The notes: generated by a model from the sequence alone, not told the origin. A stretch of 64,000 nucleotides of DNA from Nitrospirota bacterium (GCA_021789595.1 JAJYJJ010000003.1:62001-126000); one strand, 5' to 3'; shown: positions 1 to 64,000, counted from the first letter of the stretch. Numbers and translations: made by a program.

Positions 1-819
1 ATCATTGAGAAGCTTTCTGAGCTTCAGGAGTATTGTCATAAACATCATGGCGAGGTCTTCCATCTCTTCGTCAGAGATGTCCTCAAATGCACAGCTATGC
101 TTCTTGGGCATTATCCAGAGCTCAAAGGGAAACCTCGGTGCATACGGTGAAAATGCTATGAAACTCCTGTTTTCCATCACAACCCTCTCTGCTGTCTTCA
201 ATTCCTCCCGCATCATATCGCAGAATATGCACCTGTCTTTATAGTTGTAATATAGCTTTGCGCCGTCAAGCTCCTCCTTCACCCTCTTGGGTATTATGGG
301 GGTTGCCACAACTTGTGAATGCGGATGGCTGAATAGGGCGCCTGCAGAGTAGCCGTAGTTTTTAAAGACAATGACATATCTGAATCTCGGGTCCTTCTGG
401 AGGTCAAAGATTCGTGCCTTGTAGGTGGATACCACCCTGTGCATCTGCGCTAAACCCATGTCCGCTGGAGGTTTTCCATGTTCAGGGGATTCTATTACAA
501 TCTCATTTGCGCCAATACCATCCATGGCGTCGTACATCCCAACACCCCTTCTATTAAGTTCGCCCTCTATCTGTAATATGGGATGGAAATTTGGGATAAC
601 CCTTGTAAACCAGTGGGGCGTATCTGGCTCTGTGCCTTTTTCCCTGATAGCTGTGATTTCATGTGGAGTGTTTTTTTCATTCCCCTCACACAGTGGGCAG
701 GGCCCTTCATCAGGAGATGGATTTTCTTCCCCTATTGAATAAGATTCAGGACCTAAGGATTCTTCCTTTAATACTATTACCCACCGTCCAAGAAGCGGGT
801 CTTTCCTCAGCTCGTGCAT
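1..819 (-). CDS. galT: galactose-1-phosphate uridylyltransferase (GalT), 3' end cut by window start
   Basis: Own translation of minus strand: MHELRKDPLLGRWVIVLKEES...CPLCEGNE...HWFTRVIPNFHPIL...ALFSHPHSQVVATP...; HxH active site and CxxC; open to window edge so absent from ORF track. Confidence 0.87.
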   Translation of the reverse strand, partial: MHELRKDPLLGRWVIVLKEESLGPESYSIGEENPSPDEGPCPLCEGNEKNTPHEITAIREKGTEPDTPHWFTRVIPNFHPILQIEGELNRRGVGMYDAMDGIGANEIVIESPEHGKPPADMGLAQMHRVVSTYKARIFDLQKDPRFRYVIVFKNYGYSAGALFSHPHSQVVATPIIPKRVKEELDGAKLYYNYKDRCIFCDMMREELKTAERVVMENRSFIAFSPYAPRFPFELWIMPKKHSCAFEDISDEEMEDLAMMFMTILLKLRKLLND

Positions 820-1583
820 GTCTTGTTCCTTTCATAAAGCATCCTGAGCCCCTCAAGTGTAAGCTCTGGCACTACCTTATACCTTCTAAGGTAATTTTTC
901 ATAATACCAGAGAACCCGCCTGTGAGGATAACACGGACAGATGATGACCCCAACTCCCTTTTAATACCTTTTAATATCTTCTCAACAGCACCAACATGGC
1001 CAAATACAATGCCCGAGCAGAGGTTTGACCTGGTATCATCCCCTATAAACCTTTCAGGGGGATTAAGGCTAATCTCTGGAAGCCCTGCAGTCATTCTGGC
1101 CAGGGCATCTATTGACATCCCGATGCCTGGCATGATTGCCCCGCCAATATACTCGCCGTTTTCTGTGACAACGCTGAAGGTTGTTGCTGTGCCAAAATCA
1201 ACAACCACAACAGGGCCGCCATAAAGGCCATAGGCTGCCACTGCACTGGCTATCCTGTCAGGGCCGAGTCCTTCTGGTCTTGGTATGGAAAGCCTTATGT
1301 CCATATCAAGCTGATAGTTTACCACAACAGGCATCAAAGAAAAATGGCCTATGCACATGGCCTCAAAAATGGGGGTCAGAGGAGGAACAACAGAGGATAA
1401 AATGGCACTGTCTAAAGAGTGGATAGAGCTTTCCCTTAGTATGGTTTTTATGATCATGGCATACTCATCCACTGCCCTTTTTGGCTGTGAGGAGAGCCGA
1501 AAAGTACGAATAAGGGCATCGCCGTCAAAAAAACCAAGGGTAATATTTGTATTACCAATATCTATTGCAAGAAGCATTACCAC
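807..1583 (-). CDS. coaX: type III pantothenate kinase
   Basis: MVMLLAIDIGNTNITLGFFDGD...GPDRIASAVAAY...VVDFGTATTFSVV; typical CoaX motifs. Confidence 0.92.
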   Translation of the reverse strand: MVMLLAIDIGNTNITLGFFDGDALIRTFRLSSQPKRAVDEYAMIIKTILRESSIHSLDSAILSSVVPPLTPIFEAMCIGHFSLMPVVVNYQLDMDIRLSIPRPEGLGPDRIASAVAAYGLYGGPVVVVDFGTATTFSVVTENGEYIGGAIMPGIGMSIDALARMTAGLPEISLNPPERFIGDDTRSNLCSGIVFGHVGAVEKILKGIKRELGSSSVRVILTGGFSGIMKNYLRRYKVVPELTLEGLRMLYERNKTCTS

Positions 1584-1633
1584 CTAATAAACATATTAAA
1601 ATAGTATTACTGTATTTTAAAGGTTTTTCAGGC

Positions 1634-2608
1634 TCAACTTTTCAGTATCGTCACATCCCCGGCATTTAACTTCTCTATATGACCTGATTGCAGCCTGATA
1701 AGCAGCGCGCCTTCATCGTCTATGCCCTCTGCAATGCCTGATAATTCCCTTCCACCTGAAAATGCCTTTATCTTTTTTCCAATAGTAGAATCCATGAGCT
1801 TCCATTCATCAAGTATAAAAGATTTCCCCCTCTTCTGCAATATCTTATACCAGTGTTCAAGCTCTTCAAGGATGCGGCCTATAAGCACAAGCCTGTCAAA
1901 CTCCATCCCGAGGGACTCTTTTATGGATGTTGCTCTGGCAGCTACATCCTGAGGCAGCGTGGATACATCAAGGTTTACATTCAGCCCTATGCCTAAGGCG
2001 ATGTAATGGATCCTGTCCATGTCTGCCTTCATCTCGGTCAGTATCCCGCCTGCCTTTTTATTCCCAAACAGGATGTCGTTAGGCCACTTTATGGCCGCAT
2101 GTATCTCTGTTGCCTTTCTTATAGCGCCTGTAACTGCAACAGCCCCAAGGAGTGCAAGGATTGTTGCCTCCCCGGGTAGGGTATCTGGCCTGAGAAGCAC
2201 AGTCATATATATATTGACCCCTGGAGGAGAGAGCCACTGCCTTCCAAGCCTGCCTTTTCCCTTTGTCTGGGAATCAGCAAGTACGATTGTTCCATCAGGC
2301 CATCCTTCTTTACCAAGCTCCATAGCCCTGTCATTTGTGGAACTTATCGACTCATAGGACAGTATCTCTTTGCCGATAGTTTCTCCCCTGAAGACACTCC
2401 TTATATCATCTACACTTATCATATCTAACCCCTTTATAAATCTATAGCCCTTTGATGGAGAGGCATCTATTATATAGCCTTTTGCCCTTAATGACCTTAC
2501 AGCCTTCCATACGCCTGCCCTTGTGATGCCAAGGGCCTTGCTCATGGCCTCCCCTGATATATAGGCACCCTGATTTCCCCTCAAAAATGATAATACCCTG
2601 TCCTTCAT
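1634..2608 (-). CDS. birA: bifunctional biotin operon repressor / biotin-[acetyl-CoA-carboxylase] ligase
   Basis: N-terminal HTH plus GKGRLGRQWLSPPGVNIYMTVLLRP and KWPNDILFGNKKAGGILTE. Confidence 0.92.
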   Translation of the reverse strand: MKDRVLSFLRGNQGAYISGEAMSKALGITRAGVWKAVRSLRAKGYIIDASPSKGYRFIKGLDMISVDDIRSVFRGETIGKEILSYESISSTNDRAMELGKEGWPDGTIVLADSQTKGKGRLGRQWLSPPGVNIYMTVLLRPDTLPGEATILALLGAVAVTGAIRKATEIHAAIKWPNDILFGNKKAGGILTEMKADMDRIHYIALGIGLNVNLDVSTLPQDVAARATSIKESLGMEFDRLVLIGRILEELEHWYKILQKRGKSFILDEWKLMDSTIGKKIKAFSGGRELSGIAEGIDDEGALLIRLQSGHIEKLNAGDVTILKS

Positions 2609-3240
2609 GCCTTAAAGTTTCCCTTTTCCTCCCATTCACATTCATCATAAAGTATGCACTCCCCGCATTTAGGTTTTCTTGCTATGCAGGTCTCCCTTCC
2701 ATGGAGGATGAGGCTCAGGTTAAATCCTGTCCACCTGTTTTTTGGAATCGCCCTCATTAGCGCCTCTTCAACCTTATCAGGGTCATTTGAATGTGTAAGG
2801 CCAAGCCTGTTAGAGACCCTGAGCACATGAGTGTCAACAGCAATTGCCTGGCCTCCAAAGGCACTGCCTATAATCACATTTGCCGTCTTTCTTCCAACTC
2901 CAGGAAGTGTGACAAGCTCCTCAAGCCTTTCAGGAACCGTGCCGCCAAAATCCTTTAAGAGCTTTTTACAGCATTCAATGATAGCCCTTGCCTTATTCTT
3001 GTAAAAACCTGTCGGCCTTATGTCCTGTTCAAGTCCCTTTATATCGGCATTGGCATAATCCCTTACACCTCTGTATTTCCTGAAGAGCTCCTTTGTCACC
3101 TCATTAACCCTGACATCCGTGCACTGTGCAGAAAGGATTGTGGCAATCAGGAGTTCCAGCGGGGTTGAGAAGTGAAGGGCAATCCTCGAATGCGGGTATT
3201 TCTTTTTGAGCAGGCCGAGGATTCTCTTCGGGTCTGGCAT
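2605..3240 (-). CDS. nth: endonuclease III
   Basis: LLIATILSAQCTDVRVN, LPGVGRKTANVI, VDTHVLRVSNRLG, C-terminal FeS cysteines. Confidence 0.93.
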   Translation of the reverse strand: MPDPKRILGLLKKKYPHSRIALHFSTPLELLIATILSAQCTDVRVNEVTKELFRKYRGVRDYANADIKGLEQDIRPTGFYKNKARAIIECCKKLLKDFGGTVPERLEELVTLPGVGRKTANVIIGSAFGGQAIAVDTHVLRVSNRLGLTHSNDPDKVEEALMRAIPKNRWTGFNLSLILHGRETCIARKPKCGECILYDECEWEEKGNFKA

Positions 3241-3241
3241 C

Positions 3242-3955
3242 TTACTCCTGCTTTAAGATAACCACATCAACCTTGCCTTTAAGAAGTTCCTCAAACCTCC
3301 TGGCATCCTTGGAAGAACCAACAATGGCGCCATAATGCATGGGTATTGCTATCTTCGGCTTAATGGCAAGGGCTGCCTTTGCCGCCTCATCTGCGGTCAT
3401 TACATAGGTGCCGGAGACGGGTAAAAGTGCAATATCAGCCTTTATCCCCTCCATTTCAGGGATAAAATCCGTATCACCTGCAAGATATATCCTCTTGCCA
3501 TCTACAGTAAATATATAACCGACCCAGTTATTTGCCTTTGGATGGAATTTTAATCGTTCTTTTACCACATTATACGCAGGGACTACCTCTATCTCTATTC
3601 CCTCTATAGTCAGCCTGTCACCTGGCTTTACAGTCTTTATATTACCTGAAAGCTTCCTTGCACAATCAGCAGTGGTGACAATAATGGTGTTTGGCCCCTG
3701 GATATTTCTGACATCCTCAGGGGAGCAATGGTCATAGTGTTCATGGGTTATGAGGATTATATCGGCGTGGGCGGATCTCTTTAATTGGAAAGGGTCTGTA
3801 AATATGGTCTTTTCTCCAACGATCTTAAAGGTATCATGGCCGAGCCAGTGGATGTTGTCTATCATCGAACTGCCTCCTTTTTTACCCCCTGCCCATAGTG
3901 TAAGGGGGACGAATAAGATGAAAATAATCAGGGGTATTCCTGAGAGTATTTTCAT
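3242..3955 (-). CDS. MBL-fold metal-dependent hydrolase with signal peptide
   Basis: ILITHEHYDHCSPED, YLAGDTDFIPEM, IPMHYG; UPF0173-like. Confidence 0.8.
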   Translation of the reverse strand: MKILSGIPLIIFILFVPLTLWAGGKKGGSSMIDNIHWLGHDTFKIVGEKTIFTDPFQLKRSAHADIILITHEHYDHCSPEDVRNIQGPNTIIVTTADCARKLSGNIKTVKPGDRLTIEGIEIEVVPAYNVVKERLKFHPKANNWVGYIFTVDGKRIYLAGDTDFIPEMEGIKADIALLPVSGTYVMTADEAAKAALAIKPKIAIPMHYGAIVGSSKDARRFEELLKGKVDVVILKQE

Positions 3956-4087
3956 ATGGAAATTATACCATACTTTGGCATTAAGGACAATAAGTTGTAT
4001 AAATTAAGGGTTTCAGGTAGGCTTATTGCTTTTCTCAGGCAACTTTAGTATTATTTTCTCTATAGGCAATAGAGGTAGGGTTAAACA

Positions 4088-4993
4088 ATGAAAAAGGATT
4101 TTTTAAGGGTTTTTTCTCTTAGCTCTGAGGAGATAGGAGGCCTTCTTCAAAGGGCCTCTGAGCTAAAGCTGACCAATGACCTAAGTTACAGCCCCCTTCT
4201 GGGCAGGACCTTTGGTCTTATCTTTGAAAAGGCATCCACAAGGACAAGGGTATCCTTTGAGGTGGGGATAAATCAGTTCTGGGGCAAGAGCATATACCTG
4301 AACCCAAAGGATATCCAGTTAAGCAGAGGCGAGAGCATCGCTGATACAGCAAGGGTCTTATCGCGGTATCTTGACGGGGTAGTACTCAGGACATTCGCCC
4401 ACAGCACAGTGGAGGAATTTGCCCATTATGCCGCTATCCCTGTTATAAATGGCTTAACCGATCTACATCACCCATGCCAGGCCATTGCTGACCTTCTAAC
4501 CATATTTGAAAAGAAGGGGAAATTTTCAGTAAAACTTGCATATGTAGGGGATGGCAACAATGTTGCCCATTCCCTGGTAGAGGCGGCTGCAAGGGTCAGT
4601 ATGGATATTATCCTTGCCTGCCCTGAGGGACATGAGCCGTATTATGAAATCATACAGGGGGCAAGAAAAGAGACAGGAAGCCGTATAGAGGTTGTCAGGG
4701 ATCCAAAGGATGCTGTCAGAGATGCAGATGTAGTATATACAGATGTCTGGGTAAGTATGGGGCAGGAGGCGACAAGGCAGGAGAGATTAGGCCTCTTTAA
4801 GGATTATCAGGTTAATGAACGACTTCTTCAATTTGCAAGATCCGATGCCATTGTCATGCACTGTCTTCCTGCACACAGAGAAGAGGAGATAACAAGCCCT
4901 GTCATGGATGGCCCTCAAAGCGTTGTATTTGACCAGGCAGAAAACAGGCTCCATACCCAGAAGGCCCTCATTGAAATATTAATTCATGGATGA
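4088..4993 (+). CDS. argF: ornithine carbamoyltransferase
   Basis: FEKASTRTRVSFEVG, LTDLHHPCQAIADL, MHCLPAHREEEI. Confidence 0.93.
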   Translation: MKKDFLRVFSLSSEEIGGLLQRASELKLTNDLSYSPLLGRTFGLIFEKASTRTRVSFEVGINQFWGKSIYLNPKDIQLSRGESIADTARVLSRYLDGVVLRTFAHSTVEEFAHYAAIPVINGLTDLHHPCQAIADLLTIFEKKGKFSVKLAYVGDGNNVAHSLVEAAARVSMDIILACPEGHEPYYEIIQGARKETGSRIEVVRDPKDAVRDADVVYTDVWVSMGQEATRQERLGLFKDYQVNERLLQFARSDAIVMHCLPAHREEEITSPVMDGPQSVVFDQAENRLHTQKALIEILIHG

Positions 4994-6644
4994 TGCCCTC
5001 TCTATAATCCCTCTGGGTGGCGTTGAGGAGATAGGCCTCAACATGACAGTCTTGGAATATAAGGATGACCTTATTGTTGTAGATGCCGGATTGATGTTCC
5101 CTGAGGAGGATATGCTCGGCGTTGATATTGTCATCCCTGACTTTACCTACCTTCTTGAAAATAGACAGAAGATAAGGGGCATAATCCTTACCCACGGGCA
5201 TGAGGACCATACAGGCGCCCTGCCATTTCTGCTCAGGGATATTAATGTGCCCATCTACGGCACACCGCTTACACTCGGACTTGTAAAGGATAAACTCAAG
5301 GAACATCTCCTCATTGAGAAGGCGGAATTGATCCCTATCGTTCCGCGGGATATTATAAAACTCGGAGTCTTTGAGATAGAGCCTGTGCGTGTAACACATA
5401 GCATTGTCGATGGCGTCGGCTTTTGCATAAAGACCCCTGTTGGTAATGTTGTCCATACAGGTGATTTCAAGCTTGACCCCACACCTGTTGATGGAAGGCT
5501 TATGGACTTCCACAGGTTTTCCGAATATGGAGAGAATGGCACCCTTGTCCTTTTATCTGACAGCACAAACGCAGACAAAGGCGGCTTCACCTTCTCAGAA
5601 AAAGAGGTGAGAAGGGCATTTGAGGATATCTTCTCAGCAGCGCCAGGCAGGATAATCATTGCAACCTTTGCATCAAATATCCACAGGATACAACAGGCCA
5701 TAGATGTGGCAGTGATGTTTGGGAAAAAGGTCATCCTTTGCGGAAAGAGTATTGTTGCCAATGCCCAGATAGCACTTGACCTGGGCTATCTGAATATACC
5801 CATGGGCACATGGATGAGGCTTGAGGAGTTAAAAAACATCCCTGATAAAGAGGTCGTAATTATCACAACTGGAAGCCAGGGAGAACCAATGTCTGTGCTG
5901 TCAAGGATTGCCACAGATGAACACAAGACTATAAAGATAAAGCAAGGGGATACTGTTGTACTGTCGGCAAAGATGATACCTGGAAATGAGCGTTCCATAG
6001 GCAGGATTATAAATCATCTGTTTCGCAGGGGGGCGAATGTGATATATGAAAAGGTCTCTGAGGTCCATGTATCAGGCCATGCATCAAAGGAGGAGCTCAA
6101 ATTGATGCTTAACCTTGTGCATCCGAAATACTTTATACCCATCCACGGCGAGTACCGCAATCTCGTGTATCATGCAAAACTTGCAGAGAAATTGGGCATA
6201 CCCAGGGAAAATATCTTTATACTGGATAACGGCGATGTGGTGGAATTCTCTGATGGTGAGGCTATGAAGGCTGGCAAGGTAACAGCAGGCAGGGTCTTTA
6301 TAGACGGCAAAAGTGTTGGGGATGTTGGGGATGTTGTCCTGAGAGACAGGCTGCGACTTGCACACGATGGCATTGTTATTATTCTCATTGGGATAGAAAA
6401 ATCAACCGGCAGGCTCTTATCCGGCCCTGATATAATCTCAAGGGGCTTTGTGTTTGAGGATGCATCCCAGGAACTGCTTGCAGAGGTCAGGGGCATTGTG
6501 GATGCTATAATAGGGCAGATGTCTGAGGAGACAAGGGCAGATGTCTCTCTGGTTCAGGCCAGATTGAGGACAACGCTGAAGAAATATCTAAGGGATAAAC
6601 TGGATAGACGACCTATGATACTGCCAATAGTAATGGAGGTATAA
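4986..6644 (+). CDS. rnj: ribonuclease J
   Basis: GGVEEIGLNMTVLEY, LTHGHEDHTGALPFLL, GDFKLDPTPVDG, FIPIHGEYRNL. Confidence 0.9.
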   Translation: MDDALSIIPLGGVEEIGLNMTVLEYKDDLIVVDAGLMFPEEDMLGVDIVIPDFTYLLENRQKIRGIILTHGHEDHTGALPFLLRDINVPIYGTPLTLGLVKDKLKEHLLIEKAELIPIVPRDIIKLGVFEIEPVRVTHSIVDGVGFCIKTPVGNVVHTGDFKLDPTPVDGRLMDFHRFSEYGENGTLVLLSDSTNADKGGFTFSEKEVRRAFEDIFSAAPGRIIIATFASNIHRIQQAIDVAVMFGKKVILCGKSIVANAQIALDLGYLNIPMGTWMRLEELKNIPDKEVVIITTGSQGEPMSVLSRIATDEHKTIKIKQGDTVVLSAKMIPGNERSIGRIINHLFRRGANVIYEKVSEVHVSGHASKEELKLMLNLVHPKYFIPIHGEYRNLVYHAKLAEKLGIPRENIFILDNGDVVEFSDGEAMKAGKVTAGRVFIDGKSVGDVGDVVLRDRLRLAHDGIVIILIGIEKSTGRLLSGPDIISRGFVFEDASQELLAEVRGIVDAIIGQMSEETRADVSLVQARLRTTLKKYLRDKLDRRPMILPIVMEV

Positions 6645-6653
6645 GATTTTGAC

Positions 6654-8708
6654 ATGGATAAGTATCTGCGGGATGAGATATTGGGGATTATCTCACTCCT
6701 ATTGTCTGTTTTTATAATCATCACCCTTCTGAGTCATAACCCATGGGACCCGTCTCCCTTTACACTATCTTCTGGGGCAAGGATAAAGAATCTTGGTGGG
6801 ATTGTAGGCGCCTATTTATCCGACAGCCTCCTTCAGGGCTTTGGCATCGGGACATATATCATCCCTGTGTTTTTTATAATCTATGGGGTTAAGCGTATCC
6901 TGGGTAAACAGCGCGGAAAGGCATGGTTCAGGCTTTTGAGTTCTCTGGCACTACTTCTCTCTGTATGCCTCCTGTTCAGCCTTACATCAAGGAACTTCCT
7001 CGTCTTTAACCATGAATTCCCAGGCGGCGGTATGCTTGGCTATGCAGCATCAAGGTTGTTTCAGCATTATCTCTCTATTACAGGGGCATATATAATCTCC
7101 GCTGCAATATTTATTGTAGCCCTGATGGTTTCCATTCCCCTGTCCGTCGTAACAACTGCAAAGGATATAAAGAAAAAGGTTGCGGAGAAAAAGGCTCCTG
7201 AACCTAATATGGGGCCTGAGATACTTGAACATACCATTGTGCGGCCTGTTCGCAGGGCAATAGAAGAACCAACAGAGCATAAAGAGCCTATGCAACTGCC
7301 ACCGAAGGTCAGGGGAAGCTACAGCCTTCCATCCATTGAACTGCTGCAGCTTCCCCAGCAGAGCAAGGGAGGACCAACAAAAGAGGAGCTCCTGATGAGT
7401 TCCAGCATACTTGAGAAAAAACTCCAGGACTTTGGCGTAGACGGCAGGGTTCTTCAGGTGCATCCCGGGCCTGTTGTCACCATGTTTGAGTATGAACCTG
7501 CGCCTGGCGTAAAGATGCACAGAATTATATCCCTGTGTGATGACCTGGCCCTTGCGATGAAGGCATCAAGCCTCAGGGTATCACCAATACCAGGGAAGGC
7601 TGTCATTGGCATAGAGATTCCAAACAGGGAAAGGGAGGATGTGTATCTGAGGGAGATTATTGCCTCAGAGGCATACAAAAAGAGTGTCTCAAAATTGACC
7701 TTTGCACTCGGCAAGGACATCTTTGGAAATCCAGTGCTGACCGACCTTACAAAGATGCCGCACCTGCTTGTTGCAGGGGCAACAGGCTCAGGGAAAAGCG
7801 TGGCCATAAATGTCATGGTCTTAAGCCTGCTTTTCAGGGCACACCCAAAAGAGGTAAAGATGCTCATGATAGACCCAAAGCTGCTTGAGCTGTCTACATA
7901 TGAAGACATCCCGCATCTGATAAATCCTGTCATAACAAACCCGAAGGAGGCATCAGAGGCGCTCAGAAAGATGGTCTTTGAGATGGAAAGAAGATACAGA
8001 CTCCTTGCAGAAAAGGGGGCAAGAAACATAGAAGGTTATAATAGAAGCCTGAAATCCGGGGAAGAACCCATGCCATACATAGTCGTATTTATAGATGAGC
8101 TTGCTGACCTTATGCTTGTCGGTGCCCATGAGATTGAAGACTCAATAGCCCGGCTTGCCCAGATGGCACGGGCATCTGGCATTCACCTTATCCTTGCAAC
8201 CCAGAGGCCATCTGTGGATGTTATCACAGGGGTTATAAAGGCAAACTTTCCTGCAAGGCTCTCTTTCCAGGTCTCATCAAAGATAGACTCAAGAACAATC
8301 CTTGATACCCAGGGCGCAGAACACCTCCTCGGTAAAGGGGATATGCTTTTCATGAGCCCTGGCACAAGGCTGGTAAGGATACATGGCGCCTATGTAACAG
8401 AGGATGAGATAAGGGCGGTTGTAGATTTTATAAAACCCCAGGCCAGCCCTGATTATACATATCTTAATGCCATACAGGTGCAACCCAGGGAGGAAGATGC
8501 GCCGTCAGATGAAAGGGACGAGCTTTATCAAGGTGTAGTTGAATTTGCCACAATTGCAGGTGAGATATCTATCTCCTCTATCCAGAGGAGGTTTAACATC
8601 GGCTATAACAAGGCAGCAAGGATTATGGAAATAATGGAGGAAGACGGCCTTGTTGGTCCGCCAACAGCAGCAGGGAAAAAAAGGGAGGTCCTGCGGAGGA
8701 AAAGATGA
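6654..8708 (+). CDS. ftsK: DNA translocase FtsK/SpoIIIE
   Basis: N-terminal TM segments, LLVAGATGSGKSVAINVMVLSLLF, VVFIDELADLMLV, C-terminal gamma winged helix. Confidence 0.93.
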   Translation: MDKYLRDEILGIISLLLSVFIIITLLSHNPWDPSPFTLSSGARIKNLGGIVGAYLSDSLLQGFGIGTYIIPVFFIIYGVKRILGKQRGKAWFRLLSSLALLLSVCLLFSLTSRNFLVFNHEFPGGGMLGYAASRLFQHYLSITGAYIISAAIFIVALMVSIPLSVVTTAKDIKKKVAEKKAPEPNMGPEILEHTIVRPVRRAIEEPTEHKEPMQLPPKVRGSYSLPSIELLQLPQQSKGGPTKEELLMSSSILEKKLQDFGVDGRVLQVHPGPVVTMFEYEPAPGVKMHRIISLCDDLALAMKASSLRVSPIPGKAVIGIEIPNREREDVYLREIIASEAYKKSVSKLTFALGKDIFGNPVLTDLTKMPHLLVAGATGSGKSVAINVMVLSLLFRAHPKEVKMLMIDPKLLELSTYEDIPHLINPVITNPKEASEALRKMVFEMERRYRLLAEKGARNIEGYNRSLKSGEEPMPYIVVFIDELADLMLVGAHEIEDSIARLAQMARASGIHLILATQRPSVDVITGVIKANFPARLSFQVSSKIDSRTILDTQGAEHLLGKGDMLFMSPGTRLVRIHGAYVTEDEIRAVVDFIKPQASPDYTYLNAIQVQPREEDAPSDERDELYQGVVEFATIAGEISISSIQRRFNIGYNKAARIMEIMEEDGLVGPPTAAGKKREVLRRKR

Positions 8709-9355
8709 CCGTGACTAAAAATGCAGGCTGGAAGGTGTTAATTGCCGTTTTTATATGTTCAATGCCCAGTATATTATACCCGTTTATTACGCATGCGGAA
8801 GAACCTCTTGTTGAAAGAATACAGGAACAATACAAAGGCATCTCTACAATACAGGGTTCATTTACCCAGAAAAGCCGCATCAAGGACCTCGGCAAGACAG
8901 AAGTGGCCGCAGGGACCTTCATGATAAAGATGCCTTCAAGAATGAGGTGGCAGTACACAAAACCAAAGACCGAGGAGATTATCATAAAGGGCGACAATAT
9001 CCTGATATATCAGAAGGAAGAAAAACAGGTACTGAAGGGTAGATTTGACAATACATCCTATGGCCAGGCGCCTATAGCCCTGCTTGCAGGTATAGGGGAC
9101 ATAAGGAAGAATTTTAATATCTCTCAAAAAGGCGATACCTTGGAGCTAAGGCCAAAGCAGTCCATGGGGATAATAAAATTAATCCTTTTAGAAACTGCTT
9201 CAGACGGCTTTCCAATCAAGGCATTAAGTCTTATTGACCTGTATGGTAACAGGACAGATATAAGCTTCAGGTCTGTCAAGGTAAACCAGGAAATAAAGGA
9301 CTCGGTCTTTGAATTCAAGACCCCGCCTGGTGTTGAATACGAATATAATCCTTGA
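8705..9355 (+). CDS. outer-membrane lipoprotein carrier LolA-like
   Basis: IQGSFTQKSRIKDLGKTEVAAGTFMIKMPSRMRWQYTKPKTEEIIIKGDNILIYQ. Confidence 0.82.
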   Translation: MTVTKNAGWKVLIAVFICSMPSILYPFITHAEEPLVERIQEQYKGISTIQGSFTQKSRIKDLGKTEVAAGTFMIKMPSRMRWQYTKPKTEEIIIKGDNILIYQKEEKQVLKGRFDNTSYGQAPIALLAGIGDIRKNFNISQKGDTLELRPKQSMGIIKLILLETASDGFPIKALSLIDLYGNRTDISFRSVKVNQEIKDSVFEFKTPPGVEYEYNP

Positions 9356-10682
9356 AGAGATTTTCAATGCTGCCCTGAAGGCTGTTGATCCCTATAAGTC
9401 TGTGAGCCTTCACATAGAAAAGATAAAGCTCGCCTTTCGGAATGGCATATTCAAAAGACTGATCATTGTCGGATTTGGCAAGGCATCTTCGCTTATGGCA
9501 AAGGCAATTGAGGATGGACTTAGCGATTTAATCAGTGAGGGGATTGTGATTACGAAATATGGACACGCTTTACCTCATGACGCAAATCCCCCCATCCCCC
9601 CTTTAGTAAAGGGGGGATGGGGATTATTCGAAACATTTGAGGCAGGGCATCCTGTGCCAGATGAGAATGGATTGAAAGCTACAGCGGAGATTGTAAGACT
9701 CCTGAAGGATGCAGATGAAAATACACTCGTCGTCTGCCTTATCTCAGGCGGAGGCTCAGCCCTCCTCGTCTCACCATATGAAGGCATCACACTTATTGAA
9801 AAACAGGCGATTACAAATTTGCTTCTTAAATCAGGTGCTGATATAAATGAGCTAAACACAGTCAGAAAACATATCTCAAGAGTCAAAGGTGGCAGACTTG
9901 CAGAAATCGCATACCCTGCAAAGGTAATCTCCTTAATCCTTTCAGATGTCATCGGTGACAGGCTTGATGTTATTGCATCAGGGCCAACTTCTCCTGATAA
10001 AACAACATATAATGATGCATTAAGAGTTTTAGAAAAATACAGGCTTATGGATAAGTCTCCCAAAGGCATCATTGAAGTTCTCAAGAGAGGCAAAGAAGGT
10101 CTTATTCCTGAGACACCTAAAGAGGGAAATAAAATTTTTGAACATGTGGAAAACATTATCATTGGTAGTAACAGGATAGTCCTCAATGCTGCAAAACAAA
10201 CGGCAGAAGAACTGGGGTTTCAGGCAGAGATAATATCTTCTGAACTTACAGGCGAGGCAAGGGATATTGGGAAATGGATCGCGGAAAAGGCGAAGGAGAT
10301 AAAAGGGTCAAGTAGCAAGGGTCAAGAGGTCAATGATTCAAGATGTTTAATCTCAGGTGGAGAGACGACTGTCACTGTAAAGGGCAACGGTCTTGGCGGA
10401 AGGAACATGGAGCTTGCTCTGGCTTTTGCAATGGGAATAGAAGGTGTTGAAGGGATTACATTGCTCTCAGCAGGCACAGACGGTACAGATGGCCCCACAG
10501 ATGCAGCAGGTGCAATTGTTGATGGAGAAACAGTTAAGAAAGCAAAAACGATTGGGCTTAATCCTGAAGAATACCTGAACAATAATGATTCATATAATTT
10601 CTTCAAAGGGATTGACGGTCTGTTCATCACAGGCCCAACAGGAACAAATGTTATGGATATTCAGATAATGGTGATAGAATGA
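9309..10682 (+). CDS. glycerate 2-kinase, MOFRL family (true start may be TTG at 9333)
   Basis: ISGGGSALL, LNTVRKHISRVKGGRLAEIAYPAKVISLILSDVIGDRLDVIASGPTSPD, SGGETTVTVKGNGLGGRNMELALAFA. Confidence 0.9.
   Translation: MNSRPRLVLNTNIILEEIFNAALKAVDPYKSVSLHIEKIKLAFRNGIFKRLIIVGFGKASSLMAKAIEDGLSDLISEGIVITKYGHALPHDANPPIPPLVKGGWGLFETFEAGHPVPDENGLKATAEIVRLLKDADENTLVVCLISGGGSALLVSPYEGITLIEKQAITNLLLKSGADINELNTVRKHISRVKGGRLAEIAYPAKVISLILSDVIGDRLDVIASGPTSPDKTTYNDALRVLEKYRLMDKSPKGIIEVLKRGKEGLIPETPKEGNKIFEHVENIIIGSNRIVLNAAKQTAEELGFQAEIISSELTGEARDIGKWIAEKAKEIKGSSSKGQEVNDSRCLISGGETTVTVKGNGLGGRNMELALAFAMGIEGVEGITLLSAGTDGTDGPTDAAGAIVDGETVKKAKTIGLNPEEYLNNNDSYNFFKGIDGLFITGPTGTNVMDIQIMVIE
9585..9625. repeat. GC-rich palindromic coding insert, family A, inside glycerate kinase
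   Basis: AAATCCCCCCATCCCCCCTTTAGTAAAGGGGGGATGGGGATT; translated as NPPIPPLVKGGWGL. Confidence 0.85.
10305..10332 (+). repeat. degenerate heptad array (4 x 7 nt) inside glycerate kinase
   Basis: GGGTCAA GTAGCAA GGGTCAA GAGGTCA. Confidence 0.6.
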
Positions 10683-11539
10683 AAAAAACCATAATCTTCA
10701 CAGACCTTGATGGAACTCTTTTGGATTATTCAACCTACTCCTTTGAACCAGCCCTGCCTGCACTCCATTTACTGAAAGAAAAGGACATCCCCCTTATTAT
10801 CTGCTCAAGCAAGACAAAGAAAGAAATAGAGTATTACAGAGAAAAACTTGATAATCGCCATCCATTCATCTCTGAGAATGGGGGAGGAATATTTATACCA
10901 AAGGGCTATTTTGAGTTCAAAGTTCAAAATTCAGAGTTCACAGTAAAAGACACGGAAAAGAGGGTATTTTCAGGTGAAAATAATTATCATGTTATCAGAC
11001 TTGGTGCAAGATATTCTGATTTAAGGAAAGCAGTGAGAGAACTGCAATCAAAGGGTTTCAGGGTCAAAGGCTTTGGCGATATGACTGCAGAAGAACTTTC
11101 GGAGATAGCGAATATGAGCATTGAAGAGGCTGAAATGGCAAAAGAACGGGATTTTGACGAGCCGTTTATTTTTGAAGGGGATGAAACACAGATTCAAAAA
11201 CTTTCTGAAGCCATCGAATCAAAAGGTTTCAATTACACCCAGGGAAGGTTCTTCCATATCCTCGGTAACAGCGATAATGGAATGGCCGTATCTACTTTAA
11301 CTGAATTATACAAAAAGGGATTCGGCGAGGTTTTGACTGTTGCTGTTGGTGATAGCCCAAACGACATACCAATGCTTCAAAGGGTTGATTATCCAGTAAT
11401 TGTCCAGAAATCCGATGGCAGTTATGACTCACGAATAAATGTCCAGGACCTCATAATGGCAGAGGGCATCGGACCTGAGGGATGGGATAAGGCTGTTATA
11501 AAGCTAATAGGCCAAACTCCTACTTTTAAAGATCTTTAA
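10679..11539 (+). CDS. mannosyl-/glucosyl-3-phosphoglycerate phosphatase (HAD, MpgP family)
   Basis: IIFTDLDGTLLDYSTYSFEPALPAL, ICSSKTKKEIEYYREKL, HPFISENGGGIFIPKGYF, VAVGDSPNDIPML. Confidence 0.88.
   Translation: MKKTIIFTDLDGTLLDYSTYSFEPALPALHLLKEKDIPLIICSSKTKKEIEYYREKLDNRHPFISENGGGIFIPKGYFEFKVQNSEFTVKDTEKRVFSGENNYHVIRLGARYSDLRKAVRELQSKGFRVKGFGDMTAEELSEIANMSIEEAEMAKERDFDEPFIFEGDETQIQKLSEAIESKGFNYTQGRFFHILGNSDNGMAVSTLTELYKKGFGEVLTVAVGDSPNDIPMLQRVDYPVIVQKSDGSYDSRINVQDLIMAEGIGPEGWDKAVIKLIGQTPTFKDL
10913..10940 (+). repeat. heptad array (4 x 7 nt) inside mpgP-like gene
   Basis: GAGTTCA AAGTTCA AAATTCA GAGTTCA. Confidence 0.75.
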
Positions 11540-12127
11540 TCGATAATATGCCTCCCTCTCCCTTTCACCGATATACTGTGATATGGTCTTAATCTGGTGT
11601 TTCAAATCAGGCAAAACCCTCTCCTCTAAAACCCTTATCTTTCTTGTAGTTTTTAAAATCTCAGCCCCGAGTCTTTTTAACTTGCTCTCAAAGGTTGCGA
11701 TATTAAGCATTGACTCAAGAATCTTTTCGAAACTATAGATGCACTCCTCAAGGTGCGGTGTTGTTGAAAGATAGTCGTATCCTCTTTCATCAGTCCCTCT
11801 AACAGAAGACTCCTGTGCTATAACATCTCTGTATTTTAACCCCCATATGCTCCTTTCTGTTATCTCTACACCCATATCCCTTTTCGTTACGAGGGTTATT
11901 GATTCTATGTTATTCCGTCCCTCATGTCCGAGACTCAGCGCCAGCTCCTCAATGGCCTTTCCGTATGTATTCCTAATATCCTCCCTTGATCTGAGGAATG
12001 GCAATGTTGTACTGAGGAACTCCCTTATCAAAGCCTGTCTCCTCGCCTTGAGGATCCCTATGCTATTGGTCACTGACAGGGCATTGTCTTTAAGGAGTAA
12101 CAGATTTGTCCTTGTTGGGTGTATCAT
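11504..12127 (-). CDS. atpD: V/A-type ATP synthase subunit D
   Basis: [37 protein letters not shown]; operon position. Confidence 0.9.
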
Positions 12128-13497
12128 CTCACCTCAAGAGAAAATCTTTTCAGGATATTCAGACCTATATCAAGGGTCTCGTTTACATCCCTTCTTTCCA
12201 TCCTCTGATTCACAAATTCCCTTTCAAAGGCATCTGCAAAATCAAGCATCTGCCTGTCACTATCTGTCATCCCATCCCTGCCCACTATTGCCTCAAGCCT
12301 CCTGAGGTCCCTTCCCTTTGCATAGTATTTGTACAGATCGTTCGCTATCTTTCTATGATCGCCTCTTGTATGACCTTCACCAATGCCTCTCTGCATGAGC
12401 CTTGAGAGGCTTGGAAGCACATCCACCGGTGGGAATATCCCCTTCTGATGAAGTTCCCTGTTTAAGACAATCTGACCTTCTGTGATATAGCCAGTGAGGT
12501 CAGGGATGGGATGGGTAATGTCATCCTCTGGCATTGTCACAATAGGCAGCATGGTTACAGAACCAGGTATTCCCTTAATCCGTCCTGCCCGCTCATAGAT
12601 GGATGCAAGGTCAGAATACATATAACCAGGATAGCCACGCCTTCCAGGCAATTCCTCCCTTGCGGTGGATACCTCTCTCAGGGCATCACAGTAATTGGTC
12701 ATATCTGTTATTACCACAAGCACATCCATACCCTTTTCAAAGGCAAGGTATTCAGCAGAGGCAAGTGCAAACCTCGGTGCAAGGAGTCTTTCCATTACCG
12801 GCTCATCCGCCATATTCACAAAGGCAACAAATCCTCCCTTCATCTCCCCAAGGATATTCATATAGAAAGAATATTCATGATAGGTAAGCCCGATGGCAAC
12901 AAAGACCACAACAAAGTCCCCCTTCCCCCTATTTACGAATCCCCCCTCGCCCCCCTTTGCTAAAGGGAGGACGGGGGGGATTATTGCATTTTTCAGCATC
13001 CCTGCAGCCACTTCCTTTGAAGGAAGTCCTGCGCATGAAAATATTGGGAGCTTCTGCCCCTTTACAAGGGTATTGAGTCCGTCAATGACAGAAAAGCCTG
13101 TCTCGATAAATTCCTCAGGCCTTGCCCTTGCTGATGGATTTATGGGAAACCCTGTTATTGGTGACCACTTTTCAGGGATAAACATTGGCAATCCGTCTAT
13201 GGGTGCAAAAGAGCCATTGAAAATACGACCTATAATATCGGTGGAAAGGGGTGCCTTTTTGACTGTGTCAGCGAATACAATAGAAGTATTTTCTATATCA
13301 AGCCCGCGTGTCTCTCCGTAAACCTGTATCAGGACGGTTTTAGCATCTATCTTTAAGACCTCTCCGTCCATAATCCTGCCGTCAGGAGAATGAACCCTTA
13401 CTACCTCACCTATCCTTGCAGTAAAAACCTCATCTATAAATAATAGCGGGCCCCTGATGGAGGTGATGGTAGAGTATATATGCTCCGAGAGCCTCAT
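12124..13497 (-). CDS. atpB: V/A-type ATP synthase subunit B
   Basis: [70 protein letters not shown]. Confidence 0.94.
12938..12982. repeat. GC-rich palindromic coding insert, family A, inside V-ATPase subunit B
   Basis: AATCCCCCCTCGCCCCCCTTTGCTAAAGGGAGGACGGGGGGGATT; read on the minus strand as [15 protein letters not shown]. Confidence 0.85.
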
Positions 13498-15092
13498 TGA
13501 TTCCGAGAAACCCCCTCCCTGAGCCTTGAAATCGAAGAGTCGTAGAATTCCACAACCTCTCTGATTTTAGAGACAGTCTTTTCAGGCGGCGAAAAGGCAT
13601 CCTCTGCATATGCATTCTGGCAGAGGAACTCTATCCTTATCATCTCTGCTACCTTCATTAAAATCATATCCGCATCCTGAAGCCCTTCAACTCCGATAAT
13701 CTCAGCCACCTCCCTGAGCCTCTCCTCGGCCTGGAGCAGCTCCCTGCATCGCTGCATCAAACCTGCCCACTCAGATGATATCTGTTCATTGAAATGCCTT
13801 ACAATATCCTTTTCATAAAGGGAATAACTCTGAAAATAGTTGATTGCAGGGAAGTGCCTCCTGTGGGCAAGGGATGTATCCAGCATAAGAAAAGCACCTG
13901 CCGCTCTCAGACATGCCTGAGTAACTGGCTCTGTAAAGTCACCACCAGGAGGGGATACAGACAATACCATACTGAGGGAGCCAATCCTGCCGCTTAATGT
14001 CTCCACAACCCCTGCCCTCTCAAAAAACCCTGAGAGCCTTGAGGCAAGATATGTTGGATAGCCTTCCTCTCCTGGCATCTCCTCAAGGGATGATGATATC
14101 TCCCTTAATGCCTCTGCCCATCTTGAGAGGCTATCAGCTAAAAGCAGCACATGATAGCCCATATCCCTGTAATATTCGGCCATTGTGGCCGCTGTATAAA
14201 TGGATGCCTCCCTTGCTGCCACAGGCATATTTGAAGTATTTACAACGAGTATCGTCCTTTCCATCAATCCCCTTCCTGTCCATGGATCACTGAGGGTGGC
14301 AAACTCATCTATCAGATCTGCCATCTCATTTCCCCGCTCGCCGCATCCGACATACACAACGATATCCACATCAGCAGACTTTGCGATTGCCTGCTCAAGT
14401 ATGGTCTTTCCTGTGCCAAAGCCGCCAGGCAGAATAACAGTCCCTCCCCTTGCGATGGGAAAGAGGAAGTCGATGCACCGCTGGCCGGTCACAAGGGGTT
14501 CTGAAGGCGGGAACTTTCTTTTGTACGGCCTTGACATTCTTACAGGCCACTCATGACACCCAAAGATCTCTTTACCATCTTCTAACTTCCCGATAGGTTC
14601 ACCAAGGCTAAATTCACCATCTGTTATCCATACAATCCTCCCATCGCAATTACAGGTTATAAGGTGTTTGAATGCCCCCTCTTCAACATATCCAAGTATA
14701 TCGCCTGTCCTTACATCATCGCCTTTTCTCTTAAGCGGAGAAAATCTCCACCTTTTCATATGGTCCAGCGCATACATCTGTTTCCCCCTGATGATAAACG
14801 GTCCCATATCCTCTCTCAATCTTTTCAGCGGCCTCTGCAATCCATCGAACATGCCTGCAAGCAGTCCTGGCCCCAATCTCACAGTGAGGGGCATACCAAC
14901 TATGTTCACAGGCTCATCGATCCCCAGCCCCTTTGTATCCTCATAAACCTGAACCACCGCCCTGTCCCTGTCAAGCCTCACAACCTCGCCTGTGAGCATG
15001 GCATGTCCCACATAGAGCCTTTCGTAGAGTTTTAGCCCTGAAAACTCAACACTCACCGTGGGACCGGATATCCCCCTTATTCGTCTGGTCAT
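13494..15092 (-). CDS. atpA: V/A-type ATP synthase subunit A
   Basis: Start taken at [19 protein letters not shown] (ATG 15092), overlapping subunit F stop; [38 protein letters not shown]-track start at 15206 lies inside subunit F. Confidence 0.93.
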
Positions 15093-15409
15093 AGATTCAG
15101 CCTCACATGATATCCAATTGCCCTTCTTATAAGCCTCAAGGCATAATCCTCCATTTCCACAACCGGCTTTTCCGGTGCAGGGAGGATAAGGAGGATTCCA
15201 TACCACCTTGCCTCCATCTCTCTCAGCCTTTCATCATTGAGACCCTTAATTAATCGTTCATCTATCACAACAACTCCGGTATCAGGTTCGCCCAATACCC
15301 TCTTAAGCGTATCCCCTGCTTCTTCCTGGCTAATGCTGTACTGCGTTACACCTGCAAGGCTGAATCCATATTCTGCATCATGAGGGGTTATGAAGACTAT
15401 TTTTTTCAT
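15089..15409 (-). CDS. atpF: V/A-type ATP synthase subunit F
   Basis: IVFITPHDAEYGFSLAGV...DTGVVVIDERLI...LLILPAP; operon position. Confidence 0.87.
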   Translation of the reverse strand: MKKIVFITPHDAEYGFSLAGVTQYSISQEEAGDTLKRVLGEPDTGVVVIDERLIKGLNDERLREMEARWYGILLILPAPEKPVVEMEDYALRLIRRAIGYHVRLNL

Positions 15410-16308
15410 TGTATTAACTCTCCTAAAAGCATTTCTTTATCCATATAGTTGCCGTAAAGAATAATGCTCTGATTCATTGTCTCTATATAGCACCTCCAGA
15501 GATAATCCAGTATAACTCCAGCACATAAAGGGTCTCTGATAAATCTCCTCAAAAAGGATGTCAGCCCTTTAAGCAGGGAATTCTCTATATTTGTAACATC
15601 GAGGTTTTCATTCATAATCCCTGTTAACTTATGGATAAGGGATAAAAGTCCTGAAGTATCCTGTTTGCCAGCTATTCGCCTGAGCCTTCCTTCCTTAATG
15701 CTGCCGCCGTGGATAAAGATTGGATAATCAGGTATGCCCCATCTCAGGTGTTTGTAGAGGGCGATGATGTTTCTTGAATCTATGAGATATGCAAAGAAAT
15801 CCCTTATAGTCGGATGGGGTATGGATCTGGCTGTATGCTCAAGATAAGTATTCGTTAATACCTGTTCTGCCCCCCTTAGTCCATCCTTTATAAAGATCTC
15901 CTTAAGTCCTCTGAGTTCAAATGAAAGGGGTAAAAGGGCCTCTCCAATATCCTCAATGGTAGTAAGGATGCTTGAGCCTCGTTTCAGTATATCCTTAAGG
16001 CCATCTGAAAGAAGGCTGAAACTCAGGAGTTCCTCTACTATCTCTTTACCTCTAATTCTGTATCTAAGACACAGGACAATAGTCCTGAGTTCTGCATAAA
16101 AGAAAAATGACCCGAATATATCCTGCAACTGCCGATTCATCTGGAGGTAAACCCACTGGTATTCCTTTAAAAGACACCTCCAGACACCTTCCGGGGATTC
16201 ACGGGCTATAGAATCCCTGTATCGCATCCTCCTGCCCCTGACCCTTGACAGGAGATACTCCGTGGGATAGCCCCTGTCCTCAATCTTCCGAAGCAGCTCC
16301 ATAAACAT
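15406..16308 (-). CDS. atpC: V/A-type ATP synthase subunit C
   Basis: V0d-like helical protein, DFFAYLIDSRNIIALYKHLRWG; operon position. Confidence 0.8.
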   Translation of the reverse strand: MFMELLRKIEDRGYPTEYLLSRVRGRRMRYRDSIARESPEGVWRCLLKEYQWVYLQMNRQLQDIFGSFFFYAELRTIVLCLRYRIRGKEIVEELLSFSLLSDGLKDILKRGSSILTTIEDIGEALLPLSFELRGLKEIFIKDGLRGAEQVLTNTYLEHTARSIPHPTIRDFFAYLIDSRNIIALYKHLRWGIPDYPIFIHGGSIKEGRLRRIAGKQDTSGLLSLIHKLTGIMNENLDVTNIENSLLKGLTSFLRRFIRDPLCAGVILDYLWRCYIETMNQSIILYGNYMDKEMLLGELIQ

Positions 16309-16852
16309 CCCTGATTAATCCTGGCAGCATCTCCTGCCAAGCCCTCTCAAGCCTCTTTTTAAAGGTATTGGAAATATGTATCTTCCCGTCCCTTGTCATC
16401 ACCTCTAAACCTCCAGCGATACTGCTGTCATGGATTATCTCTGAGTCTGGAAAGTATTGTCTTGCAATATTTTCGTCTTCTGGATTGACCCTCACAATCT
16501 CCCATTTATAAGACGGCAGTTCACGAACAAGGATGCCAAAAACATCCTTATACCTTTCACCCCTCAAAATATGAAGAAAGCCGATTGCAAGTTGATAAAG
16601 ACGGTCTGACAGCTTCTTTTCTGACAGAAGTCTGATATTGCTTGCCTTTTTTCCTGCCTCTGAAACTACGGCCTCTGTCTCTTGTTTAACCGCTGATGAC
16701 TGCATCCTGCTGTATTTTTCTTTCATCTCCTCGATATTTTTAACAGCAGCAGCCCTGATCCTTTCAGCCTCTGTTTCTGCCTCCTGCCAGATTGCCTGGA
16801 GTTCCTCTTCGCCTGCCCTGCGAAGTGCGTCAATCAGCTCCCTGTAACCCAT
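16280..16852 (-). CDS. atpE: V/A-type ATP synthase subunit E
   Basis: EELQAIWQEAETEAERIRAAAVKNIEEMKEKY; peripheral stalk E pattern; operon position. Confidence 0.83.
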   Translation of the reverse strand: MGYRELIDALRRAGEEELQAIWQEAETEAERIRAAAVKNIEEMKEKYSRMQSSAVKQETEAVVSEAGKKASNIRLLSEKKLSDRLYQLAIGFLHILRGERYKDVFGILVRELPSYKWEIVRVNPEDENIARQYFPDSEIIHDSSIAGGLEVMTRDGKIHISNTFKKRLERAWQEMLPGLIRDVYGAASED

Positions 16853-16853
16853 A

Positions 16854-17072
16854 TTATTTGATCATTAACAGTATCATCGCAGCTATCACAAATCCGAGTA
16901 TGACCATTGTCTCAGGGATGGCAAGCATGATAATAATAGTGCCGCTTAACTCGGGTTTTTCTGCGAGGCTGCCTGCACCGGCAGAGCCGATCCTTGATTG
17001 AGCCCATGCAGTTGCAAGGGCAGTGAGACCTATTGCAAGGGCTGCGGCTAAAGCCATCAGAACTTTTTCCAT
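16854..17072 (-). CDS. atpK: V/A-type ATP synthase subunit K (proteolipid)
   Basis: 72 aa, two TM helices, ALAIGLTALATAWAQSRIGSAGAG...IPETMVILGFVIAAMILL. Confidence 0.9.
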   Translation of the reverse strand: MEKVLMALAAALAIGLTALATAWAQSRIGSAGAGSLAEKPELSGTIIIMLAIPETMVILGFVIAAMILLMIK

Positions 17073-17141
17073 GACTCCTCCTTAATTTTATTAGAGCAGC
17101 AGACCAGCAGAACAGTAGTAAAAAGCTACTGCTCTGTTGCT

Positions 17142-19025
17142 CTACTCGCTTCTCTTTAGCGGTTCAAACTTCCTTCCTCCAGTTTCCATGAATTTACTGA
17201 AAAACTCCACATAATGCAGCCTCAGAGAGTGAATGGTTGGGGAAAAGACCCCAAGGATTATGTTGAGTATATGTAACAGTCCTGCCACAACCACTCCAAT
17301 CACAATATTCCCTGCCATCCCTGCAAACCTGTTAGCAACAAAGGCCAGAAGAACAGATGTAAGCCCGATGGCCATTATCCTTGCATAGGAGATTATATTG
17401 CCTATATTCTTCAGCAGCTCAAAAGGTGCAAGTAATCCGCCGGTAAAAAACAGAAGGGGTGTAAGGACTAGTATCGCTATTATAATTGGTTTTGTAAGCA
17501 GGTTCGGGAAGATGCCGAAAAGGGCTGCAACGAGGGTTATTATACAAACTGTTATAAATATATTTAGAAGCTTATACAGCGCCTCCTTCTTAGCCTTTTT
17601 CTTAAAGGTAGTTATAAGGCCCAACAAAAGACCAAGGACAATATGAACAATGCCAACAGTGACAGCAAAAAATAACACTGGTAAAACTGCTGTCCGCCTT
17701 TCAATGCAGAGAGGTTCAAGTCCAAAAAGCATACGCGGAAGTTCACCAAAAAATTCACCATAAAGTATACCGAAAAACACCGTGTAGATAGAAGATAAAA
17801 GGAGAATCTTTGATGCATCCTGGATGTTTCTTTTCCCCCTGAACCTTCTAATCATAAAGGAGGAGACAATTATAAGCATCAGGCCGTAACCAGCATCACC
17901 GAGTATCATCCCGAAGAACACAGGGAAGAATATGCCTATAAATGGTGTCGGGTCAAAGGATGAATATCTCGGCAGTGGAAGCAGTCTCACAAAAAGTTCA
18001 AAGGGCTTGAAATATGCTGGATTTCTGAGGACAACAGGCACCCGTTCAATGTCTTCCTCAAGTATCTCTTTTTCCTCGAGCACCAAGCTCCCTCCAAATG
18101 CATCGGTTAATTTTCCCCTGATTCTTTCCACATCTTCTGAGGGCATCCAGCCGTGTATAAAAAAGCACATCCTTGTTTCAAATACAGAGGCAGTAGCCTT
18201 GAGCAGGGAGAGCCTGTCATTTATCCACCCATTAATCCTGTGATAGATTGGCAGCCATCTGCGGGCAAACCTCTCCCTTTCCCTGTCTATCGCCTCAATC
18301 TCCGAGGATACTTCGGAAATCCTCCTTTTCAGATATGTTATCTTCTCTGGAAATGTGAGGGCACTGATGGAGGATGGGAAACTGAGTTCGGGAATATGTT
18401 CATCGCTGAGGGCATTCCTCACCCTTTCTGCCCGACCCTTCTCTGTAGTTATCAGTCCAACAATGGTGCCGTCTGCTGCATTGGCTGTAAGAAGTTCAAA
18501 TCTTCCATCTGTCAATGATGGCAGCATCTGTCTTAAATGCCCTACTGCATCAGGGTCTTTTATTGTAAGCCCTATAAAGTCAAGGTCATGGGCCTTTTCT
18601 ACGCCATTAAGGATGGACTCTATAGCCGACAGGAATACAGTGTAACGCCTGAGTTCAGTTATATCTTTTTGTAAGGCATCCCACTTCTGATATAAGTCCC
18701 TGCAGGTTATGATATGACCCTGAATTGTTTTAGCTATAACATCTATTATTGATAGAGGCTCAATGTAACTTGTTCTTACCATAATTTGTGGAAGATAAGA
18801 AAATAGTTCCTCAATCTTAGCACTGAGGTCCTCAAGGAAAAGTCTTTCTGATAGAGAGCTCGCATCAGGCAAAAAGGACTTGATATACCCTTCGTCTATC
18901 TTTCCAATAAACCCCACTGTGCTCGGCTCAATCTGGAATATCCCTGATTCCTGCAGCATGGAAAGGGCATTCTGAAGAAGACCTTTTGGTCCAACAATCT
19001 CAACCTTTGACATCTTAACTATCAT
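17142..19025 (-). CDS. atpI: V/A-type ATP synthase subunit I
   Basis: long N-terminal coiled coil, then FFPVFFGMILGDAGYGLMLI...NIISYARIMAIGLTSVLLAFVAN. Confidence 0.93.
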   Translation of the reverse strand: MIVKMSKVEIVGPKGLLQNALSMLQESGIFQIEPSTVGFIGKIDEGYIKSFLPDASSLSERLFLEDLSAKIEELFSYLPQIMVRTSYIEPLSIIDVIAKTIQGHIITCRDLYQKWDALQKDITELRRYTVFLSAIESILNGVEKAHDLDFIGLTIKDPDAVGHLRQMLPSLTDGRFELLTANAADGTIVGLITTEKGRAERVRNALSDEHIPELSFPSSISALTFPEKITYLKRRISEVSSEIEAIDRERERFARRWLPIYHRINGWINDRLSLLKATASVFETRMCFFIHGWMPSEDVERIRGKLTDAFGGSLVLEEKEILEEDIERVPVVLRNPAYFKPFELFVRLLPLPRYSSFDPTPFIGIFFPVFFGMILGDAGYGLMLIIVSSFMIRRFRGKRNIQDASKILLLSSIYTVFFGILYGEFFGELPRMLFGLEPLCIERRTAVLPVLFFAVTVGIVHIVLGLLLGLITTFKKKAKKEALYKLLNIFITVCIITLVAALFGIFPNLLTKPIIIAILVLTPLLFFTGGLLAPFELLKNIGNIISYARIMAIGLTSVLLAFVANRFAGMAGNIVIGVVVAGLLHILNIILGVFSPTIHSLRLHYVEFFSKFMETGGRKFEPLKRSE

Positions 19026-19062
19026 GCATCACATCCCAAAAGTCCTGCGACCTTTTGGCGCC

Positions 19063-19104
19063 CCCTATTCCTCTGTCCCTATTCCTCTGTCCCTATTCCT
19101 CTGG
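19063..19104. repeat. 14-bp tandem repeat x3 (six alternating heptads) over the 3' end of the subunit G/H gene
   Basis: CCCTATTCCTCTGT CCCTATTCCTCTGT CCCTATTCCTCTGG. Confidence 0.9.
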
Positions 19105-19410
19105 TAGTATCCTGATGATATGTTCAACCACGGCCTTTTTTAAAACCTCATCCTTAACCCTGGAAAGCCTCTCTGCCTGTGCATTGGCATCACTAATGAC
19201 CCCAGAGGCCTTCCTTTCAGCATATGCCCTTGCATCTTTCATCGCCCTGTTGAAGGCCTCTTTGAGCCTTGCCTCTTCCCCTGCTGTCTCATCCGCAGCC
19301 TCCCTTCTAATCTTCTCGAGCCATTCGTGGGCATTCAGCCTCTCTATTTCAAGCCTTTTCTGGATTTCCTTTTCAACCTCTATTACCTCGCTCAGAATGC
19401 CTTTCACCAT
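19093..19410 (-). CDS. V/A-type ATP synthase subunit G/H (peripheral stalk coiled coil)
   Basis: MVKGILSEVIEVEKEIQKRLEIERLNAHEWLEKIRREAADETAGEEARLKEAFNRAM; first gene of the operon. Confidence 0.75.
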   Translation of the reverse strand: MVKGILSEVIEVEKEIQKRLEIERLNAHEWLEKIRREAADETAGEEARLKEAFNRAMKDARAYAERKASGVISDANAQAERLSRVKDEVLKKAVVEHIIRILPEE

Positions 19411-19445
19411 AATCCCATTCTATCAGAAAATGAATTGCTTTAAAA

Positions 19446-19480
19446 CAAAGAACCCTGCGGTTTTGTCGCAGGGTTCTTTG
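19446..19480 (-). terminator. intrinsic terminator between the FmdB-like gene and the V-ATPase operon
   Basis: CAAAGAACCCTGCG / CGCAGGGTTCTTTG, 14-bp perfect stem, 7-nt loop, followed on the minus strand by TTTTA. Confidence 0.8.
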
Positions 19481-19545
19481 TCAGGGTTTTAATGCCCCTC
19501 AACTACTGTTTTTCAGGCCCACGGCCTTTAGCATCCGAACGGATT

Positions 19546-19713
19546 TCAGCCGCCTCCTGAAAATGCACCGTAAAACAGGTTAGAAGGCGTTATTTTACTC
19601 AATGCCCTTGCACCGCAGTGAGGACATGGCATATCCTCAAGCCTTTCCCCTTGTTTTACTACAATAGCTGATTGCCGTCCACATTTAAGACATATGCACG
19701 CATATGCAGACAT
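19546..19713 (-). CDS. small FmdB-type zinc-ribbon protein, 55 aa (below ORF-track cutoff)
   Basis: Own translation: MSAYACICLKCGRQSAIVVKQGERLEDMPCPHCGARALSKITPSNLFYGAFSGGG*; CxxC...CxxC. Confidence 0.75.
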   Translation of the reverse strand: MSAYACICLKCGRQSAIVVKQGERLEDMPCPHCGARALSKITPSNLFYGAFSGGG

Positions 19714-19837
19714 TTTAACCTCCTTGCTAATCCCTGTGCTCCTGCAGGGAAGACATAGACATTGTTTGATTGATCAATCGTGAGCCTGTCGAATCGTGAC
19801 TTATGAATGTCCCGTTCCTCCAGGTTCACAAATAATT

Positions 19838-22800
19838 TTACATCTCTGAATACTCATCCTTGGCCTCTTCTTCTCCTCCTTCCTCCTTTACAGGACACGG
19901 CCGTGATTTATACACCTCATAATAAAGAAGCGGTATTGCAACAAGTGTAAGGGCGGTTGATGCAACAGCGCCAAACATCATCGCTATTGCAAGGCCCTGG
20001 AATATAGGGTCAAATAGCATGACAAATGCGCCGACAACAACTGCCGCTGCTGTAAGGGCGATGGGTCTGAACCTGACAGCACCTGCCTTTATTATAGCCT
20101 CTTTTAAGTCCGTGCACTCAGACCATTCCATCTGTATAAAATCCACAAGGAGGATGGAATTCCGCACAATAATCCCCGCAAGTGCAATAAAGCCGATCAT
20201 GGATGTGGCTGTGAAAAATGCCCCAAATAGCCAGTGTCCTGGAAGTATTCCAACAAGCGTAAGCGGAATAGGTGCCATGATAATTATTGGCGTAACAAAT
20301 GACCTGAACATGGCAACAACAAGGATATAGATCAGTATGAGCACAGCCCCAAATGCAATACCCAAATCCCTGAAGACCTCGTAGGTTATCTGCCATTCAC
20401 CATCCCATTTTACAGTATATCTGTTTTCAAGCCAGGGTTGTTTAGCATAATACTGCTTTATCTGATAATTACCGCCAGGCGGCCTTATCGCCTTTATCCT
20501 ATCCCTCATAGCGAGTATGGCATATATCGGACTTTCCTCTGCCCCTGCAACATCTCCTATAACATAGACAACTCTCTTAAGGTTCTTCCTGTAGATGGTC
20601 TTGTCCTCTATCCCTTCCTTGACCTTCACAAGCTCAGAAAGGCTGATCTGCTGACCATTTGGAGAGGTGACTGTAAAGTCCTTCAGGCCATTGATCGAAG
20701 AACGCCTGCTTTCAGTCGCCCTCAGGTATACCTCAACTGGTTCCTTCTCATTGCTCATATGGACAAGGCCCACATCCATGCCGTGTAATGCGACATTCAG
20801 GGTACGGGCTACCGCATCTGTCGATATGCCGTTATAGGCGGCTTTCCCCTTGTCCACCTCAAATGTGAGCTTGTTCTGGTCGTGCTCAACATACCAGTCA
20901 ACATCAACAACACCTGGTGTGGATTCAAAGACCTTCTTTACCTTTCTTGCAACATCTATCTGCCCATTAAGGTCAGTACCATAGACCTCTGCAACAAGTG
21001 TGCTGAGCACAGGCGGCCCAGGGGGTATCTCTGCAATCTTTATCTTTGCACCGTATCTATCTGCAATGGCCTTTATTCCCGGCCTTATGCGTTTTGCAAT
21101 GTCATGGCTCTGTGCCTTTCTCTCGCCCTTGTCAACAAGGTTAACCTGAATATCTGCAACATTACTGCCTCTTCTTAGAAAATAGTGCCTGACAAGCCCA
21201 TTAAAGTTGAATGGTGCAGCAATACCTGTATAGAGCTGGTAGTCTGTTACCTCAGGCACTGTCTTTATATAATCCCCTATCCTTTGTGATACCTCTGCTG
21301 TCTGCTCAAGGGTTGTGCCCTCCGGCATGTCTATGATTACCTGCATCTCACTCTTATTATCGAATGGAAGCATCTTAACTGTCACGACCTTAAACAGGAA
21401 AAGTGACAGGGCAGCAACCAAGAGGACTGCAATCACTATAAAGAAGATATATCTCTTCTTCCTGCTGTCTACTAAGGGTCTGACTACCCTGTTGTATATC
21501 CTGTACAGCCTGCCGTCCTCTACTTTTTCCTCCCTGTCTTCAGCCCTGTGCCTCTGGTTCTTAAGCATCCTGTAGCTAAGCCACGGTGTTACGATGAATG
21601 CCACAAGCAGGGAGAATATCATAGCAGCAGATGCCCCAACCGGTATCGGCCTCATATACGGACCCATTAAGCCTGTAACAAAGGCCATTGGAAGAAGTGC
21701 GGCAATAACTGTAAATGTGGCAAGGATCGTTGGATTACCCACTTCATCAACGGCAAGGATTGCTGTCAGAGGCTCGATCCTGTGCATCTTAAAGTGCCTG
21801 TGGATATTTTCCACAACAACGATGGCATCATCAACAAGTATGCCTATGGAGAATATAAGGGCAAACAGCGTCACCCTGTTTAATGTATAGCCATATAGAT
21901 AGTTTATCAGCAGTGTAAGGGCAAGGGTGACAGGCACTGCAACCGCTACAACAACAGATGACCTTAATCCAAGTGTAATCGCAATCAGCACTACCACAGA
22001 CAGCGTTGCAATGAGCATGTGTTCCAGAAGCTCATTGGATTTCTCCTTTGCAGTATCTCCGTAGTTCCTTGTAACAGTGACCTTCATCTCGGATGGGATT
22101 ATTCTTCCCTTTAGTGCATCCGCCTTTTTCAATATCTCATTTGCAAGTATGGTGGCATTGGCTCCTTTCTTTTTTGCAATTGTAATTGTGACAGCAGGAT
22201 ATTCGCCTGCCTGGGCAAGCCTCGCATCCCCGGAAAAATCCTTTATCTTGTCCTTCCACGAAGGCCCAAGACCCAGCATGACATAATCTGAAGGCTCCTC
22301 ATTCCCATCCACTATCCTTGCAACATCCCTCAAAAATACAGGCCTTCCCTGGAATACACCAACCACAACATTGCCGATGTCAGAGGAATCCTTTAAGAAC
22401 CCTCCTGCCTCTACACGGTATTCGGTATTGCCTGAATAAAATGCCCCTGACGGAAGCAGGATATTTGCCTTCTGTAGCGGGCCTACTATCTGGAGTACCG
22501 AGAGATTGAATGCTTTAAGTCTTGATGGGTCAAGTATTACCCTTACCTGTCTCCTTTCCCCGCCTATCACCTCTGTCTGAGAGACATCCTTTATCTTTTT
22601 TATCTCATCGCAGACCTCTACAGCAGTCCGCCTAAGCTGGTAGTGGCCATATGTGTTGCTCCAGAGCGTTAGCGTGAGTATTGGTACATCGTCTATAGAC
22701 CTGGGCTTTACGAGAGGCTGTCCTACACCAGGCGGGATAATGTCCATATTGGACATTATCTTGTTATACAGCTTTACAAGGCTGTCCTCCATGTTCTCTC

Positions 22801-23110
22801 CAACATAGAAGCGGACAACAGCCATGCCCATACCTGGTTTTGACATGGAATAGACATATTCGACACCCTTTATCTCCCACAGCTTTTTCTCCAGGGGCTT
22901 TGTAACCCTCTCTTCTATCTCCTTTGCAGATGCGCCTGGATATGGGACAAAGACATCTACCATAGGCACGACAATCTGCGGCTCTTCCTCCCTCGGCGTT
23001 ATGATTACCGCAAACAGCCCGAGTAGAAGGGATGCTATAACGATGAGCGGTGTAAGCTTTGAATCTATAAAGAAGCTGGCAATCCTTCCGGATATCCCTA
23101 TCTTCGTCAT
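19838..23110 (-). CDS. RND efflux transporter permease (AcrB/AcrD/AcrF family)
   Basis: [59 protein letters not shown]. Confidence 0.93.
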
Positions 23111-24225
23111 CTTGAGGCCTCTATCCTGCCACCATCAACAGCCCTATCCACCCCCGAAACTACTACCCTCTCCCCGCTGCTAAGGCCTGAGATTACCTCA
23201 ATGCCATCCTGCCTCATCCTGCCTGTTCTTATTAATCTGTAATGGATTATGCCGGAGTTCTCTACAACATATATGCCTGTAAGCTCTCCCCTTTCAACAA
23301 CAGCATCTTTGGGAACTATCAAAGCGGTCTTCTGTCCAACAGGGATAAGGGCACTTCCATAAAGGCCTGACTGGAGGCCTTCTGATGGCAGATCTATCTT
23401 TATCAATGCACTTCTGCTCATCGGGTCAACAGATGATACCTCTACAAGTCTTCCCTTTAAGTTCTTCCCGATGCTGTCTATTCTTACTGGTATGTCCATG
23501 CCTGATTTGAGATACCTTATATAGGATTCATCAACAGAGGCCTCTAACCTGTAATGCCCTGTATCCTCTATTGTAATGAGCGGCACGCCAGGGACTGCCA
23601 TACTGCCCGGGTCTATCTTCCTCTCTGTCACTATGCCGTTTAAAGGAGATGTAATACGGCTGAAACTGTACATGGTCTTTGCGCCTGATACCTCTGCCTT
23701 TGCCATCCTGAGACCTTCATCCGCAATCTTCCTCTGTGTTGCTACAGAATCAAACTCCTGTCTTGAGAGGGCGTTTTCATCATACAGGTTCTTGTACCTC
23801 TCATATGTCACATCAGCAAGGTCTTTGCGCGCCTCTGCCTCTTTTAATCCACCCTCTGCCCTGCTTAGATTTGAAGCGAGGTCTCTATTGTCTATGGTAA
23901 TCAGCAGTTGCCCCTGTCTTACCCTGTCGCCTTCCTTTACATTCACTGCTGTGACAGCGCCCATTATCTTAGATGAGATGATGCTTGTTGTCTTTGACCT
24001 TACAGTCCCTGTTGCCTCATAGTAATCAGGTACCAACATTTTATTAATGGTCTCGACCTTTAGCCCCTTTATTATCGGCCTTTCGAGCTTCGCATTGCCT
24101 TGTTTAACCTCATTGCTACAGCCTGAAACAAGCAGCAAAAGGGATAAGACAATGGTTGCAGCAACATAAATCTTTAACAGGCCATTAATCCTTGTATTGC
24201 CTGAAATTAAAAAACTCCCTTTCAT
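23107..24225 (-). CDS. RND efflux periplasmic adaptor (membrane fusion protein), lipoprotein
   Basis: signal peptide with LLVSGCS lipobox; [35 protein letters not shown]. Confidence 0.9.
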
Positions 24226-24248
24226 ATCATCACCTCATCTTTTATCTA

Positions 24249-25616
24249 TTATTTTTTAAGTATATCCTCTAACAGACTTCCTGCCTGGTACTTAAGCCTT
24301 CCAAGGGCATCTGTATAGTCATTCTCTGCCTTGACCATATTTGACCTCGCCGTATTGAGGCTAACCTGTGCATCGAGGAGATCAACCATTGTGGAAAGGG
24401 AATTCTGGTATCGGGTATTTATCAGCCTCATAGCTTCCTCCGCAGATGCAAGCACAGCCTTTGTAAGCTCAACAGTCTTTTTTGCCTCCTGCAGCCTCAG
24501 GTATGCCTCATTGACTTTAAAAGAGATCTCCTTTTTAAGCCCATCGCAGTATTCCTCTGTCTGTCGTTTTATGGCCTTTGCCTTTGCAACCTCATTTTCC
24601 CTCTTTAAACCATCAAAGATATTCCACCTTAATACAGCACCGACCTGCCAGCTTCTTCCCTCATCCCCAAACATAGTCCTGTGGTCATCCACCTGATAAC
24701 CCGCAAAAAGACCAATGGTGGGCAGATAATCCGAGGATGCAAGCCCGACCATGTTATCGGCATTCTCAATCCTCTTCTGCATCGCCCTTATATCATCCCT
24801 TTGTAATGACCTTACAATTGCTGTTTTAAGCGGCTCATCCTGTAGCAGTATCGTTTCATCGGATACATCTACGGATTGCCCTTCATTGCATCCTATAACA
24901 AGGGCGAGTCCACTCTTTGCTATCTCAAGGTCATTCTGGACCTTCAGGTAGTTCTGCTCTGCCTCGCTGAATGCAACCTTTGCCCTTAATGTGTCTGATA
25001 AAAGACCAACGCCTGATTTATATCTTAATTCTGCAATCCTCAGGTGCTCCCTTGCATCATCCACAGCCTCCGTTGCGGTGTTCAGGTATGCCTTCGCTGT
25101 CTGAACACCAAGATATGCCTTGAATACCTGATATGCAATATCCTGCCTCTTCACCGAGAAATCAAGCTGCTTTACCTCAAGCTCTTTCTTCGCCATTCTC
25201 AGACCTGTCCATGCCTTCTTTGCAAAAACAGGCATCTCAATGTTTAAAGAGCTCTCAAAATTATTTATTGCCTCTGGGTTGTTGAATGTCTGCGGCGCAC
25301 CCATAAGGTCATCTGCAGCAAACCTCTTTTGATTGAGCTTTAAGGAGAATGCATAGGTCGGGTTATCTGTCCTTAAAAATTTCTCCTCAATATACAATTT
25401 TGGCATGAGATAACTTTTTGCTATACCGGCATCCTTTTCAGTGGCCTTAAGGCCGTTTGCCTCTGCCCTTATAAGGGGGTTGCTCTGCATTGCCTCCTTC
25501 ACCGCATCTGTCAATGTAATAATCTTTGACCCTGTGGAGAGTTCATCTGCCGATGTATGAACGGCAGAAGAAAACATAATGGTCATGGCAAAAATAAAGG
25601 CAAATACCTTAGCCAT
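24249..25616 (-). CDS. TolC family outer-membrane efflux protein
   Basis: ALKLN/EAYLRLQEAKKTVEL...A...SLSTMVDLLDAQVSLNTARSNMVKAENDY. Confidence 0.9.
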   Translation of the reverse strand: MAKVFAFIFAMTIMFSSAVHTSADELSTGSKIITLTDAVKEAMQSNPLIRAEANGLKATEKDAGIAKSYLMPKLYIEEKFLRTDNPTYAFSLKLNQKRFAADDLMGAPQTFNNPEAINNFESSLNIEMPVFAKKAWTGLRMAKKELEVKQLDFSVKRQDIAYQVFKAYLGVQTAKAYLNTATEAVDDAREHLRIAELRYKSGVGLLSDTLRAKVAFSEAEQNYLKVQNDLEIAKSGLALVIGCNEGQSVDVSDETILLQDEPLKTAIVRSLQRDDIRAMQKRIENADNMVGLASSDYLPTIGLFAGYQVDDHRTMFGDEGRSWQVGAVLRWNIFDGLKRENEVAKAKAIKRQTEEYCDGLKKEISFKVNEAYLRLQEAKKTVELTKAVLASAEEAMRLINTRYQNSLSTMVDLLDAQVSLNTARSNMVKAENDYTDALGRLKYQAGSLLEDILKK

Positions 25617-26010
25617 CTTTCCTCCTCCTTCTTTCCTGAAACATCCTAAGAAATGTCTTCATATCACACTTGCCTGTAAGCTTCTGTAACTCTGTGCATT
25701 CTGTTATTGCCCTTACATCACTTTTATGGGTCTTGTCCCTTGAAAGGGAATCCATTATCAGGGCCAGAAGCACAGCATGCTGCCCCTTGAGTTTCTTATT
25801 CAGGGAATAAAAGACGAGCTTGCCGTCCCTCCTTGAGGCAAGAAAGCCTGCATCCCTAAGGATGGTCAGGTTCCTCGAAACAAGCGGCTGTGCAACGCCA
25901 AGCACTGCCATGAGCTGGCAGACACAGAGCTCCCTTTTTGAAAGGAGCGCAAGTATCCTCAGCCTGCCTTCATCAGAGAGAACCCTCAGGAGTTTAGCCA
26001 GTTTTTTCAT
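25609..26010 (-). CDS. ArsR-family metalloregulator
   Basis: LLRVLSDEGRLRILALLSKRELCVCQLMAVLGVAQPLVSRNLTILRDAGFLASRRDGK; ELCVC metal-site motif. Confidence 0.9.
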   Translation of the reverse strand: MKKLAKLLRVLSDEGRLRILALLSKRELCVCQLMAVLGVAQPLVSRNLTILRDAGFLASRRDGKLVFYSLNKKLKGQHAVLLALIMDSLSRDKTHKSDVRAITECTELQKLTGKCDMKTFLRMFQERRRRKDG

Positions 26011-26018
26011 ATATACAT

Positions 26019-26036
26019 ATATAAATATATTTATAT
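26019..26036. promoter_or_regulatory. candidate ArsR operator: 18-bp perfect palindrome just upstream of the arsR start
   Basis: ATATAAATATATTTATAT. Confidence 0.45.
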
Positions 26037-26129
26037 GAAATTGTCAAGGGTTTTTTTATGCGGCTATTCACCTGTGTACAGAATGGATTTCCTTGACAGG
26101 GAATCAGGTGAAAGGATATACTTCCAGCA

Positions 26130-26216
26130 GCCGAAGTGGCGGAACTGGCAGACGCGCCAGGTTCAGGGTCTGGTGGGCGCAAGTCCGTGCGGGTTCGAGT
26201 CCCGCCTTCGGCACCA
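26130..26216 (+). tRNA. tRNA-Leu (anticodon CAG)
   Basis: GCCGAAGTGGCGGAACTGGCAGACGCGCCAGGTTCAGGGTCTGGTGGGCGCAAGTCCGTGCGGGTTCGAGTCCCGCCTTCGGCACCA; class II variable arm, encoded CCA. Confidence 0.95.
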
Positions 26217-26440
26217 TCTCTAATTATTCAAGACTGCCACATGCACCGAGGGTAGTATAAGATATTTTCTACACATATAATTTTGGGTATAATTCTCAAT
26301 GACTTAAAGCAATCCCTAACTTCAGCACGCCTCGACCAAGCCTCTTGTTTTTGCACCGAGATGAGGCAATTAAACCATCACCATAGGCACCACATCACTC
26401 CTTACAGGGATGGTGATTAATAAGTTTTAGAGTAAACTTA

Positions 26441-26449
26441 TGTTATAAT
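26441..26449 (+). promoter_or_regulatory. candidate extended -10 promoter for the hsd operon
   Basis: TGTTATAAT (TGnTATAAT) about 30 bp upstream of hsdR ATG. Confidence 0.4.
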
Positions 26450-26479
26450 GGGGTCACTTATGTAGAGACATTTGTTGAT

Positions 26480-29248
26480 ATGAAACCAGAGGAAAAGGCA
26501 CGGCAGAGGATTGATCAGTCGCTGGAATCAGCCGGCTGGAGGGTTCAGGACCTTAGGGAACTAAATCTTGGAGACTCTCTTGGAATAGCCGTCCGTGAAT
26601 TTCCCCTTGAATCCGGCCCTGCCGATTATCTTCTTTTTGTGGATAGAAAGGCTGTCGGGGTTGTAGAGGCAAAACCAGAAGGGACTACCTTAAGCGGAGT
26701 TTCCGATCAAACCGAAAAATATTTAGCAGCCCTTCCCGATAATCTCCCCCATGTCCAAGAGCCTCTTCCCTTTGCTTATGAGAGTACAGGTATAGAGACC
26801 TATTTCAGGGATTTAAGAGATCCAGACCCACGCTCCAGAAGAATATTTGCATTTCACAGGCCTGAAACACTCCTTGAATGGCTTTCACAGGGCAACACCC
26901 TGAGAGCAAGGCTTACGAACATACCTGTTTTGATAACTGAAGGATTAAGGGATTGTCAAATCGAAGCCATAGAAAATCTCGAAAGATCCTTTGCAGAGGC
27001 GAGGCCGAGGGCCCTCATCCAGATGGCCTCAGGGGGTGGAAAGACTTATACTGCTGTAAGCTTCATTTACCGATTAATAAAGTTTGCAAATGCAAATAGG
27101 GTTCTCTTTTTAGTTGATAGAAACAATCTTGGCCGTCAGACAAGAAGGGAATTTCAACAGTATGTAACGCCTGATGATGGCAGAAAATTTACAGAACTTT
27201 ATAATGTCCAGCACCTTACTTCAAATACCCTTGACCCTGTCAGTCGGGTCTGCATTACTACTATTCAAAGGCTTTATTCCATGCTAAAGGGAGAGCCTGA
27301 ATTTGATTCTGAACTTGAAGAAAGATCCCTCTTTGATATATCACCTTTAGAAGAAAAGCCAAAAGAGGTTTCCTATAATCCCCAAATCTCTATAGAGACC
27401 TTTGATTTTATTATTACTGATGAATGCCACCGTTCAATCTATAACTTATGGAGACAGGTTCTTGAGTATTTTGATGCCTTTATTATAGGACTTACTGCAA
27501 CACCCTCAAAACAGACCCTCGGATTTTTCAATCAGAACCTTGTCATGGAATACAGCCACGAGCGGGCTGTCGCAGATGGAGTTAATGTAGGTTATGAGGT
27601 CTACAGAATTCAGACCGACATCACAGAAAAAGGCAGTAAAGTCGAGGCAGGCTATTACATAGACAGGCGTGATAAGCTCACAAGAAAGACAAGATGGGAA
27701 CAACTGGATGAAGATATTGAATATGCTCCTGCCCGGTTAGACATGGATGTAGTTTCACCCGACCAGATAAGGACGGTTATCAAAACATTCAAAGAAAATC
27801 TCTTTGCCGAGATATTTCCGGGCAGAAAAGAGGTTCCCAAGACCCTGATCTTTGCCAAGGATGATTCCCATGCTGAAGACATTGTCCATATCGTGCGTGA
27901 GGAATTCGGCAAGGGGAATGAGTTCTGCAAGAAGATAACCTATAAAACAATGGGCGAGAAGCCTGAGGATTTGATCGCAAGTTTCCGAAATTCCTATAAC
28001 CCTCGTATTGCAGTGACAGTGGATATGATCTCAACAGGAACTGATATAAGACCCTTAGAGTGTCTAATATTTATGCGCGATGTTAAATCAAGGGTCTATT
28101 TTGAGCAGATGAAGGGAAGAGGGACAAGGGTTATTTCTCAAACGGATTTTAAGGCGGTCACTCCGGATGCTTTAAATAAGACCCATTTTGTGATTGTGGA
28201 TGCAGTGGGTGTATGCGAGAACGATAAGACCGACTCTCGCCCTCTGGAACATAAGAAGACCGTACCTTTTGATAAGCTTATTATGTCTGTTGCCCTTGGA
28301 ATCAGGGATGAAGATACGCTGACTTCTCTGGCTGGAAGGCTTGCAAGACTGGATAGGGAGATAAACGAAAAGGATAGAAAAGAGATCGAGAATATCTGTA
28401 AGGGCGAATGGCCATTCGCCCTTACTTTAAAACAGATCATCACTAACCTCCTTGATTCCATGGATCCTGATAAAAAATTAGAGAGGGCAAAGAAGATATT
28501 TAAGACAGAAACACCAACTGAGGAGCAGATTAATAGGGCTTCCGAGGAGCTTATCAAGATTGCCTGCGAACCCTTTGATAATCCGGAGTTAAGGAATAAA
28601 ATTATAGAGATAAAGAAAAGAGACGAGCAGATAATAGATACGGTAAGCAAGGATGCGATAATCTTTGCGGGCTTTGATGAGAAGGCAAAAGAGAAGGCAC
28701 GCACAATTATCGATACCTTCAAAAGGTTCATTGATGAAAATAAGGATGAGCTCACAGCTTTGCAGATTATATACAGCAAACCCTATAGCAGGCGTCACAT
28801 CACATACGAAGAAATCAAGCAACTTTCTGAGGCTATAGAAAAGCCTCCCTATCGTCTAACGCCAGAGATAGTATGGCAGGCATATGAGCAACTTGAGAAA
28901 TCAAAGGTAAAAGGTGCAGGCCCGCAGAAGCTTTTAACCGACATTATATCGTTGATACGCTTTGCGATTGGTAAAAGTGATGTCCTTGAGCCATTTTTTG
29001 ATATTGTAGACCGCAGATTTGATGACTGGCTTAAACAGCAAGAAAAACTTGGTAAAAAATTTACTACCGAGCAGAGAGAATGGCTTATGATGATAAAAGA
29101 CCACATCTCAACATCGCTCAGTATCGGCATGTCCGATTTCGAACTCGCTCCATTTTACGAAAAAGGGGGGCCAGTTAAATTTCATAATATTTTCGGTGAA
29201 ACAGCGGATAAGATTTTGGAAGAATTGAACGAGGTGCTGGCAGCGTGA
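26480..29248 (+). CDS. hsdR: type I restriction endonuclease subunit R
   Basis: VVEAKPEGTTLSGVSDQTEKYL (nuclease motif), QMASGGGKTYTAVSFIYRL, DECHRSIYNLWRQVLEYFDAFIIGLTATPSKQT. Confidence 0.95.
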   Translation: MKPEEKARQRIDQSLESAGWRVQDLRELNLGDSLGIAVREFPLESGPADYLLFVDRKAVGVVEAKPEGTTLSGVSDQTEKYLAALPDNLPHVQEPLPFAYESTGIETYFRDLRDPDPRSRRIFAFHRPETLLEWLSQGNTLRARLTNIPVLITEGLRDCQIEAIENLERSFAEARPRALIQMASGGGKTYTAVSFIYRLIKFANANRVLFLVDRNNLGRQTRREFQQYVTPDDGRKFTELYNVQHLTSNTLDPVSRVCITTIQRLYSMLKGEPEFDSELEERSLFDISPLEEKPKEVSYNPQISIETFDFIITDECHRSIYNLWRQVLEYFDAFIIGLTATPSKQTLGFFNQNLVMEYSHERAVADGVNVGYEVYRIQTDITEKGSKVEAGYYIDRRDKLTRKTRWEQLDEDIEYAPARLDMDVVSPDQIRTVIKTFKENLFAEIFPGRKEVPKTLIFAKDDSHAEDIVHIVREEFGKGNEFCKKITYKTMGEKPEDLIASFRNSYNPRIAVTVDMISTGTDIRPLECLIFMRDVKSRVYFEQMKGRGTRVISQTDFKAVTPDALNKTHFVIVDAVGVCENDKTDSRPLEHKKTVPFDKLIMSVALGIRDEDTLTSLAGRLARLDREINEKDRKEIENICKGEWPFALTLKQIITNLLDSMDPDKKLERAKKIFKTETPTEEQINRASEELIKIACEPFDNPELRNKIIEIKKRDEQIIDTVSKDAIIFAGFDEKAKEKARTIIDTFKRFIDENKDELTALQIIYSKPYSRRHITYEEIKQLSEAIEKPPYRLTPEIVWQAYEQLEKSKVKGAGPQKLLTDIISLIRFAIGKSDVLEPFFDIVDRRFDDWLKQQEKLGKKFTTEQREWLMMIKDHISTSLSIGMSDFELAPFYEKGGPVKFHNIFGETADKILEELNEVLAA

Positions 29249-29838
29249 GATACGATAAAGAGAAACATCACCGCCGATCGATAAGATTGAAGAATTACGA
29301 TTATTCGCAGGCAGGGGCATATTTTGTGACTATTTGTACACAAGGTAGGGAATGTCTGTTTGGTGAAATCAAGAACAATCAGATGCACCTGAATGAAGCC
29401 GGTGGTATGGGCGAGAAGGTCTGGAATGAATTACCGGAGAAATACCCGGGTGTTGAAATTGATGAACTCATCGTAATGCCAAACCATATTCATGGAATTA
29501 TCATTTTGTCTGTAGGGGCAGGCCCCTGTGCCTGCCCTGAAACTGAAACAAATCAATCATTAAGAAAAGGGCAACCACAGGGGGTTGCCCCTACGCGGTT
29601 GTCGTTGCCTGATGTAGTACATCGTTATAAATCATTTACCACGTCGCAATATCGAACAGGGGTAGAACAATTCAATTGGTTATCATTCCCCGGTAAATTA
29701 TGGCAACGCAATTATTACGAACACATCATCAGGAACGAAGATGATTTAAACAGCATCCGTGAATACATCAGATATAACCCCTTGAAATGGGATGAAGATG
29801 AAGAAAATCCGGATAATAAACGTAGGGGTAATTCATGA
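29245..29838 (+). mobile_element. REP-associated tyrosine transposase (RAYT/IS200-like Y1, HUH) gene, GTG start
   Basis: RSIRLKNYDYSQAGAYFVTICTQGRECLFGEI...IVMPNHIHGIIIL...LWQRNYYEHIIRNEDDLNSIREYIRYNP. Confidence 0.92.
29512..29594. repeat. inverted REP pair (BIME-like) embedded in frame in the RAYT gene
   Basis: GTAG-GGGCAGGC-CCCTGT-GCCTGCCC-T (29512-29538) and its inverted relative A-GGGCAACC-ACAGGG-GGTTGCCC-CTAC (29568-29594). Confidence 0.85.
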
Positions 29839-29849
29839 ATTACCCCTAC
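29822..29849. repeat. 28-bp perfect palindrome with GTAG/CTAC ends across the RAYT stop codon
   Basis: GTAGGGGTAATTCATGAATTACCCCTAC. Confidence 0.9.
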
Positions 29850-29902
29850 AAAAGAATTTCTCATTATTATAATTTCTAAAAATGCAATGAGGCGCTGGCG
29901 GC

Positions 29903-31336
29903 GTGAGCGAATTGAGAAAATTTAAAGAAGCAATAAAGCCATATATCGACGGCTGGAAATCCGTCGAGGTAAAAGCAGTCTGTTTTTCCGCTTATGGAAA
30001 GTGGATCAATCTTGGAACTCGGATCATCTTATCGGAAAAACCCACAACAGATATTATAACTTTTGATTCCCTTCCCGAATTCTTAAGATTCAAAGCCTTC
30101 CATGAAATTCTTGATATTAATAAACTGGACGACCTTTTGGTGCAACTTGAACGTGGAATCTTAACCGTATGTGGTAATGAGATCTACTTTAAAATTGAAA
30201 GTAACGACGTAAAAGTCACCCCGCTTTCATTCAGCTTTTACAGAGATTACAGATCTGAGAGATTTATTCCTCTCAATTTTGCTTATCCGATGGTCATTTT
30301 ACGTGCAGGTGAATCAATACACGGACTGCTATACAATCACGATGAAGCTATTGAGCAAGGATATCTGGACAGCGGATTGCGGTCTTATAAAGTTCCATAC
30401 AATGGATTGGATGATTTGCTTGTAAGTTTTATTGGAATACCTAAACCAGATTTTGGCCACATTGAATCCGCTTTTCTAGATGTTGTAGCCCCTATACCAC
30501 TACGACTTGGAAATGAATGCAAATTATCCGATGGTAAAGCTATTATCCATATGGAAAATGTTGGATACGAGCACTTGGAAGATATATCAATAGGACTCAT
30601 CGAACATTCTGGAGGCCAAACTTCAAATAGAACATCGTTTGTTTTGGCAAAAACTGATTTGAAAGAAGAAAATGGTCATCTGGTTACGCACAAAGATGTA
30701 GGCACAGATACCTCTTCAGTTGATATTTTCTTAAGTTTCAGAGGCGAGTTTCTTGATATGCTGAGAGTCGGAGATCCATCAACTATATTAAAAAACCCAA
30801 GAATCATGGTCTATGAGCATTTTGATAAGGATCTTACAATATTAAATAAATACCTAGAATCTTCAGACTCAGATTGTTTTGAAATAGGAATAGGTCTTCT
30901 CCTTCATTTTTGCGGATTTAATACGGGTTCTTATTGCTTGGTAAAGGGCAAAAAAGGGAGAAGCGGGATTCAAGAGGAGATTGACCTTATTGCTTTTGCA
31001 GATTCTAATCATGTTATTGCTGGAGAATGTACAACTAAAGAAATTGATGTTAATGAAAAACTTTCAAAACTTTCCAGGAGGGTAAAAGAAATACAGGAGA
31101 TTCTTGAAGGATGCTCTATTATTCCTCTTATTTTTACAACACTGGAGATAGACAAAATTCCTAGATCTGACATTGAAAAAGCAAAGAAGGAAGGCATTGG
31201 GGTTGCTGCCATTGAGAATATTAAAGAGATTCTAGAAATGGCAGGGCAAAAAAAACAACCGCAAGAGATTTTAATGTACCTTAAAAATCTGATTCGTAGA
31301 AATGAGCTAAGTCAATGGAAAACAAATTACCGATAG
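29903..31336 (+). CDS. uncharacterised protein in the hsd operon with a C-terminal PD-(D/E)XK-like nuclease pattern
   Basis: CFEIGIGLLLHFCGFNTGSY...GIQEEIDLIAFADSNHVIAGECTTKEIDVNEKLSKLSRRVKEIQ; GTG start; 3' end overlaps hsdS. Confidence 0.6.
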   Translation: MSELRKFKEAIKPYIDGWKSVEVKAVCFSAYGKWINLGTRIILSEKPTTDIITFDSLPEFLRFKAFHEILDINKLDDLLVQLERGILTVCGNEIYFKIESNDVKVTPLSFSFYRDYRSERFIPLNFAYPMVILRAGESIHGLLYNHDEAIEQGYLDSGLRSYKVPYNGLDDLLVSFIGIPKPDFGHIESAFLDVVAPIPLRLGNECKLSDGKAIIHMENVGYEHLEDISIGLIEHSGGQTSNRTSFVLAKTDLKEENGHLVTHKDVGTDTSSVDIFLSFRGEFLDMLRVGDPSTILKNPRIMVYEHFDKDLTILNKYLESSDSDCFEIGIGLLLHFCGFNTGSYCLVKGKKGRSGIQEEIDLIAFADSNHVIAGECTTKEIDVNEKLSKLSRRVKEIQEILEGCSIIPLIFTTLEIDKIPRSDIEKAKKEGIGVAAIENIKEILEMAGQKKQPQEILMYLKNLIRRNELSQWKTNYR

Positions 31337-32817
31337 GCTGGGTATGGACGAGAGTCGGAGAGGCTTGTATTGAATTGGTCGGCGGTGGCACACCTTCCAG
31401 AAATAATGCTGAATACTTTAGAGGTAATATTATATGGCTTACTCCAACTGAAATACCAAAAGAAAAGATTATTATAATTAATGATTCAAAAGAAAAAATT
31501 ACTGAACGAGGGTTAAGAAATAGTTCGGCAAGAATTATTCCGAAGAATTCAGTTTTATTAACATCGAGGGCAAGTATTGGTTATGTTGCGATAGCTGGAT
31601 GCGACCTCACTACAAATCAAGGTTTCGCCTCATTTGTTTGCTCTAGTGCAATTCACAATTTTTATTTAGCTTACTGGCTCTGGTCAAATAAAGATATGCT
31701 TCAGGCCAATGCTACAGGAACAACCTTCAAAGAGATAGCAAAATCAAAATTGAGAGAATTTTTCATCCCCCTCCCCCCTCTCCCCGAACAGCACCGCATT
31801 GTTGCCAAAATTGAGGAGCTTTTTACGGAACTGGATGCAGGGGTGGAGGCGTTAAAAAAGGTAAGGGCACAACTGAAGCGTTACCGTCAGGCGGTTTTGA
31901 AGTATGCCTTTGAGGGGAAGTCGACAGAGGAGTGGAGGAAATCCTCTCTTTTGTCATTGCGAGGGAGTAAAACGACTGAAGCAATCTCAAGGGATGGGAT
32001 TGCCACGCCTTCGGCTCGCAATGATAACCTACCCGAATTGCCAGAGGGGTGGGTGTGGACGAGTGTTGGGGAATTAGCAGAAAAAATTCATTATGGCTAT
32101 ACTGCAAGTTCCACAATTGAGCCTACAGGCCCCAAAATGTTGAGGATTACCGACATCCAAGACAATACAGTGAATTGGAATACTGTGCCATATTGCAAAA
32201 TAGAATCCGAAGATAAACAAAAATATCTCTTAAGAGATGGTGATTTAGTTTTTGCAAGAACTGGAGCGACTGTAGGCAAAAGTTATCTTATTAGAGGTAA
32301 GATTCCAGACGCGGTTTTTGCATCATATCTAATAAGAATTATTATTTCCAAGCAAATCAAAAAGGAATATGTATATAACTTCTTTCAATCCAATGAATAT
32401 TGGCGACAAATCCATAAGGGAAAATTAGGAATTGGACAGCCAAATGTTAACGCACAAACATTATCTCAAATTATCCTTCCCCTTCCCCCTCTCCCCGAAC
32501 AGCATAAAATCGTTGAAGAAATAGAGCGGAGGTTTTCTGGGGCGGATGAGGTGGAGAGGGTTGTGGAGCAGAGCCTCAAGCAGGCAGGAAGATTAAGGCA
32601 GAGTATTCTGAAAAGGGCATTTGAGGGGAAACTCGTTCCACAAGATCCAAATGACGAGCCTGCTGAAAAACTGCTGGAACTTATAAAGTCAGAAAAGGCA
32701 AAGATTTCATTGCATAAACCACAAATAAGTAAAAGGCATACCACCACAAATAAAGATTCTTCTGTAAAATTAAAAAAACGAAATGATATAATGAGAATAA
32801 AAGGAGGAGGATTATGA
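31315..32817 (+). CDS. hsdS: type I restriction-modification specificity subunit S
   Basis: two half-repeats: PLPPLPEQHRIVAKIEELFTELDAGVEALKKVRAQLKRYRQAVLKYAFEGK and PLPPLPEQHKIVEEIERRF...LRQSILKRAFEGKLVPQDPNDEPA. Confidence 0.95.
   Translation: MENKLPIGWVWTRVGEACIELVGGGTPSRNNAEYFRGNIIWLTPTEIPKEKIIIINDSKEKITERGLRNSSARIIPKNSVLLTSRASIGYVAIAGCDLTTNQGFASFVCSSAIHNFYLAYWLWSNKDMLQANATGTTFKEIAKSKLREFFIPLPPLPEQHRIVAKIEELFTELDAGVEALKKVRAQLKRYRQAVLKYAFEGKSTEEWRKSSLLSLRGSKTTEAISRDGIATPSARNDNLPELPEGWVWTSVGELAEKIHYGYTASSTIEPTGPKMLRITDIQDNTVNWNTVPYCKIESEDKQKYLLRDGDLVFARTGATVGKSYLIRGKIPDAVFASYLIRIIISKQIKKEYVYNFFQSNEYWRQIHKGKLGIGQPNVNAQTLSQIILPLPPLPEQHKIVEEIERRFSGADEVERVVEQSLKQAGRLRQSILKRAFEGKLVPQDPNDEPAEKLLELIKSEKAKISLHKPQISKRHTTTNKDSSVKLKKRNDIMRIKGGGL
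31953..32025. repeat. palindromic 'GTCATTGCGAG...CTCGCAATGAT' repeat embedded in frame between the two halves of hsdS
   Basis: GTCATTGCGAGGGAGTAAAACGACTGAAGCAATCTCAAGGGATGGGATTGCCACGCCTTCGGCTCGCAATGAT; encodes LSLRGSKTTEAISRDGIATPSARND. Confidence 0.88.
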
Positions 32818-33047
32818 AGGTTTTAAACTATAGAATCTTTTTAAGAAAGGAACCGGAAGGTGGCTATACAGTTACAGTTCCATCGTTGTCTGGATGTATA
32901 ACTTATGGTGAAACAATAGATGAGGCTGTGAAGATGGCAAAGGAGGCAATAGAACTTTATATAGAAACCCTGACAGCACATGGCGAAGATATACCTGTCG
33001 AAGACAATGTATTTGAGACTACAGTAGCTGTAGAGTCCAATGCCTAA
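32814..33047 (+). CDS. hicB: HicB-type antitoxin (short, no C-terminal HTH seen)
   Basis: YRIFLRKEPEGGYTVTVPSLSGCITYGETIDEAVKMAKEAIELYIETL. Confidence 0.9.
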   Translation: MKVLNYRIFLRKEPEGGYTVTVPSLSGCITYGETIDEAVKMAKEAIELYIETLTAHGEDIPVEDNVFETTVAVESNA

Positions 33048-33264
33048 ATTACCCTCGTTAACTCCTCAAAAGGTTATAACCATTCTCCAGAAAAAAGGAT
33101 TTATCCTTGAGAGAACAAAGGGGAGTCATCAGATATTCCGTAATCCAGAAACAAAGAGAATGGTAGTAATACCATTTCATAAAAAAGATCTGCCAAAAGG
33201 GACACTTCTTGAGATATTAAGACAGGCTGGAATCAGCAAAGAGGAAATAGAAAACTTACTTTAG
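33040..33264 (+). CDS. hicA: HicA-type toxin (mRNA interferase)
   Basis: QKVITILQKKGFILERTKGSHQIFRNPETKRMVVIPFHKKDLPKGTLLEILRQAGISKEE. Confidence 0.92.
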   Translation: MPKLPSLTPQKVITILQKKGFILERTKGSHQIFRNPETKRMVVIPFHKKDLPKGTLLEILRQAGISKEEIENLL

Positions 33265-33272
33265 GAGATATT

Positions 33273-34727
33273 ATGCCTGACCAATCCTCAACCATTGTTC
33301 AGCGTCTCTGGAACTACTGCAATGTCCTCCGTGATGATGGCGTGAGCTATGGCGACTATGTGGAGCAGTTGACCTATCTTTTGTTTTTAAAAATGGCTGA
33401 TGAACAGACAAAGCTTCTCAGTAAACCTTCAATAATTCCCAAAGGCCTTGACTGGCAGAGCCTTCTCGAAAAAGACGGAGACGCCCTTGAGGTTCATTAC
33501 CGCCATATCCTTGAGTCTCTCGGTAAAGAAAAGGGCATGCTCGGTGTCATCTTTAGAAAGTCACAGAATAAGATTCAGGATCCTGCCAAGTTAAGACGAT
33601 TGATTGAGTTAATAAATGCAGAGATATGGGTGGGGCTTGGTGTTGATGTAAAGAGCGATATCTATGAAGGATTGCTTGAAAAAAATGCTCAGGATATAAA
33701 GAGCGGTGCAGGGCAATACTTTACTCCGAGGCATCTCATCAGGGCTATGGTTGAAGTGCTGAGACCAGAACCTGGTATGAAAATCTGTGATCCTGCTTGT
33801 GGAACAGGTGGTTTCTTCATTGCTGCCCATGACTTCCTGTCAAACCATTACAAGCTGGATAAAGAGCAAAAGAGATTCCTTAAAGAAAAGACTTTCACGG
33901 GATGGGAGATTGTTGACAGTGCTGCACGGCTCAGTGTGATGAACCTGTATCTTCACGGCATTGGAGGGAATGAACGCCCTGTAACCGTTGACGACAGCCT
34001 TATTTCCGACCCGGGAGACCGTTTCGATATGGTTCTCACCAATCCGCCCTTTGGGAAGAAAAGTAGCATTACTATTGTCAATGGTGAAGGAAAGGCGGAT
34101 AGGGAATCGTTGATTTATGAACGTCAGGACTTCTGGGCAACAACATCCAATAAACAACTGAACTTTCTCCAGCATGTTAAAACCCTTCTAAAGATAAACG
34201 GGAAAGCCGCCATTGTTGTGCCAGATAATGTACTCTTTGAAGGTGGCGCTGGTGAGACAGTAAGAAGAAAGCTTCTTCATGAATGTGATGTCCACACGCT
34301 CTTAAGATTACCCACAGGCGTATTTTATGCGCAGGGTGTAAAGGCAAATGTCCTATTCTTTGATAGAAAACCTGCAAGTGAAAAACCCTGGACAGAGAAA
34401 CTCTGGATATATGATTTAAGGACCAATAAGCACTTTACCCTCAAGACGAACCCATTGCGATACGAAGACCTTCAGGACTTTATCAGATGCTATAACCCTA
34501 TGAATCGCTTTGATAGAAAAGAAACAGAAAGATTCAAGGCCTTTAGTTATGATGAACTCATGCAGAGGGACAAGGTGAGCCTTGATATATTCTGGTTGAA
34601 GGATGAGAGTCTTGAGGATTCAGAGAATCTCCCAGACCCTGACCTGCTTGCCCGGGACATTGCTGAGAATCTTGAATCGGCCTTAGAACAATTCAGCAGT
34701 ATCCACGAAGACTTAGCAGAGAAATAA
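33273..34727 (+). CDS. hsdM: type I restriction-modification DNA methyltransferase subunit M
   Basis: GQYFTPRHLIRAMVEVLRPEPGMKICDPACGTGGFFIAAHDFL, DMVLTNPPFGKKS. Confidence 0.95.
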   Translation: MPDQSSTIVQRLWNYCNVLRDDGVSYGDYVEQLTYLLFLKMADEQTKLLSKPSIIPKGLDWQSLLEKDGDALEVHYRHILESLGKEKGMLGVIFRKSQNKIQDPAKLRRLIELINAEIWVGLGVDVKSDIYEGLLEKNAQDIKSGAGQYFTPRHLIRAMVEVLRPEPGMKICDPACGTGGFFIAAHDFLSNHYKLDKEQKRFLKEKTFTGWEIVDSAARLSVMNLYLHGIGGNERPVTVDDSLISDPGDRFDMVLTNPPFGKKSSITIVNGEGKADRESLIYERQDFWATTSNKQLNFLQHVKTLLKINGKAAIVVPDNVLFEGGAGETVRRKLLHECDVHTLLRLPTGVFYAQGVKANVLFFDRKPASEKPWTEKLWIYDLRTNKHFTLKTNPLRYEDLQDFIRCYNPMNRFDRKETERFKAFSYDELMQRDKVSLDIFWLKDESLEDSENLPDPDLLARDIAENLESALEQFSSIHEDLAEK

Positions 34728-34757
34728 ACCCCTACTTCAGTGCTCCATAAATTGCCT

Positions 34758-34811
34758 TAAAGGAAAGGGGTCAAAGTAAAGGAAAGGGAAAGGAAAGGAA
34801 AGGGAAAGGGG
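34758..34811. repeat. purine-only GGAAAGG-rich tract immediately left of the second IS200-like element
   Basis: AAAGGAAAGGGGTCAAAGTAAAGGAAAGGGAAAGGAAAGGAAAGGGAAAGGGG. Confidence 0.7.
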
Positions 34812-35731
34812 TCAGGTCTTTAATATTGACATTATTTATTGGATATGATATTAATACTTCATGGCAAGGCCTTTAAGGATAGAATATGATGGTGCATTAT
34901 ACCATGTAACATCAAGAGGTAATGAGAGGAAGCTCATATACAAGAATGACAAAGACCGCAGGGCTTTTCTTGACATACTTCACAGGACAAATGAAAGGTA
35001 TAACTGGATATGTCATGCATATTGCCTGATGGACAACCACTATCATATAGTTATTGAAACACTGGATGGGAATCTCTCAAAGGGTATGAGGCAGTTAAAT
35101 GGTGTATATACGCAGGTTTTTAACAAGAAATATCATAGGGTTGGCCATATATTCCAAGGCAGATACAAGGCAATACTTATTCAGAAGGAGAGCCATCTTC
35201 TTGAGGTTTGTAGATATGTAATATTGAACCCTGTGAGGGCAAAGGCAGTAAAAACCCCTGTGGAATGGAAATGGAGCAGTCACCGCGCTACTGTGGGTAT
35301 AGAAGAATCGCATCCCTGCCTTACAACAGACTGGATACTGGGGCAATTTGGGACAAAGAGGGGAATAGCAAAAAAAAGATACAGCGAATTTGTAAAAGCT
35401 GGGATAACAGAAAAAACTATCTGGACAGAAGTTAAAGGACAGATTATACTTGGAGATGACGATTTTGTTGAGAGATTCAGCAAATATTTAAAAGGACATG
35501 AAGACATAACAGAGATACCCAGGAGACAGAGATACATCAACAGGCCAAGTCTTGACAGACTATTCAAGGTAAAGATAAAGGACAAACACAAAAGGGACAT
35601 GGGGATAAAAGAAGCGGTAGAGGGATACGGCTACAGTCAGAAAGAGGTTGCCGATTATCTGGGGCTACACTATTCAACGATTAGCAGGCTAATAAAGGAC
35701 AATGAGACATCAAAAAGCAAGACCTGACCCC
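34808..35731 (+). mobile_element. IS200/RAYT-like element with 13-bp terminal inverted repeats GGGGTCAGGTCTT / AAGACCTGACCCC
   Basis: left end 34808-34820, right end 35719-35731, transposase between. Confidence 0.75.
34861..35727 (+). CDS. Y1 (IS200/REP-associated) transposase with C-terminal HTH extension
   Basis: MARPLRIEYDGALYHVTSRGNERKLIYKNDKDR...CLMDNHYHIVIET...GHIFQGRYKAILI...YVILNPVRAKAV...YGYSQKEVADYLGLHYSTISRLIK. Confidence 0.92.
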   Translation: MARPLRIEYDGALYHVTSRGNERKLIYKNDKDRRAFLDILHRTNERYNWICHAYCLMDNHYHIVIETLDGNLSKGMRQLNGVYTQVFNKKYHRVGHIFQGRYKAILIQKESHLLEVCRYVILNPVRAKAVKTPVEWKWSSHRATVGIEESHPCLTTDWILGQFGTKRGIAKKRYSEFVKAGITEKTIWTEVKGQIILGDDDFVERFSKYLKGHEDITEIPRRQRYINRPSLDRLFKVKIKDKHKRDMGIKEAVEGYGYSQKEVADYLGLHYSTISRLIKDNETSKSKT

Positions 35732-35759
35732 CTTTTTGCTGCGTTTGTAAAATAAACCT

Positions 35760-36140
35760 ATGGCCTTCAGGGTGAACAGAGAGGATTTCGAAATGCTTGT
35801 GGAAGAGACGCTGGAAAGATTACCTGCAAGATACAAGAAGTATTTTGCGAATATTGCGATCACAGTAGAAGATTATCCCAGTGAAGAAGACACGGGACGG
35901 TTAGCCTCGAAGAAAGAACTCCTCCTCGGCCTTTTCTCCGGCGTGCCCTATCCCCGGAAAGGAGGGTTCTTTGAAATTCCTTATCCCCTGCCTGACACGA
36001 TAATCCTCTTCCAGAAAAATATTGAGAGCATATGTTCCACAGAGGAAGAACTTATCGAACAGATCCAGGCGACTCTCCTCCATGAAGTAGGCCACTACTT
36101 CGGATTGTCAGAGAGGGAATTGAGAAAGTATGAAAGATAA
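35760..36140 (+). CDS. zincin-like metallopeptidase (PF06262-type)
   Basis: MLVEETLERLPARYKKYFANIAITVEDYPS...LLHEVGHYFGLSERELRKYE; HExxH-xxx-G. Confidence 0.85.
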   Translation: MAFRVNREDFEMLVEETLERLPARYKKYFANIAITVEDYPSEEDTGRLASKKELLLGLFSGVPYPRKGGFFEIPYPLPDTIILFQKNIESICSTEEELIEQIQATLLHEVGHYFGLSERELRKYER

Positions 36141-36285
36141 ATGAATTACCCCTCAGCAGAGTTGCCTGGAGACCCCGATGCAAAGCATCAAGGAATCTTC
36201 AATCCTGACGCCATCCCGCGATAATCCTTTATTCTTTTTATCAAGGCTATTGGGGTATAATGGGTGAGGAAAAGGAGCATAAAGG

Positions 36286-37713
36286 GTGGAAAAGGAATCC
36301 TATCTAACGCCATCTTCAGGCATTATAAAGAAGATACAAGACACTATCAAAAAATACTCCATGCTCTCTGAGGGAGATAGGGTGCTTGTTGGTCTGTCAG
36401 GTGGCGCTGATTCGGTTTGTCTTCTCAGCATCCTGCATAAACTCAGGGATGCATTTAAGATCGACCTGCACGCCTTATACATTGACCACGGCCTGAGGCC
36501 GAATGAGATAAAGGCAGAGATAGAGTTTTGCAAAAACCTCTGCGAGAGGCTCGGCATTCCCCTTAGCATAAAATCCATTGATGTAAGGTCGTATGCTAAA
36601 GAACATGGACTCAACAGGCAGGAGGCTGCAAGGGAATTGAGGTATATGGCCTTTGACGAGGCTGCCTTTGAGATCAAGGCAAACAGGATTGCCATTGCAC
36701 ACAATGCAGATGACCAGGCAGAGACACTTCTGATGAGGCTTTTCAGGGGCTCGGGCACAAAGGGGCTTTCAGGGATCCCGCCTGTAAGAAGGAATATCAT
36801 CAGACCATTAATCGAGACCGAAAGGAAAGAGATAGAAAAATTCCTCGATGAAGAGACAACAGACTTTGTCATTGATTCATCCAACCTAAAGGAAGATTAT
36901 TTCAGGAATAAGATAAGGCTTTCCCTGATCCCGATACTCAAGGGATTTAATCCTGATATTGTCCGGACCCTCTCAAAGACAGCAGACATCCTGAGGGAAG
37001 AGGAGAGATACCTTGAGACAATCGTCACCAAAGCTCTGATAAGGCTCATCAGTAGAAAAACCAGCGAGAGGATAGAGCTTTTCCTTACACCAATGGAGGT
37101 TATGGACAGGATTATACTGCGGAGGGTCATAAGAAGGGCAATAGATGAGACAAAGGGACTTCGGGGAATTGGCTTCCTCCATGTCGAGGACATCCTCCAC
37201 CTTATAAAGAATGGAAACCCAGGTGATAGACTCTACCTTCCAAAAGGCATAAGGGCGATAAAGGGATATTCAACCCTTATCATCACTCCAGAGGCCCCTG
37301 TTAAGCTGAAACACTATACACTTGAGGTACCTGGAGAGCTTGTGATTAAAGAGGCAGGTATTATGATTAATGCCTCTGTTGAGGCCTTTACAGGTGCAAT
37401 CCGTGAATCGCTTCTAAAGGCAGATGGAAAGACATCGGCCTTTTTCGATCTGGATAAATTAACCCTTCCACTTAAAGTCAGACCAAGAAAAGCAGGCGAC
37501 CTTTTTTATCCCTTTGGTTTTGGAAAAAGGAAAAAGCTTCAGGATTACCTTGTTGATGAGAAGGTCCCCCGTGATGAGCGTGATACAGTGGCATTAATTG
37601 TTTCAGGGGATGATATTGTCTGGGTTGTGGGTTACAGGACAGATGACAGGTTTAAGGTAACAGCGGCCACAAAAAGGATATTGGCTCTAAGGACAAAAAG
37701 GGTAAATACATAG
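36286..37713 (+). CDS. tilS: tRNA(Ile)-lysidine synthase (GTG start)
   Basis: VLVGLSGGADSVCLLSIL, IAHNADDQAETLLMRLFRGSGTKGLSGIPP. Confidence 0.93.
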   Translation: MEKESYLTPSSGIIKKIQDTIKKYSMLSEGDRVLVGLSGGADSVCLLSILHKLRDAFKIDLHALYIDHGLRPNEIKAEIEFCKNLCERLGIPLSIKSIDVRSYAKEHGLNRQEAARELRYMAFDEAAFEIKANRIAIAHNADDQAETLLMRLFRGSGTKGLSGIPPVRRNIIRPLIETERKEIEKFLDEETTDFVIDSSNLKEDYFRNKIRLSLIPILKGFNPDIVRTLSKTADILREEERYLETIVTKALIRLISRKTSERIELFLTPMEVMDRIILRRVIRRAIDETKGLRGIGFLHVEDILHLIKNGNPGDRLYLPKGIRAIKGYSTLIITPEAPVKLKHYTLEVPGELVIKEAGIMINASVEAFTGAIRESLLKADGKTSAFFDLDKLTLPLKVRPRKAGDLFYPFGFGKRKKLQDYLVDEKVPRDERDTVALIVSGDDIVWVVGYRTDDRFKVTAATKRILALRTKRVNT

Positions 37714-37818
37714 CAGGATCTGGGCATGTATTAATTCACTGGCTTGACATTAATTCATCGTCTCCTTGCCAAGATTGCCCTTTATATGCTAATTTTAGAA
37801 AATTTTCAGGAGGCACAG

Positions 37819-40263
37819 TTGCAGGAGAGATATAATCCACAGACAGTGGAGGAGAAATGGCAGAGGCGCTGGGCTGAGAAGTCAGTTTTCAGGCTCAGGA
37901 TAGAGAAGGACAGGCCAAAGTTTTACTGCCTTGAGATGTTCCCCTATCCATCAGGAAAGATACATATGGGGCATGTGAGAAACTATGCCATTGGTGATGT
38001 CATTGCAAGATACAAACGCATGTGCGGTTACAATGTGCTTCATCCGATGGGATGGGATGCATTCGGCCTGCCTGCTGAGAATGCAGCAATAAAGCATAAT
38101 GTCCATCCTTCAAGATGGACATATGAAAACATAGCCTACATGAAAAAACAGTTAACCAGGCTGGGCCTCAGCTATGACTGGCAGAGGGAGGTTACAACCT
38201 GCGAACCAGAATATTATAAATGGAACCAGTGGTTTTTCCTGAAGATGTATGAAAGGGGCCTTGCCTATAGGAAGGCATCCTCTGTCAACTGGTGCCCTTC
38301 ATGTCAGACAGTCCTTGCAAACGAACAGGTCATAGACGGTCTTTGCTGGAGATGTGACAGCGTGGTAACGCTGAAGGAGCTTGAGCAGTGGTTTTTAAGG
38401 ATAACCGCCTATGCAGAGGAACTGCTTGAGGACTGCGACAGGCTTCATGGATGGCCTGAGAGGGTCATCACCATGCAAAAAAACTGGATCGGCAAAAGCC
38501 AAGGGGTCGAGGTAGACTTCAGGATAGATGGGATGCAGGAGGGGATAAGGGTATTTACAACAAGGCAGGATACACTTTATGGGGCCACATTTGTAAGCCT
38601 TGCTGCAGCACATCCCCTTGCAAAGATACTTGTAAAGGACAGCAAATCCCTTGATGCCTTAAAGGCACGATATGACGAGGTAGAGGAAAAGGAAGGGGTC
38701 TTTACAGGCCATTACGCAATAAATCCACTTAGCGGCGATAGGATCCCCATATGGGTTGCAAACTTTGTCCTTATGGAATACGGCACAGGTGCAATAATGG
38801 CAGTGCCTGCGCATGACCAGAGGGACTTTGATTTTGCAAAGAAGTATGGCCTTCCGATAAAGCCTGTGATAGTGCCTGAAAAGAAGCCAGAAGCCAGAAG
38901 CCAGAGGTCAGAAGATCTGGTGTTAGAAGGGGCGTACGAAGAAGAGGGCATTCTCATTAACTCAGGACAGTTTAGCGGTTTAAAAAGCCCTAATGCCAAG
39001 AGGGAGATTGCCAGATTTATTGAAGAAAAGGGGCTCGGCAAGAGGACCATAAATTATAAGCTCCGTGACTGGGGCATATCAAGGCAGAGATACTGGGGCA
39101 CTCCTATCCCTATCCTCTACTGTGATAGCTGCGGGATTGTTACTGTTGCAGAGGATGATCTGCCTGTTATACTGCCTGAAGATGTGAGGTTTACAGGCAG
39201 GGGCGGCTCTCCGCTTTCTGAGTCTGACAGATTCCTGAAAACCAAATGTCCTCTCTGCGCCGGAGATGCAAGGCGTGAGACAGACACCATGGACACATTT
39301 GTGGATTCCTCGTGGTACTTTCTCAGGTATTGCTCTGAGAAAGATAAAACCCGGCCGTTTGATAAGAACGACGCTGGATACTGGATGCCTGTTGACCAGT
39401 ATATAGGAGGGATAGAGCACGCTGTGCTGCATCTCCTGTATTCGAGATTCTTTACAAAGGTACTGAGGGACCTCGGGCTTATAGAGGTTGCCGAACCCTT
39501 TAAAAACCTCCTGACACAGGGCATGGTTATTAAGGATGGTGCAAAGATGTCAAAGTCAAAGGGCAATGTCGTTGACCCTGATTATCTCATAGAGACCTAT
39601 GGCGCAGATACATCAAGGCTTTTCTGCCTATTCGCATCACCGCCTGAGAAGGATCTTGACTGGTCTGACAAGGGGGTTGAAGGCGCATACAGGTTTTTGA
39701 ATAAAGTATGGGGAATAGTTCAGAAGTACAGAGGTCAGAGGTCAGAGGTCAGAAGTCAGAAAATACAAGGAACAGCCTCGCCATTGTTAAGAAAGACCCA
39801 TCAGACCATAAAGAGGGTAACAGAGGATATGGAAAAAGACTTTCACTTTAACACTGCCATAGCCTCACTCATGGAGCTTGTAAATGAGATAGCCTCATTC
39901 AATCCGCAGGGGGAAGAGGACTTTTATACGCTCCGGTTTGCCATTGAGACAGCCGTAATCCTGCTTTCTCCATTTGCTCCGCATATAGCAGATGAACTGT
40001 GGGAGGCCATGGGCCACAGCCAGAGCATCCTTGAGGTGTCATGGCCCAGGTGGGACATGGATGCCATAAAGGCGGATGAAATAGAGCTTGTAATCCAGAT
40101 AAATGGAAAACTGAGAAACAGGGTCATGATACCTGCTGACCTTTCAGAAGAGGATATAAGGCAGAGGGCACTTGCTGATGATAAAGTAAGACAATACATC
40201 AATGGAAAAGAGCTAAAGAAGATAATCGTGGTAAGAGGCAGGTTGGTGAACATTGTCATCTAA
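37819..40263 (+). CDS. leuS: leucyl-tRNA synthetase (probable TTG start after AGGAGG; ORF-track start 37744)
   Basis: [61 protein letters not shown]. Confidence 0.94.
38887..38914 (+). repeat. heptad array (4 x 7 nt) inside leuS
   Basis: CCAGAAG CCAGAAG CCAGAGG TCAGAAG. Confidence 0.85.
39728..39762 (+). repeat. heptad array (5 x 7 nt) inside leuS
   Basis: ACAGAGG TCAGAGG TCAGAGG TCAGAAG TCAGAAA. Confidence 0.88.
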
Positions 40264-40780
40264 ATTATTTATAAGAGACAAGACGACTGCTGCTTTACTG
40301 CTGTGCTGCCTTTCAATCCTTTGCCTCTATGGCTGCGGCTATCATTTGATAGGCCCCTCACCATTAAAGAACGGCCTCACCATAGGTGACATAAAGAACT
40401 CCACAAGGGAGCCGCTGCTTGAAGAAAGGCTTGGAGCAGCGCTCATAGATGAGCTTTCAAAGGAAGGGGTAAAAGACATCAATAACGGAGGGCCTCTCAT
40501 TACAGCAGACATAAAGGCATTTTCCATGTCTGCAGTATCAGAGGCTAATGAACTGGCAGGCGAATATGCCATAACATTAAAGGTGGATTTCAGGGTCAAA
40601 AAGGACAATAGGGTAATAAAGATAGATTCTGTTGAGCCGCCTTTCCTTATAACATTTCAGGCATCGGATGTTATTCAGCAGACCGCCTCTTTAAAGGACG
40701 AGGCCGTCAGAAAGGCGATGAGAGAAATCGTAAGGGAATTCCTGATGAGGTTAAGGCTTGAGCTACAAAAACTTCCTTGA
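40253..40780 (+). CDS. lptE: LptE-like LPS-assembly lipoprotein
   Basis: [45 protein letters not shown]; between leuS and holA. Confidence 0.78.
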
Positions 40781-41651
40781 TGAGCTTAAAAAGGGCCTGC
40801 CGAGGCCTGTTTATCTTTTACATAGCGACGAAGACTTCCTGCTTGAAGAGGCCATAGATAAGGCAGTAGAGGCCTTCTTCGCCTCACACCCAGGGGATTT
40901 TAACTATAACCTCTTTTATCCGTCAACAGACATCGCTGAGATTATAGATACCATTAAAACACTCCCATTCATGGCACCCAGGAGACTGGTTGTTCTTAGA
41001 GAAACGCATCAGCTTAATGCAAAAGGGATCAGGGCTATTGAGGATTACATAAAAAACCCTGTTGATACCTCATGCCTTCTCATGGTCTCTGCAAAGGCGC
41101 CAAAGGGAAGGTTTGAAGGTGCAAGGATTATCCCCATGGGTATAAGGCCTGATGAACTCAAACTCTGGATAGCCCAGAGGCTAAATCGGGTTGGAATAAA
41201 GATAACAGAAGATGCAAGGGATTATCTCATGGAGATGATAGGCCCTGATATGGGCATACTATTTCAGGAGACAGAAAGGCTCTCGCTCCTCGGCAGAGAT
41301 ACAATAGAGAAAAAGGACATAGAAGACTCTATCCTCGATACCATCGAGCTTACACCCTTTAATCTGGTAGATGCGATTGAGAGACACCAGGCAGAAAGGG
41401 TGATGAGGATATTCAAAAACCTGATGGGGTCAGGTCAGGAACCAACATCAATCCTCGGAGCACTATGCTGGCATTATAAGAGGCTCTACAGCCAGAAAAA
41501 ACAGAAGGATGCGCGGCGCTATGACAGTGCCTTCTTACGGGTATTTAAAGCACTCCATGAGGCAGACATCGCCTTAAAGGGAGCTGGAAGGCCTGAGGTC
41601 GTTCTTCAGTCCCTATTCCTTAAGCTGCTACAGAAGAGCCCAGGCCATTAA
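40758..41651 (+). CDS. holA: DNA polymerase III delta subunit
   Basis: PRPVYLLHSDEDFLLEEAIDKAV, LPFMAPRRLVVLRE, GSGQEPTSILGALCWHYKRLY. Confidence 0.88.
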   Translation: MSYKNFLDELKKGLPRPVYLLHSDEDFLLEEAIDKAVEAFFASHPGDFNYNLFYPSTDIAEIIDTIKTLPFMAPRRLVVLRETHQLNAKGIRAIEDYIKNPVDTSCLLMVSAKAPKGRFEGARIIPMGIRPDELKLWIAQRLNRVGIKITEDARDYLMEMIGPDMGILFQETERLSLLGRDTIEKKDIEDSILDTIELTPFNLVDAIERHQAERVMRIFKNLMGSGQEPTSILGALCWHYKRLYSQKKQKDARRYDSAFLRVFKALHEADIALKGAGRPEVVLQSLFLKLLQKSPGH

Positions 41652-41916
41652 CCAATCTTGTAAGCCTGGATGCATTCCTTGATGCAGTATTCTTATGGAT
41701 TACACCTTTTGAGGCAGCCCTGTTTATGGCAGGGATGGCCTTTGTAAGGGCGGCCTTTGCGGCTTCAAGATTCTTGTTGGAGACCTCGATCTCAACCTTC
41801 TTTGAAAGGTTCTTAAGATATGTCTTAAGAGTCCTGTTCCTGAGTCTCCTCTTTTCAGCCTGTCTTGCCCTTTTGAGGGCTGACTTATTTCTCTTTGGTA
41901 CTGATTTGCCTGGCAA
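41620..41916 (-). CDS. rpsT: 30S ribosomal protein S20
   Basis: RNKSALKRARQAEKRRLRNRTLKTYLKNLSKKVE...IHKNTASRNASRLTRLVN. Confidence 0.92.
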   Translation of the reverse strand: MPGKSVPKRNKSALKRARQAEKRRLRNRTLKTYLKNLSKKVEIEVSNKNLEAAKAALTKAIPAINRAASKGVIHKNTASRNASRLTRLVNGLGSSVAA

Positions 41917-42000
41917 TCTAAAACCTCCTCAGTTATAATACATCTGCCGCAAGGGCATTTTAAGTTGACTTTTTTAACATTAAAGCAAGGGGAAAGTCAA

Positions 42001-43560
42001 GTGGATGACAATAAGAGGGTAACAAAGGCTGCAGGGCTTATCTCCATAGCCACCTTTATAAGCAGGATAACAGGCTATATCAAGGATATGATCTTAGCCC
42101 GAATATTCGGCGCAAGCGGGATGACCGATGCCTTCTTTGTTGCCTTCAGAATCCCGAATCTCCTCAGGGAACTGTTTGCAGAGGGCTCTATGTCCGCTGC
42201 CTTTGTGCCTGTCTTTACAGAGTATCTGACAGACAAGGGCAGGGAAGAGGCAAAGAGGCTTGCGGTTGTCACATTCAGCTTCCTCCTTACAATACTTAGC
42301 TTTATCTGCATCCTTGGGGTTATATTTGCTCCGATCATAGCCACTGTGATTGCACCTGGTTTTCTGAATGACCCTGAAAAGTTTTCCATGACCGTAACCC
42401 TGACAAGGATCATGTTCCCATTCCTGTTATTTATAAGCCTCGCTGCACTTTCCATGGGTATCTTGAATTCATTGAGGGCATTTTTTGTCCCTGCCATAGC
42501 GCCTGTGTTTTTTAACCTCGTTATAATAGCATCTGCATTATTCCTGAGCCCTGAATTTGACAGGCCGCTTCTTGCCATAGCAATAGGTGTAACACTTGGA
42601 GGGGCGACCCAGTTCCTTGTCCAATTGCCATCGATTATAAGGCACGGATTTGGCTTTAGGCTGCTTTTTAATTTCTCACATCCAGGGCTCAAGAGGATGC
42701 TTGTGCTTCTCCTCCCTGCTGTACTTGGTATGGCAGTTGCACAGATAAACATCTTCCTCAGTACGATCTTTGCCTCATATCTCCCTCATGGAAGTGTCAC
42801 ATACCTTTATTACGGCATGCGTCTTATACACTTCCCCATAGGCATCTTTGGCATTGCCATGTCAATGGCAGTTCTGCCTGTACTCTCGGAGCAGGCAGTG
42901 AAAAAAGAGATGCACAAACTGAGGGATACATTCTCCTTTTCACTAAGACTCCTTTTCTTCATAACCATTCCAGCCATGGCAGGGCTTATTGCCTTAGGCG
43001 AACCCATTGTGAACCTCTTATTCCAGCGTGGGAGGTTCACATATATGGCAACCATAGGCACAACAGAGGCCCTTTTCTTTTATTCCCTCGGTCTATGGGC
43101 ATTTGTCGGGGTAAGGATAGTGGCATCCACATTCTACTCGATGAAGGATACAAGGACACCTGTATTCGTGGCCGTCCTCTCAGTCCTTGTTAATATAACC
43201 TTCAGCCTTATCCTGATGGGGCCATTAAGACATGGCGGACTTGCCCTTGCCAATTCTATTGCATCAGCAGTAAACTTCTCTGTCTTATTCTTTGTGTTAA
43301 GAAAAAGGCTTGGAAGGCTTGATACAAAGAGGATACTAAGGTCATTTATGAAGATATCAATAGCATCCCTTATTATGGGTATTTTGGGGCATGTTGCGCT
43401 GCATGGGGATATGTGGAAGGTAACAGGCATGGCAGTAAATAAGGCAGGGCTTTTAATAGGAACAATAATAGTCTGCCTCTCAGTTTATCTATTTCTGATG
43501 TATGTTCTAAAAAGCGATGAGCTTAAATATCTATTAGAACTGCGGAGGGGGAAGGAATGA
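42001..43560 (+). CDS. murJ: lipid II flippase MurJ (probable GTG start)
   Basis: AAGLISIATFISRITGYIKDMILARIFGASGMTDAFFVAFRIPNLLRELFAEGSMSAAFVPVFTEY. Confidence 0.94.
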   Translation: MDDNKRVTKAAGLISIATFISRITGYIKDMILARIFGASGMTDAFFVAFRIPNLLRELFAEGSMSAAFVPVFTEYLTDKGREEAKRLAVVTFSFLLTILSFICILGVIFAPIIATVIAPGFLNDPEKFSMTVTLTRIMFPFLLFISLAALSMGILNSLRAFFVPAIAPVFFNLVIIASALFLSPEFDRPLLAIAIGVTLGGATQFLVQLPSIIRHGFGFRLLFNFSHPGLKRMLVLLLPAVLGMAVAQINIFLSTIFASYLPHGSVTYLYYGMRLIHFPIGIFGIAMSMAVLPVLSEQAVKKEMHKLRDTFSFSLRLLFFITIPAMAGLIALGEPIVNLLFQRGRFTYMATIGTTEALFFYSLGLWAFVGVRIVASTFYSMKDTRTPVFVAVLSVLVNITFSLILMGPLRHGGLALANSIASAVNFSVLFFVLRKRLGRLDTKRILRSFMKISIASLIMGILGHVALHGDMWKVTGMAVNKAGLLIGTIIVCLSVYLFLMYVLKSDELKYLLELRRGKE

Positions 43561-44183
43561 TTCTAAGGATGCTTGCAGTAGGGCCGTTGGAGGTAAACTG
43601 TTACATCGTTGCCGATGATAACACAAAGGACGCCATAGTCATAGACCCGGGTGACGAGCCTGACAGGATAATGGAATATCTTGATGGGTACAAGGCAAGA
43701 TATATTATCTGCACACATGCACATTTTGACCATGTAGGCGCAGTCAGTGATATAAAGAGCAAGACAGATGCAAAGGTAATGCTTCATAAAGGCGACCTCG
43801 AACTTTATCAGGGGGCAAGGGATCAGGCTGCCTTCTGGGGATATGACCTGGAGCCACTGCCAGATGTGGATGGATTCCTTAGAGAGGGAGATAGGATAGA
43901 GATAGGTTCGCTCATGTTTGAGGTCCTGCATACACCGGGGCATAGTCCTGGCTGCATATGTCTTTATGGAGAAGGCATTGTATTTACAGGAGATACCCTT
44001 TTTGCAGGTTCTGTTGGAAGGACAGATTTCTTAGGTGGCAATCTGGCCCAGCTCAAGGATTCCTTCAGAAGGCTATTGAGGCTTCCTGATGATGTCAGGG
44101 TATTGCCCGGGCACGGCCCAGAAACCACCATGAAAAGAGAAAAACATGACAATCCATTTTCAGATGACGCACTGGCGTTGTGA
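43557..44183 (+). CDS. MBL-fold hydrolase, glyoxalase II-like
   Basis: ICTHAHFDHVGAVSDI, VLHTPGHSPGCICLY, FTGDTLFAGSVGRTDF, LPGHGPETT. Confidence 0.88.
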   Translation: MILRMLAVGPLEVNCYIVADDNTKDAIVIDPGDEPDRIMEYLDGYKARYIICTHAHFDHVGAVSDIKSKTDAKVMLHKGDLELYQGARDQAAFWGYDLEPLPDVDGFLREGDRIEIGSLMFEVLHTPGHSPGCICLYGEGIVFTGDTLFAGSVGRTDFLGGNLAQLKDSFRRLLRLPDDVRVLPGHGPETTMKREKHDNPFSDDALAL

Positions 44184-44421
44184 TAGCGCATGGCAAGATG
44201 TTGAGAAAAAAAATAGTCATTGACTTTTCCATGGTTCTTGCTGTAAAAATTATCATAGTTTCAGGTGCAGAGAAGCTTAATAGGGAATCTCGTTAAAATC
44301 GAGAGCGGTCCCGCCGCTGTAACTGGGGACGAAACCACACTCCAAAACCACTGGGGCTTAGAAGTCCTGGGAAGGCGTGGGAGGTAGAGAGATCCAGGAG
44401 CCAGAAGACCTGCCTGGAAAG

Positions 44422-44442
44422 GACAGAACACAGAAGTCAGAA
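44422..44442 (+). repeat. heptad array (3 x 7 nt) within the riboswitch leader
   Basis: GACAGAA CACAGAA GTCAGAA. Confidence 0.6.
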
Positions 44443-44446
44443 TACA

Positions 44447-44490
44447 ACCCCCCTCCCTCTCGAAGGGGGAGGGCAAGGGAGAGGGTGAAA
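44447..44490. repeat. GC-rich palindromic element (family B) inserted in the riboswitch leader
   Basis: ACCCCCCTCCCTCTCGAAGGGGGAGGGCAAGGGAGAGGGTGA. Confidence 0.75.
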
Positions 44491-44560
44491 ATCTGGGCTC
44501 TGTGCTCTGAATAGAGCCTTCTCGCGGACAGAAGGCGGGGATGAAGTAAAACAGGGTGCA

Positions 44561-44594
44561 ATCCCCAGGGCATATTGCCCTGGGGATTTTTTAT
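44561..44594 (+). terminator. riboswitch-controlled intrinsic terminator
   Basis: ATCCCCAGGGCA TAT TGCCCTGGGGAT TTTTTTATT. Confidence 0.9.
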
Positions 44595-44609
44595 TATATG
44601 GAGGGAAAG

Positions 44610-45911
44610 ATGACACAGATTGAAAGGGCAGTAAAAGGCGAGGTAACAGAGGAGACAAGCAGGGTTGCAAGGGATGAGGGGCCTACTCCTGAGGTTGTTA
44701 GAAGTCGTGTAGCATCAGGACAGATAGTGATTCCTTCTAACAAAAACAGGGAAGCAAAGGTCATCGGCATTGGCAAGGGGTTGAGGACAAAGGTAAATGC
44801 AAGCATAGGGACCTCAACAGAGATAGCGGACACTGCAATGGAGATAGAGAAGGCAAAGATAGCCGAGGCATATGGGGCCGACACGCTGATGGATTTAAGC
44901 GTTGGTGGCGACATCGCCAGGATAAGGAAAGAGGTGATGAATGCAGTAACGATTCCTGTGGGAACTGTGCCCCTTTATGAGGCATTTGCCATAGCCATTG
45001 AGAAATACGGGGCAGCGATAAATATGCCAGAAGAACTGCTGTTCGATGTGATGGAGAGGCAATGCGATGAAGGGGTCTCTTTTATGGCCATACACTGCGG
45101 CATTAACAGGATGACCATTGAACGGTTAAGAAAACAGGGTTACAGATACGGCGGCCTTGTATCAAAGGGCGGCTCATACCTGACGGCATGGATGCTGCAT
45201 AATGACAGGGAAAATCCGCTCTATGAGAGATTTGACCGTGTTGTTGAGATACTAAAAAAACACGATGTTGTGCTGAGCCTTGGTAACGGCTTCCGCGCAG
45301 GAGCAATTCACGATTCAACCGATAGGGTTCAGATCCAGGAGCTTATCATAAACTGTGAGCTTGCAGAGACAGGACGCAGGATGGGATGCCAGATGATGGT
45401 CGAAGGCCCAGGGCACATCCCCATTGATGAGATAGAGGCAAACATAATCCTTGAAAAGAGGATGAGTGGAGAGGCCCCATTCTATATGCTCGGCCCAATA
45501 ACAACAGATATTGCCCCTGGCTACGACCATGTTACTGCTGCCATTGGAGCATCCCTTTCATCTGCTTATGGCGCTGATTTTATCTGCTATGTTACCCCTT
45601 CTGAGCATCTCGGCCTTCCATATCCAGAGGATGTAAAAGAGGGGGTAATCACAGCACGGATCGCTGCACATATCGGTGATATGGTAAAGAATAAAGACCG
45701 TGACAGGGACAGGGAGATGTCAAAGGCAAGGCGGGATCTGAACTGGAAACAGCAATTCGAAATTGCCCTTACAAGTGAAAGGGCACATTATATCAGGAAT
45801 AAACGCCAGAGCCCATCAGAGGAGCACTGCACCATGTGCGGTGAGTTCTGCGCATCACAGATACTCAAGGGCTTTTTTGATAAGGAGATGCAAGACTATG
45901 GAAAGAAATAG
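44610..45911 (+). CDS. bzaF: ThiC-family radical SAM enzyme; likely 5-hydroxybenzimidazole synthase (BzaF) rather than thiamine HMP-P synthase
   Basis: MTQIERAVKGEVTEETSRVARDEGPTPEVVRSRVASGQIVIPSN..., C-terminal CTMCGEFCA cluster motif, cobalamin riboswitch upstream; start after GGAGGG. Confidence 0.72.
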   Translation: MTQIERAVKGEVTEETSRVARDEGPTPEVVRSRVASGQIVIPSNKNREAKVIGIGKGLRTKVNASIGTSTEIADTAMEIEKAKIAEAYGADTLMDLSVGGDIARIRKEVMNAVTIPVGTVPLYEAFAIAIEKYGAAINMPEELLFDVMERQCDEGVSFMAIHCGINRMTIERLRKQGYRYGGLVSKGGSYLTAWMLHNDRENPLYERFDRVVEILKKHDVVLSLGNGFRAGAIHDSTDRVQIQELIINCELAETGRRMGCQMMVEGPGHIPIDEIEANIILEKRMSGEAPFYMLGPITTDIAPGYDHVTAAIGASLSSAYGADFICYVTPSEHLGLPYPEDVKEGVITARIAAHIGDMVKNKDRDRDREMSKARRDLNWKQQFEIALTSERAHYIRNKRQSPSEEHCTMCGEFCASQILKGFFDKEMQDYGKK

Positions 45912-45938
45912 GGCAGCAAAGGCTGCTGCCCTATTTTA
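45911..45938 (+). terminator. intrinsic terminator of the bzaF-like gene
   Basis: GGGCAGCA AAGGC TGCTGCCC TATTTTAA. Confidence 0.7.
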
Positions 45939-45959
45939 ACTAACATAGGTGAATCCCTT

Positions 45960-47723
45960 TTAGAACAGCCCTTTTACCTTACCGGTATTCACATCCACAT
46001 CCACCCTTCTGTATGCAGGGTCAGATGCAGTGCCCGGCATTAACTTGATGGCGCCTGCGACAGGGACAACAAAGCCTGCCCCCCTATAGGTAAGGATATC
46101 ACGGACATGGAGTTTCCATCCTTTTGGAACTCCCTTCAGATTCGGATTATCAGAAAGACTCAGATGCGTCTTGACCATGCATGTTCCAAGCTTTGAGGTC
46201 TCGGCATCTTCCTCCATCCTCTTTGCCTTTGACAGGGCATCAGGGGAATACTCAACGCCGTCTGCGCCATAGACTTCCCTGGCAATCAGCTCGATGCGCT
46301 GGCGAAGCGGTGTTGAGAGGTCGTAAAGGAATTTAAAATCATTTTGCTCATTGCACGCATCTATTACAGCATCGGCAAGTTCAAGCGCCCCTTCTCCGCC
46401 GTACTGCCAGTGTTTTGAGACAGCGACCCTTGCACCTGCTGCCTCTGCAAGCCTTTTCACCGCCTTTATCTCATTGTCCGTATCAGTATAAAAGGCATTG
46501 ACGCAGACAACAGGTTTGATGCCTGCCTTTTTTATCGTATTTATATGGTGGATGAGATTATCACAGCCCTTTTCTACCCATCCTACATTTTCACCCTTGT
46601 ATTCTTCAGGTATTGGTCTCCCAGGCACGGGAATAGGCGCGCCTCCATGGCATTTTAAAGCCCTTATTGTTGCAACAACAACTGCAGCATGCGGCTTTAA
46701 ACCGGAGAACCTGCATTTGAGGTTCCAGAATTTCTCAAATCCGATGTCTGCTCCAAACCCTGATTCAGTCACATGATAATCGCTGAGCTTGAGGCCAACC
46801 CTGTCTGCTATGATAGAGGACTGACCGATGGCGATGTTGGCAAATGGGCCTGCATGGACAAGGACAGGCTGGCCTTCGATGGTCTGCATCAGATTCGGGT
46901 TTAATGCCTCAACCATCCACGCAGTCATCGCACCTGCAACCTCAAGGTCTTCTGTTGTTACAGGCCTGCCGCTTTTGTCATATGCCACCACTATCTTACC
47001 TATTCTTTCCCGCATATCCTTAAGGTCCTTTGCAACTGCTAAAATAGCCATCACCTCTGATGAGACAGCAATGGCAAAGCTTGAGTTCATCATAAAGCCA
47101 TCGTTTTTGTCGCCAAGGCCGATTATTATGTTCCTTAATGCCTGGGCACAGAAATCCATTATCCATTTCATCTCAACATTGCGCGGGTCGATGTTCAGCC
47201 TCTTTAATCTGCGCCTTGTAAGCTGCTCATCGGTATAGTTAAATTCGTGCTGCATCCTTGATGTGAGTGCGACCATGGCGAGGTTATGGGCATTAACGAT
47301 AGCATTTATATCGCCGGTAAGCCCCAATGAGAATGGGGTAAGGGGGATGCACTGTGAAAGCCCTCCTCCTGCTGCAGAGCCCTTTATATTCATAGTAGGG
47401 CCCCCCGAAGGCTGTCGTATCGCTGCAATAACCTTCCTGCCCCTCCTTCCGAGGCCCTGCGTCAATCCCATCGTAGTAGTTGACTTGCCTTCTCCAAGCG
47501 GCGTTGGCGTGATGGCAGTAACATCGATGTATTTGGCATCAGGCTTACTGCTCAGGCGTTTGAGGATACTGTTAAAGTCTAACTTTGCAACATAATGGCC
47601 GTGGGGAAGAAGCTCCTGTTTTTCTAACCCCAGTTCCTCGCTCAACTGATAGACTGTCTTCATGTGTGCCTCTGCTGCCTCTGCAATCTCCCAGTCAGCA
47701 TGTTTGGTTGGATCAAGTGACAT
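45960..47723 (-). CDS. fhs: formate--tetrahydrofolate ligase
   Basis: [48 protein letters not shown]. Confidence 0.95.
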
Positions 47724-47808
47724 AGAAAACCTCCTTATTAGATTATATTAACCCCGGCAACCAATGGCCAGGTCAGAAAAAACAAAGGCTGCAAGCCCAG
47801 AGATAACC

Positions 47809-48267
47809 TCAATAGCTGATTAAAAGCTTCATCAATTTCTCGTTCATGAGATGGACATTCCTGCTTGCTACACGGGCGATTGTCTTCATAATCTTATACA
47901 TTATGCTGGGATCGGTTTTTTCCATGTCCTTGAAATCCCCTGTCTTTATAAAGTAGAGGTCTGCGTTTTCAATCGCCAGTGCATCTGCACCATGCAGCTT
48001 TCTGTCCTCTATTATAGAAAGCTCGCCAAAAAAATGCCCATCCTTAAAGGCTGCAAGTGTCTGTTTCCAGCCATCAGGTGTAACCTTTGATATCTCTACC
48101 TTTCCGCTATGAATCATGAAGATGCCCTTTGTCTCTGAGCCCTCCTTGAAAATCACATCGCCCTTCAAGTACTTTTTTATCTCTACACGTCCTGCTATCT
48201 TTCCAATTTCCTCATCGTTTAGCTCCTTAAGCAGAACCTGCTTTTTTAAGTCCTTAATGCTAACCAT
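47809..48267 (-). CDS. cyclic nucleotide-binding domain protein (CRP-like sensor, no HTH seen)
   Basis: GDVIFKEGSETKGIFMIHSGKVEISK...FFGELSIIEDRKLHGADALA. Confidence 0.85.
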   Translation of the reverse strand: MVSIKDLKKQVLLKELNDEEIGKIAGRVEIKKYLKGDVIFKEGSETKGIFMIHSGKVEISKVTPDGWKQTLAAFKDGHFFGELSIIEDRKLHGADALAIENADLYFIKTGDFKDMEKTDPSIMYKIMKTIARVASRNVHLMNEKLMKLLISY

Positions 48268-48334
48268 TTATCCCTCCAATCTAAGGTAATATCTCGCCTC
48301 TCGATGCCGCCATACGGCATACCATAACTAAAAA

Positions 48335-51091
48335 TCAAATCCTCTCAATCCTAACAGCACAGACCTTCAGTTCAGGTATCTTGCAATAGGGATCAAGGGC
48401 ATCGTTTGTCAGCACATTGGCTGCAGCCTCTCTAAAATGAAATGGTATAAATACCATGCCTCTGCCTGCCCTGTCTGTCAGCATTGCCTTTATCTCAATG
48501 CTTCCCCTCCTTGAGGACACCCTTATCCGTTCAGAATCCTTTATCCCAATGGCCATGGCATCTTCTGGATTTATCTCTACATATGCCTCTGGAATAACCT
48601 TATTTAATGCCTCTGACCTCCTTGTCATCGTCCCTGTGTGATAATGGAAAAGAACCCTGCCTGTTGACAGCACATATGGATATTCCCTGTCAGGCAGTTC
48701 CTTTGAAGGAATGGCTGTAACCGGAGTAAATGCACCCTTGCCCCTTGGGAAGCCACCCTTAAAGAGATACGGTGTTCCAGGGTGGTCTTTTGTCGGGCAC
48801 GGCCATTGAAGCCCTGTTTTTTCAAGTCGTCTATAATCCATTCCAGCCATTGCAGGCCATAGGCTGCCTATTTCATGCAATACATCTTCTGGCGTATTAT
48901 AGTGCATTAGATAACCCATCCTGTTGGAAAGTTCTGTTATTATCCTGAGGTCATCCCTTGCCTCACCTGGTGGATTTACAGCCTTTCCCACCCGCTGAAC
49001 CTTCCTCTCTGTGTTTGTGAAGGTTCCATCCTTCTCTGCAAAGGATGCAGCAGGCAAAACCACATCCGCAAGCTCTGCTGTCTCTGTCATAAATATATCC
49101 TGGACAACCAAAAAGTCAAGACCCTTCAACGCCTTTATTGTATGGTTCATATACGGGTCGCTCATAACAGGATTTTCACCCATAATATACATTGCCTTAA
49201 TCCTTCCCTCAATGGCTGCCTCTGTCATCTCTGTTGCTGTAAGGCCAGGCCTGTCAGAGAGCTTCCTTTCCCACGCCCTCTCAAACTTGTCCTTTATGGC
49301 AGGTATGTGAACCTTCTGATAGCCAGGATAAACATCAGGGATGCATCCCATGTCTGTTGCACCCTGGACATTATTCTGTCCCCTTAATGGATTAACTCCC
49401 GAGTTTTCCTTCCCGAGGTTTCCTGTAAGCAGTGCAAGGTTTGCAATAGCAAAGACATTGTTCGTGCCCATGGAGTGCTGTGTTATCCCCATTGTGTAAT
49501 AGATGCCTGCCTTCTCTGCACTGGCATAGAGCCTTGCTGCCCTGACTATATCATCCTTTGGAACACCGCTCAGCTTTTCGGCAAATTCAGGGGTATATTC
49601 ATTCAGGGTTTTTCGAAACTCATCGTAGCCCTCTGTCCATTCCTCTATAAACCTCTTATCTTCCAGTCCTTCAGCTAAAATGACATGCATCATAGCATTG
49701 AGGAGGGCGATGTCTGTGCCAGGTCTCTGCCTCAGCCACAGATGCGCAAACCGCACAAGGTCTATCCTCCTGGGGTCTGCAACAATGAGCCTTGCCCCCT
49801 TCCTTACTGCCTTTTTCATCTTTAGTCCAATGATTGGATGCGTCTCTGTTGTGTTAGAGCCTATTACAAAAAGCACATCATTGTCTTCTATCTCCGTGAT
49901 AGAATTTGTCATAGCGCCTGAACCAAAGACAGTGGCCAGACCGGCCACTGTTGCGCTGTGTCAATACCTTGCACAATGGTCTATATTATTTGTTCCGATA
50001 CCAGCCCTCATGAACTTCTGGAAGAGATAGTTCTCTTCGTTTGTGCATCTCGCAGAGGAAAGACCTGCTATGGCATCAGGGCCGTATTTATCCTTAAGTG
50101 TCTTCAGCCTCTTTGCGATATAATCAACTGCCTCATCCCATGATGCCTCACGGAAGAGTGACGAGTAACGAGTAACGAGTAACGAGTTATTAATCCCCCC
50201 TCGCCCCCCTTTAACAAAGGGGGGTAGGGGGGGATTTGATTGATCTTTTGGAGCTATCCTGATAAGAGGTTTTGTGAGCCTGTCAGGGCTGTTTATAAAA
50301 CTGTAACTGAATCTACCCTTTACGCACAGCCAGCCCTCGTTAAGGGTATCTTCCCTTGAAGTTATCTTTATTACCTCGTTTCTTCTTACATGAAGGGTGA
50401 GGCTGCAGCCGCATCCACAATACGGGCATGTCGTTTCAATCTCCTTTATATCCTTCTGCCTGCCCTTTTGTTTCCACATCTTGCCTGTCAGCGCACCTGT
50501 CGGACAGACAGCAACACACTGACCGCAGAACTCACAATTAAGGTCTTTCCCAAATGGGGTGCATATCTTTGAACTGAAACCCCGATAGCCAAAATCTATT
50601 GCGCCTACACCTTCAACCTCATCGCATACCTTTACGCATCTGCCGCACATTATGCATTTTTCAAGGTCTCTTTCGATAAAGGGATTTCCATCCCTTTTCG
50701 TGTAGATCCTTCTTTCCCCTTCAAACCTGTTTTCCCTTATGCCGTAAAAATATGCAAGCTCCTGTAAAGTGCAGTCGCCTGCCTTTTCGCATACCATACA
50801 GTCGTTTGGATGGTCTGAAAGGATGAGTTCAAGTACTGTCTTTCTTAAGTCTTCAATATATGGGTTTGATGTTGTGACCTCCATCCCATCGCTTACAGGT
50901 GTTGTGCAGGATGTTACAGGTCTTGGGATCCCCTTTATCTCAACTATGCATAGTCTGCATCCCCCAAAAGGTGTGAGTTTTGGGTGATGACACAGTGTCG
51001 GTATTGGAATATCCAGCATCTTGGCTGCATCCAAAACCGTTGTCCCCTCTTGAACCTCTATTGTCTTTCCATCTATGGTTACCTTGAACAT
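48335..51091 (-). CDS. fdhA: NAD-dependent formate dehydrogenase alpha subunit, selenoprotein; UGA at 49961-49963 read as Sec; joins ORF-track entries 49961..51124 and 48335..49948
   Basis: [31 protein letters not shown] across the UGA; NuoG-like 2Fe-2S/4Fe-4S N-terminus; molybdopterin domain; SECIS-like hairpin. Confidence 0.93.
49929..49951 (-). promoter_or_regulatory. bacterial SECIS element
   Basis: minus strand: TGA-CACAGCGCA-ACAGTGGCC-GGTCT-GGCCACTGT; 9-bp stem, GGUCU apical loop 18 nt after the UGA. Confidence 0.92.
50160..50187 (+). repeat. heptad array (4 x 7 nt) inside fdhA, antisense to the gene
   Basis: GACGAGT AACGAGT AACGAGT AACGAGT. Confidence 0.9.
50192..50236. repeat. GC-rich palindromic coding insert, family A, inside fdhA
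   Basis: AATCCCCCCTCGCCCCCCTTTAACAAAGGGGGGTAGGGGGGGATT; read as NPPLPPFVKGGRGGI. Confidence 0.9.
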
Positions 51092-51093
51092 AT

Positions 51094-52929
51094 CTACTCC
51101 CTGCCCACTGCTTTGAATTTGCATACCTCAAAGCATGCTCCACATTTAATGCATATATCAGGATTTATTTTATGCAGTTTCTTTTTCTCACCTGTAATCG
51201 CACCTGAGGGACATGCCCTCAGACAGGCGCCGCAGCCTTTGCAGAATTCTTCAATGATGTAATATGTCAGGAGGTCTCTGCATACCTTTGCAGGGCATTT
51301 TTTGTCCCTTATATGCGCCTCGTATTCCTCCCTGAAATATCTGATGGTACTGAGGACAGGGTTTGGAGCAGTCTGGCCAAGTCCGCACAACGAGGCAGCC
51401 TTAATATCACTACTCAGTTTCTGAAGGAGTTCTATATCGCCTTCCCTGCCAAGCCCCTTTGTAATTCTATCCAGTATTTCAAGGAGTCTCTTTGTCCCAA
51501 TCCTGCAGGGCACGCACTTCCCGCACGATTCTGCCTGGGTAAACTCAAGGAAGAATCTTGCAATATTGACCATGCAGTCCGTTTCATCAAGGACCACCAT
51601 CCCACCCGAGCCTACTATAGAGCCGACCTGTGCAAGGGATTCATAATCCACAGGTATGTCCAACATCTCGGCAGGTATACAGCCTCCAGAAGGGCCGCCT
51701 GTCTGGACTGCCTTAAATTCCCTGTCGCCAATGATGCCTCCGCCGATATCGTATATTATCTCCCTGAGGGTTATGCCCATGGGGACCTCTATCAGGCCTG
51801 TATTTTTGACCTTGCCTGTTAAGGCAAAGACCTTTGTGCCTTTACTCTTCTCTGTGCCTATGGATGCATACCATTGAGCACCATTTCTTATTATGTATGG
51901 TATGTTTGAAAGGGTCTCAACATTATTGATAACTGTTGGTTTTCCCCATAGACCATGATGAACAGGGAATGGCGGTTTTGCCCTCGGCATTCCCCTCTGT
52001 CCCTCGATAGAGGCAATTAATGCCGTTTCTTCACCGCAGACAAAGGCACCCGCACCCAGCTTTACCTTTATATCAAATCCAAAATTAGAGCCGAATATGT
52101 TTTTCCCAAGATAACCTCTTTCGTGCGCCTGCGATATTGCCAATCTCAATCTTTCCACTGCAAAGGGATATTCTGCTCTAATATAGACATAGCCATGATC
52201 GGAACCCACGGCATAACCGGCTATCATCATCCCTTCAATAACCGAGTGAGGATTGCCCTCGATAATAGACCTGTCCATGAAGGCTCCAGGGTCACCTTCA
52301 TCTGCGTTGCAGATTATATACTTTGTATCACCTGGCGTTTTTCTGCATATCTCCCATTTTAGACCTGTTGGGAAGCCAGCGCCACCCCTTCCACGGAGGC
52401 CAGATGCCTTTATCTCTGAAATCACATCTTCGGGATTCATCTCAGAAAGAACTTTTTTTATGCCACTGTATCCTCCAACATCTATATACGCATTGATGTC
52501 CTCAGGGTCAATTGTTCCGCAATCTTTAAGAAGGATCTTCTTCTGTTTTGCATGAAATGCATAATATGTGTCGTCTATCAGCCATTCCTTAACAGGCTTG
52601 CCTCCTATCAGGTGTTCATCCACTATCCTCGCTGCCATTTCAGGTTTTATACACTGATATGTCAGGCTCTTATCACCATCAACCACATCAACAAGGACAT
52701 CCCTCGCACAAAATCCGCGGCAGCCCACCTTCTGGTAATGACACGTGAAATCCAAATCAATATCAATGCACCTATCAGAGATTTCCTTTTTGAAGGCATC
52801 TATAACTTCCTTGCCACCAGCAGCAAGCCCGCCTGTGCCTATACAGACCCTGACAATTACCTTTTTAAGATTATTTTTTTGCACCAGCACCCTCTTTGAG
52901 TTTTTTAATGAGCTTTGAAGTGCTGTCAA
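51094..52929 (-). CDS. NuoF/HoxF-like NADH-binding flavoprotein subunit of formate dehydrogenase
   Basis: SGLRGRGGAGFPTGLKWEICRKTPGDTKYIICNADEGDPGAFMDR, GAGAFVCGEETALIASIEG, ESCGKCVPCRIGTKRLLEIL, C-terminal 2x[4Fe-4S]. Confidence 0.93.
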   Translation of the reverse strand: MTALQSSLKNSKRVLVQKNNLKKVIVRVCIGTGGLAAGGKEVIDAFKKEISDRCIDIDLDFTCHYQKVGCRGFCARDVLVDVVDGDKSLTYQCIKPEMAARIVDEHLIGGKPVKEWLIDDTYYAFHAKQKKILLKDCGTIDPEDINAYIDVGGYSGIKKVLSEMNPEDVISEIKASGLRGRGGAGFPTGLKWEICRKTPGDTKYIICNADEGDPGAFMDRSIIEGNPHSVIEGMMIAGYAVGSDHGYVYIRAEYPFAVERLRLAISQAHERGYLGKNIFGSNFGFDIKVKLGAGAFVCGEETALIASIEGQRGMPRAKPPFPVHHGLWGKPTVINNVETLSNIPYIIRNGAQWYASIGTEKSKGTKVFALTGKVKNTGLIEVPMGITLREIIYDIGGGIIGDREFKAVQTGGPSGGCIPAEMLDIPVDYESLAQVGSIVGSGGMVVLDETDCMVNIARFFLEFTQAESCGKCVPCRIGTKRLLEILDRITKGLGREGDIELLQKLSSDIKAASLCGLGQTAPNPVLSTIRYFREEYEAHIRDKKCPAKVCRDLLTYYIIEEFCKGCGACLRACPSGAITGEKKKLHKINPDICIKCGACFEVCKFKAVGRE

Positions 52930-53377
52930 CCGTCATATCTCCATAAACCTTGCTATTTACCAAAACCACAGGTGCAATACTGCAGGCACCCACACACCTG
53001 ACCACTTCAAAGGTGAATCTCTTGTCGTTTGTTGTTTCACCTTCAGAATTAAGATGGAGTTCCTTCTTAACCTGCTCGGCAATCTTGCTTCCACCCTTGA
53101 CATGACAGGCAGTTCCGCAGCAAACAGAAACAATGTTTTTCCCTCTCGGCCTTAAATGGAACTGTGCATAAAATGTCACAACACCGAAGAAACGGCTTGC
53201 AGGGATATCAAGTTTCTTTGAAAACCAGTTTACTGCATCCTCACGGATATAGCCAAAGACATCCTGAACATCCTGAAGTATGGATATGATATTACCATCG
53301 TCATCCCTATATCTTTTCAAGATGCCCTCAAGTATTGCTGCTGTTTCTGCAGCGACTGTTTCACCCTCGGTCTTCAT
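52871..53377 (-). CDS. NuoE-like [2Fe-2S] thioredoxin-like subunit of formate dehydrogenase
   Basis: VVTFYAQFHLRPRGKNIVSVCCGTACHVKGG...VRCVGACSIAPVVLVN. Confidence 0.92.
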   Translation of the reverse strand: MKTEGETVAAETAAILEGILKRYRDDDGNIISILQDVQDVFGYIREDAVNWFSKKLDIPASRFFGVVTFYAQFHLRPRGKNIVSVCCGTACHVKGGSKIAEQVKKELHLNSEGETTNDKRFTFEVVRCVGACSIAPVVLVNSKVYGDMTVDSTSKLIKKLKEGAGAKK

Positions 53378-53554
53378 CTCTGCTCCTGAAGGTCAGGTTT
53401 CCTTACCCGAAAGGCTAAGGCTTATTGGATACAAGGAGTTATATTATATTAAATGTGGAGCGGTTTTTTACAATAAAATCTTTTTATAACAATATAGATT
53501 CAATATAGATTTTGACAACAAAGGATACAAAATTGTATTATTAATGTCTAAATC

Positions 53555-53630
53555 GGGCCGCTAGCTCAGTTGGTAGAGCACCGCCCTTTTAAGGCGGGTG
53601 TGCTGGGTTCGAACCCCAGGCGGCTCACCA
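53555..53630 (+). tRNA. tRNA-Lys (anticodon TTT)
   Basis: GGGCCGCTAGCTCAGTTGGTAGAGCACCGCCCTTTTAAGGCGGGTGTGCTGGGTTCGAACCCCAGGCGGCTCACCA. Confidence 0.95.
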
Positions 53631-53655
53631 TATATGTTATGAATTCGGGGTTGGG

Positions 53656-53713
53656 AGTTCGGAGACAAAGATGAAAACAACTATTCTGAACTAAGAACTA
53701 ATAACTCCGAACT
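53656..53713. repeat. intergenic heptad-like repeat with AGTTCGGAG...CTCCGAACT inverted ends, between two tRNAs
   Basis: AGTTCGGAG at 53656-53664 and CTCCGAACT at 53705-53713; CTGAACTAAGAACTAATAACTCCGAACT. Confidence 0.6.
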
Positions 53714-53721
53714 GTTTTAGA

Positions 53722-53799
53722 GTCCCCATCGTCTAGCCTGGCCTAGGACATCGCCCTTTCAAGGCGGTAACACGGGTTCGAATCCCGTTGGGGACGCCA
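53722..53799 (+). tRNA. tRNA-Glu (anticodon TTC)
   Basis: GTCCCCATCGTCTAGCCTGGCCTAGGACATCGCCCTTTCAAGGCGGTAACACGGGTTCGAATCCCGTTGGGGACGCCA. Confidence 0.95.
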
Positions 53800-53975
53800 G
53801 GAAAATCTCGGTCAGGATCTTTGTATAGAGTTTTTCAGGTGAGAACTTCAGTAATGAAGTCTTAAAAGAAAGCATGAGCCACTTCTTCTGTGATACCGGC
53901 ATTATTGAATTTCCTTGACAAACTATTTCAAGACATGCTATTCTTGAATAGAATTTTAGAGGTTTTTGCGTTCAC

Positions 53976-54016
53976 AAGAGGCCACAAAGACTTTTAACTT
54001 TGTGGCCTCTTTTTGT
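53976..54016 (+). terminator. terminator-like hairpin in the csp 5' leader (possible attenuator)
   Basis: AAGAGGCCACAAAG ACTTTTAA CTTTGTGGCCTCTT TTTGT. Confidence 0.75.
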
Positions 54017-54061
54017 TGAGGCCTTCTGAGATTTAAGTTTACAGATAAGGAGGTAAAAGAA

Positions 54062-54262
54062 ATGGCACAAGGAACTGTGAAGTGGTTCAATGACAGTAAA
54101 GGTTTTGGCTTCATTACCAATGAAGACAGCAGTGATGTCTTTGTCCACCATACATCCATCCAAGGCAATGGTTTTAAGACCCTTGCCGAGGGTGACAAGG
54201 TCAGCTTTGATACCGAACAGGGCCCAAAAGGTCCTAAAGCTATCAATGTGGTCAAACTCTAA
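54062..54262 (+). CDS. csp: cold shock protein
   Basis: [33 protein letters not shown]. Confidence 0.96.
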
Positions 54263-54270
54263 TTAACTGA

Positions 54271-54300
54271 GAAGGCTCCCTCCATCAGGAGGGAGCCTTC
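54271..54300 (+). terminator. strong hairpin downstream of csp without clear T tract
   Basis: GAAGGCTCCCTCC ATCA GGAGGGAGCCTTC. Confidence 0.6.
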
Positions 54301-54316
54301 TCCATTTGAGAGGAAC

Positions 54317-54673
54317 ATGAACAACAGAAAGAATGAGGCAAGAATAGAAAGGATGCAGCAGAGACTTGAGGCAGGCTCTGTGGCTAAACGCTTTCCCGAT
54401 GTTGCAGAAATCGTCATCAATATGACATACAATCAGAGGGGGATAAAAGCAATACTCCGCACCTTTAATTTCTTTCCCGGCAGCTATGCTTTTTTCAGGG
54501 TAGACTGCTTAAGCAAAGACTGTGTTGATGGTGGGTTTGATCTAACCCAGGTTATAACCACGATGATCAGGAACCGGAGAGCGGAGGCAAAAGGAGAACT
54601 CAGTTGTGAAGGCAATGATCCTTCCGCCAACCCCTCAGCTATTGTTTACGAAGTTGCCATACAATACACATAA
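54317..54673 (+). CDS. conserved hypothetical protein
   Basis: RBS GAGAGGAAC; MNNRKNEARIERMQQRLEAGSVAKRFPDVAEIVINMTYNQRG...VDCLSKDCVDGGFDL. Confidence 0.65.
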   Translation: MNNRKNEARIERMQQRLEAGSVAKRFPDVAEIVINMTYNQRGIKAILRTFNFFPGSYAFFRVDCLSKDCVDGGFDLTQVITTMIRNRRAEAKGELSCEGNDPSANPSAIVYEVAIQYT

Positions 54674-54726
54674 TAGCGCTGTATTTCAATCTTATAATCA
54701 ATTGAAATCACCGCATTCCTCTCGCA

Positions 54727-54834
54727 GTGTTAGCTCCCTTTGCGGTTATTGTCCTGACCAATATTCTGATGACTATAGGTGTATTCTTCGTTGAAAAGAG
54801 AATACAGATAAAAAAGCCTGTAAAACAAAAATGA
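54727..54834 (+). CDS. possible 35-aa single-TM protein (GTG start), ATGA overlap with the next gene
   Basis: VLAPFAVIVLTNILMTIGVFFVEKRIQIKKPVKQK*. Confidence 0.4.
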   Translation: MLAPFAVIVLTNILMTIGVFFVEKRIQIKKPVKQK

Positions 54835-55043
54835 TTCCGATAGCGCTTTTATTAATTATCATTGCAGTGGTGACAATATTCTCAATTCAGAATGCAACTC
54901 CGGTTGTAATCTCTTTTTTCTTCTGGAGATTTGCGGCATCCCTTGCCATAGTAATATTTCTCTCTGTGCTCGCAGGAGTAACGATAATGGCAATTATAGT
55001 GTTTTCAGGGCATATCAGACGGCTTGTAAAAAGACGCAACTAA
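54831..55043 (+). CDS. LapA-domain (DUF1049) small membrane protein
   Basis: MIPIALLLIIIAVVTIFSIQNATPVVISFFFWRFAASLAIVIFLSVLAGVTIM. Confidence 0.8.
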   Translation: MIPIALLLIIIAVVTIFSIQNATPVVISFFFWRFAASLAIVIFLSVLAGVTIMAIIVFSGHIRRLVKRRN

Positions 55044-55099
55044 GCCATTTGAACCTTTCTAAGGTTGAATTATATAGTTTTTTATGGTAATAATAGGCT

Positions 55100-55519
55100 A
55101 TGAATAGTCAGAAAAAGCACATCTTTAAATTTTTGTTCCTTGTTTATTTTTTGTTTTATGTGGTATCTCCGCTCTGTTATGCCAAAGAGAGATTAAATGA
55201 AGGCGATGTAATTGCACATACCACAAAGCACGAAACAAAAAATATTCGTGTTATATGGGAATTAATTCTTTCTAAACTATTTCAACAGGACAATACCGAA
55301 GACAATCCTTCCAATGTCCATTTTTTCATAAAAAAAGCACGGGCTGTATTAGGCTCAAACAACATTACAAAGATAGCACAGTCGGAATCTGCAATATCTT
55401 CTCTCAATGAGTTCAGTCCACCTGAAGAATCTTTAATTCCCCTATTTCAACCCATAGATCTGAAACCTCAAGACGGTATTTACTCAGTATCTTCAGGTCG
55501 TTCACCTCCATCTGTTTAA
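55100..55519 (+). CDS. hypothetical protein with N-terminal signal
   Basis: MNSQKKHIFKFLFLVYFLFYVVSPLCYAKERL. Confidence 0.5.
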   Translation: MNSQKKHIFKFLFLVYFLFYVVSPLCYAKERLNEGDVIAHTTKHETKNIRVIWELILSKLFQQDNTEDNPSNVHFFIKKARAVLGSNNITKIAQSESAISSLNEFSPPEESLIPLFQPIDLKPQDGIYSVSSGRSPPSV

Positions 55520-55625
55520 TTTTACGATATGATTTTATGACATGATTTTCTCTCATAGGGAGGAATATTATGTGATTTTTAATCGTAATAATTAACAGTC
55601 CATCTCACCACACAGGAGGTATGAA

Positions 55626-56834
55626 ATGTCGGACTTTTATCAAACAGGTGTAGTGGCAACCTTTCACAGGCTTGGATGGATTAATCTTGAAAAGATTGAG
55701 GCAGAGTTATCATGGTATGCCAGTGAAAGGCTGATCGCCCTTGTTCTGCCTTCTCTCTACAGCGAACTTGAGGGAGATGCACTGAAAGGAATAGTCAGGG
55801 AACTGAAGGAAGTAAAGTATGTGAAAGAAATTGTTGTTACGCTTGGCCCTGCATCAGAAGAGGAATTCAAACATGCAAAGGAATTTTTCTCTGTGCTTCC
55901 CCAGAAGGCAAGCATTATCTGGAATACAGGAGCGCGCATAAGTGATATATATAAAACCATTGAAATGGCCGAACTGCCTGTGGGAGAGCCTGGAAAGGGG
56001 AGGTCTGCGTGGATGGCCTACGGTTATGTCCTTTCCCAGCAGAAATTCCAGACGATTGCTTTGCATGACTGCGATATCCTCACATACAGCAGGGATATGC
56101 TTGCAAGGCTGTGCTATCCTGTTACAAGTCCGAGCCTCGATTACGACTTTTGTAAGGGTTTCTACAGCAGGGTAACTGACAGGATGCATGGCCGTGTAAC
56201 AAGGCTACTTGTAGCGCCTCTTATAAGGGTACTCCAGAAGATTCTCGGATACCATCCCCTTCTGATGTTTTTTGATAGTTTCAGATATCCCCTTGCAGGA
56301 GAGTTTTCCATGGACGTCGACCTTGCGAGGGTAAACAGGATACCGGGTGATTGGGGCTTAGAGGTTGGCGTCCTTGCGGAGGTTTACAGGAACACATCGC
56401 TAAGGAGGGTCTGCCAGGTTGATATTGCCGAAAATTATGAACATAAACATCAGGAACTATCTCCGGAAGACGCAACGAAAGGACTCCATAAGATGGCTGT
56501 GGATATAAGTAAATCTATCCTCAGGACACTCGCATCAGAGGGTATAGTCTTTTCGGAAGGATTTTTTAAAACACTAATGACAACATATGTGAGGACAGCC
56601 CAGGACATGCTCAAAAGATACGAGGATGACGCAGCGGTAAATGGTCTTTTCTTTGACAGGCATGAGGAAAGTCTTGCAGTTGAGACATTCACAAAAGGTA
56701 TAAGGAAGGCAGCAGAGATAATAACCGAAGATCCCCTCGGCGTGCCACTAATCGCAAGCTGGGACAGGGTGACATCTGCAATCCCCGGTATTCTTGAGAA
56801 CATAAGGAAGGCGGTAGAGGAGGATAACAAATAA
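55626..56834 (+). CDS. glucosyl-3-phosphoglycerate synthase-like glycosyltransferase (GT81-like)
   Basis: GEPGKGRSAWMAYGYVLSQQKFQTIALHDCDILTYSRDMLARLCYPV...PLAGEFSMDVDLARVNRIPGDWGLEVGVLAEVYR; RBS GGAGG. Confidence 0.72.
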   Translation: MSDFYQTGVVATFHRLGWINLEKIEAELSWYASERLIALVLPSLYSELEGDALKGIVRELKEVKYVKEIVVTLGPASEEEFKHAKEFFSVLPQKASIIWNTGARISDIYKTIEMAELPVGEPGKGRSAWMAYGYVLSQQKFQTIALHDCDILTYSRDMLARLCYPVTSPSLDYDFCKGFYSRVTDRMHGRVTRLLVAPLIRVLQKILGYHPLLMFFDSFRYPLAGEFSMDVDLARVNRIPGDWGLEVGVLAEVYRNTSLRRVCQVDIAENYEHKHQELSPEDATKGLHKMAVDISKSILRTLASEGIVFSEGFFKTLMTTYVRTAQDMLKRYEDDAAVNGLFFDRHEESLAVETFTKGIRKAAEIITEDPLGVPLIASWDRVTSAIPGILENIRKAVEEDNK

Positions 56835-56863
56835 AAAATTAATGCCAAGGAAGGACCACAGCT

Positions 56864-57311
56864 ATGAAAAAAAATAACTATTATCTTGAATATAGTTTTA
56901 CTCGGTATATTCGTTAACAATTATGCAGATGCCCTATGTGTGAATGTGCAAAAGGCAAATATAAGAAGCGGCCCTGGCACTCAATATGTGATAGTGTGGG
57001 AAGTTTATAAATATATGCCCTTTGATAAGGTTGGGACTCCTATCACAGGCAATTGGTTCGCAGTAAGAGATGTTGATGGAGATGTTAACTGGATACATAA
57101 AAGCCTAGTAACAAATAGATATCGCTGTGCGGTTGTAAAGACTGAGGGGGTGAATCTGAGAACAGGTCCTGGTACAAAATACTTAAAGATTGGAGTTGTA
57201 AAAAAATATTATTCATTTAAAATCCTGCAAAGGAGAGGCATGTGGGTAAGATTGAAAGACGAGTGGGGCAGTATTGGCTGGATTCACCGCAGCTATCTCT
57301 GGATTAAATGA
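56864..57311 (+). CDS. SH3b-domain secreted protein; natural ATG at 56864 out of frame at an A8 tract (ORF track starts at TTG 56886)
   Basis: two repeats: KANIRSGPGTQYVIVWEVYKYMPF and GVNLRTGPGTKYLKIGVVKKYYSF. Confidence 0.7.
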
Positions 57312-57329
57312 AAGGAGACTGAGGGATTA

Positions 57330-58538
57330 ATGAAGAAGATATTTATGTCGGTTATTTTTCTGGTCATTGTATTTCTAATGGTAAGGAGCAATTTCAGTAT
57401 TTTCAATAAATCGGCGGATACCAGCGAACAGGTAAAGTATAAGGAAATAAGCGGCACGATCAAAAAGGGAGAAACCCTTTTCGATATTTTTAAGAAGTAT
57501 AATCTGAACCTGTCTGAGCTTTTCAAGATTAAAGAGGCATCTGCAAATATCTACACGTTGAGGGAGGTATATCCTGGTCAGCCATACAAAATAGTAATTG
57601 GCGACAATAACCAGATAAACGCTTTTATTTACTGGATAGATGATGATTCTGTCCTTAACATCAACCGCACCGAATCCGGGTACTGTGCTGAGAAGAAGGC
57701 CGTTGAGTATGAAAAAATGATTATGCATATAGGTGGGATAATAAAGGATAATCTAATATCCTCTATAGGAAAAGACAATGGAAACCTGATGCTGGCACTT
57801 CAGCTTTCGGATATATTTGCATGGGATATTGATTTTTCAACAGACCTCAGAAACGATGATACATTTAAACTTGTGGTAGAAGGTCTTTACTTAGACGGAG
57901 AATTCAAAAAATATGGAGACATATTATCAGCAGAGTTTGTAAACAATGGTGAGACATACTTTGCTTACAGGTTTGAATATAATGGAAGGGTTGATTACTA
58001 CGACGCTGAAGGTAAGTCTCTCAGAAAGGCATTTCTGAAGGCTCCACTGAGTTTCAGGAGAATCAGTTCAGGGTTTTCATCAGGGCGGTTTCATCCAATA
58101 TTAAAGATATACAGGCCGCATCATGGGCTTGATTATGCTGCACCTATGGGGACTCCCGTTTCTGCTGCCGGTGACGGAATAGTGATATTTTCTGGATATG
58201 AAAGGGGATATGGTAAGCTTGTTATATTAAAACATCCCAATGGTTACAGGACATATTATGGCCATTTATCAAGGATTGGAAGAAATATAAGAAGAGGAAT
58301 AAAGGTTGAGCAGGGGCATATTATTGGCTATGTTGGAGCAACAGGCCTTGCTACAAGGCCGCATCTACATTACGAGATGAGGATTAATAACAGGCCTGTT
58401 AATCCCATAACCGTGAAATCGCTGAAGGGAAATTCGATTCCAAAGAAATTAATGGCTGAGTTCAGAGGTTTTAAAAATCAGATGGACGGAAGGCTTGCTT
58501 CCATAATACCGACGGCTGTTGTCCTTGCTAAAAAATAG
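57330..58538 (+). CDS. M23 family metallopeptidase with N-terminal TM anchor and LysM/OapA-like segment
   Basis: RRISSGFSSGRFHPILKIYRPHHGLDYAAPMGTPVSAAGDGIVIFSGY...GRTYYGHLSR...LHYEMRINNRPVNP. Confidence 0.92.
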   Translation: MKKIFMSVIFLVIVFLMVRSNFSIFNKSADTSEQVKYKEISGTIKKGETLFDIFKKYNLNLSELFKIKEASANIYTLREVYPGQPYKIVIGDNNQINAFIYWIDDDSVLNINRTESGYCAEKKAVEYEKMIMHIGGIIKDNLISSIGKDNGNLMLALQLSDIFAWDIDFSTDLRNDDTFKLVVEGLYLDGEFKKYGDILSAEFVNNGETYFAYRFEYNGRVDYYDAEGKSLRKAFLKAPLSFRRISSGFSSGRFHPILKIYRPHHGLDYAAPMGTPVSAAGDGIVIFSGYERGYGKLVILKHPNGYRTYYGHLSRIGRNIRRGIKVEQGHIIGYVGATGLATRPHLHYEMRINNRPVNPITVKSLKGNSIPKKLMAEFRGFKNQMDGRLASIIPTAVVLAKK

Positions 58539-58544
58539 GGAGGG

Positions 58545-59591
58545 ATGATGGGTATTGGGTTAAAAGACATAGTAATACCCGCTGCCACAGCAACGGTATC
58601 AGCATCGGTACTTTTTGTCGTTAGGGGTATTGCCTTCAGGCTGCTTCACAGGTGGGCCGAAAAAACTGAGACAAGGATTGACGATATAATCATCAGATCA
58701 TTAAAAGTTCCCTCTGTTTACTGGTGCATAGCCATCGGGCTTTACATAGGTGTCGCCGTCTCCGATTTCCCTGAGAAATATGTTTTTTATTTCAGCAGGG
58801 CAATCCATGTAATTGTGATATTGTCTATTACCATTGCTGCTGCAAATCTGTCAGGCAAAATATTCAAAAATTATATTCAGAAATCAGACCTGCCAATTCC
58901 AACTACAGGACTTGCATACGGTATATTAAAAGGGACGATTCTGATTATAGGCTTTCTGATTATACTCAGCGTTCTGGGAATATCCATAACTCCTCTTATT
59001 ACGGCCCTTGGTGTTGGAGGTCTTGCCGTTGCACTTGCATTGCAGGATACGCTTGCAAACCTTTTTGCAGGGATTCATATACTCGTTGAGAAGTCCATCA
59101 GGGTTGGAGACTTCGTAAGACTTGAGACAGGGCAGGAAGGTTATGTGGAGGACATCACATGGAGGACGACGAGGATAAGGATGCTTCCTAATAATATGGT
59201 CATAATTCCAAATAGCAAACTATCTCAGAGCATTGTAACGAATTATTATCTGCCTGAAAAAAGGATGTCATTGTTAATTCCCATAGGTGTGAGCTATTCT
59301 TCTGACCCTGAAAAAGTTGAAACCATACTCGTGGAAGAAGCAAAAAAGGCCGTTGGAGAAATTCCCGGATTACTCGGCGATCCGGAGCCTTTTGTGAGGT
59401 TCATACCGGGATTCGGCGAAAGCTCGCTTGATTTTACGCTGATATGTCAGGTTCAGGAATTTGTTGACCAGTATCTTGCGCAGCATGAATTAAGAAAAAG
59501 GATATTTAAAAGATTTCAGGAAGAGGGCATAGAGATACCTTTCCCGCACAGGACGGTTTATTTAAGGGAGGAGAAGGAGTGGCAGAAGTAA
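58545..59591 (+). CDS. MscS-type mechanosensitive ion channel
   Basis: LGVGGLAVALALQDTLANLFAGIHILVEKSIRVGDFVRLETGQEGYVEDITWRTTRIRMLPNNMVIIPNSKLSQSIVTNY. Confidence 0.93.
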   Translation: MMGIGLKDIVIPAATATVSASVLFVVRGIAFRLLHRWAEKTETRIDDIIIRSLKVPSVYWCIAIGLYIGVAVSDFPEKYVFYFSRAIHVIVILSITIAAANLSGKIFKNYIQKSDLPIPTTGLAYGILKGTILIIGFLIILSVLGISITPLITALGVGGLAVALALQDTLANLFAGIHILVEKSIRVGDFVRLETGQEGYVEDITWRTTRIRMLPNNMVIIPNSKLSQSIVTNYYLPEKRMSLLIPIGVSYSSDPEKVETILVEEAKKAVGEIPGLLGDPEPFVRFIPGFGESSLDFTLICQVQEFVDQYLAQHELRKRIFKRFQEEGIEIPFPHRTVYLREEKEWQK

Positions 59592-60247
59592 TGGAGCCTT
59601 TTGAATTTAAGCAGTGCGTGAGCATCCTTAAATCCACAGGTAAAATGGCCAAAAGCTTACGGGAACTAAGGGGTGTAATAGCTGTTGTGAGCGATGAGTC
59701 CATATTTCATCACACGTATCAGTATTTTTTAAAGGGACACATCCTCGAATACACAAATGACTTTGCCCAATGGGCAGGGGAAAGCCTTGAAGGAAGGGCG
59801 CTATCAGAGCATCTTTCCAATATAGACCCCTATGCATTTAAAAATATAGATGAACTGAGGCAGGAGCTGCTCAATGTAATAGACAGTTATCTCAAAAGCT
59901 TCCCTGAGCCGAGGGAGGCAATGCCAGGCGATGAATTTTACTTCAACGAGACCATAACCCTTACATTTCCTGTGGGCATAAGGGCTAAGAATCTTGCGGA
60001 ATTCTTAATAGCAGTTAAGTATATAGATGCAGGAGCCATTTACTACCATTTCTATGAGGCAAGAATCAGGCTCGGAGTTGATGACTTCTCAAAATGGTTT
60101 GAAGATTCATTGGGTAAAAAGGATCTGGCAGAAAGGATAATGGCCATAGACCCATTCATGCACAGCATAGAAGGAATAAGGGAATATATAGCAGAGGCTG
60201 TTGATGAAGAAGTAAAGAAGGATATGGGGGAGATTATACAGTTATGA
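59579..60247 (+). CDS. DUF5752-like protein
   Basis: two internal repeats around ALSEHLSNIDPYAF and LAERIMAIDPFMH; situated before the TreT-like gene. Confidence 0.65.
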   Translation: MAEVMEPFEFKQCVSILKSTGKMAKSLRELRGVIAVVSDESIFHHTYQYFLKGHILEYTNDFAQWAGESLEGRALSEHLSNIDPYAFKNIDELRQELLNVIDSYLKSFPEPREAMPGDEFYFNETITLTFPVGIRAKNLAEFLIAVKYIDAGAIYYHFYEARIRLGVDDFSKWFEDSLGKKDLAERIMAIDPFMHSIEGIREYIAEAVDEEVKKDMGEIIQL

Positions 60248-61455
60248 TTTCGCAGTATTCAGGCATATCCCCAAAGGGCGATTTAATACTCCTACAGAGG
60301 ATCGGGGAGAAACTGAAAGGCAGGTCTTTCCTTCACATAAACTCCACCCGTGCAGGCGGGGGAGTTGCCGAGATACTGCACAGGATGATTCCCATACTCA
60401 AAGACCTCGGCATAGATGCAAGATGGGAGGTCATAGAAGGGGATGAAAGATTCTTTGATATAACAAAGAAAATCCACAATTCCCTTCAGGGAAATTTTGA
60501 AAATATTACCGAAGACATGTGGCAGTATCATTACGAGGTTAACAGGAGAAATGCCGAAAGGCTCAATCTTGATGCGGATGCGGTTTTAATACATGACCCT
60601 CAGCCAGCCCCTCTGATTGAATTCAGAAAATCGGGTAAATGGATATGGAGATGCCACATAGATGTATCAAATCCCATAAAAGAGGTCTGTGATTATCTCA
60701 GGCGATACTGTGAGAGATATGATTCAGCTATCTTTTCAATTGCAAAATTCGCAAGGGCAATGGGTATAGACGAGTTCATTATCCCGCCTTCCATAGACCC
60801 TATCAGTGAGAAGAACAGAGAGTTAACAGATGAAGAGATACAGGAAACTCTGAATAAATTCCAGATAACAAAAGACAGACCTATAATACTTCAGGTCTCC
60901 CGTTTTGATAGATTTAAAGATCCCATAGGCGTAATAAAGGCTTACAGGATTGTTAAAAAATATAATGATTGCATTCTGGTTCTTGCAGGAAGCCCTGCAA
61001 CAGATGACCCTGAAGGCGAAGTGGTCTTAAATGAGGTAAAGGAGTATGCAGCCGATGACCCTGATATACATGTCCTTTTATTACCACCTTTCAGCGATAA
61101 AGATATAAATGCCCTTCAGAGAAGAGCCACAGTTATTATTCAAAAATCTATAAGAGAAGGGTTTGGTCTTACAGTCTCTGAATCCCTGTGGAAAGGAAAG
61201 CCAGTAATAGGCGGCGCCACAGGCGGGATTCCGCTCCAGATAGTGCATGGCGTAACAGGATTCCTTGTCCACTCGGTGGAGGGCGCTGCATTCAGGGTAA
61301 GACAACTCCTGAATAATCCGGAGATGACCAAGAGAATGGGTGAAAAGGGCAGGGAGCATGTAAGGAAGAATTTTTTAATAACAAGGCAGATAAGGGATTA
61401 TCTGTCCGTATGGTATGCGATGGAGAATAAAGGGGAAAGCGTTCTGGAGTTGTAA
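60244..61455 (+). CDS. TreT-like glycosyltransferase (trehalose synthase family, GT4)
   Basis: SFLHINSTRAGGGVAEILHRMIPILKDLGIDARWEVIEGDERFFDITKKIHNSLQG...QKSIREGFGLTVSESLWKGKPVIGG. Confidence 0.88.
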   Translation: MISQYSGISPKGDLILLQRIGEKLKGRSFLHINSTRAGGGVAEILHRMIPILKDLGIDARWEVIEGDERFFDITKKIHNSLQGNFENITEDMWQYHYEVNRRNAERLNLDADAVLIHDPQPAPLIEFRKSGKWIWRCHIDVSNPIKEVCDYLRRYCERYDSAIFSIAKFARAMGIDEFIIPPSIDPISEKNRELTDEEIQETLNKFQITKDRPIILQVSRFDRFKDPIGVIKAYRIVKKYNDCILVLAGSPATDDPEGEVVLNEVKEYAADDPDIHVLLLPPFSDKDINALQRRATVIIQKSIREGFGLTVSESLWKGKPVIGGATGGIPLQIVHGVTGFLVHSVEGAAFRVRQLLNNPEMTKRMGEKGREHVRKNFLITRQIRDYLSVWYAMENKGESVLEL

Positions 61456-61460
61456 AAGAT

Positions 61461-63692
61461 ATGTTAAAGGACTTTATAGAGGAAAACTTTTCGGATAAGG
61501 TTCTGATAATAGTCTCCAACAGAGAGCCTTACATCCATAAAAAGACTGGCTTGAGCATCAGGGTCGAAAGACCTGCTGGCGGTTTAATATCGGCCATGGA
61601 TGATGTCTTGAGGGCAACAGGTGGCATATGGGTGGCATGGGGTAGCGGAAGTGGGGACAGGGATGTCGTTGACAGCAAAAACCTTATGCTGGTGCCGCCG
61701 GGGAATCCTTCTTATATGCTGAAGAGGGTCTGGCTCAGTCCTAAAGAGGTGGATAATTACTACCATGGATATTCAAATCAGGTATTATGGCCACTCTGCC
61801 ATATAACCCTTGACAGGGTATATTTCAGAAAAAGGTTCTGGGAGGATTATAGAAAGGTAAACGGGGCCTTTGCCGATGCTGTCATTGAAGAAACAGGTAA
61901 TGACTCAATTGTATGGGTTCATGATTACCATTTATGTCTTGTGCCAGGAATCTTAAGAGGTGAGAAGCCTGAGTTAACCATAGCGCATTTCTGGCATATT
62001 CCATGGCCTGACTGGAGCGTCTTCAGGGTCTGCCCGCAGTCAAAAGAAATCCTTGAAGGATTGCTTGGAAATGACCTGATAGGCTTTCAGATACCCCTCT
62101 TTGTGAAAAACTTTTTAGACTGTGTGAAAGAATGCCTCGATGCCGATATTGATTACCACCAATCAACGATTACCTACAGAGGACATACCACAAGGCTGAA
62201 GGCATTCCCCATAAGCATAGATTTTGATAAGTTCAATTCAATGGCCTCATCGCAGAGAACGATAAGGATGATGAAAAACATAAAAGAAAAATACAAAATC
62301 ACACAGGACTATATCGGAATCGGAGTTGACAGACTTGAGTATACAAAGGCACTGATAAAGAGGCTTCAGGCCATAGACTTATTCTTTGATAGATATGAGA
62401 GATTCAGGAAAAAATTCACCTTCATCCAGATCACTGTTCCTACAAGGATAAGGGAGCCGTATATAAGTTATAAAAAGACTGTTGAAGAACTTGTTACAAA
62501 GATCAACGAAAAATACTCACTGGGCAACTGGAAACCAATTATTTACATTGATACAAAGATTGAGCATGAAGACCTTGTTTCCTATTACAGAATGGCTGAT
62601 GTCGCCATAATAAGCTCTGTTTACGACGGGATGAACCTCGTAGCAAAGGAGTATGCGGCATCACAGGTTGATGAGAATGGTGTTTTGATTCTCAGCGAAC
62701 TTGCAGGGGCAGCAGATGAACTGGAAGGAGCAATACTCGTGAATCCCTATGACATTGAAGGCTTCTCGGATGACATAAGAAAGGCATTGAGGATGCCGCA
62801 AAAGGAAAAGGCAAACAGAATGGCTGTATTAAGGAGACAGGTAAAGGGAAGCGATATTTATAAATGGATTTCTGACATCCTGCACGAGGTGATAAAGATA
62901 TCATCCGTAAAACAGAAGAAGTGCTGTTATCTCTTTGACCATACTGATGAAATAAAAGAGAGGCTATCAGACAAAAGAATTTTTTTATTCCTTGATTACG
63001 ATGGAACACTTACCCCCATTGTTGAATCCCCTGACAGGGCCTTTATATCGGAAGATATGCGTTCTCTCATAGTCAGGTTAAAAGAATATATACCCATTGC
63101 TGTAATAACTGGCAGAAGCCTTCAGGACATAAAAGGGAGAGTGGAGATGGAAGATATCATCTATGCTGGAAATCATGGAGCAGAGATATGGGATAGCAGC
63201 AAAATAGTCAGGAGTCAAGAGTCAGGAGTCGAGAGTAATTTGTTAAAGGAATTTCTTGATAAATTGAAAAATAAATTGTCTCACATCGAGGGCCTCTTAA
63301 TTGAGGATAAAGGTCTCACTGCCAGCATACATTTCAGGATGGTAAAGGTTAAGTATTTAAGTGAGGTGTTTGATATACTCTGGAGGATAGCAAAGGAATA
63401 CGAGGATTCATTCAAAATTACTTCAGGCAAGAAGGTCTTTGAAATAAGACCTCTCAATGCATGGAACAAGGGTGATGTAATATCATGGATAATCAGGAAC
63501 TTAGGTAATGGAAGGATTCCGATTTATGTAGGTGACGATACCACTGATGAGGATGCCTTCAGGGCAGTAAAGGGAAAGGGCATAAGTATCTGCATCGGTG
63601 GTAGTCCCGAAGCTGATTATTATTTAAAAAGGCAGGAAGAGGTGGAGATGTTTCTCAAAGAACTTATAAAATTATCAGAAAAGAATGGATAG
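61461..63692 (+). CDS. fused trehalose-6-phosphate synthase (OtsA) / trehalose-phosphatase (OtsB)
   Basis: IVSNREPYIHKKTG...WVHDYHLCLVPGILR...GVDRLEYTKALIKRL; then FLFLDYDGTLTPIVESPDRA...ITGRSLQDIKGR...YVGDDTTDEDAF. Confidence 0.92.
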   Translation: MLKDFIEENFSDKVLIIVSNREPYIHKKTGLSIRVERPAGGLISAMDDVLRATGGIWVAWGSGSGDRDVVDSKNLMLVPPGNPSYMLKRVWLSPKEVDNYYHGYSNQVLWPLCHITLDRVYFRKRFWEDYRKVNGAFADAVIEETGNDSIVWVHDYHLCLVPGILRGEKPELTIAHFWHIPWPDWSVFRVCPQSKEILEGLLGNDLIGFQIPLFVKNFLDCVKECLDADIDYHQSTITYRGHTTRLKAFPISIDFDKFNSMASSQRTIRMMKNIKEKYKITQDYIGIGVDRLEYTKALIKRLQAIDLFFDRYERFRKKFTFIQITVPTRIREPYISYKKTVEELVTKINEKYSLGNWKPIIYIDTKIEHEDLVSYYRMADVAIISSVYDGMNLVAKEYAASQVDENGVLILSELAGAADELEGAILVNPYDIEGFSDDIRKALRMPQKEKANRMAVLRRQVKGSDIYKWISDILHEVIKISSVKQKKCCYLFDHTDEIKERLSDKRIFLFLDYDGTLTPIVESPDRAFISEDMRSLIVRLKEYIPIAVITGRSLQDIKGRVEMEDIIYAGNHGAEIWDSSKIVRSQESGVESNLLKEFLDKLKNKLSHIEGLLIEDKGLTASIHFRMVKVKYLSEVFDILWRIAKEYEDSFKITSGKKVFEIRPLNAWNKGDVISWIIRNLGNGRIPIYVGDDTTDEDAFRAVKGKGISICIGGSPEADYYLKRQEEVEMFLKELIKLSEKNG
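63206..63233 (+). repeat. heptad array (4 x 7 nt) inside the otsA-otsB fusion
   Basis: AGTCAGG AGTCAAG AGTCAGG AGTCGAG. Confidence 0.85.
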
Positions 63693-64000
63693 TATTATTC
63701 TCAGAAAAGAAGTTCAGGAAAGAATCAAGGAGGTAAAGGAAGTTGACATCCTTGTCGGCATACCCAGCTACAACAATGCACGCACAATAGGTCATGTTGT
63801 AAAGGCTGTGCAGGCGGGATTTGCCAAGTATTTCCCTGATAAAAAGTGTCTCCTTGTAAATTCTGACGGTGGTTCTGACGACGGCACGACGGAGGTTGTC
63901 CAGAATACAACTATTGAGGATTTCCAGTCAATTCTTCTCCATTACAGAGTAGAACCTTTTTTTAAAATAGCAACACCATATCATGGCATCCCTGGAAAAG
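63685..64000 (+). CDS. GT-A glycosyltransferase (glucosylglycerate/mannosylglycerate synthase-like), cut by window end
   Basis: Own translation: MDSIILRKEVQERIKEVKEVDILVGIPSYNNARTIGHVVKAVQAGFAKYFPDKKCLLVNSDGGSDDGTTEVVQ... Confidence 0.75.
   Translation, partial: MDSIILRKEVQERIKEVKEVDILVGIPSYNNARTIGHVVKAVQAGFAKYFPDKKCLLVNSDGGSDDGTTEVVQNTTIEDFQSILLHYRVEPFFKIATPYHGIPGK

Follow-up and report, generated by a model that had tools for sequence, protein, structure and literature searches.

The stretch of DNA analysed here (64,000 nucleotides, referred to below as the window) is part of a 2.23-Mb, 36-contig genome, and the best named relatives of its LeuS come from Nitrospirota/Thermodesulfovibrionia assemblies. 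A first-pass annotation had listed nine short arrays of degenerate heptads in unrelated genes of the window. By tandem-repeat and autocorrelation scans, six of the nine are solid, two are weak, and the one at 19063 is a 14-bp repeat. The arrays and associated features, in window coordinates, are:

9584..9626, plus strand: C-rich/G-rich palindrome in the glycerate kinase gene, encoding NPPIPPLVKGGWG
10303..10333, plus strand: weak purine-rich heptad array (AAGGGTC) in the glycerate kinase gene; 70% unit match in TRF
10914..10944, plus strand: heptad array (AGTTCAA) in an mpgP-like HAD phosphatase gene, found by tandem-repeat and autocorrelation scans
19063..19103, minus strand: 14-bp tandem repeat, 2.9 copies of the minus-strand unit AGAGGAATAGGGAC
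38882..38914, plus strand: heptad array (AGAAGCC/AGAGGTC) in the first hypervariable loop of leuS (residues ~378-392)
39720..39760, plus strand: heptad array (CAGAGGT/CAGAAGT) in the second hypervariable loop of leuS
44246-44431: cobalamin riboswitch
44422..44443, plus strand: weak purine arm of three units (ACAGAAC..), overlapping the 3' end of the riboswitch
44448..44485, plus strand: C-rich/G-rich palindrome nested between the arms at 44422-44443 and 44493-44514, seen in the sequence and in the fold
44493..44514, plus strand: pyrimidine arm CTGGGCTCTGTGCTCTGAATAG, facing 44422-44443; the predicted fold pairs both arms
50153..50187, plus strand: heptad array (GAGTAAC) inside fdhA, a minus-strand gene
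50195..50233, plus strand: C-rich/G-rich palindrome encoding NPPLPPFVKGGRGG, adjoining the inner side of the fdhA array
53644..53664, plus strand: purine arm in the spacer between tRNA-Lys and tRNA-Glu, with a facing mate
53685..53713, plus strand: pyrimidine arm of the tRNA-spacer pair, from the fold and the mate match
63206..63236, plus strand: heptad array (AGTCAGG/AGTCAAG) in the OtsB half of otsA-otsB

The tRNA-spacer array counts as solid only when its two facing arms are taken together (53644-53664 and 53685-53713; p = 0.015 for the mate match). The repeat at 19063..19103 includes the stop codon of a presumed V-ATPase-type gene on the minus strand (identified from the earlier annotation and the neighbourhood), and its unit length in the tandem-repeat scans rules it out as a heptad array.

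We aligned the products of the array-bearing genes with homologues to see whether the arrays are insertions. The glycerate kinase array accounts for ~3 residues more than in the nearest solved homologue, the mpgP product has ~8 additional residues, leuS site 1 (38882..38914) carries seven additional residues relative to 1h3n, and in fdhA the array and palindrome together form an in-frame insertion of ~28 residues relative to the solved homologue. In contrast, leuS site 2 (39720..39760) adds no length relative to homologues, and the otsB product can be aligned gap-free with homologues in which the repeat is absent. This mixed result indicates that the arrays insert in some cases and elsewhere replace poorly conserved sequence. 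In same-order relatives the leuS loops hold other repeat-derived peptides (for example TRDERQETNSETRDKRQETS.., TSYELRVTSK.. or SLVTRHSSL) or none. The mpgP array has a near-identical counterpart in the G003 orthologue, and the otsB array is found in the G003 orthologue as well; as both are common to G000 and G003, some arrays are old.

The excess of period 7 claimed by the first-pass annotation is real, although its list of sites and its motif needed correction. In the window, a 21-base test found 5 period-7 segments versus 0.0±0.1 in 50 dinucleotide shuffles, and a 14-base test found 5 versus 0.3 (maximum 1), ruling out a chance origin. Within the window's own genome, period 7 (and 14) also came first in a 314-kb sample that included the window and was not picked by pattern matches. 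Across 1.42 Mb from 22 Nitrospirota genomes, 174 segments had period 7; period 8 gave 38 and most of the remaining periods 2-14 (21 and 14 are multiples of 7). This sample was partly picked for pattern matches, so that its densities are not averages, while the comparison between periods is much less affected. A search of 246 Nitrospirota genomes with the pattern RAGTNAN x 3 gave 0 to 146 matches per genome, mostly far above the reversed-pattern control (146 v 22 in G003, 113 v 11 in G227, 114 v 15 in G005). Counts differed strongly within genera, and the pattern was nearly absent from two large groups (g26 and f28). Beyond Nitrospirota, matches were obtained in L092, a genome from Acidobacteriota (57 v 1), and in a few further genomes. 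The arrays belong to a large family of small elements across many Nitrospirota genomes.

A typical array is ~30 bp long and has ~4-5 units, mostly of 7 and sometimes of 8 nt; as 139 of the 225 arrays analysed in related genomes have four or five units, the earlier statement that most have four is roughly true. Over these 225 arrays the consensus unit is AGTNARR (score 2.67 v 1.89±0.04 for a position-permuted null), to which the previously proposed RRRGTCA came close. Only 114 distinct consensus units were present where 181-185 are expected, and the top ten units made up 36% of arrays against an expected 12-13%. The unit sequences are therefore a restricted repertoire, common to several families and also seen in Acidobacteriota. 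The purine strand is A-rich (A 0.45, G 0.25), and its leading units contain no GGG.

The arrays are often arms of facing pairs, in which a purine arm is followed by a short spacer (median 15 bp) and a pyrimidine arm. Of 186 purine arrays, 73 had a pyrimidine mate downstream within 90 bp and 1 had such a mate upstream, so only ~40% of arrays have a detectable mate. Purine-first outnumbered reverse order by 50:1 where the arms were at most 40 bp apart and by 11:1 at distances of 41-100 bp, and the ratio was 5:6 for distances of 101-300 bp; this farthest class, being near random, serves as a built-in control. The rule is the same whichever strand is read. It also holds for period-8 arrays (24:1), and in the Acidobacteriota genome four of four close opposite-strand pairs, read by hand from the match list, were purine-first. 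Octamer arrays at L124:14888-14970, L123:16371-16468 and L126:11318-11393, all in the window's genome, include some purine-first facing arrangements.

This polarity bears on the simplest account, namely that the arrays are independent heptamer microsatellites without higher structure, made by ordinary polymerase slippage, to which a length of ~7 nt is suited. In most bacterial genomes, heptamers are described as outnumbering the other repeats with units of 5-11 nt, with polymerase contacts as a proposed cause (as related in PMC4679880 and PMC4692102), and the distribution of the arrays is patchy even inside genera, as slippage would have it. However, it predicts neither the purine-first pairing at short distance, nor octamers under the identical rule, nor a common unit repertoire. 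Heptamer microsatellites should be independent of orientation, and the 73:1 polarity of mates within 90 bp strongly disfavours them as a full account; we consider slippage on its own quite unlikely.

Could one arm be templated on the other, by template switching in a fold-back (quasi-palindrome) intermediate? The arms of strong pairs are complementary above random, and paired arms resemble each other somewhat more than they resemble the remaining arms of their genome (mean rank 0.36 for all pairs, 0.17 for strong pairs), so the two arms are not fully independent. However, the order of unit variants in the right arm matches that in the left no better than when shuffled (p = 0.97), and several pairs have unrelated units in their two arms (for example L235:6848-6911 and L241:4663-4752). 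The unmirrored variants and unrelated units show that the arms were not simply copied from one another, and fold-back copying is very unlikely as their origin. Mate complementarity within the window's genome alone was mostly negative, the sample there being too small, and was settled by the larger set. An apparent arm-specific unit asymmetry among copies of a G134 element was set aside because the copies had been selected by similarity to a single query.

The arrays turn over quickly. Their main location is the gap between cistrons, followed by protein loops that tolerate them. We compared five orthologous sites in sister species of genus g30 whose flanks are 85-95% identical, and found that one intercistronic gap may be empty in some species and hold other units in others. 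Site D is empty in three species and carries GTAGACA, AGTGTCA or GATACAG types in five, site A is empty in four species, and at site C nearly all of six species have different elements. In G269, an array stands in place of a gene's last codons. No target duplication was evident at the five g30 sites, which is weak evidence as the flanks are also altered. A search for near-identical copies of one G134 element found none: the best paralogue was 87% identical to the query and all-against-all identity was at most 73%, the paralogues having arms of 4-5 units in common, but not the spacer and flanks. It had been proposed earlier that the period is kept while units differ between loci, which is true even between sister species at one site, and that the arrays are generated in place, which the absence of near-identical paralogues fits.

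The location of the arrays could point to selected regulatory or structural sites, be they RNA hairpins between cistrons or paired binding sites of a global regulator, a proposal made for the G. metallireducens elements by the authors of that study (PMC2700814). By our own gene calls, 52% of arrays are intergenic, versus 12.7% of the sequence (87% is coding), and 89 of the 110 classed intergenic arrays lie in co-directional gaps; some pairs fold well (z of -3.3 and -3.7). On the other hand, the diversity of units is too great for a single binding site, sister species have a given site empty or different, the unit order is unmirrored between arms, and the remaining folds are unremarkable. G-U pairs on the sense strand were not above antisense wobble in co-directional gaps (53 v 69), and single in-gene arrays gave no fold at all, so selection for an RNA hairpin was rejected. 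A regulatory origin of the family thus seems doubtful to us.

We also looked for a gene associated with the arrays, since a co-occurring polymerase, reverse transcriptase or HUH enzyme had been suggested; no such partner was established. The reverse transcriptase domain RVT_1 was found in 9 of 23 array-bearing and 6 of 25 array-free genomes (p = 0.35), and this lack of association led us to reject a diversity-generating or retron-like process. Mutagenic retrohoming of the adenine type was rejected as well, because differences between adjacent units are not limited to one base type. Y1_Tnp genes were more numerous in array-bearing than in array-free genomes (3.3 v 1.1, p = 0.002; rho = 0.50; uncorrected for phylogeny), and the window's genome has 8 matches, two of them within the window. 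The arrays might accordingly be non-autonomous elements of the REPIN/MITE kind, moved in trans by IS200-like Y1 transposases (RAYTs), which would also suit the inverted arms and variable spacer. However, the array-rich genomes G227, G056, G262, G236 and G156, as well as G016, have no Y1_Tnp match, so Y1_Tnp is associated yet dispensable and was rejected as a required partner. In addition, the units are very diverse, the one G134 element searched lacks near-identical copies and, more weakly, no target duplication is evident at empty and filled sites. Mobilization of this kind is in our opinion rather unlikely. SbcD scored above the curated cut-off in 5 of 48 Nitrospirota genomes, array-rich and array-poor alike, and its loss was therefore rejected as a switch; its rarity is possibly permissive for the arrays, not decisive, and may make palindromes easier to keep.

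The two IS200-like (Y1_Tnp) RAYT-type genes of the window lie at 34861-35727 and 29245-29838. The former has a C-terminal helix-turn-helix, and an AAAGG-rich tandem array (34759-34810) is located directly upstream of it.

With arms that are not copies of one another and no wobble excess, what is left is growth of each arm from a common unit style. We tentatively favour, while holding it somewhat short of probable, an origin by in-place synthesis. Arrays would arise at sites of replication or repair, where short units would be synthesized again and again by slippage, enriching the growing strand in purines; the arms would lengthen separately, and their 3' ends would then be joined at a gap or break, after which selection would discard gene-breaking arrays. 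Such growth and joining of 3' ends would put the purine arm first in each pair, leave the unit order of the arms unmirrored and involve neither a target duplication nor a master copy, and selection against gene-breaking arrays would leave open-frame units in loops as the coding survivors. A cellular function is not required under this reading. Against in-place growth, a restricted and widely common unit repertoire is not predicted by pure local slippage, and neither a growth intermediate nor an enzyme was seen. The partial resemblance of paired arms, the many arrays in which no mate was detected and the age of the mpgP and otsB arrays also weigh against it. It is conceivable, if distinctly unlikely, that an activity specialized for the task or recruited from another one extends free 3' DNA ends by purine-rich units of 7-8 nt before these ends are joined, making the arrays end-healing scars; if so, bacterial end-healing would leave purine-first paired arrays across several phyla. 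The first-pass interpretation is thus partly supported, in the in-place origin and the constancy of the period, and not in its view that the class has no named mechanism.

Indeed, heptamer excess, four-unit preference and paired heptanucleotide arrays have all been published. Bacterial 7-nt repeats are over-represented and taxonomically patchy, with slippage proposed as the cause (Mrazek 2007, as cited in PMC4679880 and PMC4692102). The present arrays share the 7-nt excess over chance and over other unit lengths, but their units are degenerate and they form facing pairs in a fixed purine-first order. The G. metallireducens report (PMC2700814) describes 49 elements of four GGACCGG heptanucleotide units, located inside genes as well as between them, a class 1 of paired octanucleotides, and a class 3 of mostly five tandem heptanucleotides (MTYCTGA), with eight reported pairs and with sites drawn on opposite strands (Additional file 9); paired sites are read there as regulator binding sites or RNA elements. 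Class 3 resembles the Nitrospirota arrays in being paired on opposite strands at variable distance, and the reverse complement of its unit, TCAGRAK, corresponds to the GAAGTCA unit of leuS in the window. However, the Geobacter families have one consensus each, whereas the Nitrospirota arrays, some of which (leuS, window) do match MTYCTGA, have 114 distinct units in 225 arrays, and the main text of PMC2700814 gives neither a polarity rule nor site turnover.

The GGGNATC repeats of Xanthomonas and Nostoc are likewise degenerate heptads that prefer four units, show no gene-function bias and vary in length and sequence between close relatives (PMC4692102), all of which is found here. They differ in being of a G-quadruplex type with G-tracts, in a consensus unlike AGTNARR and in having few inverted pairs reported in Nostoc (PMC4692102). 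Four G-tracts of at least three are not found in our arrays, and we rejected G-quadruplex heptads as their identity. TAACTGA repeats of marine Beggiatoaceae are mostly intergenic heptads, some in ORFs, and their reverse complement rotates to AGTTATC, which fits AGTNA; unlike the present arrays, they are a single conserved unit in direct orientation upstream of starts, with one inverted case in 170 (PMC4679880). REPINs, as outlined in PMC3116915, are dispersed and have two inverted short arms with a spacer, and RAYT-like Y1_Tnp genes are present here too, but the Nitrospirota arms are arrays of units without common sequence and several rich genomes lack Y1_Tnp.

In the open literature, subscription papers and supplements aside, we found no description of the purine-first rule, the common 7/8-nt repertoire or the within-genus site turnover. 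With the polarity rule, what had been a loosely defined excess of heptamers becomes a structural class open to testing. The rule unites repeats that had been reported one by one from Geobacter, Beggiatoaceae and Nitrospirota, and it yields a discriminating prediction on the way in which DNA ends or intermediates of replication give rise to new sequence in bacteria. Within a genus, such arrays reshape the gaps between cistrons as well as the variable loops of essential proteins, LeuRS among them.

Besides the facing pairs and the octamers, the first-pass annotation missed the nested C-rich palindromes. Those at 9584-9626, 44448-44485 and 50195-50233 correspond to NPPLPPFVKGG-like peptides, and such palindromes are often inside or abutting heptad pairs. 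Of 203 arrays, 10 had a C-rich palindrome with this peptide at a distance of at most 60 bp, where 2.3 would be expected, and the palindrome was almost always located on the array's inner side. At one site compared between G266 and G268, the same arms occur in both and the palindrome is present in one and absent from the other. The 9584..9626 palindrome is a 13-residue insertion in the solved-structure alignment of glycerate kinase, and relatives of this enzyme have different inserts in the same loop. A separate dispersed palindromic family, GTCATTCCGCACTTGATGCGGAATCCAG..., occurs in genus g30 at L259:3516-3596 and at related sites; each genome has tens of copies that are 80-90% identical. Finally, the cobalamin riboswitch of the window precedes a radical SAM gene of the ThiC family at 44556-45911 (together 44246-45911), an arrangement suggestive of a BzaF-type enzyme for the lower ligand of cobalamin.
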